This document shows, one piece after another, positions 1-64,000 of a stretch of 64,000 nucleotides of DNA. This stretch comes from Branchiostoma floridae. Lineage: Eukaryota > Chordata > Leptocardii > Amphioxiformes > Branchiostomatidae. The notes beneath the pieces were generated by a model that saw only the letters and a list, made by a program, of their open reading frames with translations, was not told the origin of the DNA and searched no databases. The stretch spans positions 13,512,153 to 13,576,152 of the forward strand of contig NC_049981.1 in assembly GCF_000003815.2 (NCBI RefSeq). Direction: 5' to 3'. Position 1 is the first letter of the stretch; every line of letters begins with the position of its first letter. The translations under genes and the position numbers were made by a program.

Positions 1-2960
1 TGACTGAGTTCTCATACGGCCACAGACATAGGCTCACGCAGATACATACATAAACACACGCAGACATGGACACACACAGAGTCAAATACTTCAGTCTAAT
101 AATTGAGCCATCTCGGGACTCTTGTGCAAGTTCTAACCACTGAGAAAAAAATTAACATAAAGTCTTAAGTTCAAGCATAAGAATCCAAAAATGACTTACC
201 GATTAAGATTTGCTCTTGTGACCCGCAGTATCGGTGGTATTATTGTGAACTTGCCAGCGGACTCTGACAGAAGAGTGACAGACCGGGGTTCAAGGGGGAG
301 GGAATACGTCCTCAGTATACCGGACCTGTCCAGACGGTCTTCCTTACGTACACAAACAGTTACAATGTGACAAAGGGTCGAGTAGAGGCATTTTGTAACT
401 TTCAGCTTTTGTTTTGTTTTTCTCATACAAATATGGCAGCGTGGGAGCTGTTTCTGTGTTGAGTATCAGACGACTAATTACAACAATCTACATGTATAAC
501 ACAAAATCGATTTAACTTTGCATATTTTTTAAGGAGACATGAAGTATAGTGTGCCAGCGAGATTTGATTAACACAGCAAGAACTAGTTTTGATTAACAAT
601 GATTCTTCCTGCTTCGCTTTGTACATCGCTACACACTTAAAGCTTAAATGCAACTTCGTTGAATCCAATGGTAAGAACAGTAGATGACTAGACGTTCCTG
701 CTGCTGTGAGCCAAGTACTTTCCCTTAGAAACTTTGCCAAGAGCAATAAGACACCACCACATACATACAGAAATCTCAAATGCTTTTTCTAGATTTCTAG
801 TTCATTCAAACACGACTTCAGATGCAGCTGATCGAAACTTTCGTAAACAACTTTTGTGTTTTGTGTATTTCGAACAATGTGCGCATAATATATATTTATA
901 TATGCGTGATCGACCAATTGATTTATGAGTAAAGGTGCCAACAACGAAACATACAAGGTCATTACCTAAAACTGGCGTTTGTACGACAAGAGAAAAACTG
1001 GGGTCTGCATGACAAGAGAATATGTACAACTCTTCTCACATACCAGATTTTTCCGTCACTTTCTGCCCGTCCGTCTGCGTCGAAGATATATCTGTGTCAG
1101 AAATGGTCTGCTGAAGTCGGTTTAAATCCCAGCAGGACTTTGTAAATCTCACCACGGCACACGGGCAAACTTCGTGCCCGGTAAACTCAATTAGTCTCAA
1201 AACGTCACACGGGGTTGGTCAACCTGTTAATAATTGGCAGTCGGGGCCATAGATCCAGTGTGCGAGTACATTTGCAGATCTGCTCGAATGTTTACAGATA
1301 GCTGGAGAGAAGAATAAACCACCTGTCTCACTATGCCCATTACATAAGCTGAGGAGTAAATTGGACAATGATTGCTTGGGTGCCCATCCTATTTAGTTTT
1401 CCGGAGCTCCTATACTCGCTGTAACGTAGAATATCATACACGAGGGAGCTACTACTGGGACCCGGTAAAGCAAATAGCATGACACCTAGACTAACAGGAG
1501 GATTAAGAATCGAATCAAGGATTACGTATTGAATAAAAACTTTGCATGCGAGGTTTCATGTACTTTATTGTGGTCAGGATAGACGTGGGTCTATGTGTTG
1601 TACTGTATTGTGTTGTGCATTTGGACTGGTGTCGCAGTGTGTCGTAATGCGTTGTATTGTGTTGAGCGTAAGACGTGTAATGTTACGTGCGTTGCTTTTT
1701 TCGTGTGCTGCATGACTTATCAAGTGACTACAGAACTATAGTTTTTTATGACCGTTTTCAAGGGTTAACATGTTGCTTTACTGGCCCAGAACCTCGTCAC
1801 AATCGTCGCAAACTGAGATGGTCGTGCATCTGTGGCAAAAATTCAACCACATGTCTTTGGTACCTAAAGAAGGTCGTCTTAGATCCTTTTCCTCTGTTCT
1901 GTCATTGCCTTAAATTTCTTTGACATGAACATCGTCCGACGACCTACTCGAACAACGGATGCGACGCGCCGGAAATGAGATGATGTTGCGCTCGTAAGGC
2001 CATCCTGTTTGATTTTCGTGCACACAAAGGTGTAAAAAGTAAACAGTAATGGTGCCATAAACCAGCGGCTTCTCACCGTTAATTACTGCTGTGAAGATAA
2101 TGATGCGAATCTCACCGCTCCTACGACAGAACGAGTATGTAGCTGTGAATGCAGAACGGTATCTACTGAAGTAGACCGTATTATTTCATGTAACGTAGGG
2201 CATCTCCGCTTATCTTTATGTCATGCACCTCAAGGACGTGGCTATTTGGCGTGTCTGTAACGTTATGTGGTCTTCTGACGTACGTGAGGGGTGAAGTCTG
2301 CCATCTCTGATAGCATTATTTTGATAAGGTTGTGCGCACATCTAGACTTCACGTCCTGAACGTGACTACTCTCCAACAAATTTCTCTAAATTTCACCACT
2401 GAAAGAAATGAATGAGATGGGCAAAAATTGACCCAACGATTTTACATGATAGTTTTAAGTAAAGCTAGCCGTATATTGGTGTTTGTATACGTAGAATCTT
2501 GGACTAAGCTACCTCAACATCCTTGACCTTGAGTCGCATTATTACATGTATTCAGGATACTCATGTTTTGGGGTCATTAAAAGCAAATCACAGATAGATA
2601 TGCCCTCCAACAGATGCTCAAGCAAGGGAGTGATATGATTGAATAGTTGAATCTGTTTGCAGGCTGCATTTATTTAAGAATCAATCAGAAAACATTAGCT
2701 TCAACTGAGGATGTGAAGATATTCGCGGCAAATTTATGGGCAGGTTTTGTTATCAGAGAAAAACACTCTGTTAAAAGTAGCAAAGTCTGAGAAATAAGAG
2801 ACATGTTTGAACAGCCGGGTGACATGTGTAGATAACGGTTCTTTCATCCGCCGTTATCTCAGGTCGAAGGTTAAACGGTTGCCATGGGAACACATGCGAA
2901 AGTCGTCTGCTATCGTCTGAAGTGGCGTACTGTGCCCATTGTGGCGCTGGCAGCCATTTT
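1..2960. other. Intergenic or intronic DNA, no gene recognised
   Basis: Both strands hold only short, low-quality open frames with no recognisable domain and no chain of phase-compatible exons. Around 430-437 an ATGGC in a YY1-like context (CAAATATGGCAGC) opens a nine-codon frame that stops at once, too little to call a gene. I see no tRNA and no tandem array. Confidence 0.5.
2878..2891 (+). promoter_or_regulatory. X-box-like (RFX) site
   Basis: The sequence GTTGCCATGGGAAC is an imperfect palindrome matching the RFX X-box (half-site GTNRCC, short spacer, RGNAAC). X-boxes of ciliary genes usually lie within about 150 bp upstream of the start codon. Here an ATG in a reasonable context lies about 75 bp downstream at 2967. 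The match is seen in the sequence; function is inference. Confidence 0.3.
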
Positions 2961-2966
2961 GTTGCT

Positions 2967-3068
2967 ATGGACGAACTAGAAATGTTCCCACATGCCGAGA
3001 CCGAACGGGTAAACTCAAACATTGTCTTGCTTGATATCGCCAACGTTAAGCATTTTGTGGACTTCTAG
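2967..3068 (+). CDS. Possible first coding exon of an unrecognised gene
   Basis: An ATG preceded by GTTGCT and followed by G opens a 33-codon frame beginning MDELEMFPHAETER. After codon 14 there is a possible donor (CGG|GTAAAC) that would end the exon in phase 0; without splicing the frame stops at 3068. An X-box-like site lies just upstream. I could not find a convincing next exon, so this may be chance. No family is recognised. Confidence 0.15.
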   Translation: MDELEMFPHAETERVNSNIVLLDIANVKHFVDF

Positions 3069-5683
3069 CAAACAGTCATCTACTACTCAATTTTGCCAAT
3101 TGTACTGATCATAACACCCAGCTTTAGCCGTCTAAAACCTATACCTGCATAAATCATTGGCATAGTTTGTTACTTTAACATATGTATTTTTCTTGTAATT
3201 GAGATTCATAGATTAGCAACGTATCAAACTACCCATAAATCGTCGGTCTGCATGTCAATAGTGCTTGTTTTGGGTTTAAAATACTCGGGCAAAGGACATA
3301 GGAAGGGGGGTTGTGCTCAGCCAGGTGCAGCCAATGTAGTGCTTCAATGTGGCGCTAGCCATACATAGCAGATAAGATGTGCATATGATGGCAGCAATTT
3401 GAAGACGACAGCCAATTAAACACAGCTGCCTAAACACATTGTGTATCACATTAGAAATCGATCTAAATGATCTGACTGGGTTTGGACCCTATATGACCTG
3501 GCAAATGAACGACATATTAAAATTATTACATTGGGGCAAAGCTAAAAGTCGAGGACCTATGGAGGACATTCTGATATTTCAGACGGTGGAAATATGTGAA
3601 AACTTTAGAAGGGTGGACACGAGTGTGTCAGCGTGCCGCTGCTTCAATACAGGCCAGTTCTCTGCGATTCTGAATCGTCGTTTATTTAAATGAAGGTCAT
3701 AGTGATTTTATTACATGGCGTCAATTTTCGCCTACAAAAATGTTTCGAATTCCGATTATACTAAAAATCGTACAAGTAAGCAAATATGTGCATTGGAAGA
3801 CTGATACTTATGCTGTACAATGCTTCATTTCCTGTCGCAAAATTAACTTACTCTTTGCACAAAATGTATTTCGAGCCTTGAGCGAAGTCATCCTAAGTCA
3901 AAGAGAAGAATATGTGCAAGAACAAAAAGATATCAATGTAAATGCATTTTCTAATTGGTAAATCATGTTTTGTGTGTTTAGTCATTTGCAAAATCCTCCT
4001 GAACAACTGCATTTCAGAATAACGGCAACTTTTTTTACCTACTTCTATTTTTTGGGAGTGAGGAAAGTGCATTTCCCAAGGACACAACGTTCTTGTGTCA
4101 GTACACACTCTCTATATAGCCTCCTTGGTACACCAAGCAAGCCACTCTGTCATTCAATACCACTATATGCAGTATAAAAATGGGGATCATGTGGTATAGA
4201 TTATATGAATGCGAAAGACGTGCACACTCCTCAGCTCCTAGTTTCTTCTGAAGTTACGAGAAAGTAGAAAGTTCGTAAAATAAATAAAACACCACTTACA
4301 TGACCCGTCAGAGCTGTACGCCACAGTATGAAGTGAGTTTTCCGATAGGTGTTTTGATTGCGTCGTAAGACTGAACCGTCTAGCTAGCCGCATACCCTTG
4401 TACCTTGGATACGGTAGAATTTGTCACATTGACATGAATCAAATGTCTTTTCAAACCAACGCTGATAGAAAAGACCCGGGTTTGTACTGGGTTCAAAGTT
4501 AGGACAGGTACAGCCCACACGGACATGACCTACCGAGTTACCAACTTATTAGAACCAGAAGTTCAACTGTCAGGCTGCTCGAACTACAGTGACACCCCTT
4601 ACTCCTAGCATGCTATTGCTATTTCATTGCCTCACGTGAAGACCACTTTTCATATTTTATTGTAAGGGATGTTGAAGCCGATAGTCTTACTTACACACCA
4701 ATCACACCTTGTACATCTCTCATTTGTGCATTTTCTCGCTCGGAAACAAATTTAACGATACGTTCTCTTTCTTATCTTTGTTTTGGTACCCATCCAATTC
4801 TGTCGCGCATTTTTATCACATTTGAGTGACATGCAAGTACTAAAAGATGGAGGCGACCTCGACCTTCGTGTTCAAGCTAACGGCCCTGACATTAGAACAG
4901 TACGTGTGCAACAAACCATCATGGTTTGGATATTAGGTCAAACAACTGCCGCCGCACACCCGATCGTCGGTGCCACAATGTCAAAGACCTCCGGCCTAAT
5001 TTGTTGATCACCAGTAAAACACAGAATTTCAAAATCGTCAGAGAGGAGCGTAGTTTGCTTGGAAATCCACTCTCACTGTTACACTGGATGTTGCTGGGAA
5101 AGCAGCAATCGCAAACATCAGCAGATCCCTAAAAAGGTGAAAATCACGCATTTTCCTGCCGAAATCGTCCTTTTAGGACTCACATACTCGGCGGTCGAGG
5201 CCTTTTACCGCCAGCTTTATATATGTATTAGATATTTCCTTCTATTGACAATTGCATAAAACGTCTTCTTGTGTTAACTTATTCTTATTTACCAAAGGAT
5301 ACTCATGGCACAGCTCACGGCTTCATCAGTTTGATGTTTATGGAAAAATATATCGACAAAAATTCATATTTACAAAAATGACAAAAGCATGCACTTCAGA
5401 TTAGCTTTTTAAATTGACTTTGACCCACGAACTACGAATTCCATCGCCATTCTCACTACATCAAGCCTATCTATGATTTGAACCGATTTGTTACTTTTCT
5501 ATATTCTATTTTTCTCTTTGAAACATGAACAGAGACGGAGGACGTCATAGGCTATTTGCCACATGTTTACACAACATGCATACTCGTATGTTCAAGTCAT
5601 TTGTCAATACGTCTATGTAACGTTATATACACTTTTATATATACATATAATGAGGCTTATTTACTTTGCATTTGATTGATGAT
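3069..5683. other. Non-coding stretch, nothing recognised
   Basis: Open frames of 70-84 codons occur (for example 3439-3693 and 4783-5007), but they lack domain similarity, signal sequences or splice-consistent partners. The region is AT-rich. The end nearest 5684 should include the 3' UTR of the claudin-like gene on the minus strand. Confidence 0.5.
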
Positions 5684-7953
5684 CTAATCAATCGGAGCCA
5701 TGCCCCTATCCACAATCGGGGCGAGAAAGTTTTTGTTCGGAAGGCCGATCCCGTTTTTATTCCCATTCATCTTGGTCAGAGCAACCTTTCCCCACGGCGA
5801 TAGTTTCGGCTTTTCATCTTTCTCCTCACCGACCGACGAATCTTCTTTCTCCTGTACCTGGGACTGCATAAACAGCTTCAGTTGTTTCATAGCCTTGTCC
5901 TTGACGATCTTGGTGTGTTCTGTTGCGGTCTTGATGCCGAGTATCCCGCCGACGACGTTAGGAATGGTGCAGACCCAGCCGAAGTAAAAGCCGATCCCGG
6001 CAGCGGCGTTCTCGTGCCCAGTCGCCGTAACCGACGTCATCGTGGGAACGAGAATGGCGACCGTGAACACGATCATGGACATGAGAGTCAGCCCAGCTGT
6101 GGAACATTACATGTACAGGTCATAGACTGAAATAACAGCACACAATAACACACTCTTTTATCTTCAGTATGGCGTACGTTAAAAAAGACCCCCTCCCCCC
6201 CCCCCCCCCCCCAAAAAAAAACACAAAAACAGAACAAGGAATCAAACATCTCATACCTCGGTAAAATACCTAGACGTTTTGGGAATTGCTTGTTTTACTA
6301 ATTATATGATTTTTATTTGTATTCATTATTGCGAATTTCTCCCTAAGTGTAATAGTATACAATTTCCTGCTTATGCAACTTCAATCTCGGGCCAATTCAG
6401 GTTTAATTTTTCACTCTTGATAGTATCTGCTTTTCCGACTCACATACTGTCACAGTTCAAGATTCATACAACTTCGGACACACACCAATACAAACAAACA
6501 AATAAACATACAGAACAATAGATAATTTCATAGTTGTCTGTTTGTGAGCTTTCACTTTCTAATCTCCAAGCAGATGTTGGTTACGGTTTCTTTTAAATGT
6601 GTTTGAAATGTCACTGACCTGCCACTAAGTTACAGACGGCTCCGGCAGCCAGGATGGTGAGAGACCTTTCTGGTAGGAAACTTATGAAGGAGACCAGGCC
6701 GCCAATGGCGAACAGGAACGCGTGCAGCATGCTGCACCGAGTCAGGGTCCACGGCCACCCCGGACCATCCAATGATACTGCCGTTACAATAATAAAGAAC
6801 TGAAGAATCAATACGGGGGTAACTCTAGTTCACTTTTATCCGCAGGGCTACCTATATCCGCTGTTTTAAAAACAGGATATATCTAGGGGTATCAAGTCGA
6901 CGAGCACTGGTTTCGAACCGTAATATTTTAAATATAATAGAATTTGAAACCACCGTCCTTCGAATTCATATCCCTAAATACCCTGTTTTTGTCAAAACAA
7001 CGGATAAAGGTTAACCAGCGGATAAAGGTGAACTAGCGTTACCGTTTTCGCTACACGTAGAAATCGTTTCTGTTCAGTCGACCCTTCCACCTTCACAAAT
7101 AAGAAATACGTTTTTACCTAACACTGAAGATGTAAATAAAAAAGAATGAAGAAGATATTTACACATATATCCTAAGCAAGTCGCGGTGGTGCCGTTTTGT
7201 GTGGTGGTTGTGACGCACTCCATCCACAGACTGACGACTGTTCTGGTGTTGTTTGTAGGGTAGTCGTACGACATCCAATCCGGCAGCGCCATGCTGGTCA
7301 GAAGCATCCCCCAACCAACTATCGTTGCCGCGGCGCCCACAGCAGCTAAAATTTTCACCCTGTATACAACATAGGAAATCGTTGTAATTTACGAAACCCT
7401 CCATTGATATACACCATCAAAATCATAACACTGAAGAAAACAACTTTTTTCCTTTAGCGCTTGGTCGTTCTTGAAAGCGACCATCAGTAATAAGTGTTAA
7501 GTTCAAGGAAGAGGTGTTACAACACCTGAGGAACAAGGAAAGTATTATCTGAAAAAAAATTTAAACTGAATCGGTCCGTTGTCATCATATCATCCCCAAA
7601 GGAACTATAAGTAATGCGGCTGAGTTCAGACATGCGGAGCAGCCATATTGTCGGTAAAGTTGGAAGTAGAACAACACCCTATATCTATGGTCAACAACAG
7701 TCTCCTAAGAAGTCGGACACATTCCTCGCACGACAGATCTACGACAAAATTGATGGCATTCTTCGGACAGTGGCGGATATGCCGTTTAAAGTGTCTTGTG
7801 ACGTAAAAGACTCATTGTAGATCACTGTCTACGGTCAGTTCTGCCAGAAAACACACGAGAAAAAAAACGTAGGACAAACATGACCACACAAGACACCGTC
7901 AAGTCATCTACCTACCTTTTACTCAGCGGTGCTTTGGGAGGTCCCCTAGCCAT
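5684..7953 (-). CDS. Claudin-family four-transmembrane protein
   Basis: Four coding exons read 7953..7916, 7359..7163, 6777..6619 and 6096..5684. All junctions are GT-AG and phase-compatible (2, 1, 1), giving 807 bp and 268 residues. The start is the ATG at 7953 (MARGPPKAPLSKR); the second exon has no ATG of its own. Seen: TM1 (about residues 14-36), a first extracellular loop with the claudin W...SLW..C...C signature (DWMSYDY, then SLWMEC and a second Cys), TM2, a fused-looking TM3 stretch and TM4 (GIGFYFGWVCTIP), then a charged cytoplasmic tail of about 60 residues. Claudins build tight-junction or septate-type paracellular barriers at the plasma membrane. At 268 residues it is slightly longer than typical (200-260). 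It lacks an obvious C-terminal YV-type PDZ ligand (ends APID). It could be a broader PMP22/claudin superfamily member rather than a true claudin. Confidence 0.8.
6188..6221. repeat. Poly-C / poly-A homopolymer tract
   Basis: A run of C followed directly by a run of A lies in the third intron of the claudin-like gene. Low complexity only; length is likely to be unreliable in an assembly. Confidence 0.8.
6818..7043. mobile_element. MITE with long terminal inverted repeats
   Basis: The two ends are imperfect inverted repeats about 70-75 bp long. The left end reads GGTAACTCTAGTTCAC and continues TTTTATCCGC; the right end, reverse-complemented, reads GGTAACGCTAGTTCAC and continues CTTTATCCGC. Similarity carries through a TATCCG.TGTTTT block and a GTAT-rich inner part. 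Total about 226 bp with no coding capacity, inside claudin intron 2. This is the structure of a non-autonomous DNA transposon; the superfamily is not determined, and no clear target-site duplication was identified. Confidence 0.7.
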
Positions 7954-9935
7954 CGTAAAGATGTTTTTGACTGGATCATAAGATGGGAAAAATGTCTTAG
8001 TAGAGTTAACTACGTCATGTTCGATTTGAAGTTCACTTAACTGTCAGCCTACTAGAGCGGTCACTTACTACGCACCACTAGGTGGTTGCTGAGGTGGATA
8101 TCTTGTGCTAAATTTGAGCTTGTCTTTTCAAGTTGCTGTATTACGTCAACAGTACGATTGAGCTAACATGAAAGGATTGTAAATGATATTTGTATATAGG
8201 ATATACCCCGCAAAAGGCTCCAGTCTATCACGAGTGAAATTGATACGCCAGCGACCTGCTTGTCAATATCTCACATTTCGTCTAAAGACAAAGCTGTTGT
8301 AGCTGAGTGTATGGTATCACCTGACCACGCCTTAGTGACAGCGCACTCCAATCAGATTTTGTGTGACAAATTGTGACATCTAAAAAAGTATTTAACTGGC
8401 CAAAAGGCAATTAACAGGCTACCGTACTTTAGTCGACACAGGGTAGTTTCAGACGTTTTCCATAAGATTTTGGATCGCACAAAAAATAAACGTGGAGAAT
8501 AAGACTTATCTAAACATTTCCTTTGCAAACACAAAATGCTTTGAAAGCATGGTTTGTAATAAACAATTTTGCCGCTAGACGTCTCTGTATTCAGTTCATG
8601 GACTTCCACATCAAATATTGATGACAGCTCCCGTGCAAAGAAATACCTTCTTCAACCATACGTGTTCAAGGCTGCAACCTCTGACTTAAAGGTAAGGCGA
8701 TTCAGCTATGATGTATTCTATTTTCCAATGTATGCTGTTTTGTGACAACATCATGACTGTGCTTGATATAGAGTGGGTTAAATAAACGATGAATAGAAGC
8801 TAATCATACGCCAGATATTATGACTAAGTAGCATCGAAGATTTGTTGACATCCGTTACTTGGAAACCCAAGGTGACCCCATTATCACAGATTTGGAAACT
8901 ATCAGCGGTACATTAGAAATACGGAAAGCTGTGTACTTCCTTTATGCTCGTTTTTTTTTCAGTATAAAAGCTATCAAGAAATTTAGATTTCAATCCATAC
9001 GAAGTTTTTGTCTTCTAAAATGTCGTAAAATGCAAGAAATAATAGCCATTAACAATTGTGTTAACCTATTTTCCACATCTCACTATAGAATTAACCTTTA
9101 AGTTTGAAAGATTCTGCAATTTGAATTTTGGAATATGGCTTTGATTTTTTTTGAATTTAAAAATCTTAACGAAATTTATTTGTTAAAGCAAAATTTCATA
9201 CTATAGAGGGATGGCAAATCTTTGATATAAACACCTTTCAATAATGGTATGGCAAAAATACCTGTCCTTCTGGCATTCATGTTGGCTGGTTATTCTAGAT
9301 GTCGTAAGGGAGTTTTAAGATGTGCAGATAGACTATGATATCCCGAGTCACGCATATCCCACCACTGTTGCCCCTCAGCAGGTCTGCAGTGTAAGAGCTG
9401 ATTCCACATGACATGTTGTAACATGGGTTTACGTCATTTCAATTAGGACTTTCCCCTGAGTCTTTGTGTGGTTTGTTCGGGCTGTTGTCAGACATGGCGT
9501 GTCTGATGAATGCGGTGTTACACTGGAAAGAAAACACGGTTTGAATATCGCGTGACAGATAGCTAATAGATCATAGTTGTCCTTTGGGACATGCTACAAT
9601 AACTACTCGTTCTATTGAAGCAGATACCATACAAATTTTGAGTATAAGGCATTTTGAATTACTTTCTGTTGCCTCTTCTATTTTGTTTCTAAACCAGCAG
9701 TACAATAAACATGCTGAAGTCTTTTTATAAATAAAAAATCCCTCTTTAAACGATCCTTTTCAGACCTCTCAAAAAGGAAAAGGAGACATTGAGCTGTTCT
9801 ATCACATTTAGTCAAGGGCGATCTTTAATATGATATACGTGTTATGGTTATGTCAATATTAAATTGTATTTTATCGCTGTACATTGTTCGATATTGTGGC
9901 GACCTTCGTTGCAGGTGCCGTCTGCAGATTGAGCC
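7954..9935. other. Intergenic DNA between the claudin-like and orphan genes
   Basis: No credible exon chain on either strand. The 5' side should hold the promoter and 5' UTR of the minus-strand claudin-like gene; no TATA box or CpG-rich core was evident by eye. The 3' side leads to an acceptor-like site (GTCTGCAG) shortly before the ATG at 9942. Confidence 0.5.
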
Positions 9936-9949
9936 GTCGCCATGGCAAC
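9936..9949 (+). promoter_or_regulatory. X-box-like palindrome overlapping a start codon
   Basis: GTCGCCATGGCAAC differs by one base from the ideal palindromic RFX X-box. It overlaps the start codon of the orphan gene (ATG at 9942), so it may simply be a strong Kozak context (GTCGCCATGG) followed by Ala-Thr codons. Confidence 0.25.
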
Positions 9950-10503
9950 CGTCAACAACAACAAGCCGAAATTTCAAACATTCGTGGAGATTGTGTTCGA
10001 CAGCCCAGAAAACACTGCAAACGGTAAAAAATGCCATTACTAACATTAACAATACTAGAATACTACAAAACATCTTACCAGATTATCGTGCATTTTAATA
10101 ATTCATACATGTGTATTAACAAATTCAGCAATTGCATGGTAGATATAGTAGGTGTAAAACTGACAGACTTTTCCCTTTTTTTGTAGCTGAGGGAGTATTC
10201 ACCATCTACTGCAGCACAGGCATTCCGCCAAACCTGAAGCCACTGCTGGAATCCCAGATCAAGTTTCCCATCCCGGGGGTCAGCTACAAGACCGAAGGTC
10301 ACTATTTCCTCACGCTCACCACCAAGATCGATGCTGAACCCGTGCCCGTTGACCTCTGGCGTTTAACCTTCGACCCGACCCGAGTGCTCCAGGTCATTTC
10401 CCAGGCCATGGAAGGTTATCATATCGTTGGAAGGTCAACAGTTGCGCTACCTAGTGGGCGGATAAGGCATTACTGGACAATGGCGAAATCCTGGTACATG
10501 TAG
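9942..10503 (+). CDS. Orphan two-exon protein, 132 residues
   Basis: Exon 1 is 9942..10023 and exon 2 is 10187..10503. The donor is ACG|GTAAAA; the acceptor is a strong pyrimidine tract ending TTGTAG. The phase-1 junction gives 399 bp including the stop. The start codon sits in an excellent Kozak context (GTCGCCATGG). The protein begins MATVNNNKPKFQTFVEIVF and contains EGVFTIYCSTGIPPNLKPLL and a Trp-rich end (HYWTMAKSWYM). It has no signal peptide, membrane segment, coiled coil or repeat that I can see; it looks like a small soluble cytosolic domain rich in beta-strand patterns. I do not recognise the family. Codon use and splice quality resemble the real genes here, so I believe it is a gene rather than a chance frame. 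Confidence 0.6.
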
Positions 10504-10713
10504 TAATACATGCTGATAAGATAGTCATTTTATTGGCGACGCCTCAGAGGCGGAGGCAATTTCAGGTGTCTTCTTCACAGTCACATCCTGGGTCCCTGGT
10601 GCGTATATGTAGCTGGTGTGTCACTTCGATTTATTGCAGTGCGTATGTCGGATATTTCTGCACAAGGTCTAGGACGGTATATAGAGGTTTCGCCGCCTTA
10701 GTCTTGAGGATGC

Positions 10714-10770
10714 CTAACTCTAAACTTCTAACGTTAACCCTAATTCTAATCTTAACCCTAACCATAACCC
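10714..10770. repeat. Degenerate interstitial telomere-like repeat
   Basis: A run of about nine diverged CCCTAA-type units (CTAACTC, TTAACCCTAA, CTTAACCCTAACC, ATAACCC). The C-rich strand lies on +. It resembles the TTAGGG telomere motif of deuterostomes, internal and degraded. Confidence 0.65.
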
Positions 10771-12650
10771 GAAGTCGTCCTTGTCCTGGTGCCGAATTGT
10801 CCTGACCGACTAGGGCCTGAACTGTGCAGGTGCCGAAATGTCCCTATAGCACACGAAAATACATCACCAAACCGACATAACATGGACACTCGGGGAAAGC
10901 AAGCAATAAACTTAGTAATGGATAGAAGATATTAAACGGTTCAAATTGACAAATTATGATGAGTATTGATGTCTATCATCAGCTATGGACATATCTCAAA
11001 GGATAAAAATACGTTTTACGTAATATGTTTTCATTATCATAACACATTATTGTATTGTACCCCAAGATTTAAGTTTAATACATACTCTTTTATTTATCGA
11101 ACCTTTGATAAGCTTAAGCCCTACTTTATACCAGGATGTATAACAAATGTTACTGTGTAGGCAAATTTGTCCCGTCGGAATGTTGTTTAATCCAGAAAGT
11201 ATAGGATTCTGCATTACAAGGTAGTTAAGTAGCAACAGTGCCATTTATTGTTAAAAGGCCTTGTCTTGAATATGTCTATCTCCCCAAATTACGGAAGCTC
11301 TGTACTTTACGTTACAATGGAGAAGCTTCACCAATTTGAGTACTTTATTGATCTTTACCCGCAATGGGTACAAGTAAGAAACTAGCCATGGCAACTTTCA
11401 TGATGTATGATATCAAACCCACCTTTTCAGCTATTCTACTACTGTTCACTGGTGAGCTGAAATACAAAAATGTACCAACCCCAAATGTGAATAGTTTCTT
11501 TTGCAGCGTCACTTCGTTCTCAGCTGAGCCTACTGGCACACGGCGCAACAGGTTTCAATGAGAGGGTTTTACGGGGAGGGTGATCTCCTAGTGCTCAATA
11601 AGGCTAACGTCACATTTCAAAACCGGGCCCGGTCGCACTGTTTGTGCAGACGAATAGAAATGTATGCGTAAAAATACACACAAATAATGCCCACGACCAT
11701 TCTCTTTAAGTCTTGCGGAGTTTAGTGTCTTTTGTAACATTATACTTTTCGTTCCCAAAAGCTGCCCGGCCCCGTTTTGGAAATGCGACGTAGGCCGTAC
11801 CAAACTAACGATTTGGTATCCATCTTCTTTCACATCAGACGAAAGGATTATGAATCATATATGTTAGAAATATGACTGTCGCACATGCACATGACAGTTT
11901 TCTGAAGTTATAGTTACTGATTTATATCGATTGTAACATCGGTTCGTAAACTCCAGTTGACAAATTGTAAGTACTGTACACGTTTGTTCTTCAAAGACTG
12001 CAGCTGGCTTAAATTTTCGTGTGACGGGACATGTCGGCGTAAAGGGCAACAACCTGTTTCGGAGTAACCGTGTATCAAATAGTCAACACTGTTATCGAAG
12101 TTTCCGAGGTCGTACAGCTGACGCAAAAATGTTAGAGTCAACGGTTAATGAGAAACTCTACTGTACATATGGCGTCCATGTGCTGGCAAGGTCATCAGAG
12201 GACACTTCGACATACAGTCAGACCCCTATAAAAGAGAGAAATAACAAAAAAAATGCACCACTGTTTTATACATTATATTGTTACTGACGAGCCATGGTCA
12301 ATAAATCTTCAAAAAACGGTCAGAACAAATTTTACAAAAAAAAACGTGTCTATTGTTAAGTTGCTGCTTGCAAATGATTCAGAAACAAGGACTCATTGGT
12401 ATGCCTGTCTTATCTTGTCTTGTGTCTTCCTTGACCTTGACAGTTGTCTCTGAGCTATCAGAAGACATATTCAGACATATGTCCAAAGCATCCGCCACTA
12501 AATGTGCATTTTCTGATCGATGAATATACGTAAGGGGTAGTTTTGAGGTCAGCTGAAAATAGTACTGCAAATCTACTTTTCATAGTGCGAACGATTCAAA
12601 TATCTGTCCCTACGACATGTTGTTTACGCCATCAGGCTGAAAACAAAGTT
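10771..12650. other. Intergenic DNA, no gene recognised
   Basis: Short frames at 11345-11561 on both strands overlap one another and show no domain or signal. No exon chain, RNA gene or clear repeat was identified. A SLCO promoter may lie towards the right end. Confidence 0.45.
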
Positions 12651-12721
12651 AAGAAGGTGATACTTGAAGTTTAGCTAGGTGACGCTTTTCTCCAGGTCCT
12701 CAGGAACCCCAGGCTTCGCGC

Positions 12722-12949
12722 ATGCGCATTTGTGTACAAACACCAGTGGTATTGTCATCAATGATCGTTAGTCTTGATTATGTCTGTGTGAGAAAAGACA
12801 GCGTTCTATTGGGGTCCTCAACATTCAGCCGTCAAGATATCAGTTTAAAGGATTGTTACGTCTACTCGAGCCAAGGTTTTGAAGACACTGAGAAGAACAA
12901 CCGGTATATTGACCTCACACGGTCTTTAACCTCTCTGAATACTTCACAG
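12722..12949 (+). other. Candidate upstream non-coding exon of the SLCO gene
   Basis: The plus-strand segment ends in a textbook donor, TTCACAG|GTAGGTA (last exon base 12949). The coding gene downstream has an acceptor-like TTTCAG at 15784, just before its start codon, so a 5' UTR exon upstream is expected. A frame of 104 codons crosses the donor but shows no domain. The left edge shown is arbitrary. This link is inference. Confidence 0.3.
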
Positions 12950-13670
12950 GTAGGTACTCTGCGTAAAGTTTTAGTTCATGTATATATCTGTGTACAAACC
13001 GCAGCTAGACGTCAACTTCTCGTGTACAATGTCTAAATAACACGACAATACATACAAAATTATATCATCACATAAGTCAGAATCGTTCACACATTTAGTG
13101 TTTTCAGCACTCTCCGCAGTAACCGGGATACTAGTGTATACCTCATCAATATGTTACTTAAGATAACGTCTGATACCGATAGATACGTACACTATATCCA
13201 ATATAGCTTAGTTTCACGACGGGTTTTCATTTATAGGCTAATCCTAACAAGACGAGTATACACAGGGGGATGATCAGTTCAAGTTTCTTTACAAGGCTTT
13301 TATGCCTTAAAGTAGTATAAGTATACTGTTATGCTGATATCAACATGATAATTGCACAGAGGGCTCCGTACGAGGAGGTATATATAACGTAAAAGAAAGC
13401 CATATTTTCATATAATGTATTTAGTGTAACATTCAACTTCAGGTTAGTGTGTTACATGCGGAGTTGTTGTGATGATCTTGCTTGTGGACTTTGGCTCCTC
13501 AGATAGGAGACCAAAGGGGCAATAAACAATCATTAACAAGCCAATCAATGGAGTAGTAGAGTAGAGCAGAAGGTATGTATTCGACGACCTACCGTATAAC
13601 ACTACCCGTAAATGTGTGTACATGTACTCAGTAAACCCCATCCTCCTACGTACGGTCCCCAACGGCGCTA

Positions 13671-13701
13671 GCTAACCGCCTATTGAGAATAGGCGGTTAG
13701 C
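13671..13701. repeat. Perfect 14-bp inverted repeat with 3-base loop
   Basis: GCTAACCGCCTATT, loop GAG, then the exact reverse complement. The arms share the CTAACCGCC.ATT core and the GAG centre with the inverted repeat around the assembly gap at 49946-50096, which suggests a common hairpin element. Confidence 0.8.
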
Positions 13702-15784
13702 CAGCAATGTTCGGCCTTTCAGCCTATTAACTTTCATGCGTTGTACAACAATTACTTGATATTTTGCCTGGAATTGCTGACATGTTTTGAAGCTACACAT
13801 TAAATAGATGCAATATTACTATATTCATTTCACATATACCTTATGCATATCTCAATATTGATATAATAAGAACTTGACAATGTTGCTACCTTCAAACACC
13901 TTGTGCATCGCACAGAAATATTTTTTTTCAATACAAATTTGGTATGTACGTATTCAGCTATCAAATGACCAATCTACAACATCCTGTTTAGACTATATCT
14001 ATAACTGTAATAAGAAGAAAGATATCTAATGATATTGATAAAATTTTGACTATAACAGGCCCTTTGAAATATTAATGAAACAATAGCTTAGCACTGGAAT
14101 TCTCTAAGAAAATGGTCTCAACAGGAGATTGTTGAGCAACTTGTCCACTTTTCACCCATATGTTTTGTAAGTTGGAAGAATATTGTCTCAGCACCCACAA
14201 CTTCATCAAAAAAGGACTACAAAATTTAGACTTTTGATCTGGAGATGTGAAATATGAACTTCTTGTTTGATTTGTGAACAATATGGCCAATTAATTTGTT
14301 GACCTAGCACCCACACAGTAGGAAAACAGACACCTGGCCAGAACAATGGATAGTTCACGGCTTGTTCACACCTTTACCTGGCACTGGCTTACCTCCTAGA
14401 CACAGCTTGGCTTGCTTTAAAAATATTATGCACAAACATTTTTTCAAACATAGGTGGTGTAAATAATTCTCTTTATCTTATCATCAATCGACGTATCAAA
14501 ACCACCACGAACACTCGATTTTCTCTTTACCACGAACTTTAAGATATTTACATTCACCTAATGTACACATCACTGTTTAAAGCTTTATCTGGATACATAA
14601 AGCTACGGTAAATCTTGAAATGTTCGCGATGATTTTATTTTTACACTTAACCCCTACTGCAAATTCATGGCCCTGCGAATACAGGTATGCCTTCCTAACG
14701 TATTACTACAGTAACTGTACTACAGAATCGTTTCAACGGTGAACTTCAGACATCGCGAAAACCTCTGTCCCGAGAAAAGGGAGTTTACAGTATGTTCTCT
14801 AATCTATACCGATACATAGCACACCGCTAGGACAGGTAGTCTGCCAACCTAATACACAGTGTAGGAGTTTAAATTATAGATAACCGATGTTTGATACCCT
14901 CTTCACCAGGAAAACAATTTCTCTAAAGCCTGTTTCTATTTATGTGTAGGTAACTGTTAACGTTGATAAATGATAACACCAGGCAGTGACCAAAGCTGTG
15001 GCCTAACCTCTGACAGTAAGTAGCTCTAGGTAACCGGATAGCTTGTAATGCACGGGCCGGATACCATCAGGTGACACTACTTTCAATATGAGGGTGTCCA
15101 TCTATAATTCTGCATTACTTGAAATTGCCCAAAATTTCCATGTTTCATCCGCACCTTAATAACTACCAATATATGCAGAAATTTAAAAAAAAAATCTGTC
15201 AAAAGGATATTGAGTTACAGGTGCGAACACAAGGCAAAAATAGCACCCTAGTCGGAGACCACTGCCGTCCTTCCCGAAGGCAATGATGACAATATTCTCC
15301 ATAATCAAACTCAGCAAGATATCACAGTACAAAATAGAAACAGACGCCCAAGGCTAATTATGTGATATTTTCAATCACATACTGAGCCCAGTCTCAAATT
15401 ATGGGGAAATCCCGCCAGTGTTATCATTGATACCATCTTCATTCCTGAAATAACGTTTTATATATAAGTAGCGACCGGAAAATAATCCTTACGATTCTGT
15501 CGCCCAAGGGGTTGATTTCTATTGACCAAGTTTATACTCAGTGTATCTCTAATGTCCTTTCTATTGAGTCTTATACCTGAAGACGTTTACACAATAAGTT
15601 TATGAAGATACCACTGGAACTCCATGGAGCATTAAGTATATATAGGTTGGTTATTAACCATTGATTACATCGACTGCCACAAAATGTTGACGAGTAAACT
15701 CGCCGGCGCCAATGATGTCCTATATGTAACAACTCTAGACGAGCCAAGGGGTTTATTTAAACCATTTGGTTGTACTCATTTCAG

Positions 15785-15860
15785 GACAAGACGGCAGTAA
15801 AGCAAGACCGTAAGGTTGATACTGTCTTTGGTGCATCCTTTTCCAGCAAAACGTCTAAAG
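15785..15860 (+). other. 5' UTR part of the first SLCO coding exon
   Basis: A pyrimidine-rich stretch ending TTTCAG at 15784 looks like an acceptor. The following 76 bases precede the ATG at 15861 without another in-frame ATG. This predicts an upstream non-coding exon. Confidence 0.4.
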
Positions 15861-18800
15861 ATGGACGTAAAGAGAGACAGAGACAGTCAAGAGGATGCTC
15901 CGATGATGTCGGACGGTTATCGTCATCTAAACGGCGACTTCAGATCGGAGAAAGAGTCTGCAGACGACCAGCGACGGTGTCGGGTCATGAGCATCCGAGA
16001 CCTGCGATGGTTCATGGCCTTTCTCTGTCTGCTCAACTTTGCAGAGGTAGGGACGTAGTTTGGATAGTAAGACACGTTCACTGGTAATCAATGATACTGT
16101 AATATTTGTTCAAACCTACCTCACTGAATCGACTTCTGTAACTGCCTTAGAAGAGTTTACTTGGCCGTTTTTGTTTTTCTCCAAGTTCCTTCAGTACTTC
16201 ATATATGACAGCAAAATATACCTTGATATCAAGTAATCTCCTTCCGAAATAAACTCTTTAGGAAAATGTTTAATTGGCATGGGGACTAGGTAGGTAGGTA
16301 ATTGGTACAAAAACAATTTTTCCATAGTTTTGTACCGACACACTGCCTACCCGAGCCACTGCCTACCCGAGCCACCGTGCGACAGTTACACGAATTGCAT
16401 TTCATAGCATGGCGCAGATATTCCATGACCGAACCACTTGATACTAGTATTATCGTGATACATGTATTATGATAGTCCAGCTATGGCTTCAAACGGTTAT
16501 GCTGTTTAACCCAAGACTTTCTACGATATATTTCAAGACTTGATTATTCATCACATTCATTTAGTCCTGAATAATATTTTAGGACAGAAAACGTGATAGT
16601 TGGAAAAGTTGTGATAACTTCCGTTAATAGTTTTATCAAGTTGACAACCATTACCACTACTCTCCAGTTCAGTTCAGTTCACTACTCTCCAATTATCACA
16701 TCTATTTAGCTCTGAATGATATTTTAGGACAGAAAACGTGATAGCTGGAACAGTTGTAGTAACTTGTTTTTTCAATAGATGTCTATACACTATTTGTGAT
16801 AGTGCCCCTCTATCGCATTAGACACAAATTTAGACGGTTTTTTAAATCTTTTAATAGTGAATAAATGTGATACTGGTGAAATAATGTGATATCATTGTGA
16901 CAACCATTGCCACGTGTAAAAGTAGTTAACACGATTTTCCACTGAAAAAGTTTTTTGAACTAAGAAATGTGCACATTGCAGGGCATACATAACGGGATAT
17001 TTGCCGGATCGGTCACCAGCATCCAGCGGCGCTTCCAGATGAGCAGCGCGTCCATGGGACAGATCCTCAGCATCGGAGAGATCGGTAAGATCACGTCCAT
17101 ACTTCTCGTCACCTACTTCGGTAGTCATGGCAACCGTCCCAGAATCATCGGGATCTCCGGGATCGTCCTGGCCTTCTCGACATTCATGGCGGCTCTGCCA
17201 CATTTCCTCATGGGACCGTACCGCTATGACGTCAACGCGGGAAGCAACGTCACCGACAGCGGCGTGTGCCACGCTGGGAACGAGAGCGTGAGTCTGTACA
17301 GTGAGGCTGATGAGTCCTGTAGCGATGACCAGGTGGCCACCATGACCGGGATGACCAACTTGTTCATGGTCGCCAGGACGATCTCCAAGATGGGGTCAAG
17401 CGCCACCTCCACACTCGGCTACCCCTTCTTAGACGATCACCTGCCGCCTGGGACAACAGCGCTTTATATTGGTATGTCGTCCACGTTTGAATATAAGGAT
17501 TTTTTTGTTTGTTTTATATAGAACATGCTGTCATAGATGATGGAACCTTTTCCTTATTGCCCTTTGAGTCTCGCTCAGACCAAATAACGTTTGATGTGTT
17601 TTATTTATATGCTATATGTTCATCTATAGATGAATGGATGAAGGCCTTTATCATACGTATTGGGTTACGTACAGATCACAACAAGAGAATAGGTAACATG
17701 TACGTGTAGACATCGTCAAGCTAGACCAATGCATTTTGCCTAAAATCAACCTTAATTAGACTTCTCCCAGCTTCTTTGTGATGGTGAAAATGTAAGAGCA
17801 GCTGTCTTTATCAAAGGTTTGCCTGAACTCATTAGGAATAATTTGAATTTGTCAGCATCACATGTGTGTATGAAGTAGGTAAACATAGATTGTATCAGTC
17901 TCTCTTTCCATATAACGTTATATATTTACCTCTGTTGATGTTAGTCGTATAGCAATGTATTAAAAGCGCTCCCTGGCGACATGTTTATAACTGCATAGAG
18001 ACGTTGCGTGACTTTTTACACTTGCTTAAAACTTTTGCATTGCCTCTGTTCTTTCCTAGTACATATCTGTAAGTTCAAGCCATTGAAGTTCATGGGTGGT
18101 TAAGCATGGTTTATGCAAATATTGCTATCCCAGGCTACCGCGGACGTACTTACGTCGTGACAACAAAATTCGATAAGACAGGGTCCCTTCCCTAAACAGC
18201 CAGTCGGGCAGGTAGCTAGGACTCATATAGTAGGAGCATAATGTAGTCAGGGTAAGTGTACTATACTGCATAGTATATAAAATTACAAATGTACGTGTCC
18301 TGTAGGTGTACTATATTGCATAGTACATAAAATTCCAAATGTACGTGTCCTGACATTTCCTTCCCTTTCCGCAGGGATAAACATCTGCATGTTGGTGATC
18401 GCGCCTGTAGCGGGGTTCTTCATCAGTGGTGCGTTCCTGAGCGTGTACGTGGACACTGGATCAGTAGATGTCTCTACCGTCACTATAGATCCCAGGTGAG
18501 TACACACCTAGCCTTTGCAACATGACTATCATGTGGAAAACGGCCAATGGGCTGAAGATACGTTCATCAGGTTGGTAGAACATAGGATATTGGGATTTCT
18601 TTTTCACAACCACTATGATGTCTCTCATCTGCTTACGTTTAGGACAAACATCGCCACCTACATCGCTACAGACAGCGGTGAGAAGCAGCACTACGGTTAG
18701 AAGCTCTGAGGAACATACATATATCTGATAGACATCGAAATGTAAGCAGACGAGATATTCTTGGTTGCAAAAGAGAAAACTCCAATATTCAGTACTGTAC

Positions 18801-21800
18801 TGTACTCGAATAACTACGTAGACAAACACACGCATACAAACAAACAAACAAACAAACAAACAAACAAACAAGCAGACACACTGATACAAGAAAAATAAAA
18901 CACCTGCTCAAAGAGGTAAAAGGATAGTTTTCTAAACATTTCTCCACCTGCAGGGATCCCCGGTGGGTCGGAGCGTGGTGGGCGGGGTTCCTGATCTGTT
19001 CCGCCGCCTTCCTCGTGGTCAGCATCCCCTTCTTCATGATGCCGAACGAGATGAAACATCTGGACAAGAAATCCAAGAAGGCAGAAGAGCATCTGTCAAA
19101 GAAACCAAAGGAGAAGTTGTCAGCGAAAGAAATAATCAGAGGTATGGATGCACATGATGCCGATAATAACTGTATACATACACACATCTCACTATTTGAT
19201 CGTTCTTGTTTGTTTCTTCAATTTCTTCCCCCAAGCCAACTTGTAGACAATAGCAAATTGCCGCAATTTGTCGCCTAAACTAGCAATAATTTTGAAATTT
19301 AAAAAAAATGCAATGTGCAAAACGACGTGAAGCGGCGCACCCTAATATATGTATATATCTTGTAATATCTTTCCTATGTTGTGCCAAGTGTTGCGAGTGA
19401 ACATCCTTTCATCACTTCCAATTAAATGGTTTTTAAATGCATTTTTGATCAAAGGATATTGGTTTTTAATTCAGCGACAACAATGCAACTAACACAAATG
19501 CGTTGCACGTCAAGCTGACCGCAAGGGAAAATTTGCAGCGTAGGCGCAATTTTCTAGTGCAATTTTGTGCAGTCCAGTCATTTTCCTACGCAGAGGGACC
19601 ATAGTCGTTTCGAAACTAAAGACAAGAGGCGGTTTTGCTAGCGCCCTTGGATGTCTCTGCGTAGGAGAATGAGTCCAGTGAGACACGTGCTTAAAGAACT
19701 CTTGATGATTTTTGCCGATATTTTCTCAGGTGTTCCGGCGGCCCTGAAGCGCCTGGTTCTGAACGGTGTGTACATGGGTGTGGTGTTCTGTGTGGTCGCA
19801 GAGCTCAGTTCTACCCACGGACTGGCCTCGTTCCAGGCTAAGTTCATGGAAGTGCAGTACAGTCTGACCGCCTCGCAGGCCAACTTTTTAGTAGGTAAGG
19901 TATTCTTTTAATAGCTTAAGATGTTATTTCCAAAGTAAAGCATTCATCGGCAACACAAGCGACCCAATACAAAAGGAAACGGCAAGCAAAAGTATGAGCC
20001 CAAGAAGACGAAAAAAGGCCAAGAGAGCCTGCTATGGAGGCTAACCCCTACCCACATACTGAATATCTTAAAGAGCTACCCTCTTCACAAGTCATACTGT
20101 CCACAAACACACATGCGGCACCTGAAACATAACCATCTAGGCGCTTGTAATAAAGAAACTACATTAAGAACACGTTCCTTGTACTGCGCAGGTGCTGGGG
20201 CCGTGGCAGGGACGGCCTTTGGACTGCTCCTGGGCGGTTACCTTGTAAAGAGGTTCAAATGGACAACACTCGGCTGTATCAACTTTTTCGTGGTGATTGA
20301 GATCATGGCCCTGATCCTGTACTCCTCTCTCTACGCCTTTGGCTGTGACAGCCTGCAGATGTCAGGAGTGACAGTCCCCTACTGGAGGTGGGTAGAACTG
20401 CAGCGAGAGACAAGGCCATCACAAAGTTATGACATTATTTTAGGTGTTAACGTAAAAACAAGTTAAAGCTAAGTTGCAGAAATTTTGTAGGGATGGGCAT
20501 AATCTTTATCAGTCATTCTTTCTTTCTAAGAACAAAGTAGCTAAACACTATTCCGGAAGTAGTGATCGTGTCATTCATGGAATAAAAGATGCAAAATACA
20601 AATTTGAAGTATTATAATTCTGCTGCATGACCAACGAATGACAGGGCTCTGTTGTAAGGGGCAAAGATGAATTGTTATCAGACATGTGACTTTTGTCAAC
20701 TTTTTTTTAGTTTCTCGAATGACACAAACCATGACGCCATCCTTACCCTGAACTCTTCTTGCAACGCCAACTGCGGATGCTCAGAGGCATCCTTTACCCC
20801 AGTTTGTGGTGCCGATTGGAGGACGTACTTTTCGCCGTGCATGGCGGGATGCCAGGAGACATACGGGCCTGGGGTAAGGAGAAGATTCTAGTTACTGCAT
20901 AGAACTTTTGTTCTTTGGGGATTTCAAGGTATTCACCTGTAGTATTTGCAACTACGGAATGATGTTGATTTGGGGAAAGTCTCCATACAGAAAAAATGAT
21001 GGCTTGCTCTCCCCTGTCTAAGAGACTGAGTATATGTTGGAAGAAGGACATTATATAGTATCATGGTTGGAAAGAACCCGGGGAAATAAGGACGCCATAA
21101 TCTGAGGCATTCTGATCCGTACTGAGTCTCGTTTTCACGTGACCTATCCGCAATGTGGAATAGGAATACGAGTGTAAAGCAAGGACTAATGATAACACGT
21201 AGAAGCTTTTACATAGAGAACGTTACGTGTAGAAGCCACTTGGTCTGCTATACTAAGTTTTTGGGTTCGAGTATTTTCGTCCAGAAAAACTAAAATATCA
21301 ATTTCATATTCATTTTGGTGTTTTTCTCTGTTCTTTTGTATTTGCTAGAACTTTAGTAGGTGCAGCTGTATACCTCTTGACGTAGTCGCCACGCCTGGAC
21401 AGTGTTTGTCGGCCTGTTCAGCGAAGTCCATTCATTTTGTGGTGTTAACGGCTTTCATCGCTGTCCTTACCGGAATGGGCCACACTCCAGGAGTTATCAT
21501 CGTGCTGAGGTGAGTTATGATATTAGAGGTCATGTGGCGTCGTGTAGAGTAACGGTAGAGCGTTCGACTCAGAACCAAGTGGTCCCGTGTTCGAATCCCG
21601 TCATGTCAAACATCTTGTGCCATTGGGAAAGGCCCTGAATACGATTTCCGTATCAGCCATCCGGATCGGCCTCGAAAGGGTATGTCACTCCGTAGAGGCG
21701 GTAAAACACCGACGGTGTGTAAGCGCGTCGACTGATGATGATGATGATGATAGAATCAGAATGTATGTTAGTCTCACACTGCACTCTGCGTACCGAACAG

Positions 21801-23489
21801 CAGCGTGGCGCAGCGGAAGCGTGCTGGGCCCATAACCCAGAGGTCGGTGGATCGAAACCACCCGCTGCTAATTTACTACATTTTTAACAGGTGGTCGAGA
21901 CAATGGGCTATCGATCTGATATATACATCTCTTATGCTTACAAGTACTTTGCCCGTTCACACTTGTTCAAGTTCGTATAAGTTGCCTATGGACCTTTTTA
22001 TTGTTAAGGTTAAGTTTAATTTTGCTGGAAAGAATTTGTATTTTCATTTTGACCCGCCATTGTGTACCCTGGTAATTACAACCGAATAACAACTTCTTCT
22101 GTCACAAAATTTACGTAAGCCAAAAATATATGGAACTCATACGGACTTAAATATACGCATGTGAACGGGGCCTATCACGTGATGCTTCTTTTGTGAAGCG
22201 ACGCTGCACTTGGAATTCCATAAAGTTTTAAGTCGATTAGACTAAGGTCGTGGAAAGATAGTGAATTTTTGTCCGTCATCCAGGGCTGTGAGGAAGGCAG
22301 ACAAGACGTATGCGCTTGGGCTCCAAAATCTGTTCACGGAAGTTCTCGGTAAGTTGCATTTTAGCCAAATATAATTACCAATTTGCAGCGTGAAGAATAT
22401 TTACTTCATTGTGCGTTTTTTGGCAACGCCTCAGGGGTGAGCCTGATGTTATTGTAGTATTGTGTAGTCTGCAGGAATTCAGGGAATCGTACAGGAATGT
22501 GTCAGCAGGATTGCTAGAAGTCCTCCGAATTCTTCGGAATGGAATTACCCTGTAAAATCTCTGCAGCAGATACTCGAATCTCGTGAAAGTACTGGTAGAA
22601 AGTGTGTTATGCTGGCTCCCTGAGGCATTCGTTCAAGACAACTGGGAAATTTGACCATACGTGCTATCGTTGGAAATTTGGAAACCTTGCACAATTCCCC
22701 ACTTTTCCTTGGATGTTTTGTTGAACAGCACACATTTCCTTCTAACTCGGAAAGACGCGTATTATGTACCAGTAAAGGAGGGACAGTCAAATTCCAGAAA
22801 GACTACGGCAGGAATTTGGTAACAAGAGCTTTTGATATACTAAGATCCCGTGTCTAATTTACCTCCAACAGCCGCCATCCCAGCTCCCATCTACTTCGGC
22901 GTCGCCATTGACAACGCCTGTCTGTTATGGCAGTCCATTTGCGGAAGCCGTGGTGCATGCTGGGTATACGATACCGCCAGCTTCCGGAACATCTTTATTG
23001 GGATGGTGACAGGTGATGACTTGTCTATGTCTTGTAAAATGATAAAACTTGAATCATGATGTTTAGCAATACATTTGGATATTGAGCTGTCATCCCTATC
23101 TAAGCTAATACAAAATTGGGAATTTGATTTCGGTACATTGTCCAATGTAAGTTGAATCGGAGCCAGAAAACAGCTTTACATGAACTATAGTTTATGTGTT
23201 TTAACTACTTTTCTTCATATATACTAATTTGGTGAACGCAACGTTATCTAATACATCTGTTTGGTTACTCTTCCTAGGTATCAAAGGCCTGTCCATAGTC
23301 TTTCTCGTGATATCGCTGTTCTTCGCACATCGCGGAAAGAGGCGGGGCACTCTGGCGGACTACGGTGACGACGGCGCCGAGGGCGAGCCGGACATCGCCG
23401 CGGCATCCATGGCTTCCCTGAACGTTGTGACGTTTCCCTTAGATTTCAGTTACAGGGAGTTCGTAGAGGCACAAGAAACATCTCTTTAG
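15861..23489 (+). CDS. Organic anion transporter polypeptide (SLCO/OATP family)
   Basis: Eleven coding exons: 15861..16046, 16982..17471, 18375..18495, 18954..19141, 19730..19894, 20192..20387, 20711..20873, 21349..21509, 22284..22348, 22872..23012, 23278..23489. All are GT-AG with matching phases, giving 2,088 bp and 695 residues, the normal OATP length. Diagnostic features: first TM segment RWFMAFLCLLNFAE at residue 49 on; the OATP superfamily signature DPRWVGAWWAGFL at the start of exon 4; a Kazal-like Cys-rich extracellular loop in exon 7 (CGCSEASFTPVCG, residues about 449-503); and IPAPIYFGVAIDNACLLWQ before the last TM segments. The family has 12 TM helices and carries amphipathic organic anions (bile salts, steroid conjugates, eicosanoids) across the plasma membrane independently of sodium. 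The start is the ATG at 15861; earlier in-frame codons lack ATG. Subfamily (SLCO2, 4 or 5-like) cannot be fixed by eye. A tRNA gene and a SINE lie in intron 8. Convergent with the polycystin gene. Confidence 0.93.
16340..16375. repeat. Short tandem duplication (about 17 bp x 2)
   Basis: CACTGCCTACCCGAGC appears twice back to back in SLCO intron 1. No function evident. Confidence 0.7.
16545..16770. repeat. Direct duplication, unit about 145 bp
   Basis: The block containing ATTTTAGGACAGAAAACGTG at about 16576 recurs 145 bp later at about 16721, with diverged but clear similarity on both sides (ATCACAT..ATTTAG.. before, GTGATAG.TGGAA.AGTTGT after). Lies in SLCO intron 1, which is the intron between 16046 and 16982. 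Confidence 0.7.
18256..18352. repeat. Tandem duplication of about 50 bp next to a splice acceptor
   Basis: GTGTACTATA(C/T)TGCATAGTA...AATGTACGTGTCCTG occurs at 18256 and again at 18306, close to 20 bp before the acceptor of SLCO exon 3 (18375). The second copy lies where the branch point of this intron would be expected. Confidence 0.75.
18836..18871. repeat. (CAAA)n microsatellite
   Basis: About nine CAAA units in SLCO intron 3, just before exon 4. Confidence 0.9.
19945..20045 (-). repeat. Interspersed repeat copy (partner at 63900-64000)
   Basis: Reverse-complemented, this segment reads TAGCCTCCATAGCAGGCTCT, then a GGCCTTTTTT block and later a GTC GCT block. The same order is found on the plus strand at 63900-64000, the window end. 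Two diverged copies of one element, probably a transposon-derived sequence; ends not determined. Confidence 0.65.
21530..21752 (+). mobile_element. tRNA-derived SINE
   Basis: The 5' part resembles a tRNA with an A box (TAGAGTAACGGTAGAGCG) and a B box (GTGTTCGAATCCCG), spaced as in a Pol III internal promoter. A tRNA-unrelated body follows (CCATTGGGAAAGGCC onwards). It ends in a (GAT)n tail at about 21733-21751. This head-body-simple-repeat order is the mark of a tRNA-derived SINE. Inserted in SLCO intron 8 in sense orientation. The 5' edge is approximate. Confidence 0.75.
21799..21870 (+). tRNA. Initiator tRNA-Met (CAT)
   Basis: 72 bases beginning AGCAGCGTGGCGCAGCGGAA and ending CCCGCTGCTA. 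The acceptor stem pairs AGCAGCG with CGCTGCT, using the A1-U72 pair typical of eukaryotic initiator tRNAs. The anticodon arm is CTGGGCCCATAACCCAG with the three-GC initiator stem and a CAT anticodon. The T loop carries ATCGAAA rather than TTCGAAA, another initiator hallmark. No intron and no encoded CCA. A T5 run 10 bases downstream is a Pol III terminator. It lies in sense orientation in SLCO intron 8. It is nearly identical to vertebrate initiator tRNA, so it looks functional. Confidence 0.95.
21881..21885 (+). terminator. Pol III terminator of the initiator tRNA
   Basis: A TTTTT run starts 10 bases after the tRNA 3' end, the normal position and length for RNA polymerase III termination. 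Confidence 0.75.
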
Positions 23490-24619
23490 ATATACATATC
23501 ATGAACATCTTTATTATACATAATTATATACCCTCTGGGTTAAGTACAAATCTGAACATGAATATTTTACAGATACATGTACACATTGTGAAGCTAGCAC
23601 AGCTTCCTGGCAACTTAGATTTCACAATGAACGCAAATTTTTTTCGGTCAAACTTTTTTTTATTCATGCTCTCGCATAAGTTTTGGAGTTTCCATAGGAT
23701 GTCATCCATATAATCAAATCAACATGGCCTAAGCTGTTCCAGAGCCATGACGTGTAGAGAATACAACTGTTCTTGTAGATGTTGGTTCCGCATCGGGGGA
23801 TGTGAAGGTGTACGGAGTTACGTATGTGGAGCCGAGTTTGCGCTTGTCTTATTGATAGGATGAGTGGATGGAGGTAGGGAGGTACATAGCCGGTTTGTAC
23901 ATGATGGCTAGACGATTGTCACAATAGACTATGATAGTCTTGCAGACTTGCACATAGGGCATGCAACAGATAGCACCCTATGACTGAAATTCTATATAAC
24001 GTTATGACAGCCTGGTGTGGTTAATTTTGTCCATGCCTTGAAATAATCAACAACTGCTCAGTAAACAGATCACAGTCTGGAGTAACAATAGTTTTATTCC
24101 CAAAGTTTAAGAGTCTTAAATATCATGGTATCATAAAAGTATAGACATATTCAAATCTTTAGATATCATATTGTGACGTGCAAATTTAAAGTTTCTTAAA
24201 ATAATGCACAAGACTTATTGATGGTAGTTTGTTATACAGTATTTACATGACTTATTCTTCGCACCATTACACTGTATCACAACTTTAAACGAATATTGCC
24301 ATTTATATGTCTCAATTATAGGCAGAACCCATCCTCAAACTACTTGATAAACACATTTGCTGTGTCATGTTAGAATACAATTTGAAAAATAGCGTAAAAT
24401 CCAGGTAATGTATTCAGATATTCAGAGCAATATATTATTGATAATAAAAGAAGACTACTAGTAATCTAACATCAGCAAACACGTTTGATGAAAGACAACC
24501 ATAATTTATTAAAAGTAAGATATAAGTGACTTGTATTGCAAAACCTTTTTATATACATTTCTTATTCATTCAAATACATAACGCATATCATAGCTCTTAT
24601 GAAATCAAATTGTTAAACT
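23490..24619. other. Shared 3' region of two convergent genes
   Basis: No coding exon. It must contain the 3' UTR of SLCO (plus) and of the polycystin gene (minus). AATAAA on the plus strand at 24443-24448 is a possible but distant SLCO poly(A) signal. On the minus strand an AATAAA (about 24505-24512) is a candidate for the polycystin gene, about 110 bases after its stop. The rest is AT-rich. Confidence 0.45.
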
Positions 24620-27600
24620 TTAAGCGTATGGATCAGTAGACGTGGAACCTCGCTCCTTGCACTCAAACTTGTACATCAAGTCAGTCACCCTGTCCACCTC
24701 CTGCAGTACCGCATCCGTCCGCTGGAAGGTCTCTTTCATAAAGTATTCCGGAAGTGGAGCCTCATCTTCAGAAACGCATTTTTTAGTTAAGTCAAAGGTC
24801 GTAAAATGTCACAGAATACATCATAAATTATTATCTAATTTCCGGTCTTCAACTTCCTGTCTTATGGAAGCCAGTGGTAGAATGCATAGTCAGAATCAGC
24901 GAGAGATTATAGATAAACAACAATAGAAAAAACAAGGATTCACACAAAACCTTGATTTCCTGTTAATTTCGTAATCGATGATGTGAATATTGGATAGATT
25001 TGACCCTATAGATATACACGTACATGCTATATGTATAATTGTATCATAAACGACAATACTGCATGAGCATAACATAATTACCTTTAGTTGAGCGTTTTCT
25101 TTGGAAATAAATTCGTAGGCACAAAAATGAAAATGGTTGCCATGAGTTAACAAAGACAGACAATGTCAAATACTGAAGTTACCGTCAGAGACTTGGGACT
25201 CATGGCGCATGCCCAGAAGACTCCTGAAGGAGTTCCAGAAGTAATCTCCCATCGCGGTGTCCACCTCAATGTCGTCTGACGTCTGACAGTAGCTCAGCCA
25301 GTTACACAGCATCCCGACGCCTAGATTCATCTGTGGAAGACATAAGCAGAATTTCGGTTTCAATACAAGAAAAAAAAATTAAATCGGTACCCCTGTCCTC
25401 ACGAACTGAGTGGATGTAGCCATGAGTCATCAATTCCTGCGCATCGCTTGTAATCACTTCATTCCTGTCGATATGTCTACAACATTGGACCAGGGCCAAG
25501 TATGAGGCATCCAAATTCTTCAAGTATCGTATTACACCATTTTCTGTGTACTTAACTACCACTGACTGCGAACTCAGCCCAGACAAACAAACACAGCAAA
25601 TGATTACAATACCTCAGTTTTCATGCAGGTAAATATTGATTACCATGTCGATTCAGTCTTCAATACGAAGACGAAGTTGGAGCAGTATAGGCTAATTTTG
25701 ACTCTTAAGTTGAAATGATATACAACATGACCAAAAAGACCCCATATAGCTAAAGAAATGGACTTTCTCTGACCAGGTATGTGATGAAGACCAAGACGAA
25801 TGTAGAAAAGTACAGAGGTCCCATCACACGATCCACTCTCTTCATATCGTCGGCAAAGACATCGACGAACGGCCTCCCCAGGCCCATCTCAAACAGCACG
25901 TACGATGTTTCCTTAAAGGCGGAGAAGCTCTTCATGTGTTTGCCGAATATCAGTATCCCGCAGAAGCCGTAGGCCACTATGATAACCAGCATGTACACCG
26001 CATACCCAAAGGCCTCACGGTATATCAGCTGGTATAAAAAAAAGGGAACACTTAATGACTTATTTTACACATTATTGTTGTCATTTCAGTTTTAAGATGT
26101 AACTATGAAGTCCAGAGGTTTCATTCGGAATTTATTGGATCAACAGAAGCAACTCAAAAGAGTTCTACGTACACGAGGCAAAGCAAAGACAGTAGCAACA
26201 CTCCTGGAGAAGTTGAGAACCCGCAGGATGCTGAAGGTACTTATGAAGATGGAGAAGGACAGGACCGACTTGAAGGTTGTGTCCCATTGGCTGGCAGCAC
26301 TGATGTTCACAAACTCATTAATGCCGTGTAGTTCTGTTTAAGATATCACCAATATACATTACATATATCCCATAGAATTGAAAAATTATTTGTGTGTTCG
26401 GCTTTTAACGTGTGGCATTAAGACTTGGCCTATTGTCACCACACGGACATCGCTTTTGTTACATATATGCAATAATAAAGGATGTGTCTCTACTTTGTAC
26501 CTTTTACGCGCTGTATATCACCCAATGCAGCAGCTGCCCGGATGTACCGTAGTCCGAATGTCACAATAACGGCTGTCGACAAGCCAATGTTGCACAGGAT
26601 CAAAATGTTCCAGAAGCTGCCGAAGTAAAGACGGCCGTTCTTTCGGATATTGCCTATTTCACGAAGGGCGTTGTAAATGAAGAATAGGAGGAACAGGATG
26701 TGGAAAAGCATCTGGACGAAGTCGTCTGTTGTCTCGTACTGGAACAGTCGGAAGGTCTGGATGTTTGGCTGCAGTTCAGCAGCGCCCCCTGGGATGTACT
26801 GCAGGGTGATGACCACGGTGCTGAACAGCTTGACGTCAGGGTGGTAGAAGTTGGCCCGGAGGATGAGAGTATCGGAAACCATCAGGATCCAGTTGGTCTG
26901 CTGTAGGAGGTCTATCACTGCACCGGCCTGGCCAGCATCCTGTGGCAGGTCCACTGTGGTAATACACGCCGAACTACACGCCGAACTTCCGTTTCTGAAA
27001 ACCAAACAAATTCATTAACACAGCGTATTTTGATTACGAGATAGAAAAACGAAATCCTGTGGGCAAACAAAATAAAGGAACACGGCAAACATGTGTTTAT
27101 ATACCTAAAAGCATGCCAAGATGTGTGTGGTTTCCATTGTAATGAACAGTTCGGTTCGCTCAAGGTCGGTCCTGAACTGCATGTATTTGCTTTGTTTCAG
27201 CAGCTCAGGGTAGAGCCCATGCCCCAAAAGCTCGAGATCTATTTGTCTTGTTGGGTCATCTGAAAGATGGAGGAAGCGGGAGTTACACAATTAGAAATAT
27301 ATCATATAAGCTTACTATTTAACCGAAAGAAAACAGCGGAAGGAAAGGGAGTTACACAATTAGAAACATATAAGCTCACTATTTACGAACGAAAACAGTC
27401 CCAAGCAAAATATGTAATTATAACAACAAGCTGAAGCTTTGAAATCATCGATGCTGGTCACCTGGATAGATGGTGGTTCTCTCCAGGCGAACCGGACCGA
27501 TCCGGAATGCGTTTGTTCCTGTCGGAAACTGTTTGTCCAGCCACCTCAGCTTCTTCCCGCTGTATCCACGCTCTGGATGAAGGGACGGCATCAGTTCAGA

Positions 27601-28449
27601 CGACAGCCACTCCCAAGCGTCGTCTGCCGTGGTGACCTGTCGAATATCCGCAAAATTGATTATACACAGAGAGGGAGAGAGAGAGAAGGGGTCATCATGG
27701 GTCAACTTGTGAGGGATAATTTGCCTAATAGTACCTCATCATATCCGGACAGCAGGCTGTTCTCCAGCGATGTCCGGACGTGGTAGGTGTGGCTGTCGAA
27801 GTCCAGAACCCCGATGTAGAAGGCATTCGCAGTGAAGATCAGTAGTATCATCAGGGTAACCAGGATGTTTCTACCCGCAGCCATCCTTTCCGTCCAGTTC
27901 GGGTCATGGTCGGTTTTCTTCGGGGCTGGTGGTAAAACCCTCGGCTCAGGGACTAAAAGAAATGTATATCATACCAATTTTAGAATAAAGACATATTCAA
28001 TAAATATTGTACGGCAACAATATCATTGTTCATTAAAGCAGCGATGTTTTCTAATGATGTACATATAAACGTTTAACTTGTTGAAGATAATGTATCAAAC
28101 AACATGCATCATGTACTGATTTGGTTAAAAGAACAGCTTTGATAAGGGCAGTATCCAGTATCACCTTCCTTCTAGTAGAAAACTATCATGATGATCTTGT
28201 GAGACAAGTCATTATGGAATGTTTTGTCCACGGTATCGTTTGGCTAGCTATTATTTTCAGCAGTGCACTGTTACACGTAAAATCGTAAAAGGATGTACCA
28301 TCATAATCCTTGTTATTCTTTTGAACAATACCGATCGGGGACGGCTGTTTCTCCCCTGCTTTCATCCCCAAAGCATTTCGAACACAAGATGTCACAGAGC
28401 AAACCATCGGTGCGATGATGACTGCCTTTGTGCAGGCAGCCAGAAAGAT
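24620..28449 (-). other. Polycystin exons 35-43: polycystin (TOP) domain and cation-channel helices
   Basis: Exon 36 has TM segment [20 protein letters not shown]. Exons 37-39 form the extracellular polycystin domain ([52 protein letters not shown]). Exons 39-42 hold the voltage-sensor-like helices and the pore: [54 protein letters not shown], pore segment [13 protein letters not shown], last helix [17 protein letters not shown]. The S4-like segment has few Arg/Lys, as usual for PKD1 proteins. The last exon is a charged, possibly coiled tail ([20 protein letters not shown]). Exon 38 breaks the frame. Confidence 0.82.
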
Positions 28450-31400
28450 CTGCAAAGTCACGACATAAATGGGTTAAGTAAAAAAGCTGATATCTAATTT
28501 CCATATGAGGTATTGTAGCCTGTTTTGAATCTTGAGGATCGTTTTGCCATGGAATTGCAATTGGTACCTCATCTTCTTCCTTTTACGAGAACAATTACCA
28601 TACCACTAACGATTTAAAGATTGAGAACAATACATGAAGAAGAAGAAGAACTTTATTGCACGACAACTGTAGAGGATACAGTGTTTGGCAACTTGAACAT
28701 ACAATACATACAGAACAGAACACTACATGAGTTACTAGTATCTAAAAAATTGGTTCCTCGTTTTCATCCTTTTACGAGGACAATTATCAAATTATCGCGC
28801 CACTGACGATTCAAAGATTGAGAACAATACATGACTGATACCAACCTGAACAGGTTCCAGTAAAAATGTAGAGAACAGGAATGTCAGGACGAAGTCCTTC
28901 AGCCAGGCCTGGCTTCTCCCAGCTCCAAACTGCAGACTGTACACGATGACGAAGAAGCTGCTGCTGACAGACGTCAGGGTGGCGAGGATCCACGCCACCG
29001 TCTTGTACGGAAACCGGCGGGTGGACAGAGATGTCGGCGTCTCCAATACATCTGAAGGGATCTGATCTACCAAAGGGAGCTGCTTACGAAACATCGGTAC
29101 AAGGATGATGTAAACTGGCAGGAACACCGTGAACGACGTCGCTGCAGTACCAAGCAATTCCGAAAGACGGAGGGTGAATACGCCGATGTCAAGGAAAACC
29201 ACATCGTCTGCACCAACTGTGACCCCGTACCACATGGCGCTGCCCACCATCCACAGGGTGATCTGAGTCAGGCAGCAGACCAGGCGCTGCGCCCGGCTGA
29301 AGTGTCTCACACCGGAGTTACACATAACTGACAGGAGCAGATGTTCGTCATATAGCAGATACGAAAACGTCGGTAGGGAATACTCCGATATCCTAGGACA
29401 CATCATAAAGACATGTATCGAGATTTCAAAGAAAGGTTACATCTTAGAACATATAAGATTTACTTTTTTTACGATATATTGGCTTGTACCTATTACCCAT
29501 CGTATCCTGGACTAGATTTTATAGAACACTGAAGACAGATAACGTGATTAGTATTGTCATTAATGGAGATCCAAAAGGTATGATATTTCCTTGATATATA
29601 GATTATAGATTATCATTTTATCTGATACATTACTTTGTCGTATTGGATGAGGAGTTGAAGATCAAAGAATCATTTAAATATTAGATCATTTATTCAAGAT
29701 ACTTTGAAAGTACAAGAGAGGTGAAACCTCACTGTCCTCACCTCATGTCTCCTTCAGGCACGACCTTTAACGTCCTGATTGTCCTACCGTCTCCTTTGTG
29801 TAAAGACAGCCAGGCGCAACATGGAAAAGGGAATCTGTAGTAAAAAGAGACAGTCACTGTTGTAGTTAATCTCAAAGGGCAGTTATTAGGTCTTAATCTG
29901 AAACGTGCTCATTATGTACAGGAGAACGTCTTAGTAATTTTTTTAAAGTTTTCTCAGTACAAGACGAAGAGACCACACAGAACTATAGCTTACACTTAAA
30001 AACAGCATCTCTTCTTCCTATCTATCAAAGTTAGATAGGTCATGATTGTGAATAAGCACGAAGAGCCCACAGTTATGATATATTATGGTACTGTACCCAC
30101 CCCTGTGATGTCTGTACATCCCAGACTGTGATGTTGTCTATGAAGAGTGACTCCATGGCGCCCTTCCCGGAGCTGTCGTGCCAGACCTGTACAGACTGGA
30201 GCTCGCCGATAGAGGCTGGTGTCGTCATGATGTGGTACGTGTCACCACCTCGGGCTAGGATCTAACGACATGTATGAACAAGACGGTCTATCATTATAGT
30301 TATCATTGATGAGCTGTGTTTGCTTTAAAAGTGTTATTTCCAGTGATATTTCTGCATTACTTTGTTTTGTGGTATTTTGTTACCACTTTGGTATCAATAA
30401 TGGTATACTTTGTACAAAATAAGGCCATAAATACCTTTTCATGTTAGCCATAGCATAGTTATTTCACTGATATAAAATGCTCAAAACGCGTGTATACTCA
30501 AGTAAAATGAATACAGCACTTCGTACCAAACCAGCGGTGTTGAGCGTAACCATGGCCGTCCTGCCCTCTGACCCTGTGATCATCAGCCCGACCACAGACG
30601 CCGTGCCGGCATCAGGCTGGGTTCCCGTACGGACAGACACGACGTAGACGTAGTCCGCACCAGGAACTTCTGATGGGATTGTCGACACTTTGGGAACAAC
30701 CGCCATGCTGGTGTTTGATTTGTCCAGCTTTGCTGCTTGTCCAAGAGTAAAGCTGGTGGCCACTTTGTTGTTCATAAAAATGTTGCTCTGAAGAAAAGCG
30801 TTGATAAGTAGATATTAGACGTCCATTGATAGTTACAAATAAAGTATAAATTTCCATACCACAGAATAATTATGTAACTATCCGGAGCAGAAAAAAAGTG
30901 AGAGCGTCACAAGCTATCACAGATAATGCTATGAGGCTTAGAATATGATAACAGATTTACAAGAAAAACAATGAATGTATTGATTGACATACCTGGATAT
31001 TAGACCTCAGTATTAATAGGCGGGACATCAGATATATCATCCACAGAACAAAAATTGTTCCAAACACGGTTGAATTTGTGGACAATTTGTCTATGTTGCG
31101 ACCAAGTTTGTCAAAATTCACGAAATTTGGAATCGCCACAGAAGATGTTGCCAAAATCACCCTGTTGCTTTTCCATTGCTGTCTCGTCTCATGTCACATG
31201 CGCATCGGGTGGTCGTCTCGTTCGTTTCAATCCAACCTGCGGTACAGATAGTACAGTAAACTATTCGTGATTTTCCCCAAAGCAAGAACTAATAAATAAA
31301 TTGGCACTCGTATTTCGGAGAAAGGCGAGTTTCGGTTCAAAATAGCGCTAGAAATTATCGATATCATCCTAAACTTCGATGGATTCTGCGTTAACCAGTA

Positions 31401-34400
31401 TCATAATCCTACTAGGTTAGTCAGTATATATAAAACCTTGCAGCGGTGGTTATTCCAGATCTGTTTTTCCATTTCCCACATCAGACAGGAGACTGCAGCA
31501 GTCTGTAGGGTGAAGCCTGATGGGTTGCCATGGCGACCCGGAGGGGGCGTGGTCTGGGAGCCTCGATCCGCTGACGTCAGCAGTCGTCTGAAACCACTGT
31601 CCGGTGTGTCTCTACCTGATGACACAGCTGCATGGGAAAATCAGAGGAAAACATCAACACATTTGTAATCTCACTATTTCATTCTTTTTAAAGAAACATT
31701 TGATGGAGACCTTTCAAAAGCTGACATCTGATTGTTGATGCTAGTATTTGAAAGCACGATGGCAGGCAAAAAACATAGCAAGAATATGTAACAAGATTAT
31801 GTTTACCCTTGTCCTTCACCCCGACTATGACCCAGCCGTCTTCGCTTTGTACCTCCGGAACGAATGAAAAGGTGAAGTTGGAGTAAACTAAGCCGTACGG
31901 CATCTCAAAGCCGTCATAATCAGTGACGTCAGGAGGTTTGACAGTTGTTGTGTAGTCGTACTCTTCTTCAGTTGGGAAGTCGTGAATCCGGACGTACACC
32001 TGCAGCTCCGTGTCGACGTCATCGACTGAGAATCGGAGCAGAGGCACCTGGCCTCCATCGGCAATGTACATCGCGTGATACTTCATGTCGGTGTCATGGC
32101 TGGGAACCTTGGTGAGCGGGAATGATTTCTTTGCATCATCGAGTTTCTGCTTGTATGATGTCGGCAGGGTCTCGTGATACTGCTTTTCTGTGTCATCCAT
32201 GGTCCTAAACTGCACTATAGACTTCAGACCAACGGTGATACTTGGACTGTCATTGAGGGACTGGCCCTCATGGACATCGGTATCTTTGGTGATTGTCATC
32301 ATGACTACAGGTGAGGATACTTCGGCATCGTCTTCACTCCACACGAAAGGATCATTGTCAAACACCACAACCTGCGTGAGATACAGGATTAACGATCGTA
32401 ACATATATTGTTGATCGTAGAGCCTTCATGTGGACTTGCCACATTTGTTTTGAGAAACAGCTTTAAGAAATCAAACTGCTAAAACAATTGCATACAACTT
32501 CTTTTATTGTCAGTGTACTGTTTATAATATGGTTAGATGCTGATAGATTTGTGAAAAAGAACGGTCCAATGTTAGGACTATAATCTCACCATTATACCGG
32601 CATCCTCAGGAAGGCCATCTTCCTTTGTAAGGTCGATGAAGCCGATATCCCGATCGATAGGAACGGTCCCAACATCAGGGATGCCCCTTCTCACTGCCGT
32701 GAACACACCGTCTGCCTCGAAGTGTGCACCCTCTCCTCCCGGTAATGTTTCATCCAACAGCTTATCTGCTGCTGTCTCCAACAGGTCCAGCAACTGCAGA
32801 GTTTCACCCTTTATCTAAATTGTACAAGAGTTCGTATATTTACATAACCTATACTTTATTATGCATGGCTTTTCCTAACTTTTGATATGTTACTTACAAA
32901 TTAGATACATTATGGCACTTTGCATTAGACCACAGCAAGTAAATTTTATGGATGACATCCTCCGCAGACTGCAAAAATAGTGCGATAGGGCGAAAAAAAA
33001 CAAGATGGGTGAAAGAAAACAAGATGGCTACATTTTCAAAAATAGGCACCATAAAGTTGTGATGAATGTTGTAAATAGAATTAAAGGGGCAAAACATGTT
33101 ATCAGAGCCAACTAGGTATTTATTCCTGTATTTAAGACATGCACTGGTGTGGTAAAAGTGACACTAGTGTGGTAGACTGGCATCACTAACAAAGTTGGTA
33201 AGCACACTCATAGCTTCCATATTGGTGGCACTTTTACAACTATCCAATAAGTTTCATTTCTACAACTACAGTCCTGGGTACCTACCGAGTGTCACATCTA
33301 TAAGTACAATTATTAGGCAACAACACAATGTATTTGCTCATTTTGGTACTTCATCGTCATGTTGACCGTCCCTGCAGAAGAAAACAAATCTTGTTTTTTT
33401 TCCGAAATCAGGCGAAAATTAATGCGCGCGCTGATGTCATCCATAAAATTTACTTGCTGGGGCCTTAACTATGCAAAATAAGTTAGAATTTACAGAGTTG
33501 GTATCTATGGATATTCCACATGCGATGCATTACATATGTTACATGTGGCAATGTCCTATCATGAAAAACACTGCGATTATAGAATACCCTCATTGATTAT
33601 GCAAATTAGGTCAGAAGTTACATAATTTGCATCTCATTTTTAAATATCTGTCTAAGCTACCTGCATACCAAATATCATGGAAAGAGGTTCTTCATTTATC
33701 CAGGGACGATTTTTATCAAAAATGTCCATGCAGTCACAGAGCAAGCCACTAGGGGGTCCAAACCCACTCCACTTTTCTTTTAGTTATCTGCGACAAAAAA
33801 TAAAGATAGGAACATGTCTAGGAGAAAAGATACAAAAATCGGAAGTTCCGGTTATCATGGAGATAAAAACGTCACTTGATTGTCAATGAAACATTTTTAA
33901 GCCTGTTCAGTTCGAGAATAAATGAAATAGGCACCTACCCGAGACTTGAGACGTTCTTGCTCTTTCTCCTTTCTCTCCAGTTGTTCTATCGGTGACATGT
34001 CGGGGGAATCAACGTCTATCAGGTCTTTCACCTCATCAGTGACGCCAAAGGAAAGGTCAAAACTCGTGGCCATGGCAACAATCTCCCTGCAACTGCTTTG
34101 AGCTCGTAGTACCGACGATGTCGCGTAAGTCACTTCTGTAAGTTTTGCATATGACGCGCAATCAGTCACGTATAAGACAATGGACGAGATAAAGTGGGAT
34201 GGCATTACAAATAACTAAAACATTCACCTTAGAACACTGATTTCATTTAAAGCAGAAGATTGGAAGAAAAAAAAGAACCTTTCAGAAGCTCCTTATGATC
34301 ATCCAGTGACCCTTTGAAGTAGTTCACCTTGTCATCAAGAGTTTGAATGAGAGCAGGTATATCCTCCTGCAGTTGAAGAAATTTTGACACTGGTTGTAAA

Positions 34401-37400
34401 AATCATCAAACGAATACAACTACTACGACAACTAAATTACATCAACTGAAGAAAGTTTGTACGTGTGTGGAATCTATTACCTTCATTAGAAATGACGTCT
34501 GTGTTGAGGATTCCTGGGTGGCCATGAAAACATGAGGCTGATGAGTTGACTTAGCTTGACCTGCTGTCAGAGGTGGGATTGTGGGCTTAGTCGACACGTG
34601 TTCGGTAGAACCTTCTTCAGTCATTTCTGAGTCAATGTCTGTTACGAAAACGATCAGGTGGAAATAAGTCATGACTGAAACAATCTATGCATACCATCTT
34701 GTTCGTTATTACCAGGTAATGAAGGTATGCATATATTGTATAACATCTATCCATTTCAACGCAAACACACACATTTCTTCACAAGTAAATGGTTTTCTTT
34801 TACATGCTATCAAGTAATTTGATTTCATTGTTTACCCCCAAAGATGTCTTGAAACAATGTCGTTTTCATGGTTGCTGATCTGGTAAACACCACGGTTGAA
34901 GTGGATGTGTCTTTGAGGGGAAACCAGCCGGTTGATCTAACCGATGTAGTAGACGCAGCAGTGAGTGATGTAGTTTGCTCTGTAGTGCGTAATGTTGATG
35001 TTGATGTTGATGCTGATGTTGAAAGTCCTTGACGAAGGCGAGAAAAAAGATAAAGGAATGGAATAAAACAAACTTTCTTCCCATTTGCCAACACCCACTA
35101 GTACCACAAGAAGAAAAATTGCTGACGTTACATGTATCACCTCCATTCACCATTTCATTTTGATAGTGAGAAATTACACAACGTTGGAGGGCAATGGTTG
35201 TAAGAATTAACAAACATTCCTGTATGTTTTAGCACACAACAACGAAATACAATCAGCAAAAACGTACTGTGACACTCGTTTCCGTCGCCTATAAATCCGT
35301 CCAGACACACACAGTGGTAGCTCCCATCCGTGTTCGCACAAAAGGCGTTGACGTCACACACTGACTCTGCACTGCTGCATTCATCAATGTCTAAAAGGAA
35401 TTAATGTGAATAATGATAAAGTTATTGTAACTCAACACAAAGAAATTGAGTTATTTCTTGCAGCCAATAAAACAATGAGAAAGTGAATCGCGACTTAATT
35501 TCCATTGCCATGTGTACCCTAACTCGGAATCTATTTTTTCTCAGACAAAAATCAAGAACAGACCTTGGCAGCCGCCCTCCCCCATGACGTATCCAGCTGA
35601 GCAGACACAGTCGAAGTAGCCGTGACCGTTGATGCAATCGGCGTTGATGCCGCAGATGGTTGGATTCTCCAAACACTCGTCAATGTCTAAAACAAAACAG
35701 TTTCCTGTCAAATCCTGTTAAAAGTAGCATGTCTGGTAATCAGTCAATACTATTGATTAGAAAAAAAACGCGTAGTACAGAATAAAACATTTTTGTAACA
35801 CACCAGTACAATTGTGGCGATCAGCATCTAATCTGTAACCATCCCTACAGAGGCAGTGGTAGCTCCCACCAGTGTCGACACAGGTCTGCTCACATCCGCC
35901 ATTTGATGACGCACATCCGTCCACAACTGTTCATGACGTGTCATAAGAGGTTACATTAAATCATTTGATAAACACCAGAAATAGAATCGATGATATTGAA
36001 TAGTCTCTTAGTCACCATAACGGACTGTGAAAATAAGAATCACTTACGAATCAGGCCCAGTATCAAAAATATAGATATTATTAAGATCTGCTATTTCATG
36101 CCATAAAGTGTTCTAAAAATGTTCCATTTCTGATGAAAATCAATACCTAGATTCATTTGACAGATGAAATGGCCTTGACCAGTACATCGACCATCAAACC
36201 AGAAGCGCTCCCTCCAACAGAGAGCATACGCGCAGTCTTCAACACCACCCTTGTTATTCGGCTCACGTGGCTTCCAGTTGGTATAATCGCCTGACGTCAG
36301 TGTTTGGCCGTCCTCAAATACCCAATGGCCCTCGGTGCTGACGTCAGTCATCCCAATCCAGCGTTTATGCTCTCCCAGACTGAAGAGAAAATTGTCGGTC
36401 GCATTGTCTTTGGGCATGGCTAACAGGCCACCGTCTTCGGCACACCTCTGTCTTGCTTCGTCGTACGTCTTCAGCTCGAAAAAGTATTTGTAGCACACTC
36501 CGTTAAATTTGATGTAGTCAGATAGTGGACAACCTGGAGAACGATGATTATCTCCATGAAAAAGGACATATTGTTTTTTGAGTGCGTCTGTCTGTGTGTT
36601 TGTATGTGTGTGTTTGTATCTCTTTCTCTCTCTCTCTCTGTGTTCATGTTTCCGGATTATTGTAGTCAACATCAGTCAGGAAACTCTAGATGGATTACGT
36701 TGATGTTTGGTATGTTGGTTAGTAACGTTACATGTATTGGAAAAACGAAGGGCAAGATTGCTTTTTGGCCCTCTGGTAGGTGACCTTGGTACTGCAGCAG
36801 AACGTCTGCTTTTTTTGTATCTGTTGACCTGCACGTGCTATGGTCTAAATTTGGTGGCAGATAGCTTCTGATGTAAAGAATAAGTGGTTTTCACCCTTGA
36901 ATAGCTGCTATGAAACTAAAAGGACGTTTTGTCAAAATCTTCCAACGAGGATAACTGAACAAAGGAACAACGATTTTTCATGATATCCAAAATGCTGGTG
37001 GCTAAGACAGCGATGTACAGAATGAAGTGTGAATCATTAAATTGGGATCTAATTTAGATAATTAATGAGGCAAATCTATCATAGAGTGTTCTTCATGATA
37101 AGACTCGAATAATGTAACATAATCATATAGTTTATGGTCGGTTGAACATTAACAGATATGATCCTTTCCAATTTGCATAAGATCTACCCCTGTGTCCAAT
37201 GTCAGGCCATTCGATGGAGAACCGAAACGGCAGGCCACTTCGAATCCTCTCAGAATGTGGCCAAAAGAATATCTGAAATGCAGTAAGAATTTCTAGAATA
37301 CACTACGAATTTCCAGGAATAGTAAAGAATTTTCATTCTGACGGCAATTTGGCTCATTCCTTCTTGTGTGAAGGGGATATAAGGTCCATTTGGAATTCCC

Positions 37401-40400
37401 ACCCGAATGTGGCACGGATTTTGCACATGCTTCATTCCGGCTGGTTCTGCTTGATTTCTGCTAATGTGGTTTCAGTGTGAAGGCCCTATTAAAGATTGTG
37501 ACAGGAGAAGAAGAAAGAAAGAAGCAGAAACATTACGAATACAGTATTTCAGCCATACCTGTGGTATGGATAAAATAAGTACATGTTAGATGCCTTACCA
37601 GCCGCACAGTTATGTCCAGTCCAGTCCAAAACGAGCCCGTCAACACAGGAACAGCTGTAACTTCCTGCAGTATTGGTGCAGGTCTGGGCACAACCGCCAT
37701 TCAGAATGGAGCACTCATCAATATCTACAAACAATCATCAAAACAGTAAGAGGTAACGTTAAGAGATATTGTTTCTCCCGGGACATTTTTTACGAAGAAG
37801 GATAGCACAAGACGAAAGCAAAGAGTATTCAAGTGTGGGAGCTGCCAGTAATTATCTTTTGACATACTGTTGAAGGAAACGTTTTCTCGGATACTCCTTT
37901 AACTCCCATTTCTACTTGTTTCCCTTTGTACCTTGGCAGATAAGATCCGTGTCTGTCCATGATCCATCTGCAGTGCATGTTCTGACAATGACATGACCAG
38001 AAATGACGTGATATCCCGGGGAACATGGGTAGTAGCAGCTCTGCCCCAGCAGATAAGGACAGTTGCACACGGGTCCCATAGTGTTGGCTTGGGTCGGTGG
38101 GTCAAAACACACTCCTGGTAGTCCATCTAAATAGAAACAGAAATCCAAAGAAGCCTTTGCCAATAAATGGGCCATTGGGGTTCAAAACGTGGGTGACAGA
38201 AATACATTTCACTCTTTTGACAACGAACTACTTTTAACATTGATGAGAATTAAACCGCGAAGCCTCAACGGAAATGGATGGGATCTTACTCGTTACTGTC
38301 CGTAAGGCAGTGTCGTAAGACTATGGAACGTTTCAAGATTGCAAGACAAACATCGACAATTTGTATTACATGTGGATATGAATGTATGTTCTGTATGTTC
38401 CTTTACCTGTTGGTATGAACGCCTCCACAATAGCTGGTCCTGTATATCTAGCACTTTTGTCCTCCACAAACCAACATGGAGTCGTTCCTTTCTGAGTGAT
38501 CATGGCGAAGGACTCTCTTTCCCCTATAATTATGGCATGTTAAAATATATATTCAACCCTGCGAATCATAAATACAAAAAACTCTGGGCGATACAAATTT
38601 GTGCTTCATCATTAACAAAGTTACCAATTCATATTGATCATGAGGACTTGGCCGAATCGAATAATGGAAATTATTTGTCCCGTTATGTGCGTGAAATGGT
38701 TTTTATAATTTTATAAAGCAAGAGATTATGCACCTAGTCTAGTTGTTGTAGATCCATACGGTGCCAAATTGGGTTCGTTGTCTACGTTGGTATTGCCGTC
38801 GTCCGAAACAACGATAACTATGATCCGTCCCTACGGCCAAGTGGAATGAGGGTGAATGATACAGGTTTAGGCCACTCTTTAATGATTAAGGACGTATTGT
38901 ATGAATAAGGACTAAACATCAAGTCCATTCTTTTCCAGGCTTGTTCACCTCAAGTGAGACTGTAAGAGACAATTATTGCCATGGCCACAAGGACGCTTGG
39001 CCCCTTACCCCGACCATGCTCCCCTTACCCTGGGGAGCAGATCCTCTGGCAAACATGAAACTCTGATTGACCAGGGAGGCTATTGGGTGACATGTGGCCA
39101 CAGTTTTTTTTTTAGAACAAGTGAATATCAATGCGCGCGCAGATGTCATCAATAAAATAAAGTCAGTGTGGCCTTGGCAGACATAAAATATTACGCCACG
39201 TGCACGGCAAACAGTCGTCGTCCCATTGACTTCAGAATAATGTAAGCTTATACCTTCACATTGTAAAATGTACACATGATAGTATTTGCTGTCACATGTA
39301 ATATTTTATCATGTTTCCAATGACAACATGATAGTATTTGCTGTCACATGTACTATTTTATCATGTTTCCAATGTCTTATGTGGAAAAATCGTGAAATCT
39401 ATGTGACAAGATAGAAAGACAAGAGACAAATAGACCCTTTTTCGGACTGCACAATTCATCAACTTACCTCTGCAACGCCTTGCAGAAAAGTTGTCAGGTT
39501 TTGTGCTGCGGCGACACCTCTCTTCTGGGTGTTAAAAACTGTTTGGTTTTCTACTTCCCCCGTTCGTTCATTCAAAATGAACACCTGATGTCCGCCCGTA
39601 GAGCCGCCCATAGAATCTGACGTGTAAGAAAAATGCCAATATGAACCTTAGATACCTTACATTTGAAGCAAATTTCGTACTTTTTGTGCCTTTATTGGGG
39701 AAATAGATCAGCATATTTGATATGGTTCCAGATTTTATCACATGCAAACGCCACATATCCTTAAAGCACCTCTGAATGGTGACGGGGCCGAAGGACGCCA
39801 TGAATTTATTGCAATTTTTTAACTACTTCTTACCGAGTGACTTTTTATTTTTGATTAAGTGTACATGTCGAATAAAAGAACGAAACGACGGGAACTATTC
39901 CTTGATAATGGTTATTGTTGTACAGCTGAACATTATTTCAAGTTTATCTTTTTGTGTTGGAAATTTATGGCTTAAGTCCATCTTCAGATTGTCTACAAGG
40001 ATTTCTTAGATACCTACAATGCTATATTTCAAATTTGATAACCGCCCTTCCGAACTGTGACTGATGGCGAATAGCACAACAGTTTTACCAACTTAAGGAT
40101 AAGAACCCCCAAGAATTCTACGTTCATCATTTTATCGACGTAAAAATGATTAAAACTTGAATCCATCGGCGGCCATTTTAGAGCACAGCAGGAACATATT
40201 TTGTGTGTGTAACTGATACATGCACAATGTACTCCAACGTGGCTCAAATGGCATCCCATGAAATGAATTATACTTACATATATCTTGTCCGTTAATGATG
40301 ATATACGTTGTACCACCATAAGCGAAACATAGATCATTGTAAGCACTAGATCGCGCCAGTACGGTAAAACCCTTTCGGACTGTGAAAATAAAAGTTACAT

Positions 40401-43400
40401 ATCGTTAAGGCACAGTGCCCAATCCAAAACACCGATCAGTCTATATGCATAAGATAAGTCAGCCTGAAGGACGATTAAAAGTGATACAATATGAACCTAC
40501 GTACGTTTAAACGAGTCTTAAACTCAGATGAGGGTGTTATTTTTCGCTAGACATTAATGTTAGGAACTGACAAAATGCATAATTCTTTACATTATACGAT
40601 AACGTACCCAGTAGTCCCACATACATAAAAATCATTCAGTATTCTGTTAAACTCCCCAACTACTCAATGTGTCTGACATGGACTGACACAAGTTAGGTTA
40701 CAAAACCATTTTGAAGGGCGATGTACTAAAAACTCAACTTGTAATGGGTGATTTGAACAATCAGCTTCCTTGGCGTGCATATCGCCCCTCATTTATGCCG
40801 ACAATATCTATAATAGCGGATGCGCCTATGCGTATAGGAAATACATGGGTACGGTCTGCATGGGTTTGGCGAGTGTCATTGTTGTACAAACATACATTGC
40901 GTATTTCAATGCTATGCACGATGCGTCATATATAAGAGGTTACAAAAAAATTGAAATACACAAGAAAAAGACATGGCTAACATTGAATAGTCTCTTAGTC
41001 ACCATAACGGACTGTGAAAATAAGAATAACATACGAATCAGGCCCAGTGTCAAAAAGATAGATATTATGAAGATCGTGCCAAGTGTTAATAATTAATACC
41101 TGGATTTATTTGACACATGAAATGGTGCTTTCCGCTACATTCACCATCATACCAGAAGCGCTCCTTCCAACAGGTAGCATATACGCAGTCTTCATCACCA
41201 CCCTTGTTATTCGGCTCACTTGGTTGCCAGTTGGTATAATCGCCTGACGTCAGTGTTTGGCCATCCTCAAATACCCAATGGCCCTCGGTGCTGACGTCAG
41301 TCAACCCAATCCAGCGTCCATTATGCCCTCCCAGACTGAAGAGAAAAGTGTCTGTCGCATTGTCTTTGGGCATGGCTAACAGACCACCGTCTTCGGCACA
41401 CCTCTGTCTTGCTTCGTCGTAAGTCTTCTTTTCAAAAAAGTTCTTGTAGCAAACTCCGTTAAAGTTGATGTAGTCGGACAGTGGACACCCTGTGGAGGAA
41501 GATGATTCCTAACGTGAAGATTTTGATGATTAATTCAAATCGATTTACCGCTGGACCCGGTGCATTATTTCCATGCGGTGTTCAGCAATGTAACGTTATG
41601 CGTCCAAGGTTGGCCTAGCGCCCGTAAAAGGAGAAAATATCAACAGATGTCTTACCAGCCGCACAGTTATGTCCAGTCCAGTCCAGTTCGAGCCCGTCAC
41701 TACAGGAGCAGTTGTAACTTCCTACGGTGTTGGTACAGGTCTGGGCACAGCCACCATTCAGAATGGAGCACTCGTCAATATCTACAAGGAATTATCAGAC
41801 TTTTCAAATATAGGAAGAGTAAACATGGTTCCTTCTGGAACGTATACGCCATTGTCAGGAAGTATACCGTTAGAAGATAAAGATTTTTTAATGTAGGAGT
41901 TTCATGCTGTCAAGCTAAGTTTTCTTGTTGAATATTCCTCTAACTCCATTTCTAGTTGTCTTCCTTTCATACGTATACCTTGGCAGAAAAGATCTGTCTC
42001 TGTCCATGATCCATCTGCAGTGCATGTTCTGACAATGGCATCACCGGAAATGACGTGATATCCCGGGGAACATGGGTAGGTGCAGTTCTCCCCCAGCAGA
42101 TAAGGACAGTCACACACAGGTCCGGTAGTGTTGGCTTGGGTCGGTGGGTCAAAACACACTCCTGGAGATCCATCTAGATTGAGACAGATATTCTACATCG
42201 TTTAACGAATTATGAGCCATGGGGTCCAACACTGAGCGGCAACAAAAGAAATGTTTTACTCTTTTGATAACTGAAAACTGATTAGAAATAAAACCCGATC
42301 AGGAAACGGAAAGAATCTTCTTCATCACCGATCATGTGGTATTGTTCGTTATATATAGAATAGGAAACATCACACCATTACAGGGCAAACATCAGCGATC
42401 TGTAAGGCTGCATGCACTGTGTGTTTTCTTATACCTGTTGGTATGAACGCCTCCACAACAGTTGGTCCTCTTCCTGGAGCATTCTTATCTTCCACAAACC
42501 AACATGGATTCGTTCCCTTCTGAGTGATCATGGCGAAGGACTCTCTTTCTCCTATAATGGGTATCAGAATATATTCAACTCTACGAAGGCATGCTTGTAA
42601 ATATGAGCAGGTCTCGGTGATTCCCACGAAAACATGTTTACAGATAACTATGAACCATCTACACTGTGGACCTGAAATTGAACCTGTTCGTCCATGCAGC
42701 AAAATTCAAGTTTCAAATTTAGCAGAAAAACTTGTTATTAGCCTTCAACAAATAGCAATGTAGACTTTAAAAAACGAAAAGATCAATTTCTTTCTCCCTG
42801 AGTTGAAAATGTGATAAGAGGATTGATTAACAAGGCACCTATTCGAGTCATTGTAGTTCCGTACTGTGCTAGATTGGGTTCGTTGTCTACGTCATAATCG
42901 CCGCCTTTGTCATGAATGACGATGACTATGATCCGTCCCTAGCACCAAACGAAATGAACAGTGGTGATGCAGAATTAAAGGCTTAATAGTAGTTCTATAA
43001 CAACAAACGGAAAGTCAGAATGAGGCTAATTCATACTTTCCAATTGATAACGATGCAAATTACAGCATTTTCTGTCGCTTTTTGCGTTTCCAGAAACCAC
43101 CAACAAAGTTGCGTTTTGTAGGGAATATGCAAGCTATGTGACAAGATAAGGCTAAGAAAATAGAATGTTTTATTCGAGTGCAAAATTTATCAACTACTTA
43201 CGTATGAGACTCCTTCCAGATAAGCTGCCAGGTTTCGTGCGTATCTGACGCCTCTGAAGGTGTCAAAAGCCTCCTTGTTTACCACTTCCCCCGTCCGTTC
43301 ATTCAGAATGAACACCTGATATCCACGATGACGACCTGACGTGTATAGGAAAAATTATGAAATGTATTGAAGAGCTCTTATTTGAATATTACTACGTGCA

Positions 43401-46400
43401 TTTCTTCATTCTTGAAATTAACGATATGTTTTAATGGCCACACAATTTGCTCCAATATTGCTCAAATAATTTTACACGAACAAAGTATACATACGTTTCT
43501 TAATGATGCTCTTTTGTCCGTTACTGGTGATATACGAAGCACCATAACGATCGTAACATGGATCGTAAATAGAGATAGATCGCGCCCGTACGGTAAAACC
43601 ATTTCGGACTGTGAAAATAAAAGTCACATACTGTTCAGGCACAATGTCAAATGCAAAAAACATCTTAAATGATAAGTTAGCCTGAAGGACGATTACAAGT
43701 AACACAATAAGATGGTACGTATGTTTAAAGACAGTGAACACGGTATATATATTTTAAACGAGTCCGATAGACTTAAAAACATAACATCTGAATAAGGAAT
43801 GTATACATAAATATTTGCAACAAAGTACTTACTAGAACAGCTATGTTTGTCCTCGTCCAGTACGAACCCTTCACTACAGGAACAGTTGTAACTGCCTACA
43901 GTGTTGGTGCAGGTCTGGCTGCAGTTGCCATTTAGAGTGGAGCACTCGTCAATATCTAATTATAAGAGTTGAGATTTATCGTTAGGGTTACTGCTTGCTT
44001 TCAACAAACTTACTTATGCCCAAACCTTTGAGTAGATTATGATATTGTTATGATTATTTTGTACCTTGGCAGAAGATATCCGTATCTGCCCATGATCCAT
44101 CTGCAGTGCATGTTCTGACGATGACATCACCGGAAATGACGTGATATCCCGGGGAACATGGGTAGGTACAGTTCTCCCCCAGCAGATAAGGACAGTCGCA
44201 CACAGGTCCGGTAGTGTTGGCTTGGGTCGGCGGGTTAACGCAAACTCCTGGAAATCCATCTAAATAGAGACAAAAGTGTAGACTAGAATCCACAGAGTAA
44301 CAAAAAAGTTTTGAATAATTCTCCTATCCTATTCATCCAAGACCTCCACACTCAGTGACAAGATTTTTGCCATGTCCAGTATCATCCGATGTTGCAACAG
44401 TTTGTCATTCAATATTTCTACCAGGTCCTATCCATAAAATGTTTTTCTCAGATGCAATGAGTTGGTGGCATAAGAACGGCCAACTCTTACAGTACTGGTA
44501 CGTAATGAAAGTGCAGATAGTCCTCACCTTCTGTACAGTTGAACCTAAAGACCCCGAGAACATACATGGTCTTGTAGCCTGCTAGCGTGATGTCATCAGT
44601 TACCGGTTGAGGGTCTGTCCAGGACATGAAGGGTTCGGCATCCCCACTTCTGCCCACACCAACACTTCCGCCCTTCGACCAACAAATCCAGAACCTCCGA
44701 AACTCAGCAGCTGATATGATATCTGTGCATTTCAGTAAAACGAGCCACACAATAAAGTAAAAAGGTGAGGATGTAGGTATTTTAGATTTCTTTCATTTAT
44801 CAGCTATTCGTCCCTTGAGGGAGTTAAAGACGCTTTATACATTATCATCAGGAAAGAGAGAGAGAGAGAGAGATACTATAGATATATTCAATTGTACTGT
44901 TAATTAGGAAAAAACTTCTTGAAGAAGGATATATGCAACATATGTTACTTGGAAAGAGTTTATGAAATCATATAGATTATTATGCAAACAGGAGACTTCC
45001 TTGCTTATCTATAACGAGCGACGAGCTCAAACTCATAATAAAGGTAAACGATTTAGTTCATAATTTTGACATAGGAAAGTTGTGTAGATGTGAACAACTG
45101 AAGTCACCTATTATGCCAATTGATTTACCAATAACAATACTTGGTATTGCTGAACTATGGAATAACATTTATTTGTTGTTGTTGTGGGAACTTGCTATTG
45201 CAGCGTTTCTCCTCACCTGGTGTGTTCTGCGTTGCAACGACAGTGACATCGTAGTGCGAGACTCTCCCAATGTCGGACTGGTCGGACTGCCCCGGTCCCG
45301 ACCGGAGGATGACGCGATACCCGTCATGGTCCAACGTGTCCAGCCGGATGACGCAGATCCCAGTGGTGTTGAGCTTGAGCTCGAAGATGAAGGGGGAGGT
45401 AATGACCATTGGCAGATCCCACTCCAGATTGTCAATGATATCTAAACTGTCTCTCTGCTTCGTGATCGAACATGGCGCTGGGTTGGGAAATATAGAGAAT
45501 ATTTCTGACAGTTACATCTGGAATCCACCATTTAGGAAAAAAAATTGTATAGCGAAGAAGCTGGACATAATTGGCTCATTCTCATTGAAATGTAAAAAAT
45601 GCTGTGGCCTTCCTTCACGACTTGACATGGAGCGAATCACAGACAACAACACTCCTTCCTTGATTTTCCAACAACCCCTGTAATGTTCTACAAAAGGTTC
45701 ACCACAAAAATCGTATGGGCTGGTGGCTTGGAAGAAATTATAGCCACGGGTGGGATTCCACACCCTAAAAAATGGCTGCCGCCTGAGCAGACACGAAGAA
45801 TTTAAATAGTTGTCAAAAATGTAATTAACAATTCAGTTCCCAGAATGATTGCTCGGCAGGTGAAACCAGCTACCCAGGCCCTCTGACCGATCACGTCAGA
45901 TCGCTCCCGTCATTGATCTTGGAGGCTGTGTAAGGGGGTTTATGCCTGTCGCCAAATTCGGTACCAAACGTTGCCACCACGAGTGAGACGGTTGCCACGA
46001 CTATATTAGCCATGTATAAGACTAAAAATCGCCGTTTTGTGACGCTCTATAGTTTTTCTGGCTTTCTAAAGAAAAAAGGAAGGGTTGTTGACTGTCATTT
46101 GTAGCCCGCCTTGCTTAACTGAATATTGTATAAAAAATTACTGTAACAAATGTTACCATTGTTTGATGTTATTTATCTCACCTGGATACCGGTAACGTTT
46201 GTTACATGCCCTGAAATACATAACCTATGGGTAAAGAAATTATAAGTTGCCCTTTTTGGCTATGCGCAAAAGAGGAATTTTCCTAAACAATTATGCAGTT
46301 TTGACTGAAAAATGAGCTGTTTTATTTTCGAACCAAAAATCGCCATTTTTTACATTTCAATGAGAACGAGTGAATTGCTCCAACTACGCAAATATGTCAG

Positions 46401-49400
46401 TCCAAATGATTCGATATTGTTAATTTTTCATTGTTTTGTTTGTTTGTTTCCTGTGAGGTAAAGTGCCTCAAAGCGTAACACTCCAGTATTATACGGAATC
46501 AATTTGTGGCTATTGCTGCCTCTTCTTATAGTTTCATCGACTGAAGTGTCACCATCAGATGATTGATGCTCTGTAACACCATTCTGGTCTTTCTTTTGTC
46601 CTATCTTGCTAGGCATAACTGTAATAGCTATAGAGCCATGAACTGTAAGTTGAGGCACACCCAAGCCCCAAATTGATAGCTCGAAACGCGTACGTGCACA
46701 ATTTGACATTAGCAGGACGTTGCGGATGTTGTTTCTTTTGCGAAAAAAGATAAACAGACCACATATGGTCTATCGTTTCCCCGTAGCCTGTCTTGATTAT
46801 TTTGTGGAGAAAAAGTGATATTGCTGGTACCCCTGATCTTTTGACGAGGAAAAAGTGTCGTACCTCATTAGACATTACTTCATGCATTAGCGACGGGTAA
46901 GTTTTGAACACACCCAAAATAAATGGTAGCATATCAAGTCATCTGTAGTTTGGTTTATATGTGTTATATGTCAAACACCATAGCAGTACATTAGATACGT
47001 GTTTTTTTCAACTTGTATTTTAAATTCAAACTCAATTTTGTTGCTAGAACACAAGACAAAAGCAGTACGTTCATTGCACGATCAATTGCTATTTCTTTCT
47101 CTGTAAAATTCCACGGCATTCATCACAAATAAACAGAAACGTTGTTCACGTGTCTACTAAGTTACCATTCGATAACCATTCAAGTACAAATTTTGATATC
47201 ATAAAAGTCGACAAATTTTAATATCATAAAAGTATTTTTTTGATGATACGTGTATAACCCACGCACAGATAAGAATGATACAGAAGGTGATCCTGGAGAC
47301 AACGCCATGCTATGAAGTCATCCGACATCTATGGACGTTATTGGTCGTCTTACTCCAAAAATAAGTACAAATGTTTGCTTCAATTGCGAATGATTTAAAT
47401 TTGTAGTTTTGTTTGTGGTCTCTATTTCTTTCGTATAACAAGCAAACCATCAAAATCTATACTATATGACGCGAATGTGTGGTGTGGGTTCTGTAATATT
47501 ATTCATTTTAATGTTAAACTAGTATTGTATAAAACTGCAATTCAGCCCTTTGTGCTGATACGAAACTGCAATTCAGCCCTCTGTACTGATTTTTTTTTCA
47601 AATTCAATAATTAAGAATAAAACCATTTCTCTGTCTGTCTGTCTCTCTCTCTCTGATCCCTCTCTCTGTCCCTCTGTAATATCCACAAGATGCGGCTCTT
47701 TTAAAACACGTCACCTCCAGAAGGTCGTCCCGAGCCCAAGCTATTTTGCAATGTTTGTCATCTCCTATACATGTTAATATAATGTCATGTCAGCCTCATT
47801 TTATGTTTGTATCATATGAAGCATATGCTCGACATTATTCTGATGTCTCTTTTGTCCCAAGTTGTCAGGCAAAACTGTTAAGTGTCGCCATCCGTAAGTT
47901 GAGACACACCCAACATGCATACATGCATTTATTTAATAGATAGAAACGTCACTTTTTAGACATAGGATGGGCGTTGTGGATTAATTTTTTCTATCTTAAA
48001 AATGAGACAGTTGAACCACAATATAGTTGTTGACATGTGGTTTATAATGGTTTTGAGATCATGTTAATTTATTTTCTGAAACAGAATGTAAAAGGGCCGT
48101 TACCTCTGACCTCTTGTCGTACCTCATTTAATACACATTGGTTCATGCGTCAGTGACGGGTATGTTTTGGACACACCCAAATGTCAGCATATCAAGTTAT
48201 ATGCTCTTTTGGTTATATTTGATATGTTATATATCATAACGATTAACTATGATCACTTCGAGTCGTGTTATAACTGATCTTTATATATGATAGTTGCTGT
48301 CTGGACATGTGAGAGCCTTAAATATTGCAACATGACTAATGCAGTTTATTCCTGAAAAATATAACATCATGTACATAACAAACATAAAGAACCCAAAATG
48401 CTAGGGTGAAATGACTTGCAGACCAAAGCTATAATATGCCGTAACCTTGTGAGCTATCAGGATCCACTACGGTACAAAGAAAGATAAAGATTAACTGGGA
48501 AGTGTGTGTACAACTAAGAAAGAGGTGTTAGTGTCACTAAAATCAAAACAGATATAATGTGGTTGTCACCCGAAGACAGACGAAAAATGTCCACCATAAA
48601 GCTTAATAAAGCATTTCACGTACCAACTACTAACGTTACGTTTTTGGTATCAGCTCAGACAAGAACAAGAAATAGTGCAGTGTCATGTCTGTAAGTGCCA
48701 GATAAAATCAACTTAGGATTGGGGGTGCCCAAATATTCGTTTTTTTCACGAGCCACTTTAGAGAGGACACGTTACTATCAAGTGCTGAATAGTGGATACA
48801 TCGTCACTTAACGCTTGCAGCTAGATATGCAAAGGCTATGTGTGACAAGTCGTTCACTGTATATATGACCAGCTGCTGCCGCGCCCGGTGCCTGCGAAAT
48901 TGGTGCCTACCTGCCTAATAAGTGCCTAGGCCAGGGACTGGCCCCTGGCCCCCCTCCGTTAGCAGTTTCCAGGCTGCGATTCTTCGCACTTGTCTCCGCG
49001 AACTTGATACTCTGTCCGATATCCTTTGCGATTTGGTCCCTCCATCTCTTCGGAGGTCTCCCCCGTGGCCTTGGTTTATGAAAATCTTGCAAGTATGGTT
49101 TGTGGACCAGTGTGTTTGGTGGTCTTCTCACAACGTGACCAAACCACCTTAGCCTTCTGAGTCCGATGGTATCGACAATGGAGTTTTAAATTCCCAGTCT
49201 GGCTCTTATTTCCTCATTCGGAATACGGTCACGGAGTGAAACACTGAGAATCGCCCTTAGGCATCTCATTTCGAAGGCTAACAGGAGACTCTCATCAGAC
49301 TTTTTTAGAGTCCAAGTTTCACATGCATAAGTGGCAATAGAGAGTATAGGTGCTTGAAAAAGACGCTTTTTAAGACATCTACTGAAACCCAAACTGTTTT

Positions 49401-50549
49401 TCTTAGCCTACCAAATGCGGATGCAGCCAGTGAGATCCTTCTCTTTATATCATTTGTGGTGCCTGGTAAAACACTTCCTAGGAAAACAAACTCAGGGACT
49501 TTTTCAACATTTGTACCCTCTATGGAGATGTTTTCTCGTTCTATACTAGAGATGACTTTACATTTTGCAGCATTCACTTTCAGACCCCATTTTTTGCAGG
49601 CTACTTCGAGCTCATTTGTCGAGAGCTGAAGTTTACTGAATATTGCTGCAATAAGTGTAGTGTCATCTGCATACCTTTCCTCTGTGGATAGATTATCATG
49701 GAGTTGAAAAGTAGTGTCAAGGCTTTTCAGCTCATCCATCACAAACTCCAGGAATATGTTGAAGAGGACTGGGGACATGAGGCAGCCCTCTCTGACTCCT
49801 ACACCAACTTGGAACCAGTTTGTGATCTGTCTGTTGATTGTTGTTGCACATTGAATGTTCCTGTACAGTTCTTCAATAATATTTACAATTTTTGCCTCTA
49901 CCCCAATCGCTCTCATCATTTTCCATAGAGCTTTCCTCCAAACTGTATAGCCGGTCTAACCGCCATTCGGAGNNNNNNNNNNNNNNNNNNNNNNNNNNNN
50001 NNNNNNNNNNNNNNNNNNNNNNNNNNNNNNNNNNNNNNNNNNNNNNNNNNNNNNNNNNNNNNNNNNNNNNNNCGAATGGCGGTTAGACCGGCTATACTGA
50101 GATACAGAACTGTGTAGGCTTTAAACCGGCACTCGATGTGCTGTAAATGCAATACAGATCTAGTTCACTTCTTTCACAACAAGGTTAGAAGAATGCAGAA
50201 TAAAACTTTGTCTGGGATATGAAATTATGGATTTCTTTGTGTTCTTAATTTGTCGTTGGTAGAAACAAGTTGACAACAGGAACACGTTGGTGAAATGAAC
50301 AATTTCTAGACTCTATTCCCTGTCCATTGACATTTCGCGATGTGAAGTTCTTGATCACCACAAAAATACCATAATTTGGCATAAATCTTGCTGAAACGTT
50401 CGTCTCCATTCGATGATCGAGTCATTGCAGAAATCGTAGTTAGAATCAGTATTTTGATGATAACAATAACACTTACCTTCCACACTTGCGGCATAAATAA
50501 AAATGATACAGCAGATGAACCTGACGACAATTTCGTGTCGTGAAGCCAT
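24620..50549 (-). CDS. Giant polycystin-1-like receptor/channel (FAMeT, sushi, EGF, CLECT, ILEI, GPS, PLAT, PKD channel)
   Basis: Forty-three exons, transcription order: 50549-50477, 45477-45217, 44722-44528, 44259-44065, 43955-43833, 43608-43495, 43335-43202, 42938-42839, 42551-42435, 42173-41979, 41781-41656, 41489-41100, 40379-40278, 39616-39468, 38830-38734, 38523-38407, 38126-37932, 37724-37599, 36533-36147, 35926-35804, 35686-35564, 35390-35268, 35027-34836, 34638-34481, 34366-34279, 34135-33939, 32814-32590, 32371-31807, 31615-31437, 31236-30993, 30787-30527, 30261-30101, 29834-29742, 29392-28846, 28449-28332, 27952-27735, 27636-27462, 27259-27105, 26994-26522, 26333-26173, 26028-25774, 25330-25183, 24765-24620. 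About 8.3 kb coding, about 2,775 residues. A signal peptide ([14 protein letters not shown]...) opens it. Polycystin-1 family proteins are 11-TM, GPS-bearing receptors that pair with polycystin-2 channels, often in cilia or sperm. Exons 30 and 38 have frame-breaking lengths (see findings); all other junctions are in phase. The link from exon 1 to exon 2 across 5 kb rests on phase and signal-peptide logic only. The gene could be functional with assembly errors, or decaying. Confidence 0.85.
27270..27410. repeat. Tandem duplication, unit 69 bp
   Basis: GGGAGTTACACAATTAGAAA starts at 27278 and again at 27347, followed in both by ATATAAGCT.ACTATTTA and a GAAAACAG. In the polycystin intron between exons 37 and 38, adjoining the frame-broken exon 38. 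Confidence 0.75.
28565..28840. repeat. Direct repeat pair, spacing about 190 bp, around an AAG-rich insert
   Basis: The block TCCTTTTACGAG(A/G)ACAATTA...AAAGATTGAGAACAATACATGA occurs at about 28578-28636 and about 28775-28833. Between the copies lies (GAA)n followed by CTTTATTGCACGACAACTG, which resembles a retroelement tail. Located in the intron between exons 34 and 35 of the polycystin gene. Confidence 0.6.
28846..30787 (-). other. Polycystin exons 31-34: PLAT domain and TM2-TM5 region
   Basis: Exons 31-33 encode the PLAT/LH2 domain: [62 protein letters not shown], then [16 protein letters not shown]. It lies on the first cytoplasmic loop, as in all polycystin-1 proteins, where it binds lipid and protein partners. 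Exon 34 (547 bp) starts after PLAT with [19 protein letters not shown] and AMWYGV, the conserved TM2 start, and contains at least four hydrophobic helices. Confidence 0.85.
30993..34366 (-). other. Polycystin exons 25-30: GAIN-like region, GPS motif and TM1
   Basis: Exons 25-28 encode about 360 residues with no Cys-rich modules ([14 protein letters not shown]..., [36 protein letters not shown]), in the position of the GAIN/REJ-proximal region. Exon 29 ends with the first half of a GPS motif ([17 protein letters not shown]). Exon 30 holds the second half ([11 protein letters not shown]), then [13 protein letters not shown] and the first TM helix ([17 protein letters not shown]). Exon 30 is 244 bp between two phase-0 junctions and so shifts the frame. 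Confidence 0.7.
33420..33470. repeat. Interspersed repeat fragment (GCGCGC-TGATGTCATC type)
   Basis: AATGCGCGCGCTGATGTCATC followed by AATAAAAT-like sequence is shared with 39128-39160 and, in part, with 32947-32975. It explains an apparent short exon at 32894-33000 that does not fit the reading frame. Confidence 0.5.
34481..35926 (-). other. Polycystin exons 20-24: three EGF modules and a Ser/Thr-rich linker
   Basis: Exons 20, 21 and 22 are each 123 bp and encode six-Cys EGF modules. The last two begin DIDEC, so they bind calcium. Exons 23 and 24 encode about 117 residues rich in Ser and Thr ([20 protein letters not shown]), mucin-like and probably O-glycosylated. The TCAACA hexamer array in exon 23 (35022-34994) codes for STST and is prone to slippage. 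Confidence 0.75.
36147..41489 (-). other. Polycystin exons 12-19: CLECT, ILEI, sushi, EGF, CLECT
   Basis: Exons 12 (41489-41100) and 19 (36533-36147) are single-exon C-type lectin domains, both with [15 protein letters not shown], the calcium-binding EPN motif (SEPNNKGG / REPNNKGG) and W(Y/F)DG.C in the WND position. EPN predicts mannose/glucose-type ligands. Exons 13-16 (40379-38407) encode a second ILEI domain with the same four-exon split as the first. Exons 17 and 18 are a third sushi-EGF pair. The second and third cassettes are near-duplicates of each other. Confidence 0.78.
39274..39377. repeat. Tandem duplication, unit 52 bp x 2
   Basis: ACATGATAGTATTTGCTGTC through ATCATGTTTCCAATG is present twice in direct tandem with about two differences, starting at 39274 and 39326. 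It lies in the intron between ILEI exons 14 and 15. Confidence 0.9.
41656..44259 (-). other. Polycystin exons 4-11: sushi, EGF, ILEI, sushi, EGF
   Basis: Exon 4 and exon 10 are sushi/CCP modules of exactly 195 bp ([21 protein letters not shown]). Exons 5 and 11 are calcium-binding EGF modules (DIDEC start, six Cys). Exons 6-9 (43608-42435) together encode a FAM3/ILEI-like domain, residues about 283-437: [60 protein letters not shown]. This order matches the FAM3 GG domain (rG.nv..ln..tGev, FDt, G.iv....D, KG, .vve..iP). Almost every exon is phase 1-1, as expected for exon shuffling. Confidence 0.75.
44528..45477 (-). other. Polycystin exons 2-3: FAMeT-like domain
   Basis: Exon 2 (45477-45217) carries a beta-rich half containing [12 protein letters not shown]. 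Exon 3 (44722-44528) carries [20 protein letters not shown] and [11 protein letters not shown]. The latter matches the farnesoic acid O-methyltransferase (Methyltransf_FA) pattern FR.FWI.W..G.i.VG....PF..W.DP.P. Despite the name, this module is a beta-sandwich found in many secreted and receptor proteins and is likely a binding domain, residues about 40-176. Confidence 0.65.
44855..44873. repeat. (GA)n microsatellite
   Basis: About nine to ten GA units in the polycystin intron between exons 2 and 3. Confidence 0.9.
46641..46942 (+). repeat. Copy A of a roughly 300-bp interspersed repeat
   Basis: Begins about CTGTAAGTTGAGGCACACCC and ends about GGTAGCATATCAAGTCAT, with TTCATGCATTAGCGACGGGT and GAACACACCCAAAAT before the end. 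Same order in copies B (47891-48200) and C (51429-51738, inverted). Non-coding; MITE or SINE-like. Boundaries approximate. Confidence 0.7.
47531..47592. repeat. Tandem duplication, about 32 bp x 2
   Basis: AAACTGCAATTCAGCCCT followed by (T/C)TGT(G/A)CTGAT occurs twice in a row in polycystin intron 1. Confidence 0.8.
47632..47680. repeat. Pyrimidine microsatellite (TCTG/TCTC)n
   Basis: CTGTCTGTCTGTCTCTCTCTCTCTGATCC and the following CTCTCTGTCCCTCTG form a simple pyrimidine-rich tract. Confidence 0.85.
47891..48200 (+). repeat. Copy B of the roughly 300-bp interspersed repeat
   Basis: Begins CCGTAAGTTGAGACACACCC and contains TTCATGCGTCAGTGACGGGT and GGACACACCCAAATGTCAGC, then ATATCAAGTTATATG. 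Diverged from copy A by substitutions and small indels. Confidence 0.7.
48880..49945 (-). mobile_element. Broken LINE (non-LTR) reverse transcriptase, 5'-truncated
   Basis: Read on the minus strand, the frame from about 49919 encodes finger/palm motifs of a non-LTR reverse transcriptase: [15 protein letters not shown] in an adjoining frame, [20 protein letters not shown], then the catalytic [10 protein letters not shown] (YADD). Near 49390-49305 the frame shifts into [21 protein letters not shown] third piece carries [17 protein letters not shown], the typical C-terminal tail of RTE-like and related LINEs. At least two frameshifts or stops and the missing endonuclease end make it a dead copy. 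It lies in intron 1 of the polycystin gene in the same orientation as the gene. Confidence 0.85.
49946..50096. repeat. 24-bp perfect inverted repeat flanking the assembly gap
   Basis: Bases 49946-49969 and 50073-50096 are exact reverse complements (core GGTCTAACCGCCATTCG). The only other known base between them is GAG at 49970-49972. The same CTAACCGCC.ATT core and GAG centre occur in the hairpin at 13671-13701. Confidence 0.9.
49973..50072. other. Assembly gap of 100 N
   Basis: Exactly 100 unknown bases, the conventional size for a gap of unknown length. It sits at the centre of an inverted repeat, so the break probably reflects a hairpin that stopped sequencing or assembly. It falls in polycystin intron 1. 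Confidence 0.98.
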
Positions 50550-52584
50550 CCTTCTAACTGGTCTACGCAAAGAGACACGGGTGGCCCCGTGGGAATGTTG
50601 TCTCAGGTTTAGTCAATATACAAAGTTTTGTCTCCGATTTTGACAGCAAATAGTGTTCAACTGTGCAAAGACAAAACCTTCTTCAGACACACTGTTCGGA
50701 CTCCACACACTCAATGATCGATGTTGGGCAGCTCCCTTGGCAACCTTCATGACGTCATGAAACATGGGCTAAACCACAAAAATGTCAGTATAATGATTCG
50801 TTTGTCGCGATAAAACAGAGGTCAAAACAATGTTTATTGTCATGAATGCTTTTAGATCTACTTAGTATATCAAGTAGATCTCAAGAACTATTTTTTCGTA
50901 CCCAGAAAAAAAACTGTTTATTCTACGTGTTTGTTTTATTTTGCTATATATCTCTCGCCAGACTATAATTGCACCGGTCGTTTCTGGGCGCTGGCATCAA
51001 GTACAATAAACAGGTCATAAAAATGGGTGGAACCTGTACTCAAGCCTAAGGTGAAGGTAGTGAGCTGTAAGGTTTCGATGGCAATGAGTGACTTATGAAA
51101 TATTTAAACCACGTATTAAATGGGCTTACGCTATATTTCAGAAATGACGAATTTTGTAGCACCTTTTTATGTTGGTAACGATCAATACTAGTGGTCTTGA
51201 TTGTTTATATGGTTGTTTATACATGTATTCATATTCGCTTCATTTTTTTAAATTATTCTATCAAATTTTGTTCTTTTTTATAAAAGCCTGATGTTTACAT
51301 TGTTTTCTCTCAACATGTATAACTATACAAGTTCATACAAGCTTGCGGATTGAAGTACACCCGAAGCGCAAACTGTATATCAAATCTAAATAAGTCATAT
51401 TTATCACGTATAACAGAAAATTAAGATGACTTGATATGTTACCATATTTTGGGTGTGTTCAAAACACACAAATGACTGATGCATGGACTAATGTATGATG
51501 ATGTGCTGCATTTGTTCAAAGGTAACTGCACATATGATATTTTTGTTTTGTTTTTACAAAACAACATATTTCCGAAAAAGCCATAAACAATCGGTCAAAA
51601 ACTATGTGATCCAGCTGTCATATTTTCTGTCACAAATAAAACTGCGCAAATACCCGTCCCCAGCAGCGTCTCTTTTACTCTGATAAGACATGTTTGGAGT
51701 TACCATTATGCGGGTTGGGTGTGCCTTGACTTACAGGTGATCGATTGCCTTTATGAGGCTGTGGAGAAATGTTCGTACAGTTCTATTCTATTGCGGAAAA
51801 AGCGCAATGTTGGAAAGGCATTCGGAAACTTAATTGCTTCACAAAAATGTATCTATCTGGGTCTATTTTAAACATGCCCCAAACTATTTGTAATATTTCA
51901 AAGTTTTCTCCACAGAAAGTTATGTATTTCACATGTGTTTTAGCAGCACGGGAACGTTACTGTAACTATGTAATATACCTTTTGGGTATGTAGTTGAAAG
52001 GGAAAAGGAGATGGCAATGGAATGAATTAGTATGCAAAACTAATTTTATTAAGAACCTTAATTATCTACAATTATCAAAATTTATTCTATTGGCACCAGA
52101 ATGCTATATAAAATCACAACTGAACCTAATCAAGTTACATTTTTTCTCAATGCATCTAGACTCCAATAGATTGGGATTCCAATTGTGCTTCAAAGTTTCA
52201 AATAATACAAGAAAGGATTTATCGTGTTTCTAACACTTTGATGTACTATTAATATATACTACTCACTAGTATGTGTAACTATAATGTGTAACTCCTTATT
52301 CTTGCTACAGTGTCGCTGTACATTACAATGAAAATGATTGCATTACCATCCAATTCACTAAGTGCCCTTTGAAGGACAAATCTATCTCTTTATTTTCTTC
52401 CCTTAAAACACTGCATTTAGTTTTACTGGATGAAACGTATTTACTGACATCTTCAACTGTAAAATAACTAATGGCTACTAACATAAAGACAAGCATTGTT
52501 GAAATTCTAAAAAGCTTGTCTTTGTATTCTGCAGTTCAATTCATGAATATGGCTATGGAATGGAGTATTTATCCCTTTATCCTC
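50550..52584. other. Intergenic region upstream of the polycystin gene
   Basis: No coding exon recognised. The left part should contain the polycystin promoter on the minus strand. A TTGGCAACC near 50739 resembles half an X-box only. On the minus strand AATAAA at 52389-52394 is a good poly(A) signal for the sulfotransferase-like gene, about 190 bases after its stop. A repeat copy occupies 51429-51738. Confidence 0.5.
51429..51738 (-). repeat. Copy C of the roughly 300-bp interspersed repeat, inverted
   Basis: Plus-strand ACTTGATATGTTACCATATTTTGGGTGTGTT at the left and GGTTGGGTGTGCCTTGACTTACAG at the right are the reverse complements of the right and left ends of copies A and B. Confidence 0.65.
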
Positions 52585-54934
52585 TCAGAAGATGGTGTCA
52601 GGAAAGACAAATGCAGGATCATTGACTTCCAGCTTGGCGCGTTTGACGATGTTGTTGAAGATGCGGCGCTCCCACTCTCCGAACCAGACGTCAGCGTGAG
52701 GCTTCCAGCTTTCCTTCTCTTCCTCCTTGTGACTTGTAATGACAGTGCCACTCTGGCTATCCTTGTGGAAGACTTTAGCCAAAGCAGCTTTGTTCTCTGT
52801 GTCATCGAGGTCTAGAGTAACACCAATCTTCTCCATCATCTCGAGAAAAGCCTCCTCCTTCCTGTCAACAAGTGCTCGGTAGTTGATGACAGCGCGGAAG
52901 AAGTGTTCCGGGTCCTCCCGGTGGAGGTCCAGGGCTTTCTGCATGACTCCTAGCCAGAATGTCATGTAGTAGTACACTTGGTGTGCATCGTGGGGCGGTG
53001 TTTTCAGTTTTGGGTCGTCCCCAAAAATGAAGTAGTACTCCGGCATCAGGTCAAGGTTATCCTCACAATGCTGCCTTCTTTTCCATTTCTCGGATTTCAT
53101 GCCCTCAACCCACGTGTCGTAGTCCTTTTTGCATCCGCCATGATTCAGTCGGATGGACGATTCTGCCATTTTCATGCCGTCTCGGTACATGAAGAGCGTT
53201 TGGGCTTCTGGGTGAGCTTCAGCCAGGACCTTGGCAAAGGTGATCACGTGTGACTTAAACTTATACATGATAGTGGATCGGCGCTGCACATCATTGCTGA
53301 AAAAGTAGTAGTTGTAAAGCGTGCTGATGTTCTTGACGAAAGCGATGGTGCTCTCGCGGTTCAGTAGAACGTCAGGGATCTTGCTGGCGTCACCTGGGGA
53401 TTTACCTTCCTGCACCTGGTCATAAGCCAGGGCGATGATAGAGTAAACATCAGGCCCATCAACTGCCATCGCTGATGGTAGGACGTTTGTTGCCTTCACG
53501 ACGAGGGTGGAGCCACATCGCGCTAAAAAGCAATGAGAAAGTTTTTTTAAGCAGGTCAGAATTTTTGCTTTCGTTGAAACGGAGGTATTGTAATCAGTTG
53601 GGGTGTTTGTTTGCAGTCGTCTGTCCGCAGTTTAAAAATTGGCATTTCAGTGTTAGTCTTTAGGGGACACTAACAGGAAGTTGGATCAAAAGGGACAAAA
53701 TGGTACTAGTACCAGAAATGGTACAGGAAAAATAATTTTTCCAAGTCCAGTGCTTTAAATAGGCCATGATATACTTATTTTTCACTTCCTTTCAATCTAA
53801 ATGGGATACAATGATTGGTTAACAACAATGATACCAAAATACAGCATTTTCTGATTGCATTTTATGATAGATGCAATTCAAAGAACAAAAACGGCTACAA
53901 AACATACATTATTATGGTGTTATTGATGTCATCAATAAGAAAGTTAGATAGTTACGATAGGGGTTTGTTCAACTTTTCTGTTTTTACAAGTATGTTACAT
54001 GAGTGGCATATCGTACCGGACATGTAGACGAAGATATTTTGCACATCGGCGATCTTCTCAGCTACAGCATCCGCCACGGCCTGGAGCTGCGAGATCGGGA
54101 TAGACAGCAGTTCTTGGACGTACGTACGTTGTGCCTTAGGAAAAAGGAAAGACAATGGCAACGAGGTTAGATGATTTTTTTATTAGACGCTCAAAGCTGT
54201 AAAATTAGCTGAATCTCGGTTACTACATGGAGGAGCGGTAGGCGACCTTTGATTGATTCACATGTGCATCATCATCATCACCACCATCATGGCTTACTGC
54301 TGTACTGCAAGTACTATTGATGGCTATGACATGGAGAAAACGTAGACAACCATTGACAAGTTTACTTGATCATCATCAATTATCATTATCACCATTATCA
54401 TCAGTGAATGCTTTAGATTGAGGTTCTATTCTTAAATGGTATGAAATGGAGAAGACTGATTTACATGATCATCAGTAGCAGCATCAAAATCATCACTGAC
54501 TGCTCTTGTTTCATTCTGATAGGCATCTATTTTCTTCTTATAGTGATTCATATCACGAAAAGATTCGTTTCTCAAACATTAGTTTTTCTCTAGAGCTCTG
54601 AGTATTTGATACCATCAGATTTTCTCTAGGGCTGCGAGTATTTCATATTAACAGATACGATCATGATTCTTACCAGCTGGAGGTAGAAGTGTTCCTTGAT
54701 GTCCACGTCCTCTTGTGTGCGCACGAAGAGGACTGTCTCTCGTGCCCAGTCGACCGCGTAGGGGGAAAACTCGTGCCCATGCTCCTTCATGAAGCTGATG
54801 ACGTCACCCACTGGTCTGTCCTCACCGACAGCGTCAAAGTCGTCCCAGTTGTTGATGTCGTCTGACTCCTCTTCAGCGTCGACGTCCAAGGCAGGGTCGA
54901 CGTCTTTCAGCTTCACTGATCTCAAGAAGGCCAT
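52585..54934 (-). CDS. Sulfotransferase-like P-loop protein
   Basis: Three coding exons, 54934..54674, 54134..54017 and 53522..52585, with phases 0 and 1, give 1,317 bp and 438 residues. The start MAFLRSVKLKD lies just after a TTTTCCAG acceptor, so a non-coding exon precedes it. Residues about 15-40 are strongly acidic (DVDAEEESDDINNWDDFD). The spliced segment IFVYMSARCGSTLVVKATN (about residues 120-139) matches the 5'-phosphosulfate-binding loop pattern R.GST. YKFKSHVITFAKVL followed by LFMYRDGMKMAESSIR (about residues 213-250) matches the 3'-phosphate-binding RD...S element. These are known from PAPS-dependent sulfotransferases, which would transfer sulfate to a small molecule or glycan. 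There is no signal peptide or TM segment, so it is probably cytosolic. The rest does not match a subfamily I know, and enzymatic activity is inference. Confidence 0.65.
54267..54290. repeat. (ATC/ACC)n microsatellite
   Basis: CATCATCATCATCACCACCATCAT in the first coding intron of the sulfotransferase-like gene; ATC-rich DNA continues loosely to about 54500. Confidence 0.8.
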
Positions 54935-55518
54935 TTTCTGGAAAAGACAGAAATGCATTCAGTTGCACCAGTTTGTCTAAATCGAGTAGTCTATACGCAC
55001 AAGAAGTAGATATCTGCGAGGTAACCTGAAACTGGGTAAATAAGCTTCAACTTGAGAGCAGCGTCTTCAAGAAAATAAACAATTTGAAAGAAGTCTTTTT
55101 TAAGGCCATTTTGGCGCTTTGTGAAGAGTTCCTCGTAGTGTTTAAGCCTGTTTCGTCTGACAAATGGACACTTGAAGTTGAACCAAGGATATACAAGGAA
55201 TACAATGCCCTTGGTTGAAGCTTCTTTTCTAGCTAATGCTTAGTCTGATCTAGATCTGTGGTTCGTGATTATGGTAAGCTTTCCTGTGGAAATTGAATAT
55301 GTTTCCGATGGCGTCGATCGATTATCAGTGATTTAAACGAGCTGTTTAGAAGTGCAGACAATTGCTGTTTAAAATCATCTGCAAACAACAATGTGACAAT
55401 TGCTGTTTGAAATCATATATACACAACAACGTGCTTATAACTGCTGTTGATATCATAGAATTGAATATTGTCCTCTTCCAAAAATTGATTGTTAAGTGTA
55501 AAGGATTTGGAAACTTAC

Positions 55519-55560
55519 CAAGACTTTGTTGAAGTAACAAGCTGCGATACACACACGAGG
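55519..55560 (-). other. Candidate non-coding first exon of the sulfotransferase-like gene
   Basis: On the minus strand TCAACAAAGTCTTG|GTAAGTTT is a near-perfect donor ending at 55519. The acceptor TTTTCCAG lies four bases before the start codon at 54934. Together they predict a 5' UTR intron of about 580 bp. The upstream edge shown is arbitrary. Confidence 0.45.
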
Positions 55561-57018
55561 ACGATGTCAACTAGACTGTACAGAAGAAAGTGTCTTGACG
55601 GAACCCGACAGTCCGGTGTTTTTAAAGTAATCGTGACTAAATTGTCTGGCGGACTGGAACAAGAAACACGTTATATGGGTGGGAGATTTTTTACCTTCCT
55701 AATGATTCACGCGCGTCGAAATAGAATATTTCTTAACGTTTTTAAAATACACATGAAAACGTTTTTGCAATTCTTTTAACTATTCCCTCTGTGCGATATG
55801 TCTTGCCAAGTTTTCACAAATATTTGTACAATTATTGGATGCCCCCCCCCCTCCAGAAAGTACCATTTTGATCTGGTTCAACAGGTAAGTGGGCTCATTA
55901 TAGTTGTCTACACTGGGGGCTAACATTAGACAAACATTTATGTGGCCTACGACCAGTCTAGTGACAGTCTTATCTCTTTCAGGGAATAATTCAGAAGCAA
56001 GACAACTGTGTTTTGGAATAAAGCCTATTTTATATTCATTTAGCTCTCAATATGTTAGTGAATACATTGAGAAACATGCACTTATACATTTAGACATATT
56101 TTCCTGACATAAAACCATCTCCTATACTTACGACGCATCGTTTAGGTTGATGCTTAATTGTTGTATTTTCAAATCAGAAATATAGAAGCAATCAACTCCG
56201 TATGAATGATCTAAATAGATATTAAAAAAACATTCATCGTTTTTTCTTCAGTTACTTCTTAGTTATCCTACTTGAAATACAATGTAGTTCAAAGATGAAG
56301 GGGGGGGGGGGGTTGTGTAGTCTCCAAGCAGACGTGTCAGCTGGATGAAAAAGACTCTTGGCCAAATAGGGCCAAATAAGTTGCCACGGAATGTCAGTCA
56401 GTGTTTGGCAGTCTATCCGGCTATCAGTTTACAGTCTTTGAACTCGGCGACATCTCACAGACTTGGCTGGTCAGTTCAATCCTAGGCAATTAACTAGGCT
56501 TTTATTTCTAACTTGGCCAAAGTTACTATTAGGCCTGGCAAGAGTCTGGTATAGAAGGGGGGGGGGGGGGGCTACTACTCCTTAATTGCATCAGAACATC
56601 GAGACCATAGTATGTCCAGGACAAAAGATCCAGCAGCCGGTTCTGCTGTAGTACCAAGGTCATACACTAGGGGACTCGAAATCAACTTGAAGTTCTCATT
56701 TCAAAATCTCTATCCACATACTACATGTTATTACAATCCATCTAGAGATTATTAAGTTATGCTGACCACAGATATCTGGAAAACATACACATACACGTAT
56801 ACCTTAAAAACAATACCTCCATTTTCATGGAGGTACTAGGTGTGGCCTAAAGTGGAGTTGGGGGTCAGTAACTGTAGAACCTCTGATCTCACTACAATAA
56901 AGGTAACCTCTGGTAACCCCTGGTCGACAGCAACTCTCTGTAACTCAAAACTATTGTAAGAACAAGTCATGTGACGTAAACTTGAGCAGAGGGACGCTGA
57001 CATTGCCCCAGTTTCAAG
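55561..57018. other. Divergent intergenic region with homopolymer tracts
   Basis: This lies between the 5' ends of the minus-strand sulfotransferase-like gene and the plus-strand kringle gene, so both promoters should be here. Seen: poly-C at about 55842-55853, poly-G runs at about 56300-56312 and 56558-56571. No exon or RNA gene recognised. Confidence 0.5.
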
Positions 57019-60000
57019 ATGGCGGTGCAACACCGTCGACCGTTACCTCACGTCGTCTGTATGTGCATGGTCCTACTCAGCGTGTTCCGCACAGGTTAGT
57101 CTTAGACGTGTTTACTACTGGGAAGACATTTTGAGTCAGTGTGAATTACCAAGACAAGATATCCAGACGATTGCATTCCTTATTCGGGTATCATAAAGAC
57201 ATACTCGGTAATATCGATAAGTTATGTGTCGAAAAAAAAAAGAATCTCCCTTGTTTGGTGATGAAAATTTTAATCTACGATCATCATAGATTGATCTGTG
57301 ACTCATTTGTGATACATGTATCTGGAAATGTTACATAGTGAACTTTGACCAAAAAGTGTCGATAATTAACTAATCACTGAAAGGTGAATTGTAATAACAG
57401 TTTGATATGGTTATTGTAGATACCATCTAGTTAGGAACAAGTTGATAGACTGTTTTGCTAGCCACGGAAAACGGAGGCATTCTAATAGATAGATACCACT
57501 AGTAGATACAAGGCAGCACTTTGTCAAACGTTGGGAACTTTATTTCCAGTGCAACCTACAGTACTCTCCATGCATGACATTGGCAAAGTCTTTCATCTCT
57601 TCCCAATTCTAGTTCAGTGTTATTCTTCAGATTTGTCCTTAATAAGTAATCGGTCTGTCCAGGGAACTATGTACAGTATTAGAGAAGTTAGTACGTCGTC
57701 TTTTATGCCTGCTTTTGAGGATGTTAAGGGGTATATTGTTTCAGATACCATTGTTTTGTTCAGCAACGATGTATATGCCTGGTTTAACAACAGCCTGCCT
57801 TAAAGAAAAAAAAAACATTTATTCGAAGGATCCGGGTGAGAAGGAGACACGTTCCTACTTGTGTTTACCCTTAGCCAACGTTCAGTTGCCGTCACCGTGA
57901 AAAACAACACGCTTTGTGGGTGCTGACAAAAGATCAAGTTGCAGTGGACTTCGTTGTGTATATGTTTTGTTACTGCTTGATGTTCTATTCATGTGTATAA
58001 AGAACGTGACGTTGTGGTGAGAACCATGTTTGTATTTTATATTTACGTAACCTTACAAGCGTCTAACTGGTCGTGTGTAAAATATGCTGGTGGTGAATCT
58101 TGTGCGATACGCTTTCAAAGGCTTGAGACCACACAAGGTTCTATGGCATTTTTGATAACGTGATAACGTGTTTATTCTAATTTGTATGGAAGTGAAAACC
58201 TGTAGAATATGTGTAATATAAGGACTTATACATAATTAAGTTTTGAACCTTTTGAAGCCACATTGATCATACTGAAGGGTATTCAGTCAAGAAGAAAGAA
58301 AGAGGACGATAGCGACGACAATATCTTTGTGCAATTTATTCGTACGTTCATTCAGAGGGGAAAATTACATGGTCCGATTTATTGCATTCATAAATCTTCG
58401 TGGAATTTCATGTTTTTGATGCGTTCTTCAAGTAAGGCTAGACGAAGTCTAAGAGTCATGTTAAGTAAAGATCTCGACAACATACTTGACGCCCAGTCTG
58501 GTGTGTTTTGCCCACAGGTGTGAGCGGTTCCGGTGTAGGGTTACCTGTACCCATTGAAAAGCTAGTGCCGCCGCCACAAAACAAACTGCCGGGCGTTCTG
58601 AGTTACTTCCTTTGTCACAAGCCGTGAACTGAAATCTGACACACACACATGTACACACACATGTTGTCTGTCTGGCCTACTCTCCAAGCAGGGGTTAGGC
58701 CCGGGATTGTTTTTGACGTTTGTGGTTTTCTATTCCGGTTGAAACTAAAGGTGGTATCTCACTGCACTTGCGTCCCGCTTGCGTCACTGCGAGGTTCAAA
58801 AGATACTCAACGAATTTAGAGATAAAAAACAATTTTCGTATGTATTTCTTGTGTATTTTGTCGTCTTCTAAGTCATATTTTTACATATTGCGCAATATCT
58901 AAATTATAAAAAAAATCGGAGAAAATAACAAAACAGTGACGCAGTCAACGAACCCCGCAGTGACGCAAGCTTGACGCAATTGCAATGAGATACCACCTTA
59001 AACTTCGACATATCATACTTCAGCCAACAACTACTTCGACAAGGCACTGAACTGGTTCCAATACGACTTAACTTCGCAAAGTACTCCATTTAGATTTTTT
59101 AGTCGGGTTCCGCTTACTTGCGTTTTAAAGATTGTAAGTGTGTGTATCTGCTGTGTCTGTAGTCAGTATAACCGCCCTTCAGCGTAGCATATCAGCTTAG
59201 CTGCGCGTCAGTGGCTAGTTATATAGTATTTGGTACACTTCTTGCGAAGTAGTGCGACAGTATGACAGATGTTTTTGCAATTCCAGGTATTTGTCAACAA
59301 ACCTCTGCCCCAACGTCCGCTGTTCGTAGGACAACAGGTAAAAAAACTGCTCATTACATACTTTTACGTCACGCATCATATGGGCGAAATTGACGAAAGG
59401 AAAACGATGCTGAAGCTATATGGGGTCCTGAAATTAACTTTCCTCCATTTGAGCAAAAAAAAGCATAGTTAATGACGATAATGTAGCCTCCTGTTTTATA
59501 AAGCGACGAGGTTTGTGATATTCTATATAGGTAATATGTGCGTATTTTGTTTATGATTAATCAGTATGACGAATGCCATTCAAGACAAAAGTCACTTTCC
59601 GTAACGATAGTCAAGAGAACGTTCGTATGGTTAGCCGTCAGCTGTAGCCTGTAGTACAGCTTTACATTGAATGTTCCTCTCGCGTTCGAATCAAGCTACA
59701 GACAGAGACGGCATGCTGTTGAAAATTGTTTTGTCGATATCAGAATGCCTTTCTACTCCTTACTCTTTTTCTGGACCGAATTATGATACAAATACCGAAA
59801 TTTGATTTTTGAATGTTCTTTTGCAGTTAAAACAAGAACTGAACGATTCCAGACTCCGTTGGACCTCATCCCTATCAAACCACCCATTACAGGTAAATAA
59901 ATCATTACGCTTTTTCTATTTTCTTTTTCAATTTTTTTAACATCGACAGTTTTAATTTGAAATTCGTTACATCATGCATCGGTGCAGTATTATGTATTTA

Positions 60001-63000
60001 AGTGATCAGCCTAAACAAGTTGCTGGAAATTAGAATGAAGCACGCACATTGGTACGATGTGTCCTGAAAGTGTTTGTAATTATCGACTAGGCCACACTGA
60101 TTTGATATTGATGTCATCCTCCGGGCGCCCCCAAACTGATGCGAGCGTACGAATAAAAATGTTGCCTTCATTGTGAAATCTAAATATAGTCAGGAATGTT
60201 CAACAAATGACTGGACACGCAAAGCATAGTACTGTCATTCAACAGAAGAGAATGACTGACCAAATTTTCGATCATCGTCAGTCTCCATCAAGAAGACCTA
60301 CTAACAAGATTCGGTTAGCTGTTTTTCTGCAAATTATCGGTCCTGTTTGGGCTGATTTATCTAACTTCAAGAGGACCCTACTGTAAACTAGAATAATGAA
60401 GCTGGTATCCAAGCCTATCATGACTATCGTAGCTGCCGTATCCCGTTCTTGTTTTGTCCGCAAATATTTGCGGAGATTAAGAAAGACCCTCGTCAGCTAC
60501 CAATACTTATGATGATTTGTATTACGATAATTCCAGACTGTGTGGTTGGAAATGGCGTGACGTATCGTGGAAATGTCAGCGTTACGAAGAGCGGACGGAC
60601 GTGTCAGCGGTGGGATGCAAACACCCCCCATCGGCCAGAAATTCACATCACAGAGTTTCCTAATGCTGGCCTTGTGGAAAACTTCTGTCGCAACCCCGTA
60701 CGAGGGTTTTTTGGCGAGAGGCATGACATCCCCTGGTGTTACACCACTGATCCCAACGTCATGTGGGAGGGCTGTGATATTCCCCCATGTTCAGGTCAGT
60801 ATGTCACAAAATTATCAAGTAATCAAGTCTTAAGCAAATGTCACTCATTAAGGCCATTGAATCCAAATGACTTTGCTCCCAATCACTCCGATCCCGAAGC
60901 CAGGTCGGGTTGGGAGTAGCTTGGAGTCCATTATATTCTAGCTCCAGTTCACTCCTCTGACTGTTTGACTTTCCCCACTTTGAGTTGATAAATTTATTGT
61001 CAGCTGGCTCAAACTATAACATCACAAACCTACTGCCATAGATGTTTTACTACGGCTATCTCCAAACCATTGTCTGGAGAAGTTCAAAAGGCCAGGGTTG
61101 GGTATGTGTGACCGGGGTGTAAAGTGCATATGTTATAATAACGAAAATGTTTTTTGTAACCATGTTAGGCTTGAAATTAAAGTTTCAATCTGTTTGCAGC
61201 AGAAAAGTGTCCTACTTAATTCTAGATAATTAATTATAATACACTAACACAGCATCGCCTTGATACCAACAGTTAGTACTACAACACCTCCTATGCCATC
61301 CACATCAATGCAGACGACAACAACAGCGATCAAGCCAGAACTGACATCACCTATGGCGTCATTCACACGTAAGTATCTGCTCTCTCTATATCAATATAAC
61401 CCCTGTCGGTCAATATTGACCATGGTAAAATCTAACTCACATTATGCTCTACATCATTGGCTATTGTTAAACCTATTTGAGAATGACAGTTTCAGGCATA
61501 TATTAAAGTCTGACTTAGTTCTGTAGCAAAGATCTGCAGATCCGCTTTTCTCTGCACTGTCTAGCTTCACCCGATTTTATGTGCTAAGACAGTGTAAACC
61601 TTCATCTTAATTGATGTATTTTTACCTATAGCTTTGAGAGTGGAGGTTATGCTCCAGAGAAACGCCAGTAAGATCGTTATCGGGGAGACAGTGACGCTAA
61701 ACTGTGTGACAGCAGCGTCAGATGGTGTCTATCGGTACAGCTGGGAACTGAATGGCAACATTCTTCCTGACGAAACAAACAGAGTCTTCCTGTAAGTCAA
61801 CAATGGGATTTAACGTTTTTAGGACTCTTCCATGTTAACATTTGAATTGAGTGGTTACTAATTTGCTAATTTCTGCTTTAGAATTAGAGCCATTACAAAT
61901 GCAGTCACAAAATTGTATACACATAGATAACATCAATAACAATTTTCTTCTGAATATTTAGATACACAGGCAGAACTGAGGGGGCACACAGCATCACCTG
62001 TCGTGTGTTCCATCTTTCTGAAGAGTACACCTCATCGAACCACATACTCATTCATGTCCTCAACAAAGGTACTATAAACACATGTATGCTTCTTTAAAAG
62101 ATAAAAAGAACTGAGTGCACAATACTAACTTTGACAGACGTGCAAGATCAGTGTGTTATTTACACAATATGAAAATACAGAGTTTTGCAGAGGGCGGCCT
62201 TAAAGTTTGTGTTCATAGTAGGCCTCTCAGAGGCCTTCTACACGCGTACACGTATAAGCACAAACTGTTAAGTAGATACAATGATTGCAACATACCAGTA
62301 GTAATTGATATGACATTACATTCTTTATATAGCTTTAACCTGAGTATGTACAGGTATTCTAATAGCAGTTCATTTTGGATTCAACCTTCAGCCACTCAAA
62401 ATCATTCATGGACATGATTTTTGAATGATTGTTTGTAATTTTCTGCATCTTACCCTTGTTTGTAGACACCGTCATACTTCCCTGCACAATGACCTTGAAA
62501 CTGAACTTCACCTCTGACCTTGAGCAGCTAAATTCACCTGGAGCGATGGCCCTTGCTCAACAGATTGAACTTTGGGTAAGAATTATTAAAAGTAATTTAA
62601 TAAAATGAATTTTTACCTCTACTATCTTGTGTTAAAAAACAGACTGAGTGTTACAGTGATCAATTCAATATTCAACATAGGTACTGATGTAATCAAATTG
62701 CATTGTTCCGCAGGTCCAATCAGCTGTAGAGAGTAAAGACATTGATGGTGTTGTCAGTGTGAGGGTCAAAGCATTTAGGTAATTATTCATCTGGGTTTAT
62801 GAGTATTAAATATATATGTATGTTTGCATATCCAATAAAAAAAACTGAAGGCATAACACACCAGTTCTGTACTTTAAGACATGCGCAAATTACTTGTATC
62901 ATCAATCTTATCTATCTATCTATCATCAATAATTCATTACTTATACTCTTGAGTTTTTATGAGATTTGCTTTGACATAGGTCTACCAAAAAATTGTTTTA

Positions 63001-63798
63001 CGTTTTCCTCAAACTAGATTAGCATAACAATACCATACTTTAATATATTGCATGACCCAGATTGTCAATGGCTCAGACAGTCTTGTCCTTTTGTTTTCAG
63101 AACAGGAAGTGTAGTAGTTGACCAGAACATCTATGTGGAAAATGCTGGAACATCGGAGGAAGAGCTGATACGTAACGTGGGGGTGGCTCTCACTGATGCT
63201 GCCCGGTTGGACAATACTCTACCTGTAGATCTGGAAAGCATTGAAATAAGGAGCATAGGTAGGTTGGAGTGCACAGAAGAATGAGCAGTTATATTTGACA
63301 GCCAGTTAGTAGAACCTGTATGTACAGAATGGCAAGAACTTAGTAGCACTGAAAGCTGGATGAACATAGGACATATAATATTGTATTTTTTTTTTACTTT
63401 AGAAAAATTTCAGCTTTGTTACTTGGCAGCTTCACCTACATACAACAAGATTCCAAACATTGAATGATGTTGTTTTATGTTTTTCCTATGGAAAAATGAA
63501 GTTTTCTTTTCTTTAAAGCTCTTTTCTTCAATCATTAATGAGATTGCCCCACAGGCATTGTTTTGTCTAGAATTTTAGACAATATAATTTGTTGTGTTTT
63601 TTACTTCTGTCTCCCAGCCCAAAGGTAATTTTTTCATCAGCAATTGTCTCTAATTGTTAATAACTTAATAGAATGTTTTTACAGTTCAATGTCTACAAGA
63701 AACTGTTGAGGTAAACAATGTCACTCTGACCTTCCCATCAACTCCTGGAGGTAGATTTGCATATTCAGCAGAAAGATGTCCAAGTGCAACTTTGGATG
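57019..63798 (+). CDS. Kringle-Ig-SEA extracellular protein, adhesion-receptor-like (5' part, continues past window)
   Basis: Eleven exons: 57019..57094, 59287..59337, 59827..59892, 60537..60794, 61273..61368, 61632..61791, 61962..62068, 62466..62575, 62714..62778, 63101..63258, 63685..63798. All are GT-AG and in phase, 1,261 bp so far (420 residues), ending in phase 1 with the frame open. Residues 1-25 are a signal peptide (MAVQHRRPLPHVVCMCMVLL). One exon encodes a full kringle with six Cys (about 65-150: TCQRWD, NFCRNP, PWCYT, GCDIPPC). A Thr-rich linker and an Ig-like domain follow (GETVTLNC...YSWELNG...SITCRVF). Then a SEA-like segment (MTLKLNFTSDLEQL...VKAFRTGSVVVDQNIYV). The last exon (VTLTFPSTPGGRFAYSAERC) resembles the start of the region before the GAIN domain in adhesion GPCRs. 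Likely a cell-surface receptor. The 51- and 66-bp exons are the least certain. It could instead be a secreted protein. Confidence 0.75.
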
Positions 63799-63899
63799 GT
63801 AAGCCTCTCTGATCCACTCTTTAAATACATGACATTGTTTACTGAAAAGTTCGTATTTCCCAATCATTTTTCACAGGATTATTTAAAGGACCACCTCAT

Positions 63900-64000
63900 C
63901 CTAGCCTCCATAGCAGGCTCTCTGGGGCCTTTTTTGGCTCATAATACACTGTTGTTGGCCATTTCTTTTTGTACTAGGTCGCTGATTGCCTGCCGTCGCT
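63900..64000 (+). repeat. Interspersed repeat copy (partner at 19945-20045), cut by window end
   Basis: TAGCCTCCATAGCAGGCTCT, GGCCTTTTTT and a later TCGCTGATTGCCTGCC block appear in the same order as in the reverse complement of 19945-20045. Confidence 0.65.

Follow-up and report, generated by a model that had tools for sequence, protein, structure and literature searches.

A Branchiostoma floridae locus on NC_049981.1 carries a polycystin-1-type exon chain on the minus strand, and it appears to encode a polycystin-1-type receptor with unusual ectodomain modules, including two ILEI domains. The whole stretch of DNA analyzed (the window) comprises 64,000 nucleotides, positions 13,512,153 to 13,576,152 of the contig. 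The modules follow in the order FAMeT, sushi-EGF, ILEI, sushi-EGF-lectin, ILEI, sushi-EGF-lectin, three EGFs, stalk, GPS-like motif, first transmembrane segment (TM1), PLAT, further transmembrane segments (TMs), TOP, and channel (Table 1). In the joined exons, Methyltransf_FA, Sushi (three times), EGF_CA, Lectin_C (twice), ILEI (twice), PLAT, Polycystin_dom, and PKD_channel exceeded the curated Pfam cut-offs. The domain list and order of the original prediction, which named no strand, are thus borne out by the profile search, the GPS apart, and there is good support for a polycystin-1-like protein that bears ILEI and FAMeT modules, both ILEI domains and Methyltransf_FA giving significant matches. 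The claim that this architecture is novel is supported within the literature searched, a partial collection, in which no paper combined ILEI or farnesoic acid with a polycystin.

We consider it probable, with some reserve, that this is one polycystin-1-type gene in which a row of ILEI and lectin modules senses glycans and passes the signal to the pore through an uncleaved GPS, the modules having been shuffled in. In this reading, the ILEI domains and the C-type lectins, two of each, would constitute a row of sugar-recognition modules; the ligand would be glycans, alone or as the coating of a cell, egg coat, microbe, or matrix; and binding would be transmitted to the polycystin pore domain by way of the stalk and TM1/PLAT. 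By analogy with known polycystins, a heteromer with a PKD2-type subunit is probable. Exon shuffling would have added the ILEI and lectin modules to a FAMeT-sushi-EGF-PLAT-channel frame.

Table 1. Features of the polycystin-1-type exon chain (positions in the window; listed in the direction of transcription)
Feature	Position	Strand	Evidence
Gene overall	50549 to 24620	-	joined exons within the 64,000-nt window
Exon 1, start codon and signal peptide (24 residues)	50477..50549	-	open frame, strong donor GTAAGT; neighboring paralogue 96% identical over 23 codons
FAMeT (Methyltransf_FA) exon 1	45217..45477	-	Pfam PF12248 7.4e-10 over two exons; 9.1e-11 alone
FAMeT exon 2	44528..44710	-	PF12248 as exon 1; six-frame genome search 3.8e-8
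Sushi 1	44065..44259	-	Pfam Sushi 1.6e-6 alone
EGF 1	43833..43955	-	Pfam EGF_CA 4.5e-9
ILEI 1, four exons: 43608-43495, 43335-43202, 42938-42839, 42551-42435	42435..43608	-	Pfam ILEI 5.4e-13; begins and ends in phase 1
Sushi 2	41979..42173	-	Pfam Sushi 2.5e-7 alone
EGF 2	41656..41781	-	among five EGF_CA stretches of second piece
C-type lectin 1, single exon, EPN motif, WYD at WND position	41100..41489	-	Pfam Lectin_C; mannose receptors best in PDB
ILEI 2, four exons: 40379-40278, 39616-39468, 38830-38734, 38523-38407	38407..40379	-	Pfam ILEI 6.7e-15; begins and ends in phase 1
Sushi 3	37932..38126	-	Pfam Sushi 9.8e-7 alone
EGF 3	37599..37724	-	among five EGF_CA stretches of second piece
C-type lectin 2, single exon, EPN motif, WFD at WND position	36147..36533	-	Pfam Lectin_C
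EGF 4	35804..35926	-	among five EGF_CA stretches of second piece
EGF 5	35564..35686	-	among five EGF_CA stretches of second piece
EGF 6	35268..35390	-	best EGF_CA stretch of second piece; neighbor 90% identical
Stalk before GPS, exons 34674-34481, 34366-34328, 32814-32590, 32371-31807	31807..34674	-	frames matched in paralogues
GPS-like motif and TM1, exons 31627-31437, 31236-30993	30993..31627	-	cysteine/tryptophan pattern by eye; neighbor alignment
PLAT domain, exons 30787-30527, 30261-30101, 29834-29742	29742..30787	-	Pfam PLAT 1.4e-10
TM block between PLAT and TOP, exons 29392-28846, 28449-28299, 27952-27735	27735..29392	-	hydropathy; neighbor 90-97% identical
TOP (Polycystin_dom) and first channel helices, exons 27636-27462, 27259-27105, 26994-26501	26501..27636	-	Polycystin_dom 1.7e-8
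Polycystin channel helices and pore, exons 26333-26173, 26028-25774	25774..26333	-	PKD_channel 7.8e-20; six-frame 1.7e-8
Last helix, C-terminal tail, stop, exons 25330-25183, 24765-24620	24620..25330	-	open to TAA stop; neighbor 92-94% identical

Before the domain search, exons 49870-49675 and 49069-48911 (reverse-transcriptase stretch) and exons 46210-46182 and 39029-39009 (small, doubtful) were dropped from the gene model; the S3-S4 exon, absent from the first model, was added to the final chain. Intron 1 contains an N run (49973-50072) and also a reverse-transcriptase stretch. A plus-strand reading was rejected: by eye, no coherent domains could be made out in the open frames of at least 35 aa from 24300 to 33500.

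The Methyltransf_FA match reached 42.1 bits (cut-off 24.2) over profile positions 47-119 of 140. It should be noted that, according to PMC10015273, a farnesoic acid methyltransferase capacity has never been reliably demonstrated, even in insect FAMeT. When multi-exon pieces were searched, two sushi stretches were matched in the first piece, and the third sushi, located in a longer piece, gave no Sushi match. EGF_CA was matched in six stretches in total, and Lectin_C in two stretches (7.4e-40) that cover both lectins jointly. A PDB sequence search, made for lectin 1 only, placed it nearest to mannose receptors. Both lectins have an altered WND part in the calcium site, which leaves their calcium-dependent sugar binding uncertain.

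A neighboring paralogue (C3:13590116-13609348), with exons defined by tblastn matches and hand-read alignment, has a matching exon chain around its gaps. A further paralogue, at C8:19.65 Mb, was read in part, without its start and last exons. The stalk frames are 75-93% identical to those of the neighbor where covered, and the C8 paralogue matches more weakly; the stalk exons gave no Pfam match, and the first two exon boundaries of the stalk are uncertain. The GPS of the original prediction stands as a cysteine/tryptophan pattern recognizable by eye, but it does not pass the Pfam threshold: the window pieces gave no GPS match at E 0.01, and the motif of the neighbor reached E 0.0098, with 16.8 bits versus a cut-off of 22.5. 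A border in the gene model at this place (31627-31413 to 31178) was rejected as an artifact that skips part of a damaged exon. The usual GPS cleavage tripeptide is HL(S/T). Because this tripeptide is absent, by eye, from the GPS-like motifs of the neighbor and the C8 paralogue, the receptor is more likely to be uncleaved and mechanically continuous.

By hydropathy and Pfam, PLAT lies directly after TM1. The PLAT-TM part of the neighbor matches human polycystin-1 (6a70_B) at 3.5e-20, the channel part matches polycystin-2 in PDB at 1.2e-19, and the Polycystin_dom match spans the last third of the profile only. Beyond the signal peptide, a simple hydropathy scan found ten separate TM segments, with the count rising to eleven when two overlapping segments are taken apart; eleven is a feature of the polycystin-1 family, as are an ion-conducting complex and a location in cilia or sperm. 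In common with the PKD1L2 and SpREJ3 type (PMC1934368, PMC5318412), the window gene has lectin domains, a GPS-like motif before TM1, PLAT after TM1, TOP, and the channel. Unlike that type, it has FAMeT, sushi, ILEI, and six EGFs; the four window pieces gave no REJ or PKD-repeat match in Pfam at E 0.01, the GPS is below the Pfam cut-off, and the usual cleavage tripeptide is missing in the two paralogues. REJ and PKD repeats are usual, not required, and PKD1L3 is described as lacking REJ (PMC1934368).

It is a serious possibility, short of probable, that the window holds a decaying member of the family (a pseudogene) and that the paralogues are the working genes. The single phase-consistent exon chain of the original prediction holds for the ectodomain, where each inter-module boundary is phase 1, but fails at the GPS/TM1 exon (31236-30993) and the TOP exon (27259-27105), which are broken by small insertions or deletions and are out of frame; the window copy may therefore lack a full product. 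The counterparts of both exons are open in the neighbor (hand-read alignment) and in the C8 paralogue. Conversely, the TM-PLAT-channel part is conserved between the window and the neighbor (NG86 dN/dS 0.23 over 908 codons). Furthermore, the TOP exon is rich in indels while the adjoining intron is nearly identical to that of the neighbor, suggesting that a local consensus error is likelier than decay, and the assembly is imperfect hereabouts, with three N runs in the neighbor region. The open state of the remaining modeled exons carries little weight against decay, because it was built into the gene model.

The ILEI matches reached 49.7 bits (ILEI1) and 55.8 bits (ILEI2) against a cut-off of 27, and were retained within longer pieces (5e-12 and 9.5e-14, respectively). 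At E 0.001, a six-frame, exon-by-exon ILEI search of the genome missed the window, which is the expected outcome when four exons share the domain. For both domains, the nearest sequence relative in PDB is the POMGnT1 stem (3.9e-7 for ILEI1 and 2.9e-6 for ILEI2), followed by FAM3C (1e-4 and 8e-4). The original reading, a ligand-like fold built into the receptor, is weaker than the architecture itself. Since the POMGnT1 stem is closest, and since the POMGnT1 stem, FAM3C, and FAM3A are described as sugar binders in PMC9802357, the ILEI domains are more likely to be sugar-recognition modules than tethered cytokines, in agreement with the lectin domains already known in the polycystin-1 family (PMC1934368, PMC5318412).

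According to the same paper (PMC9802357), three residues of the POMGnT1 stem contact GlcNAc. We placed these residues, R129, D179, and R207 (Arg/Asp/Arg), in the ILEI domains by spacing. All three are present in ILEI1 and in the ILEI of the neighbor, two of the three in ILEI2 (the first Arg is missing), and two of the three in the ILEI of a paralogue at C6:13.12 Mb (Lys replaces the last Arg). A point against sugar binding is that C. elegans Fam3L1, which is without two of the three contact residues, showed no binding (PMC9802357), and ILEI2 is itself one residue short. The proximity to the POMGnT1 stem, these contact residues, and the EPN motif in both lectin exons support a role in sugar recognition. 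Tethered FAM3-type ligands, which gate the channel or signal to neighboring cells, are an unlikely explanation of the ILEI domains: FAM3C is a significant relative, but the match to the POMGnT1 stem is stronger, the sugar-contact residues are largely kept, and FAM3C also binds sugars (PMC9802357), so that this reading may itself be sugar-based.

The evolutionary rates bear on another explanation, that no specific partner exists for the ectodomain modules and that the ILEI and EGF modules are freely diverging spacers, which we likewise regard as improbable. In the comparison of the window and the neighbor, the ratio of amino-acid to silent changes is 40:14 in ILEI1 versus about 50:62 in the TM-PLAT-channel part (Fisher p 4.4e-4). 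However, exon 4 of ILEI1 is nearly unchanged relative to the neighbor (two bases differ over 37 codons), the sugar-contact residues are retained there, and the contrast between ILEI1 and FAMeT is non-significant (p 0.08). An ectodomain dN/dS of 0.44 versus the neighbor was set aside: the lectin exons had matched unrelated sequence, and repeated modules had shared the same neighbor exons. This value being unreliable, ILEI dN/dS was recalculated on hand-aligned codons, with two codons of the C6 copy trimmed, and was 0.82-0.94 among ILEI1, the neighbor, and the C6 copies; such fast evolution can also be read as weak constraint.

Returning to glycan sensing, a more specific form of it is possible, if doubtful: a fast-evolving polycystin set would read glycans, including O-mannosyl or GlcNAc-ended ones, through POMGnT1-stem-type ILEI domains and C-type lectins, so that recognition of self, gametes, or microbes would lead directly to cation entry through an uncleaved GPS. 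If this is true, ILEI would be a portable sugar-reading module placed into channel receptors, and the FAM3 "cytokines" would resemble free lectins. Because ILEI/FAM3 ligands and ectodomain sensing by polycystin-1 are joined here in a natural fusion, either can be probed by way of the other.

FAM3 proteins are small, secreted, and without a channel. Unlike a single-domain secreted FAM3 cytokine, the window chain has two ILEI domains among many others, as well as a channel. It shares the ILEI fold family with POMGnT1, including the contact positions; however, the ILEI of POMGnT1 is the stem of a glycosyltransferase, whereas that of the window is a repeated four-exon module of a channel receptor. 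An ILEI-type domain is also found in FAM3C/ILEI and in C. elegans FAMP-1, which carries tandem FAM3-like domains; for B. floridae, a FAMP-1-like gene but no orthologue of FAM3 is reported (PMC9802357).

It is strongly favored that the ectodomain and the channel form one gene, because the pairing of FAMeT with a channel is predominantly downstream and on the same strand. Among the matches listed, at least 17 of the 74 FAMeT clusters are followed on the same strand, no more than 25 kb downstream, by a PKD channel, compared to two with a channel upstream and none with a channel on the opposite strand; the count is genome-wide and includes all 123 FAMeT rows and 150 listed of 158 PKD matches. The paired loci, again among the matches listed, are 11-21 kb apart on C3, C6, C7, C8, and C164. 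FAMeT thus occurs outside this gene too, being located 5' of a polycystin channel at no fewer than 17 loci of the genome. Two adjacent genes, for a secreted lectin-rich protein and then a separate polycystin channel, are highly improbable, although a duplicated two-gene cassette is conceivable: the linkage is read from sequence and the borders of the stalk exons 34674-34328 are insecure, but the same-strand pairing recurs on five contigs among the matches listed, the stalk and GPS exons in between are matched in two paralogues, and such ectodomains are known on polycystin-1 proteins (PMC1934368).

The C8 paralogue shares with the window the order FAMeT, sushi, EGF (three in this case), stalk, GPS, PLAT, TMs, and channel, and its PLAT is up to 95% identical; it differs in that its 20 kb without N contain neither ILEI nor C-type lectin matches. 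Because this gap-free paralogue keeps the frame without them, the ILEI and lectin modules look like phase-1 insertions. A four-exon ILEI after the first sushi-EGF is found at three loci, namely the window, the neighbor, and C6:13.12 Mb, and the complete form with two ILEI domains and two lectins was seen in the window only. That neither lectins nor a second ILEI were seen in the neighbor was discounted, a 1297-base N run being located at the expected place. The FAMeT-channel loci (at least 17 paired, three with ILEI in between) represent natural pairs with and without ILEI.

Most ILEI domains of the genome are unconnected to channels, since for 18 of the 24 ILEI clusters the 50 kb downstream are free of any listed channel; C10:15.64 Mb, which is among the 18, has a listed channel 17 kb upstream. 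Three clusters with a listed channel downstream were not counted as ILEI-polycystins: C11:6.687 Mb (14 kb), C7:17.127 Mb (42 kb), and C6:3.58 Mb (44 kb), the last with a FAMeT in between.

The window is part of contig C3 (13512153-13576152) in a genome of 513 Mb, and its minus strand carries, from 50549 to 24620, an unbroken run of domain exons, with open frames judged by eye. A plus-strand reading of 24300-33500 was rejected, as coherent domains were absent, by eye, from its open frames. The gene model was built by scoring splice sites and codon use, with anchors set by hand. After removal of four exons (two within a reverse-transcriptase stretch and two doubtful), it comprised 39 exons and 2519 residues; the S3-S4 exon, missed by the model, was added afterwards, giving 2581 residues, with uncertain borders for the stalk, GPS and TOP exons and with two out-of-frame stretches not properly represented. 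Pfam was run on four pieces of the model, on single domains and on the sushi exons. The joined exons matched Methyltransf_FA (the FAMeT domain), Sushi, EGF_CA, Lectin_C, ILEI, PLAT, Polycystin_dom and PKD_channel, in agreement with the original prediction. The phase-consistent exon chain that it also described holds for the ectodomain, where all boundaries between modules are in phase 1, but not for the GPS/TM1 and TOP exons, in which the frame is broken. The phases of the ILEI modules are 1-1-0-1-1, i.e., phase 1 at both ends; exon shuffling classically involves modules of this 1-1 type.

With the exons of the neighbour, a paralogue in divergent orientation to the window gene, standing in for those of the window (identity 90-97%), the PLAT-TM part matched human polycystin-1 (3.5e-20) better than lipoxygenases, and the channel part of the window gene itself matched polycystin-2 (1.2e-19). 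Hydropathy indicated ten separate segments, or eleven, after the signal peptide; the GPS is a weak match. Unlike the usual make-up of the polycystin-1 family, neither REJ nor PKD repeats were found by Pfam in the four model pieces at E 0.01. The architecture is real and unusual, within the known polycystin family. In the literature searched, we found no paper combining ILEI (or the ILEI domain) with polycystin, farnesoic acid with polycystin, or polycystin with amphioxus and exon shuffling. Three papers combine polycystin with Branchiostoma, domain architecture and PLAT, but judging by their titles they treat other subjects. The architecture may already be annotated automatically in protein databases. 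PMC10015273 mentions Methyltransf_FA together with Branchiostoma, with polycystin absent, and describes methylation by insect FAMeT as not reliably demonstrated.

Features in the window and at related loci
Feature	Position	Strand	Remark
OATP (organic anion transporter polypeptide) exons, one or more genes	16964-17518, 19939-20463	+	Pfam 9.1e-39, 7.7e-13
Reverse-transcriptase remnant, intron 1	49308-49955	-	RVT_1 3.8e-17; adjoins N run 49973-50072
348-aa open frame, just upstream of the gene	52588-53631	-	coding-exon-like by eye; no Pfam match at 0.001
Kringle domain exon	60392-60916	+	Pfam 2.3e-25
Neighbour	C3:13590116-13609348	+	most channel exons >90% identical to window
ILEI four-exon clusters, several tandem	C5:28.25, C5:28.49, C1:26.24, C7:7.43, C5:1.98 Mb		no channel <=50 kb downstream among matches listed
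ILEI upstream of PKD channel match	C11:6.673-6.687 Mb	same	14 kb apart
ILEI upstream of PKD channel match	C7:17.086-17.127 Mb	same	42 kb apart

The ectodomain and the channel could instead be two separate genes duplicated together as a pair, which we consider unlikely. Whole-genome profile searches gave 123 FAMeT matches and 158 PKD_channel matches (the best 150 of 158 were used); clustering by place and strand, in which a cluster is not equivalent to a gene, yielded 74 FAMeT clusters and 126 clusters of the listed channel matches, a large polycystin-type expansion. Among the channel matches listed, at least 17 of the 74 FAMeT clusters are followed on their own strand by a channel at a distance of 11-21 kb, and at least two are preceded by one; within 25 kb on either side, none has a channel on the opposite strand. 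The exon chain recurs in the neighbour, interrupted by three N runs; the 1297-base run covers the expected place of the lectin and the second ILEI. A paralogue on C8 contains, in 20 kb free of N, FAMeT, sushi, three EGFs, stalk, GPS, PLAT and channel; ILEI and lectin had no match in this stretch.

Relative to the neighbour, the window GPS/TM1 and TOP exons contain several small indels, while both are open in the neighbour (by hand reading) and in the C8 paralogue; the intron adjoining the damaged TOP exon has almost the same sequence in the neighbour. The frame breaks are possibly an assembly error, or the window copy is possibly a pseudogene; the finding of the architecture does not depend on this copy, except for the double-ILEI, double-lectin form. 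Near its start, exon 26994-26501 has an in-frame tandem duplication of 12 bases compared to the neighbour.

The original prediction envisaged a built-in ligand-like fold; we prefer sugar sensing, since the POMGnT1 stem is the best match of both ILEI1 and ILEI2, with FAM3C next. According to PMC9802357, the POMGnT1 stem binds GlcNAc via R129, D179 and R207, FAM3C, FAM3A and Fam3L2 bind sugar, and Fam3L1, which lacks two of three contact residues, does not. These positions were located in the printed chain by their 50- and 78-residue spacing, which gave a unique placement. All three are kept in ILEI1 and in the neighbour ILEI; ILEI2 keeps the last two, and the ILEI at C6:13.12 Mb keeps two, with Lys at the third. 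Both C-type lectins retain EPN, with the WND position altered, and mannose receptors are nearest to lectin 1. The stem likeness, the kept contact residues and these lectin features favour, at the level of sequence, a row of modules for sugar recognition. Sea urchin REJ proteins are a precedent for lectin-bearing polycystins; their lectin domains are under positive selection, with a probable role in gamete recognition (PMC1934368). The value of the finding lies in this testable sugar-sensing reading, not in a cytokine.

The dN/dS among ILEI1, the neighbour and C6 was 0.82-0.94, compared to 0.23 for TM-PLAT-channel. Change counts differed significantly between ILEI and TM-PLAT-channel (p 4.4e-4), and not significantly between ILEI and FAMeT (p 0.08). 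The fast change of ILEI may represent adaptation or weak constraint.

An exon-by-exon genome search with Pfam ILEI gave 31 matches, none within the window; spliced ILEI2 as the query gave 75 matches, forming 24 clusters. Of the 17 FAMeT-channel loci, three carry ILEI between FAMeT and channel. The window holds two copies; in the neighbour a single copy was observed, followed by a sequence gap; at C6, the second FAMeT exon, sushi, EGF and all four ILEI exons were read. The double-ILEI, double-lectin form was seen in full in the window copy only. Tandem ILEI also occurs at other loci, without a nearby channel among the matches listed. The C11 and C7:17 Mb loci are possibly further ILEI-polycystins, outside the FAMeT group. 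At C5:1.98 Mb, one of these tandem loci, an open frame adjoining ILEI is discoidin-like by eye.
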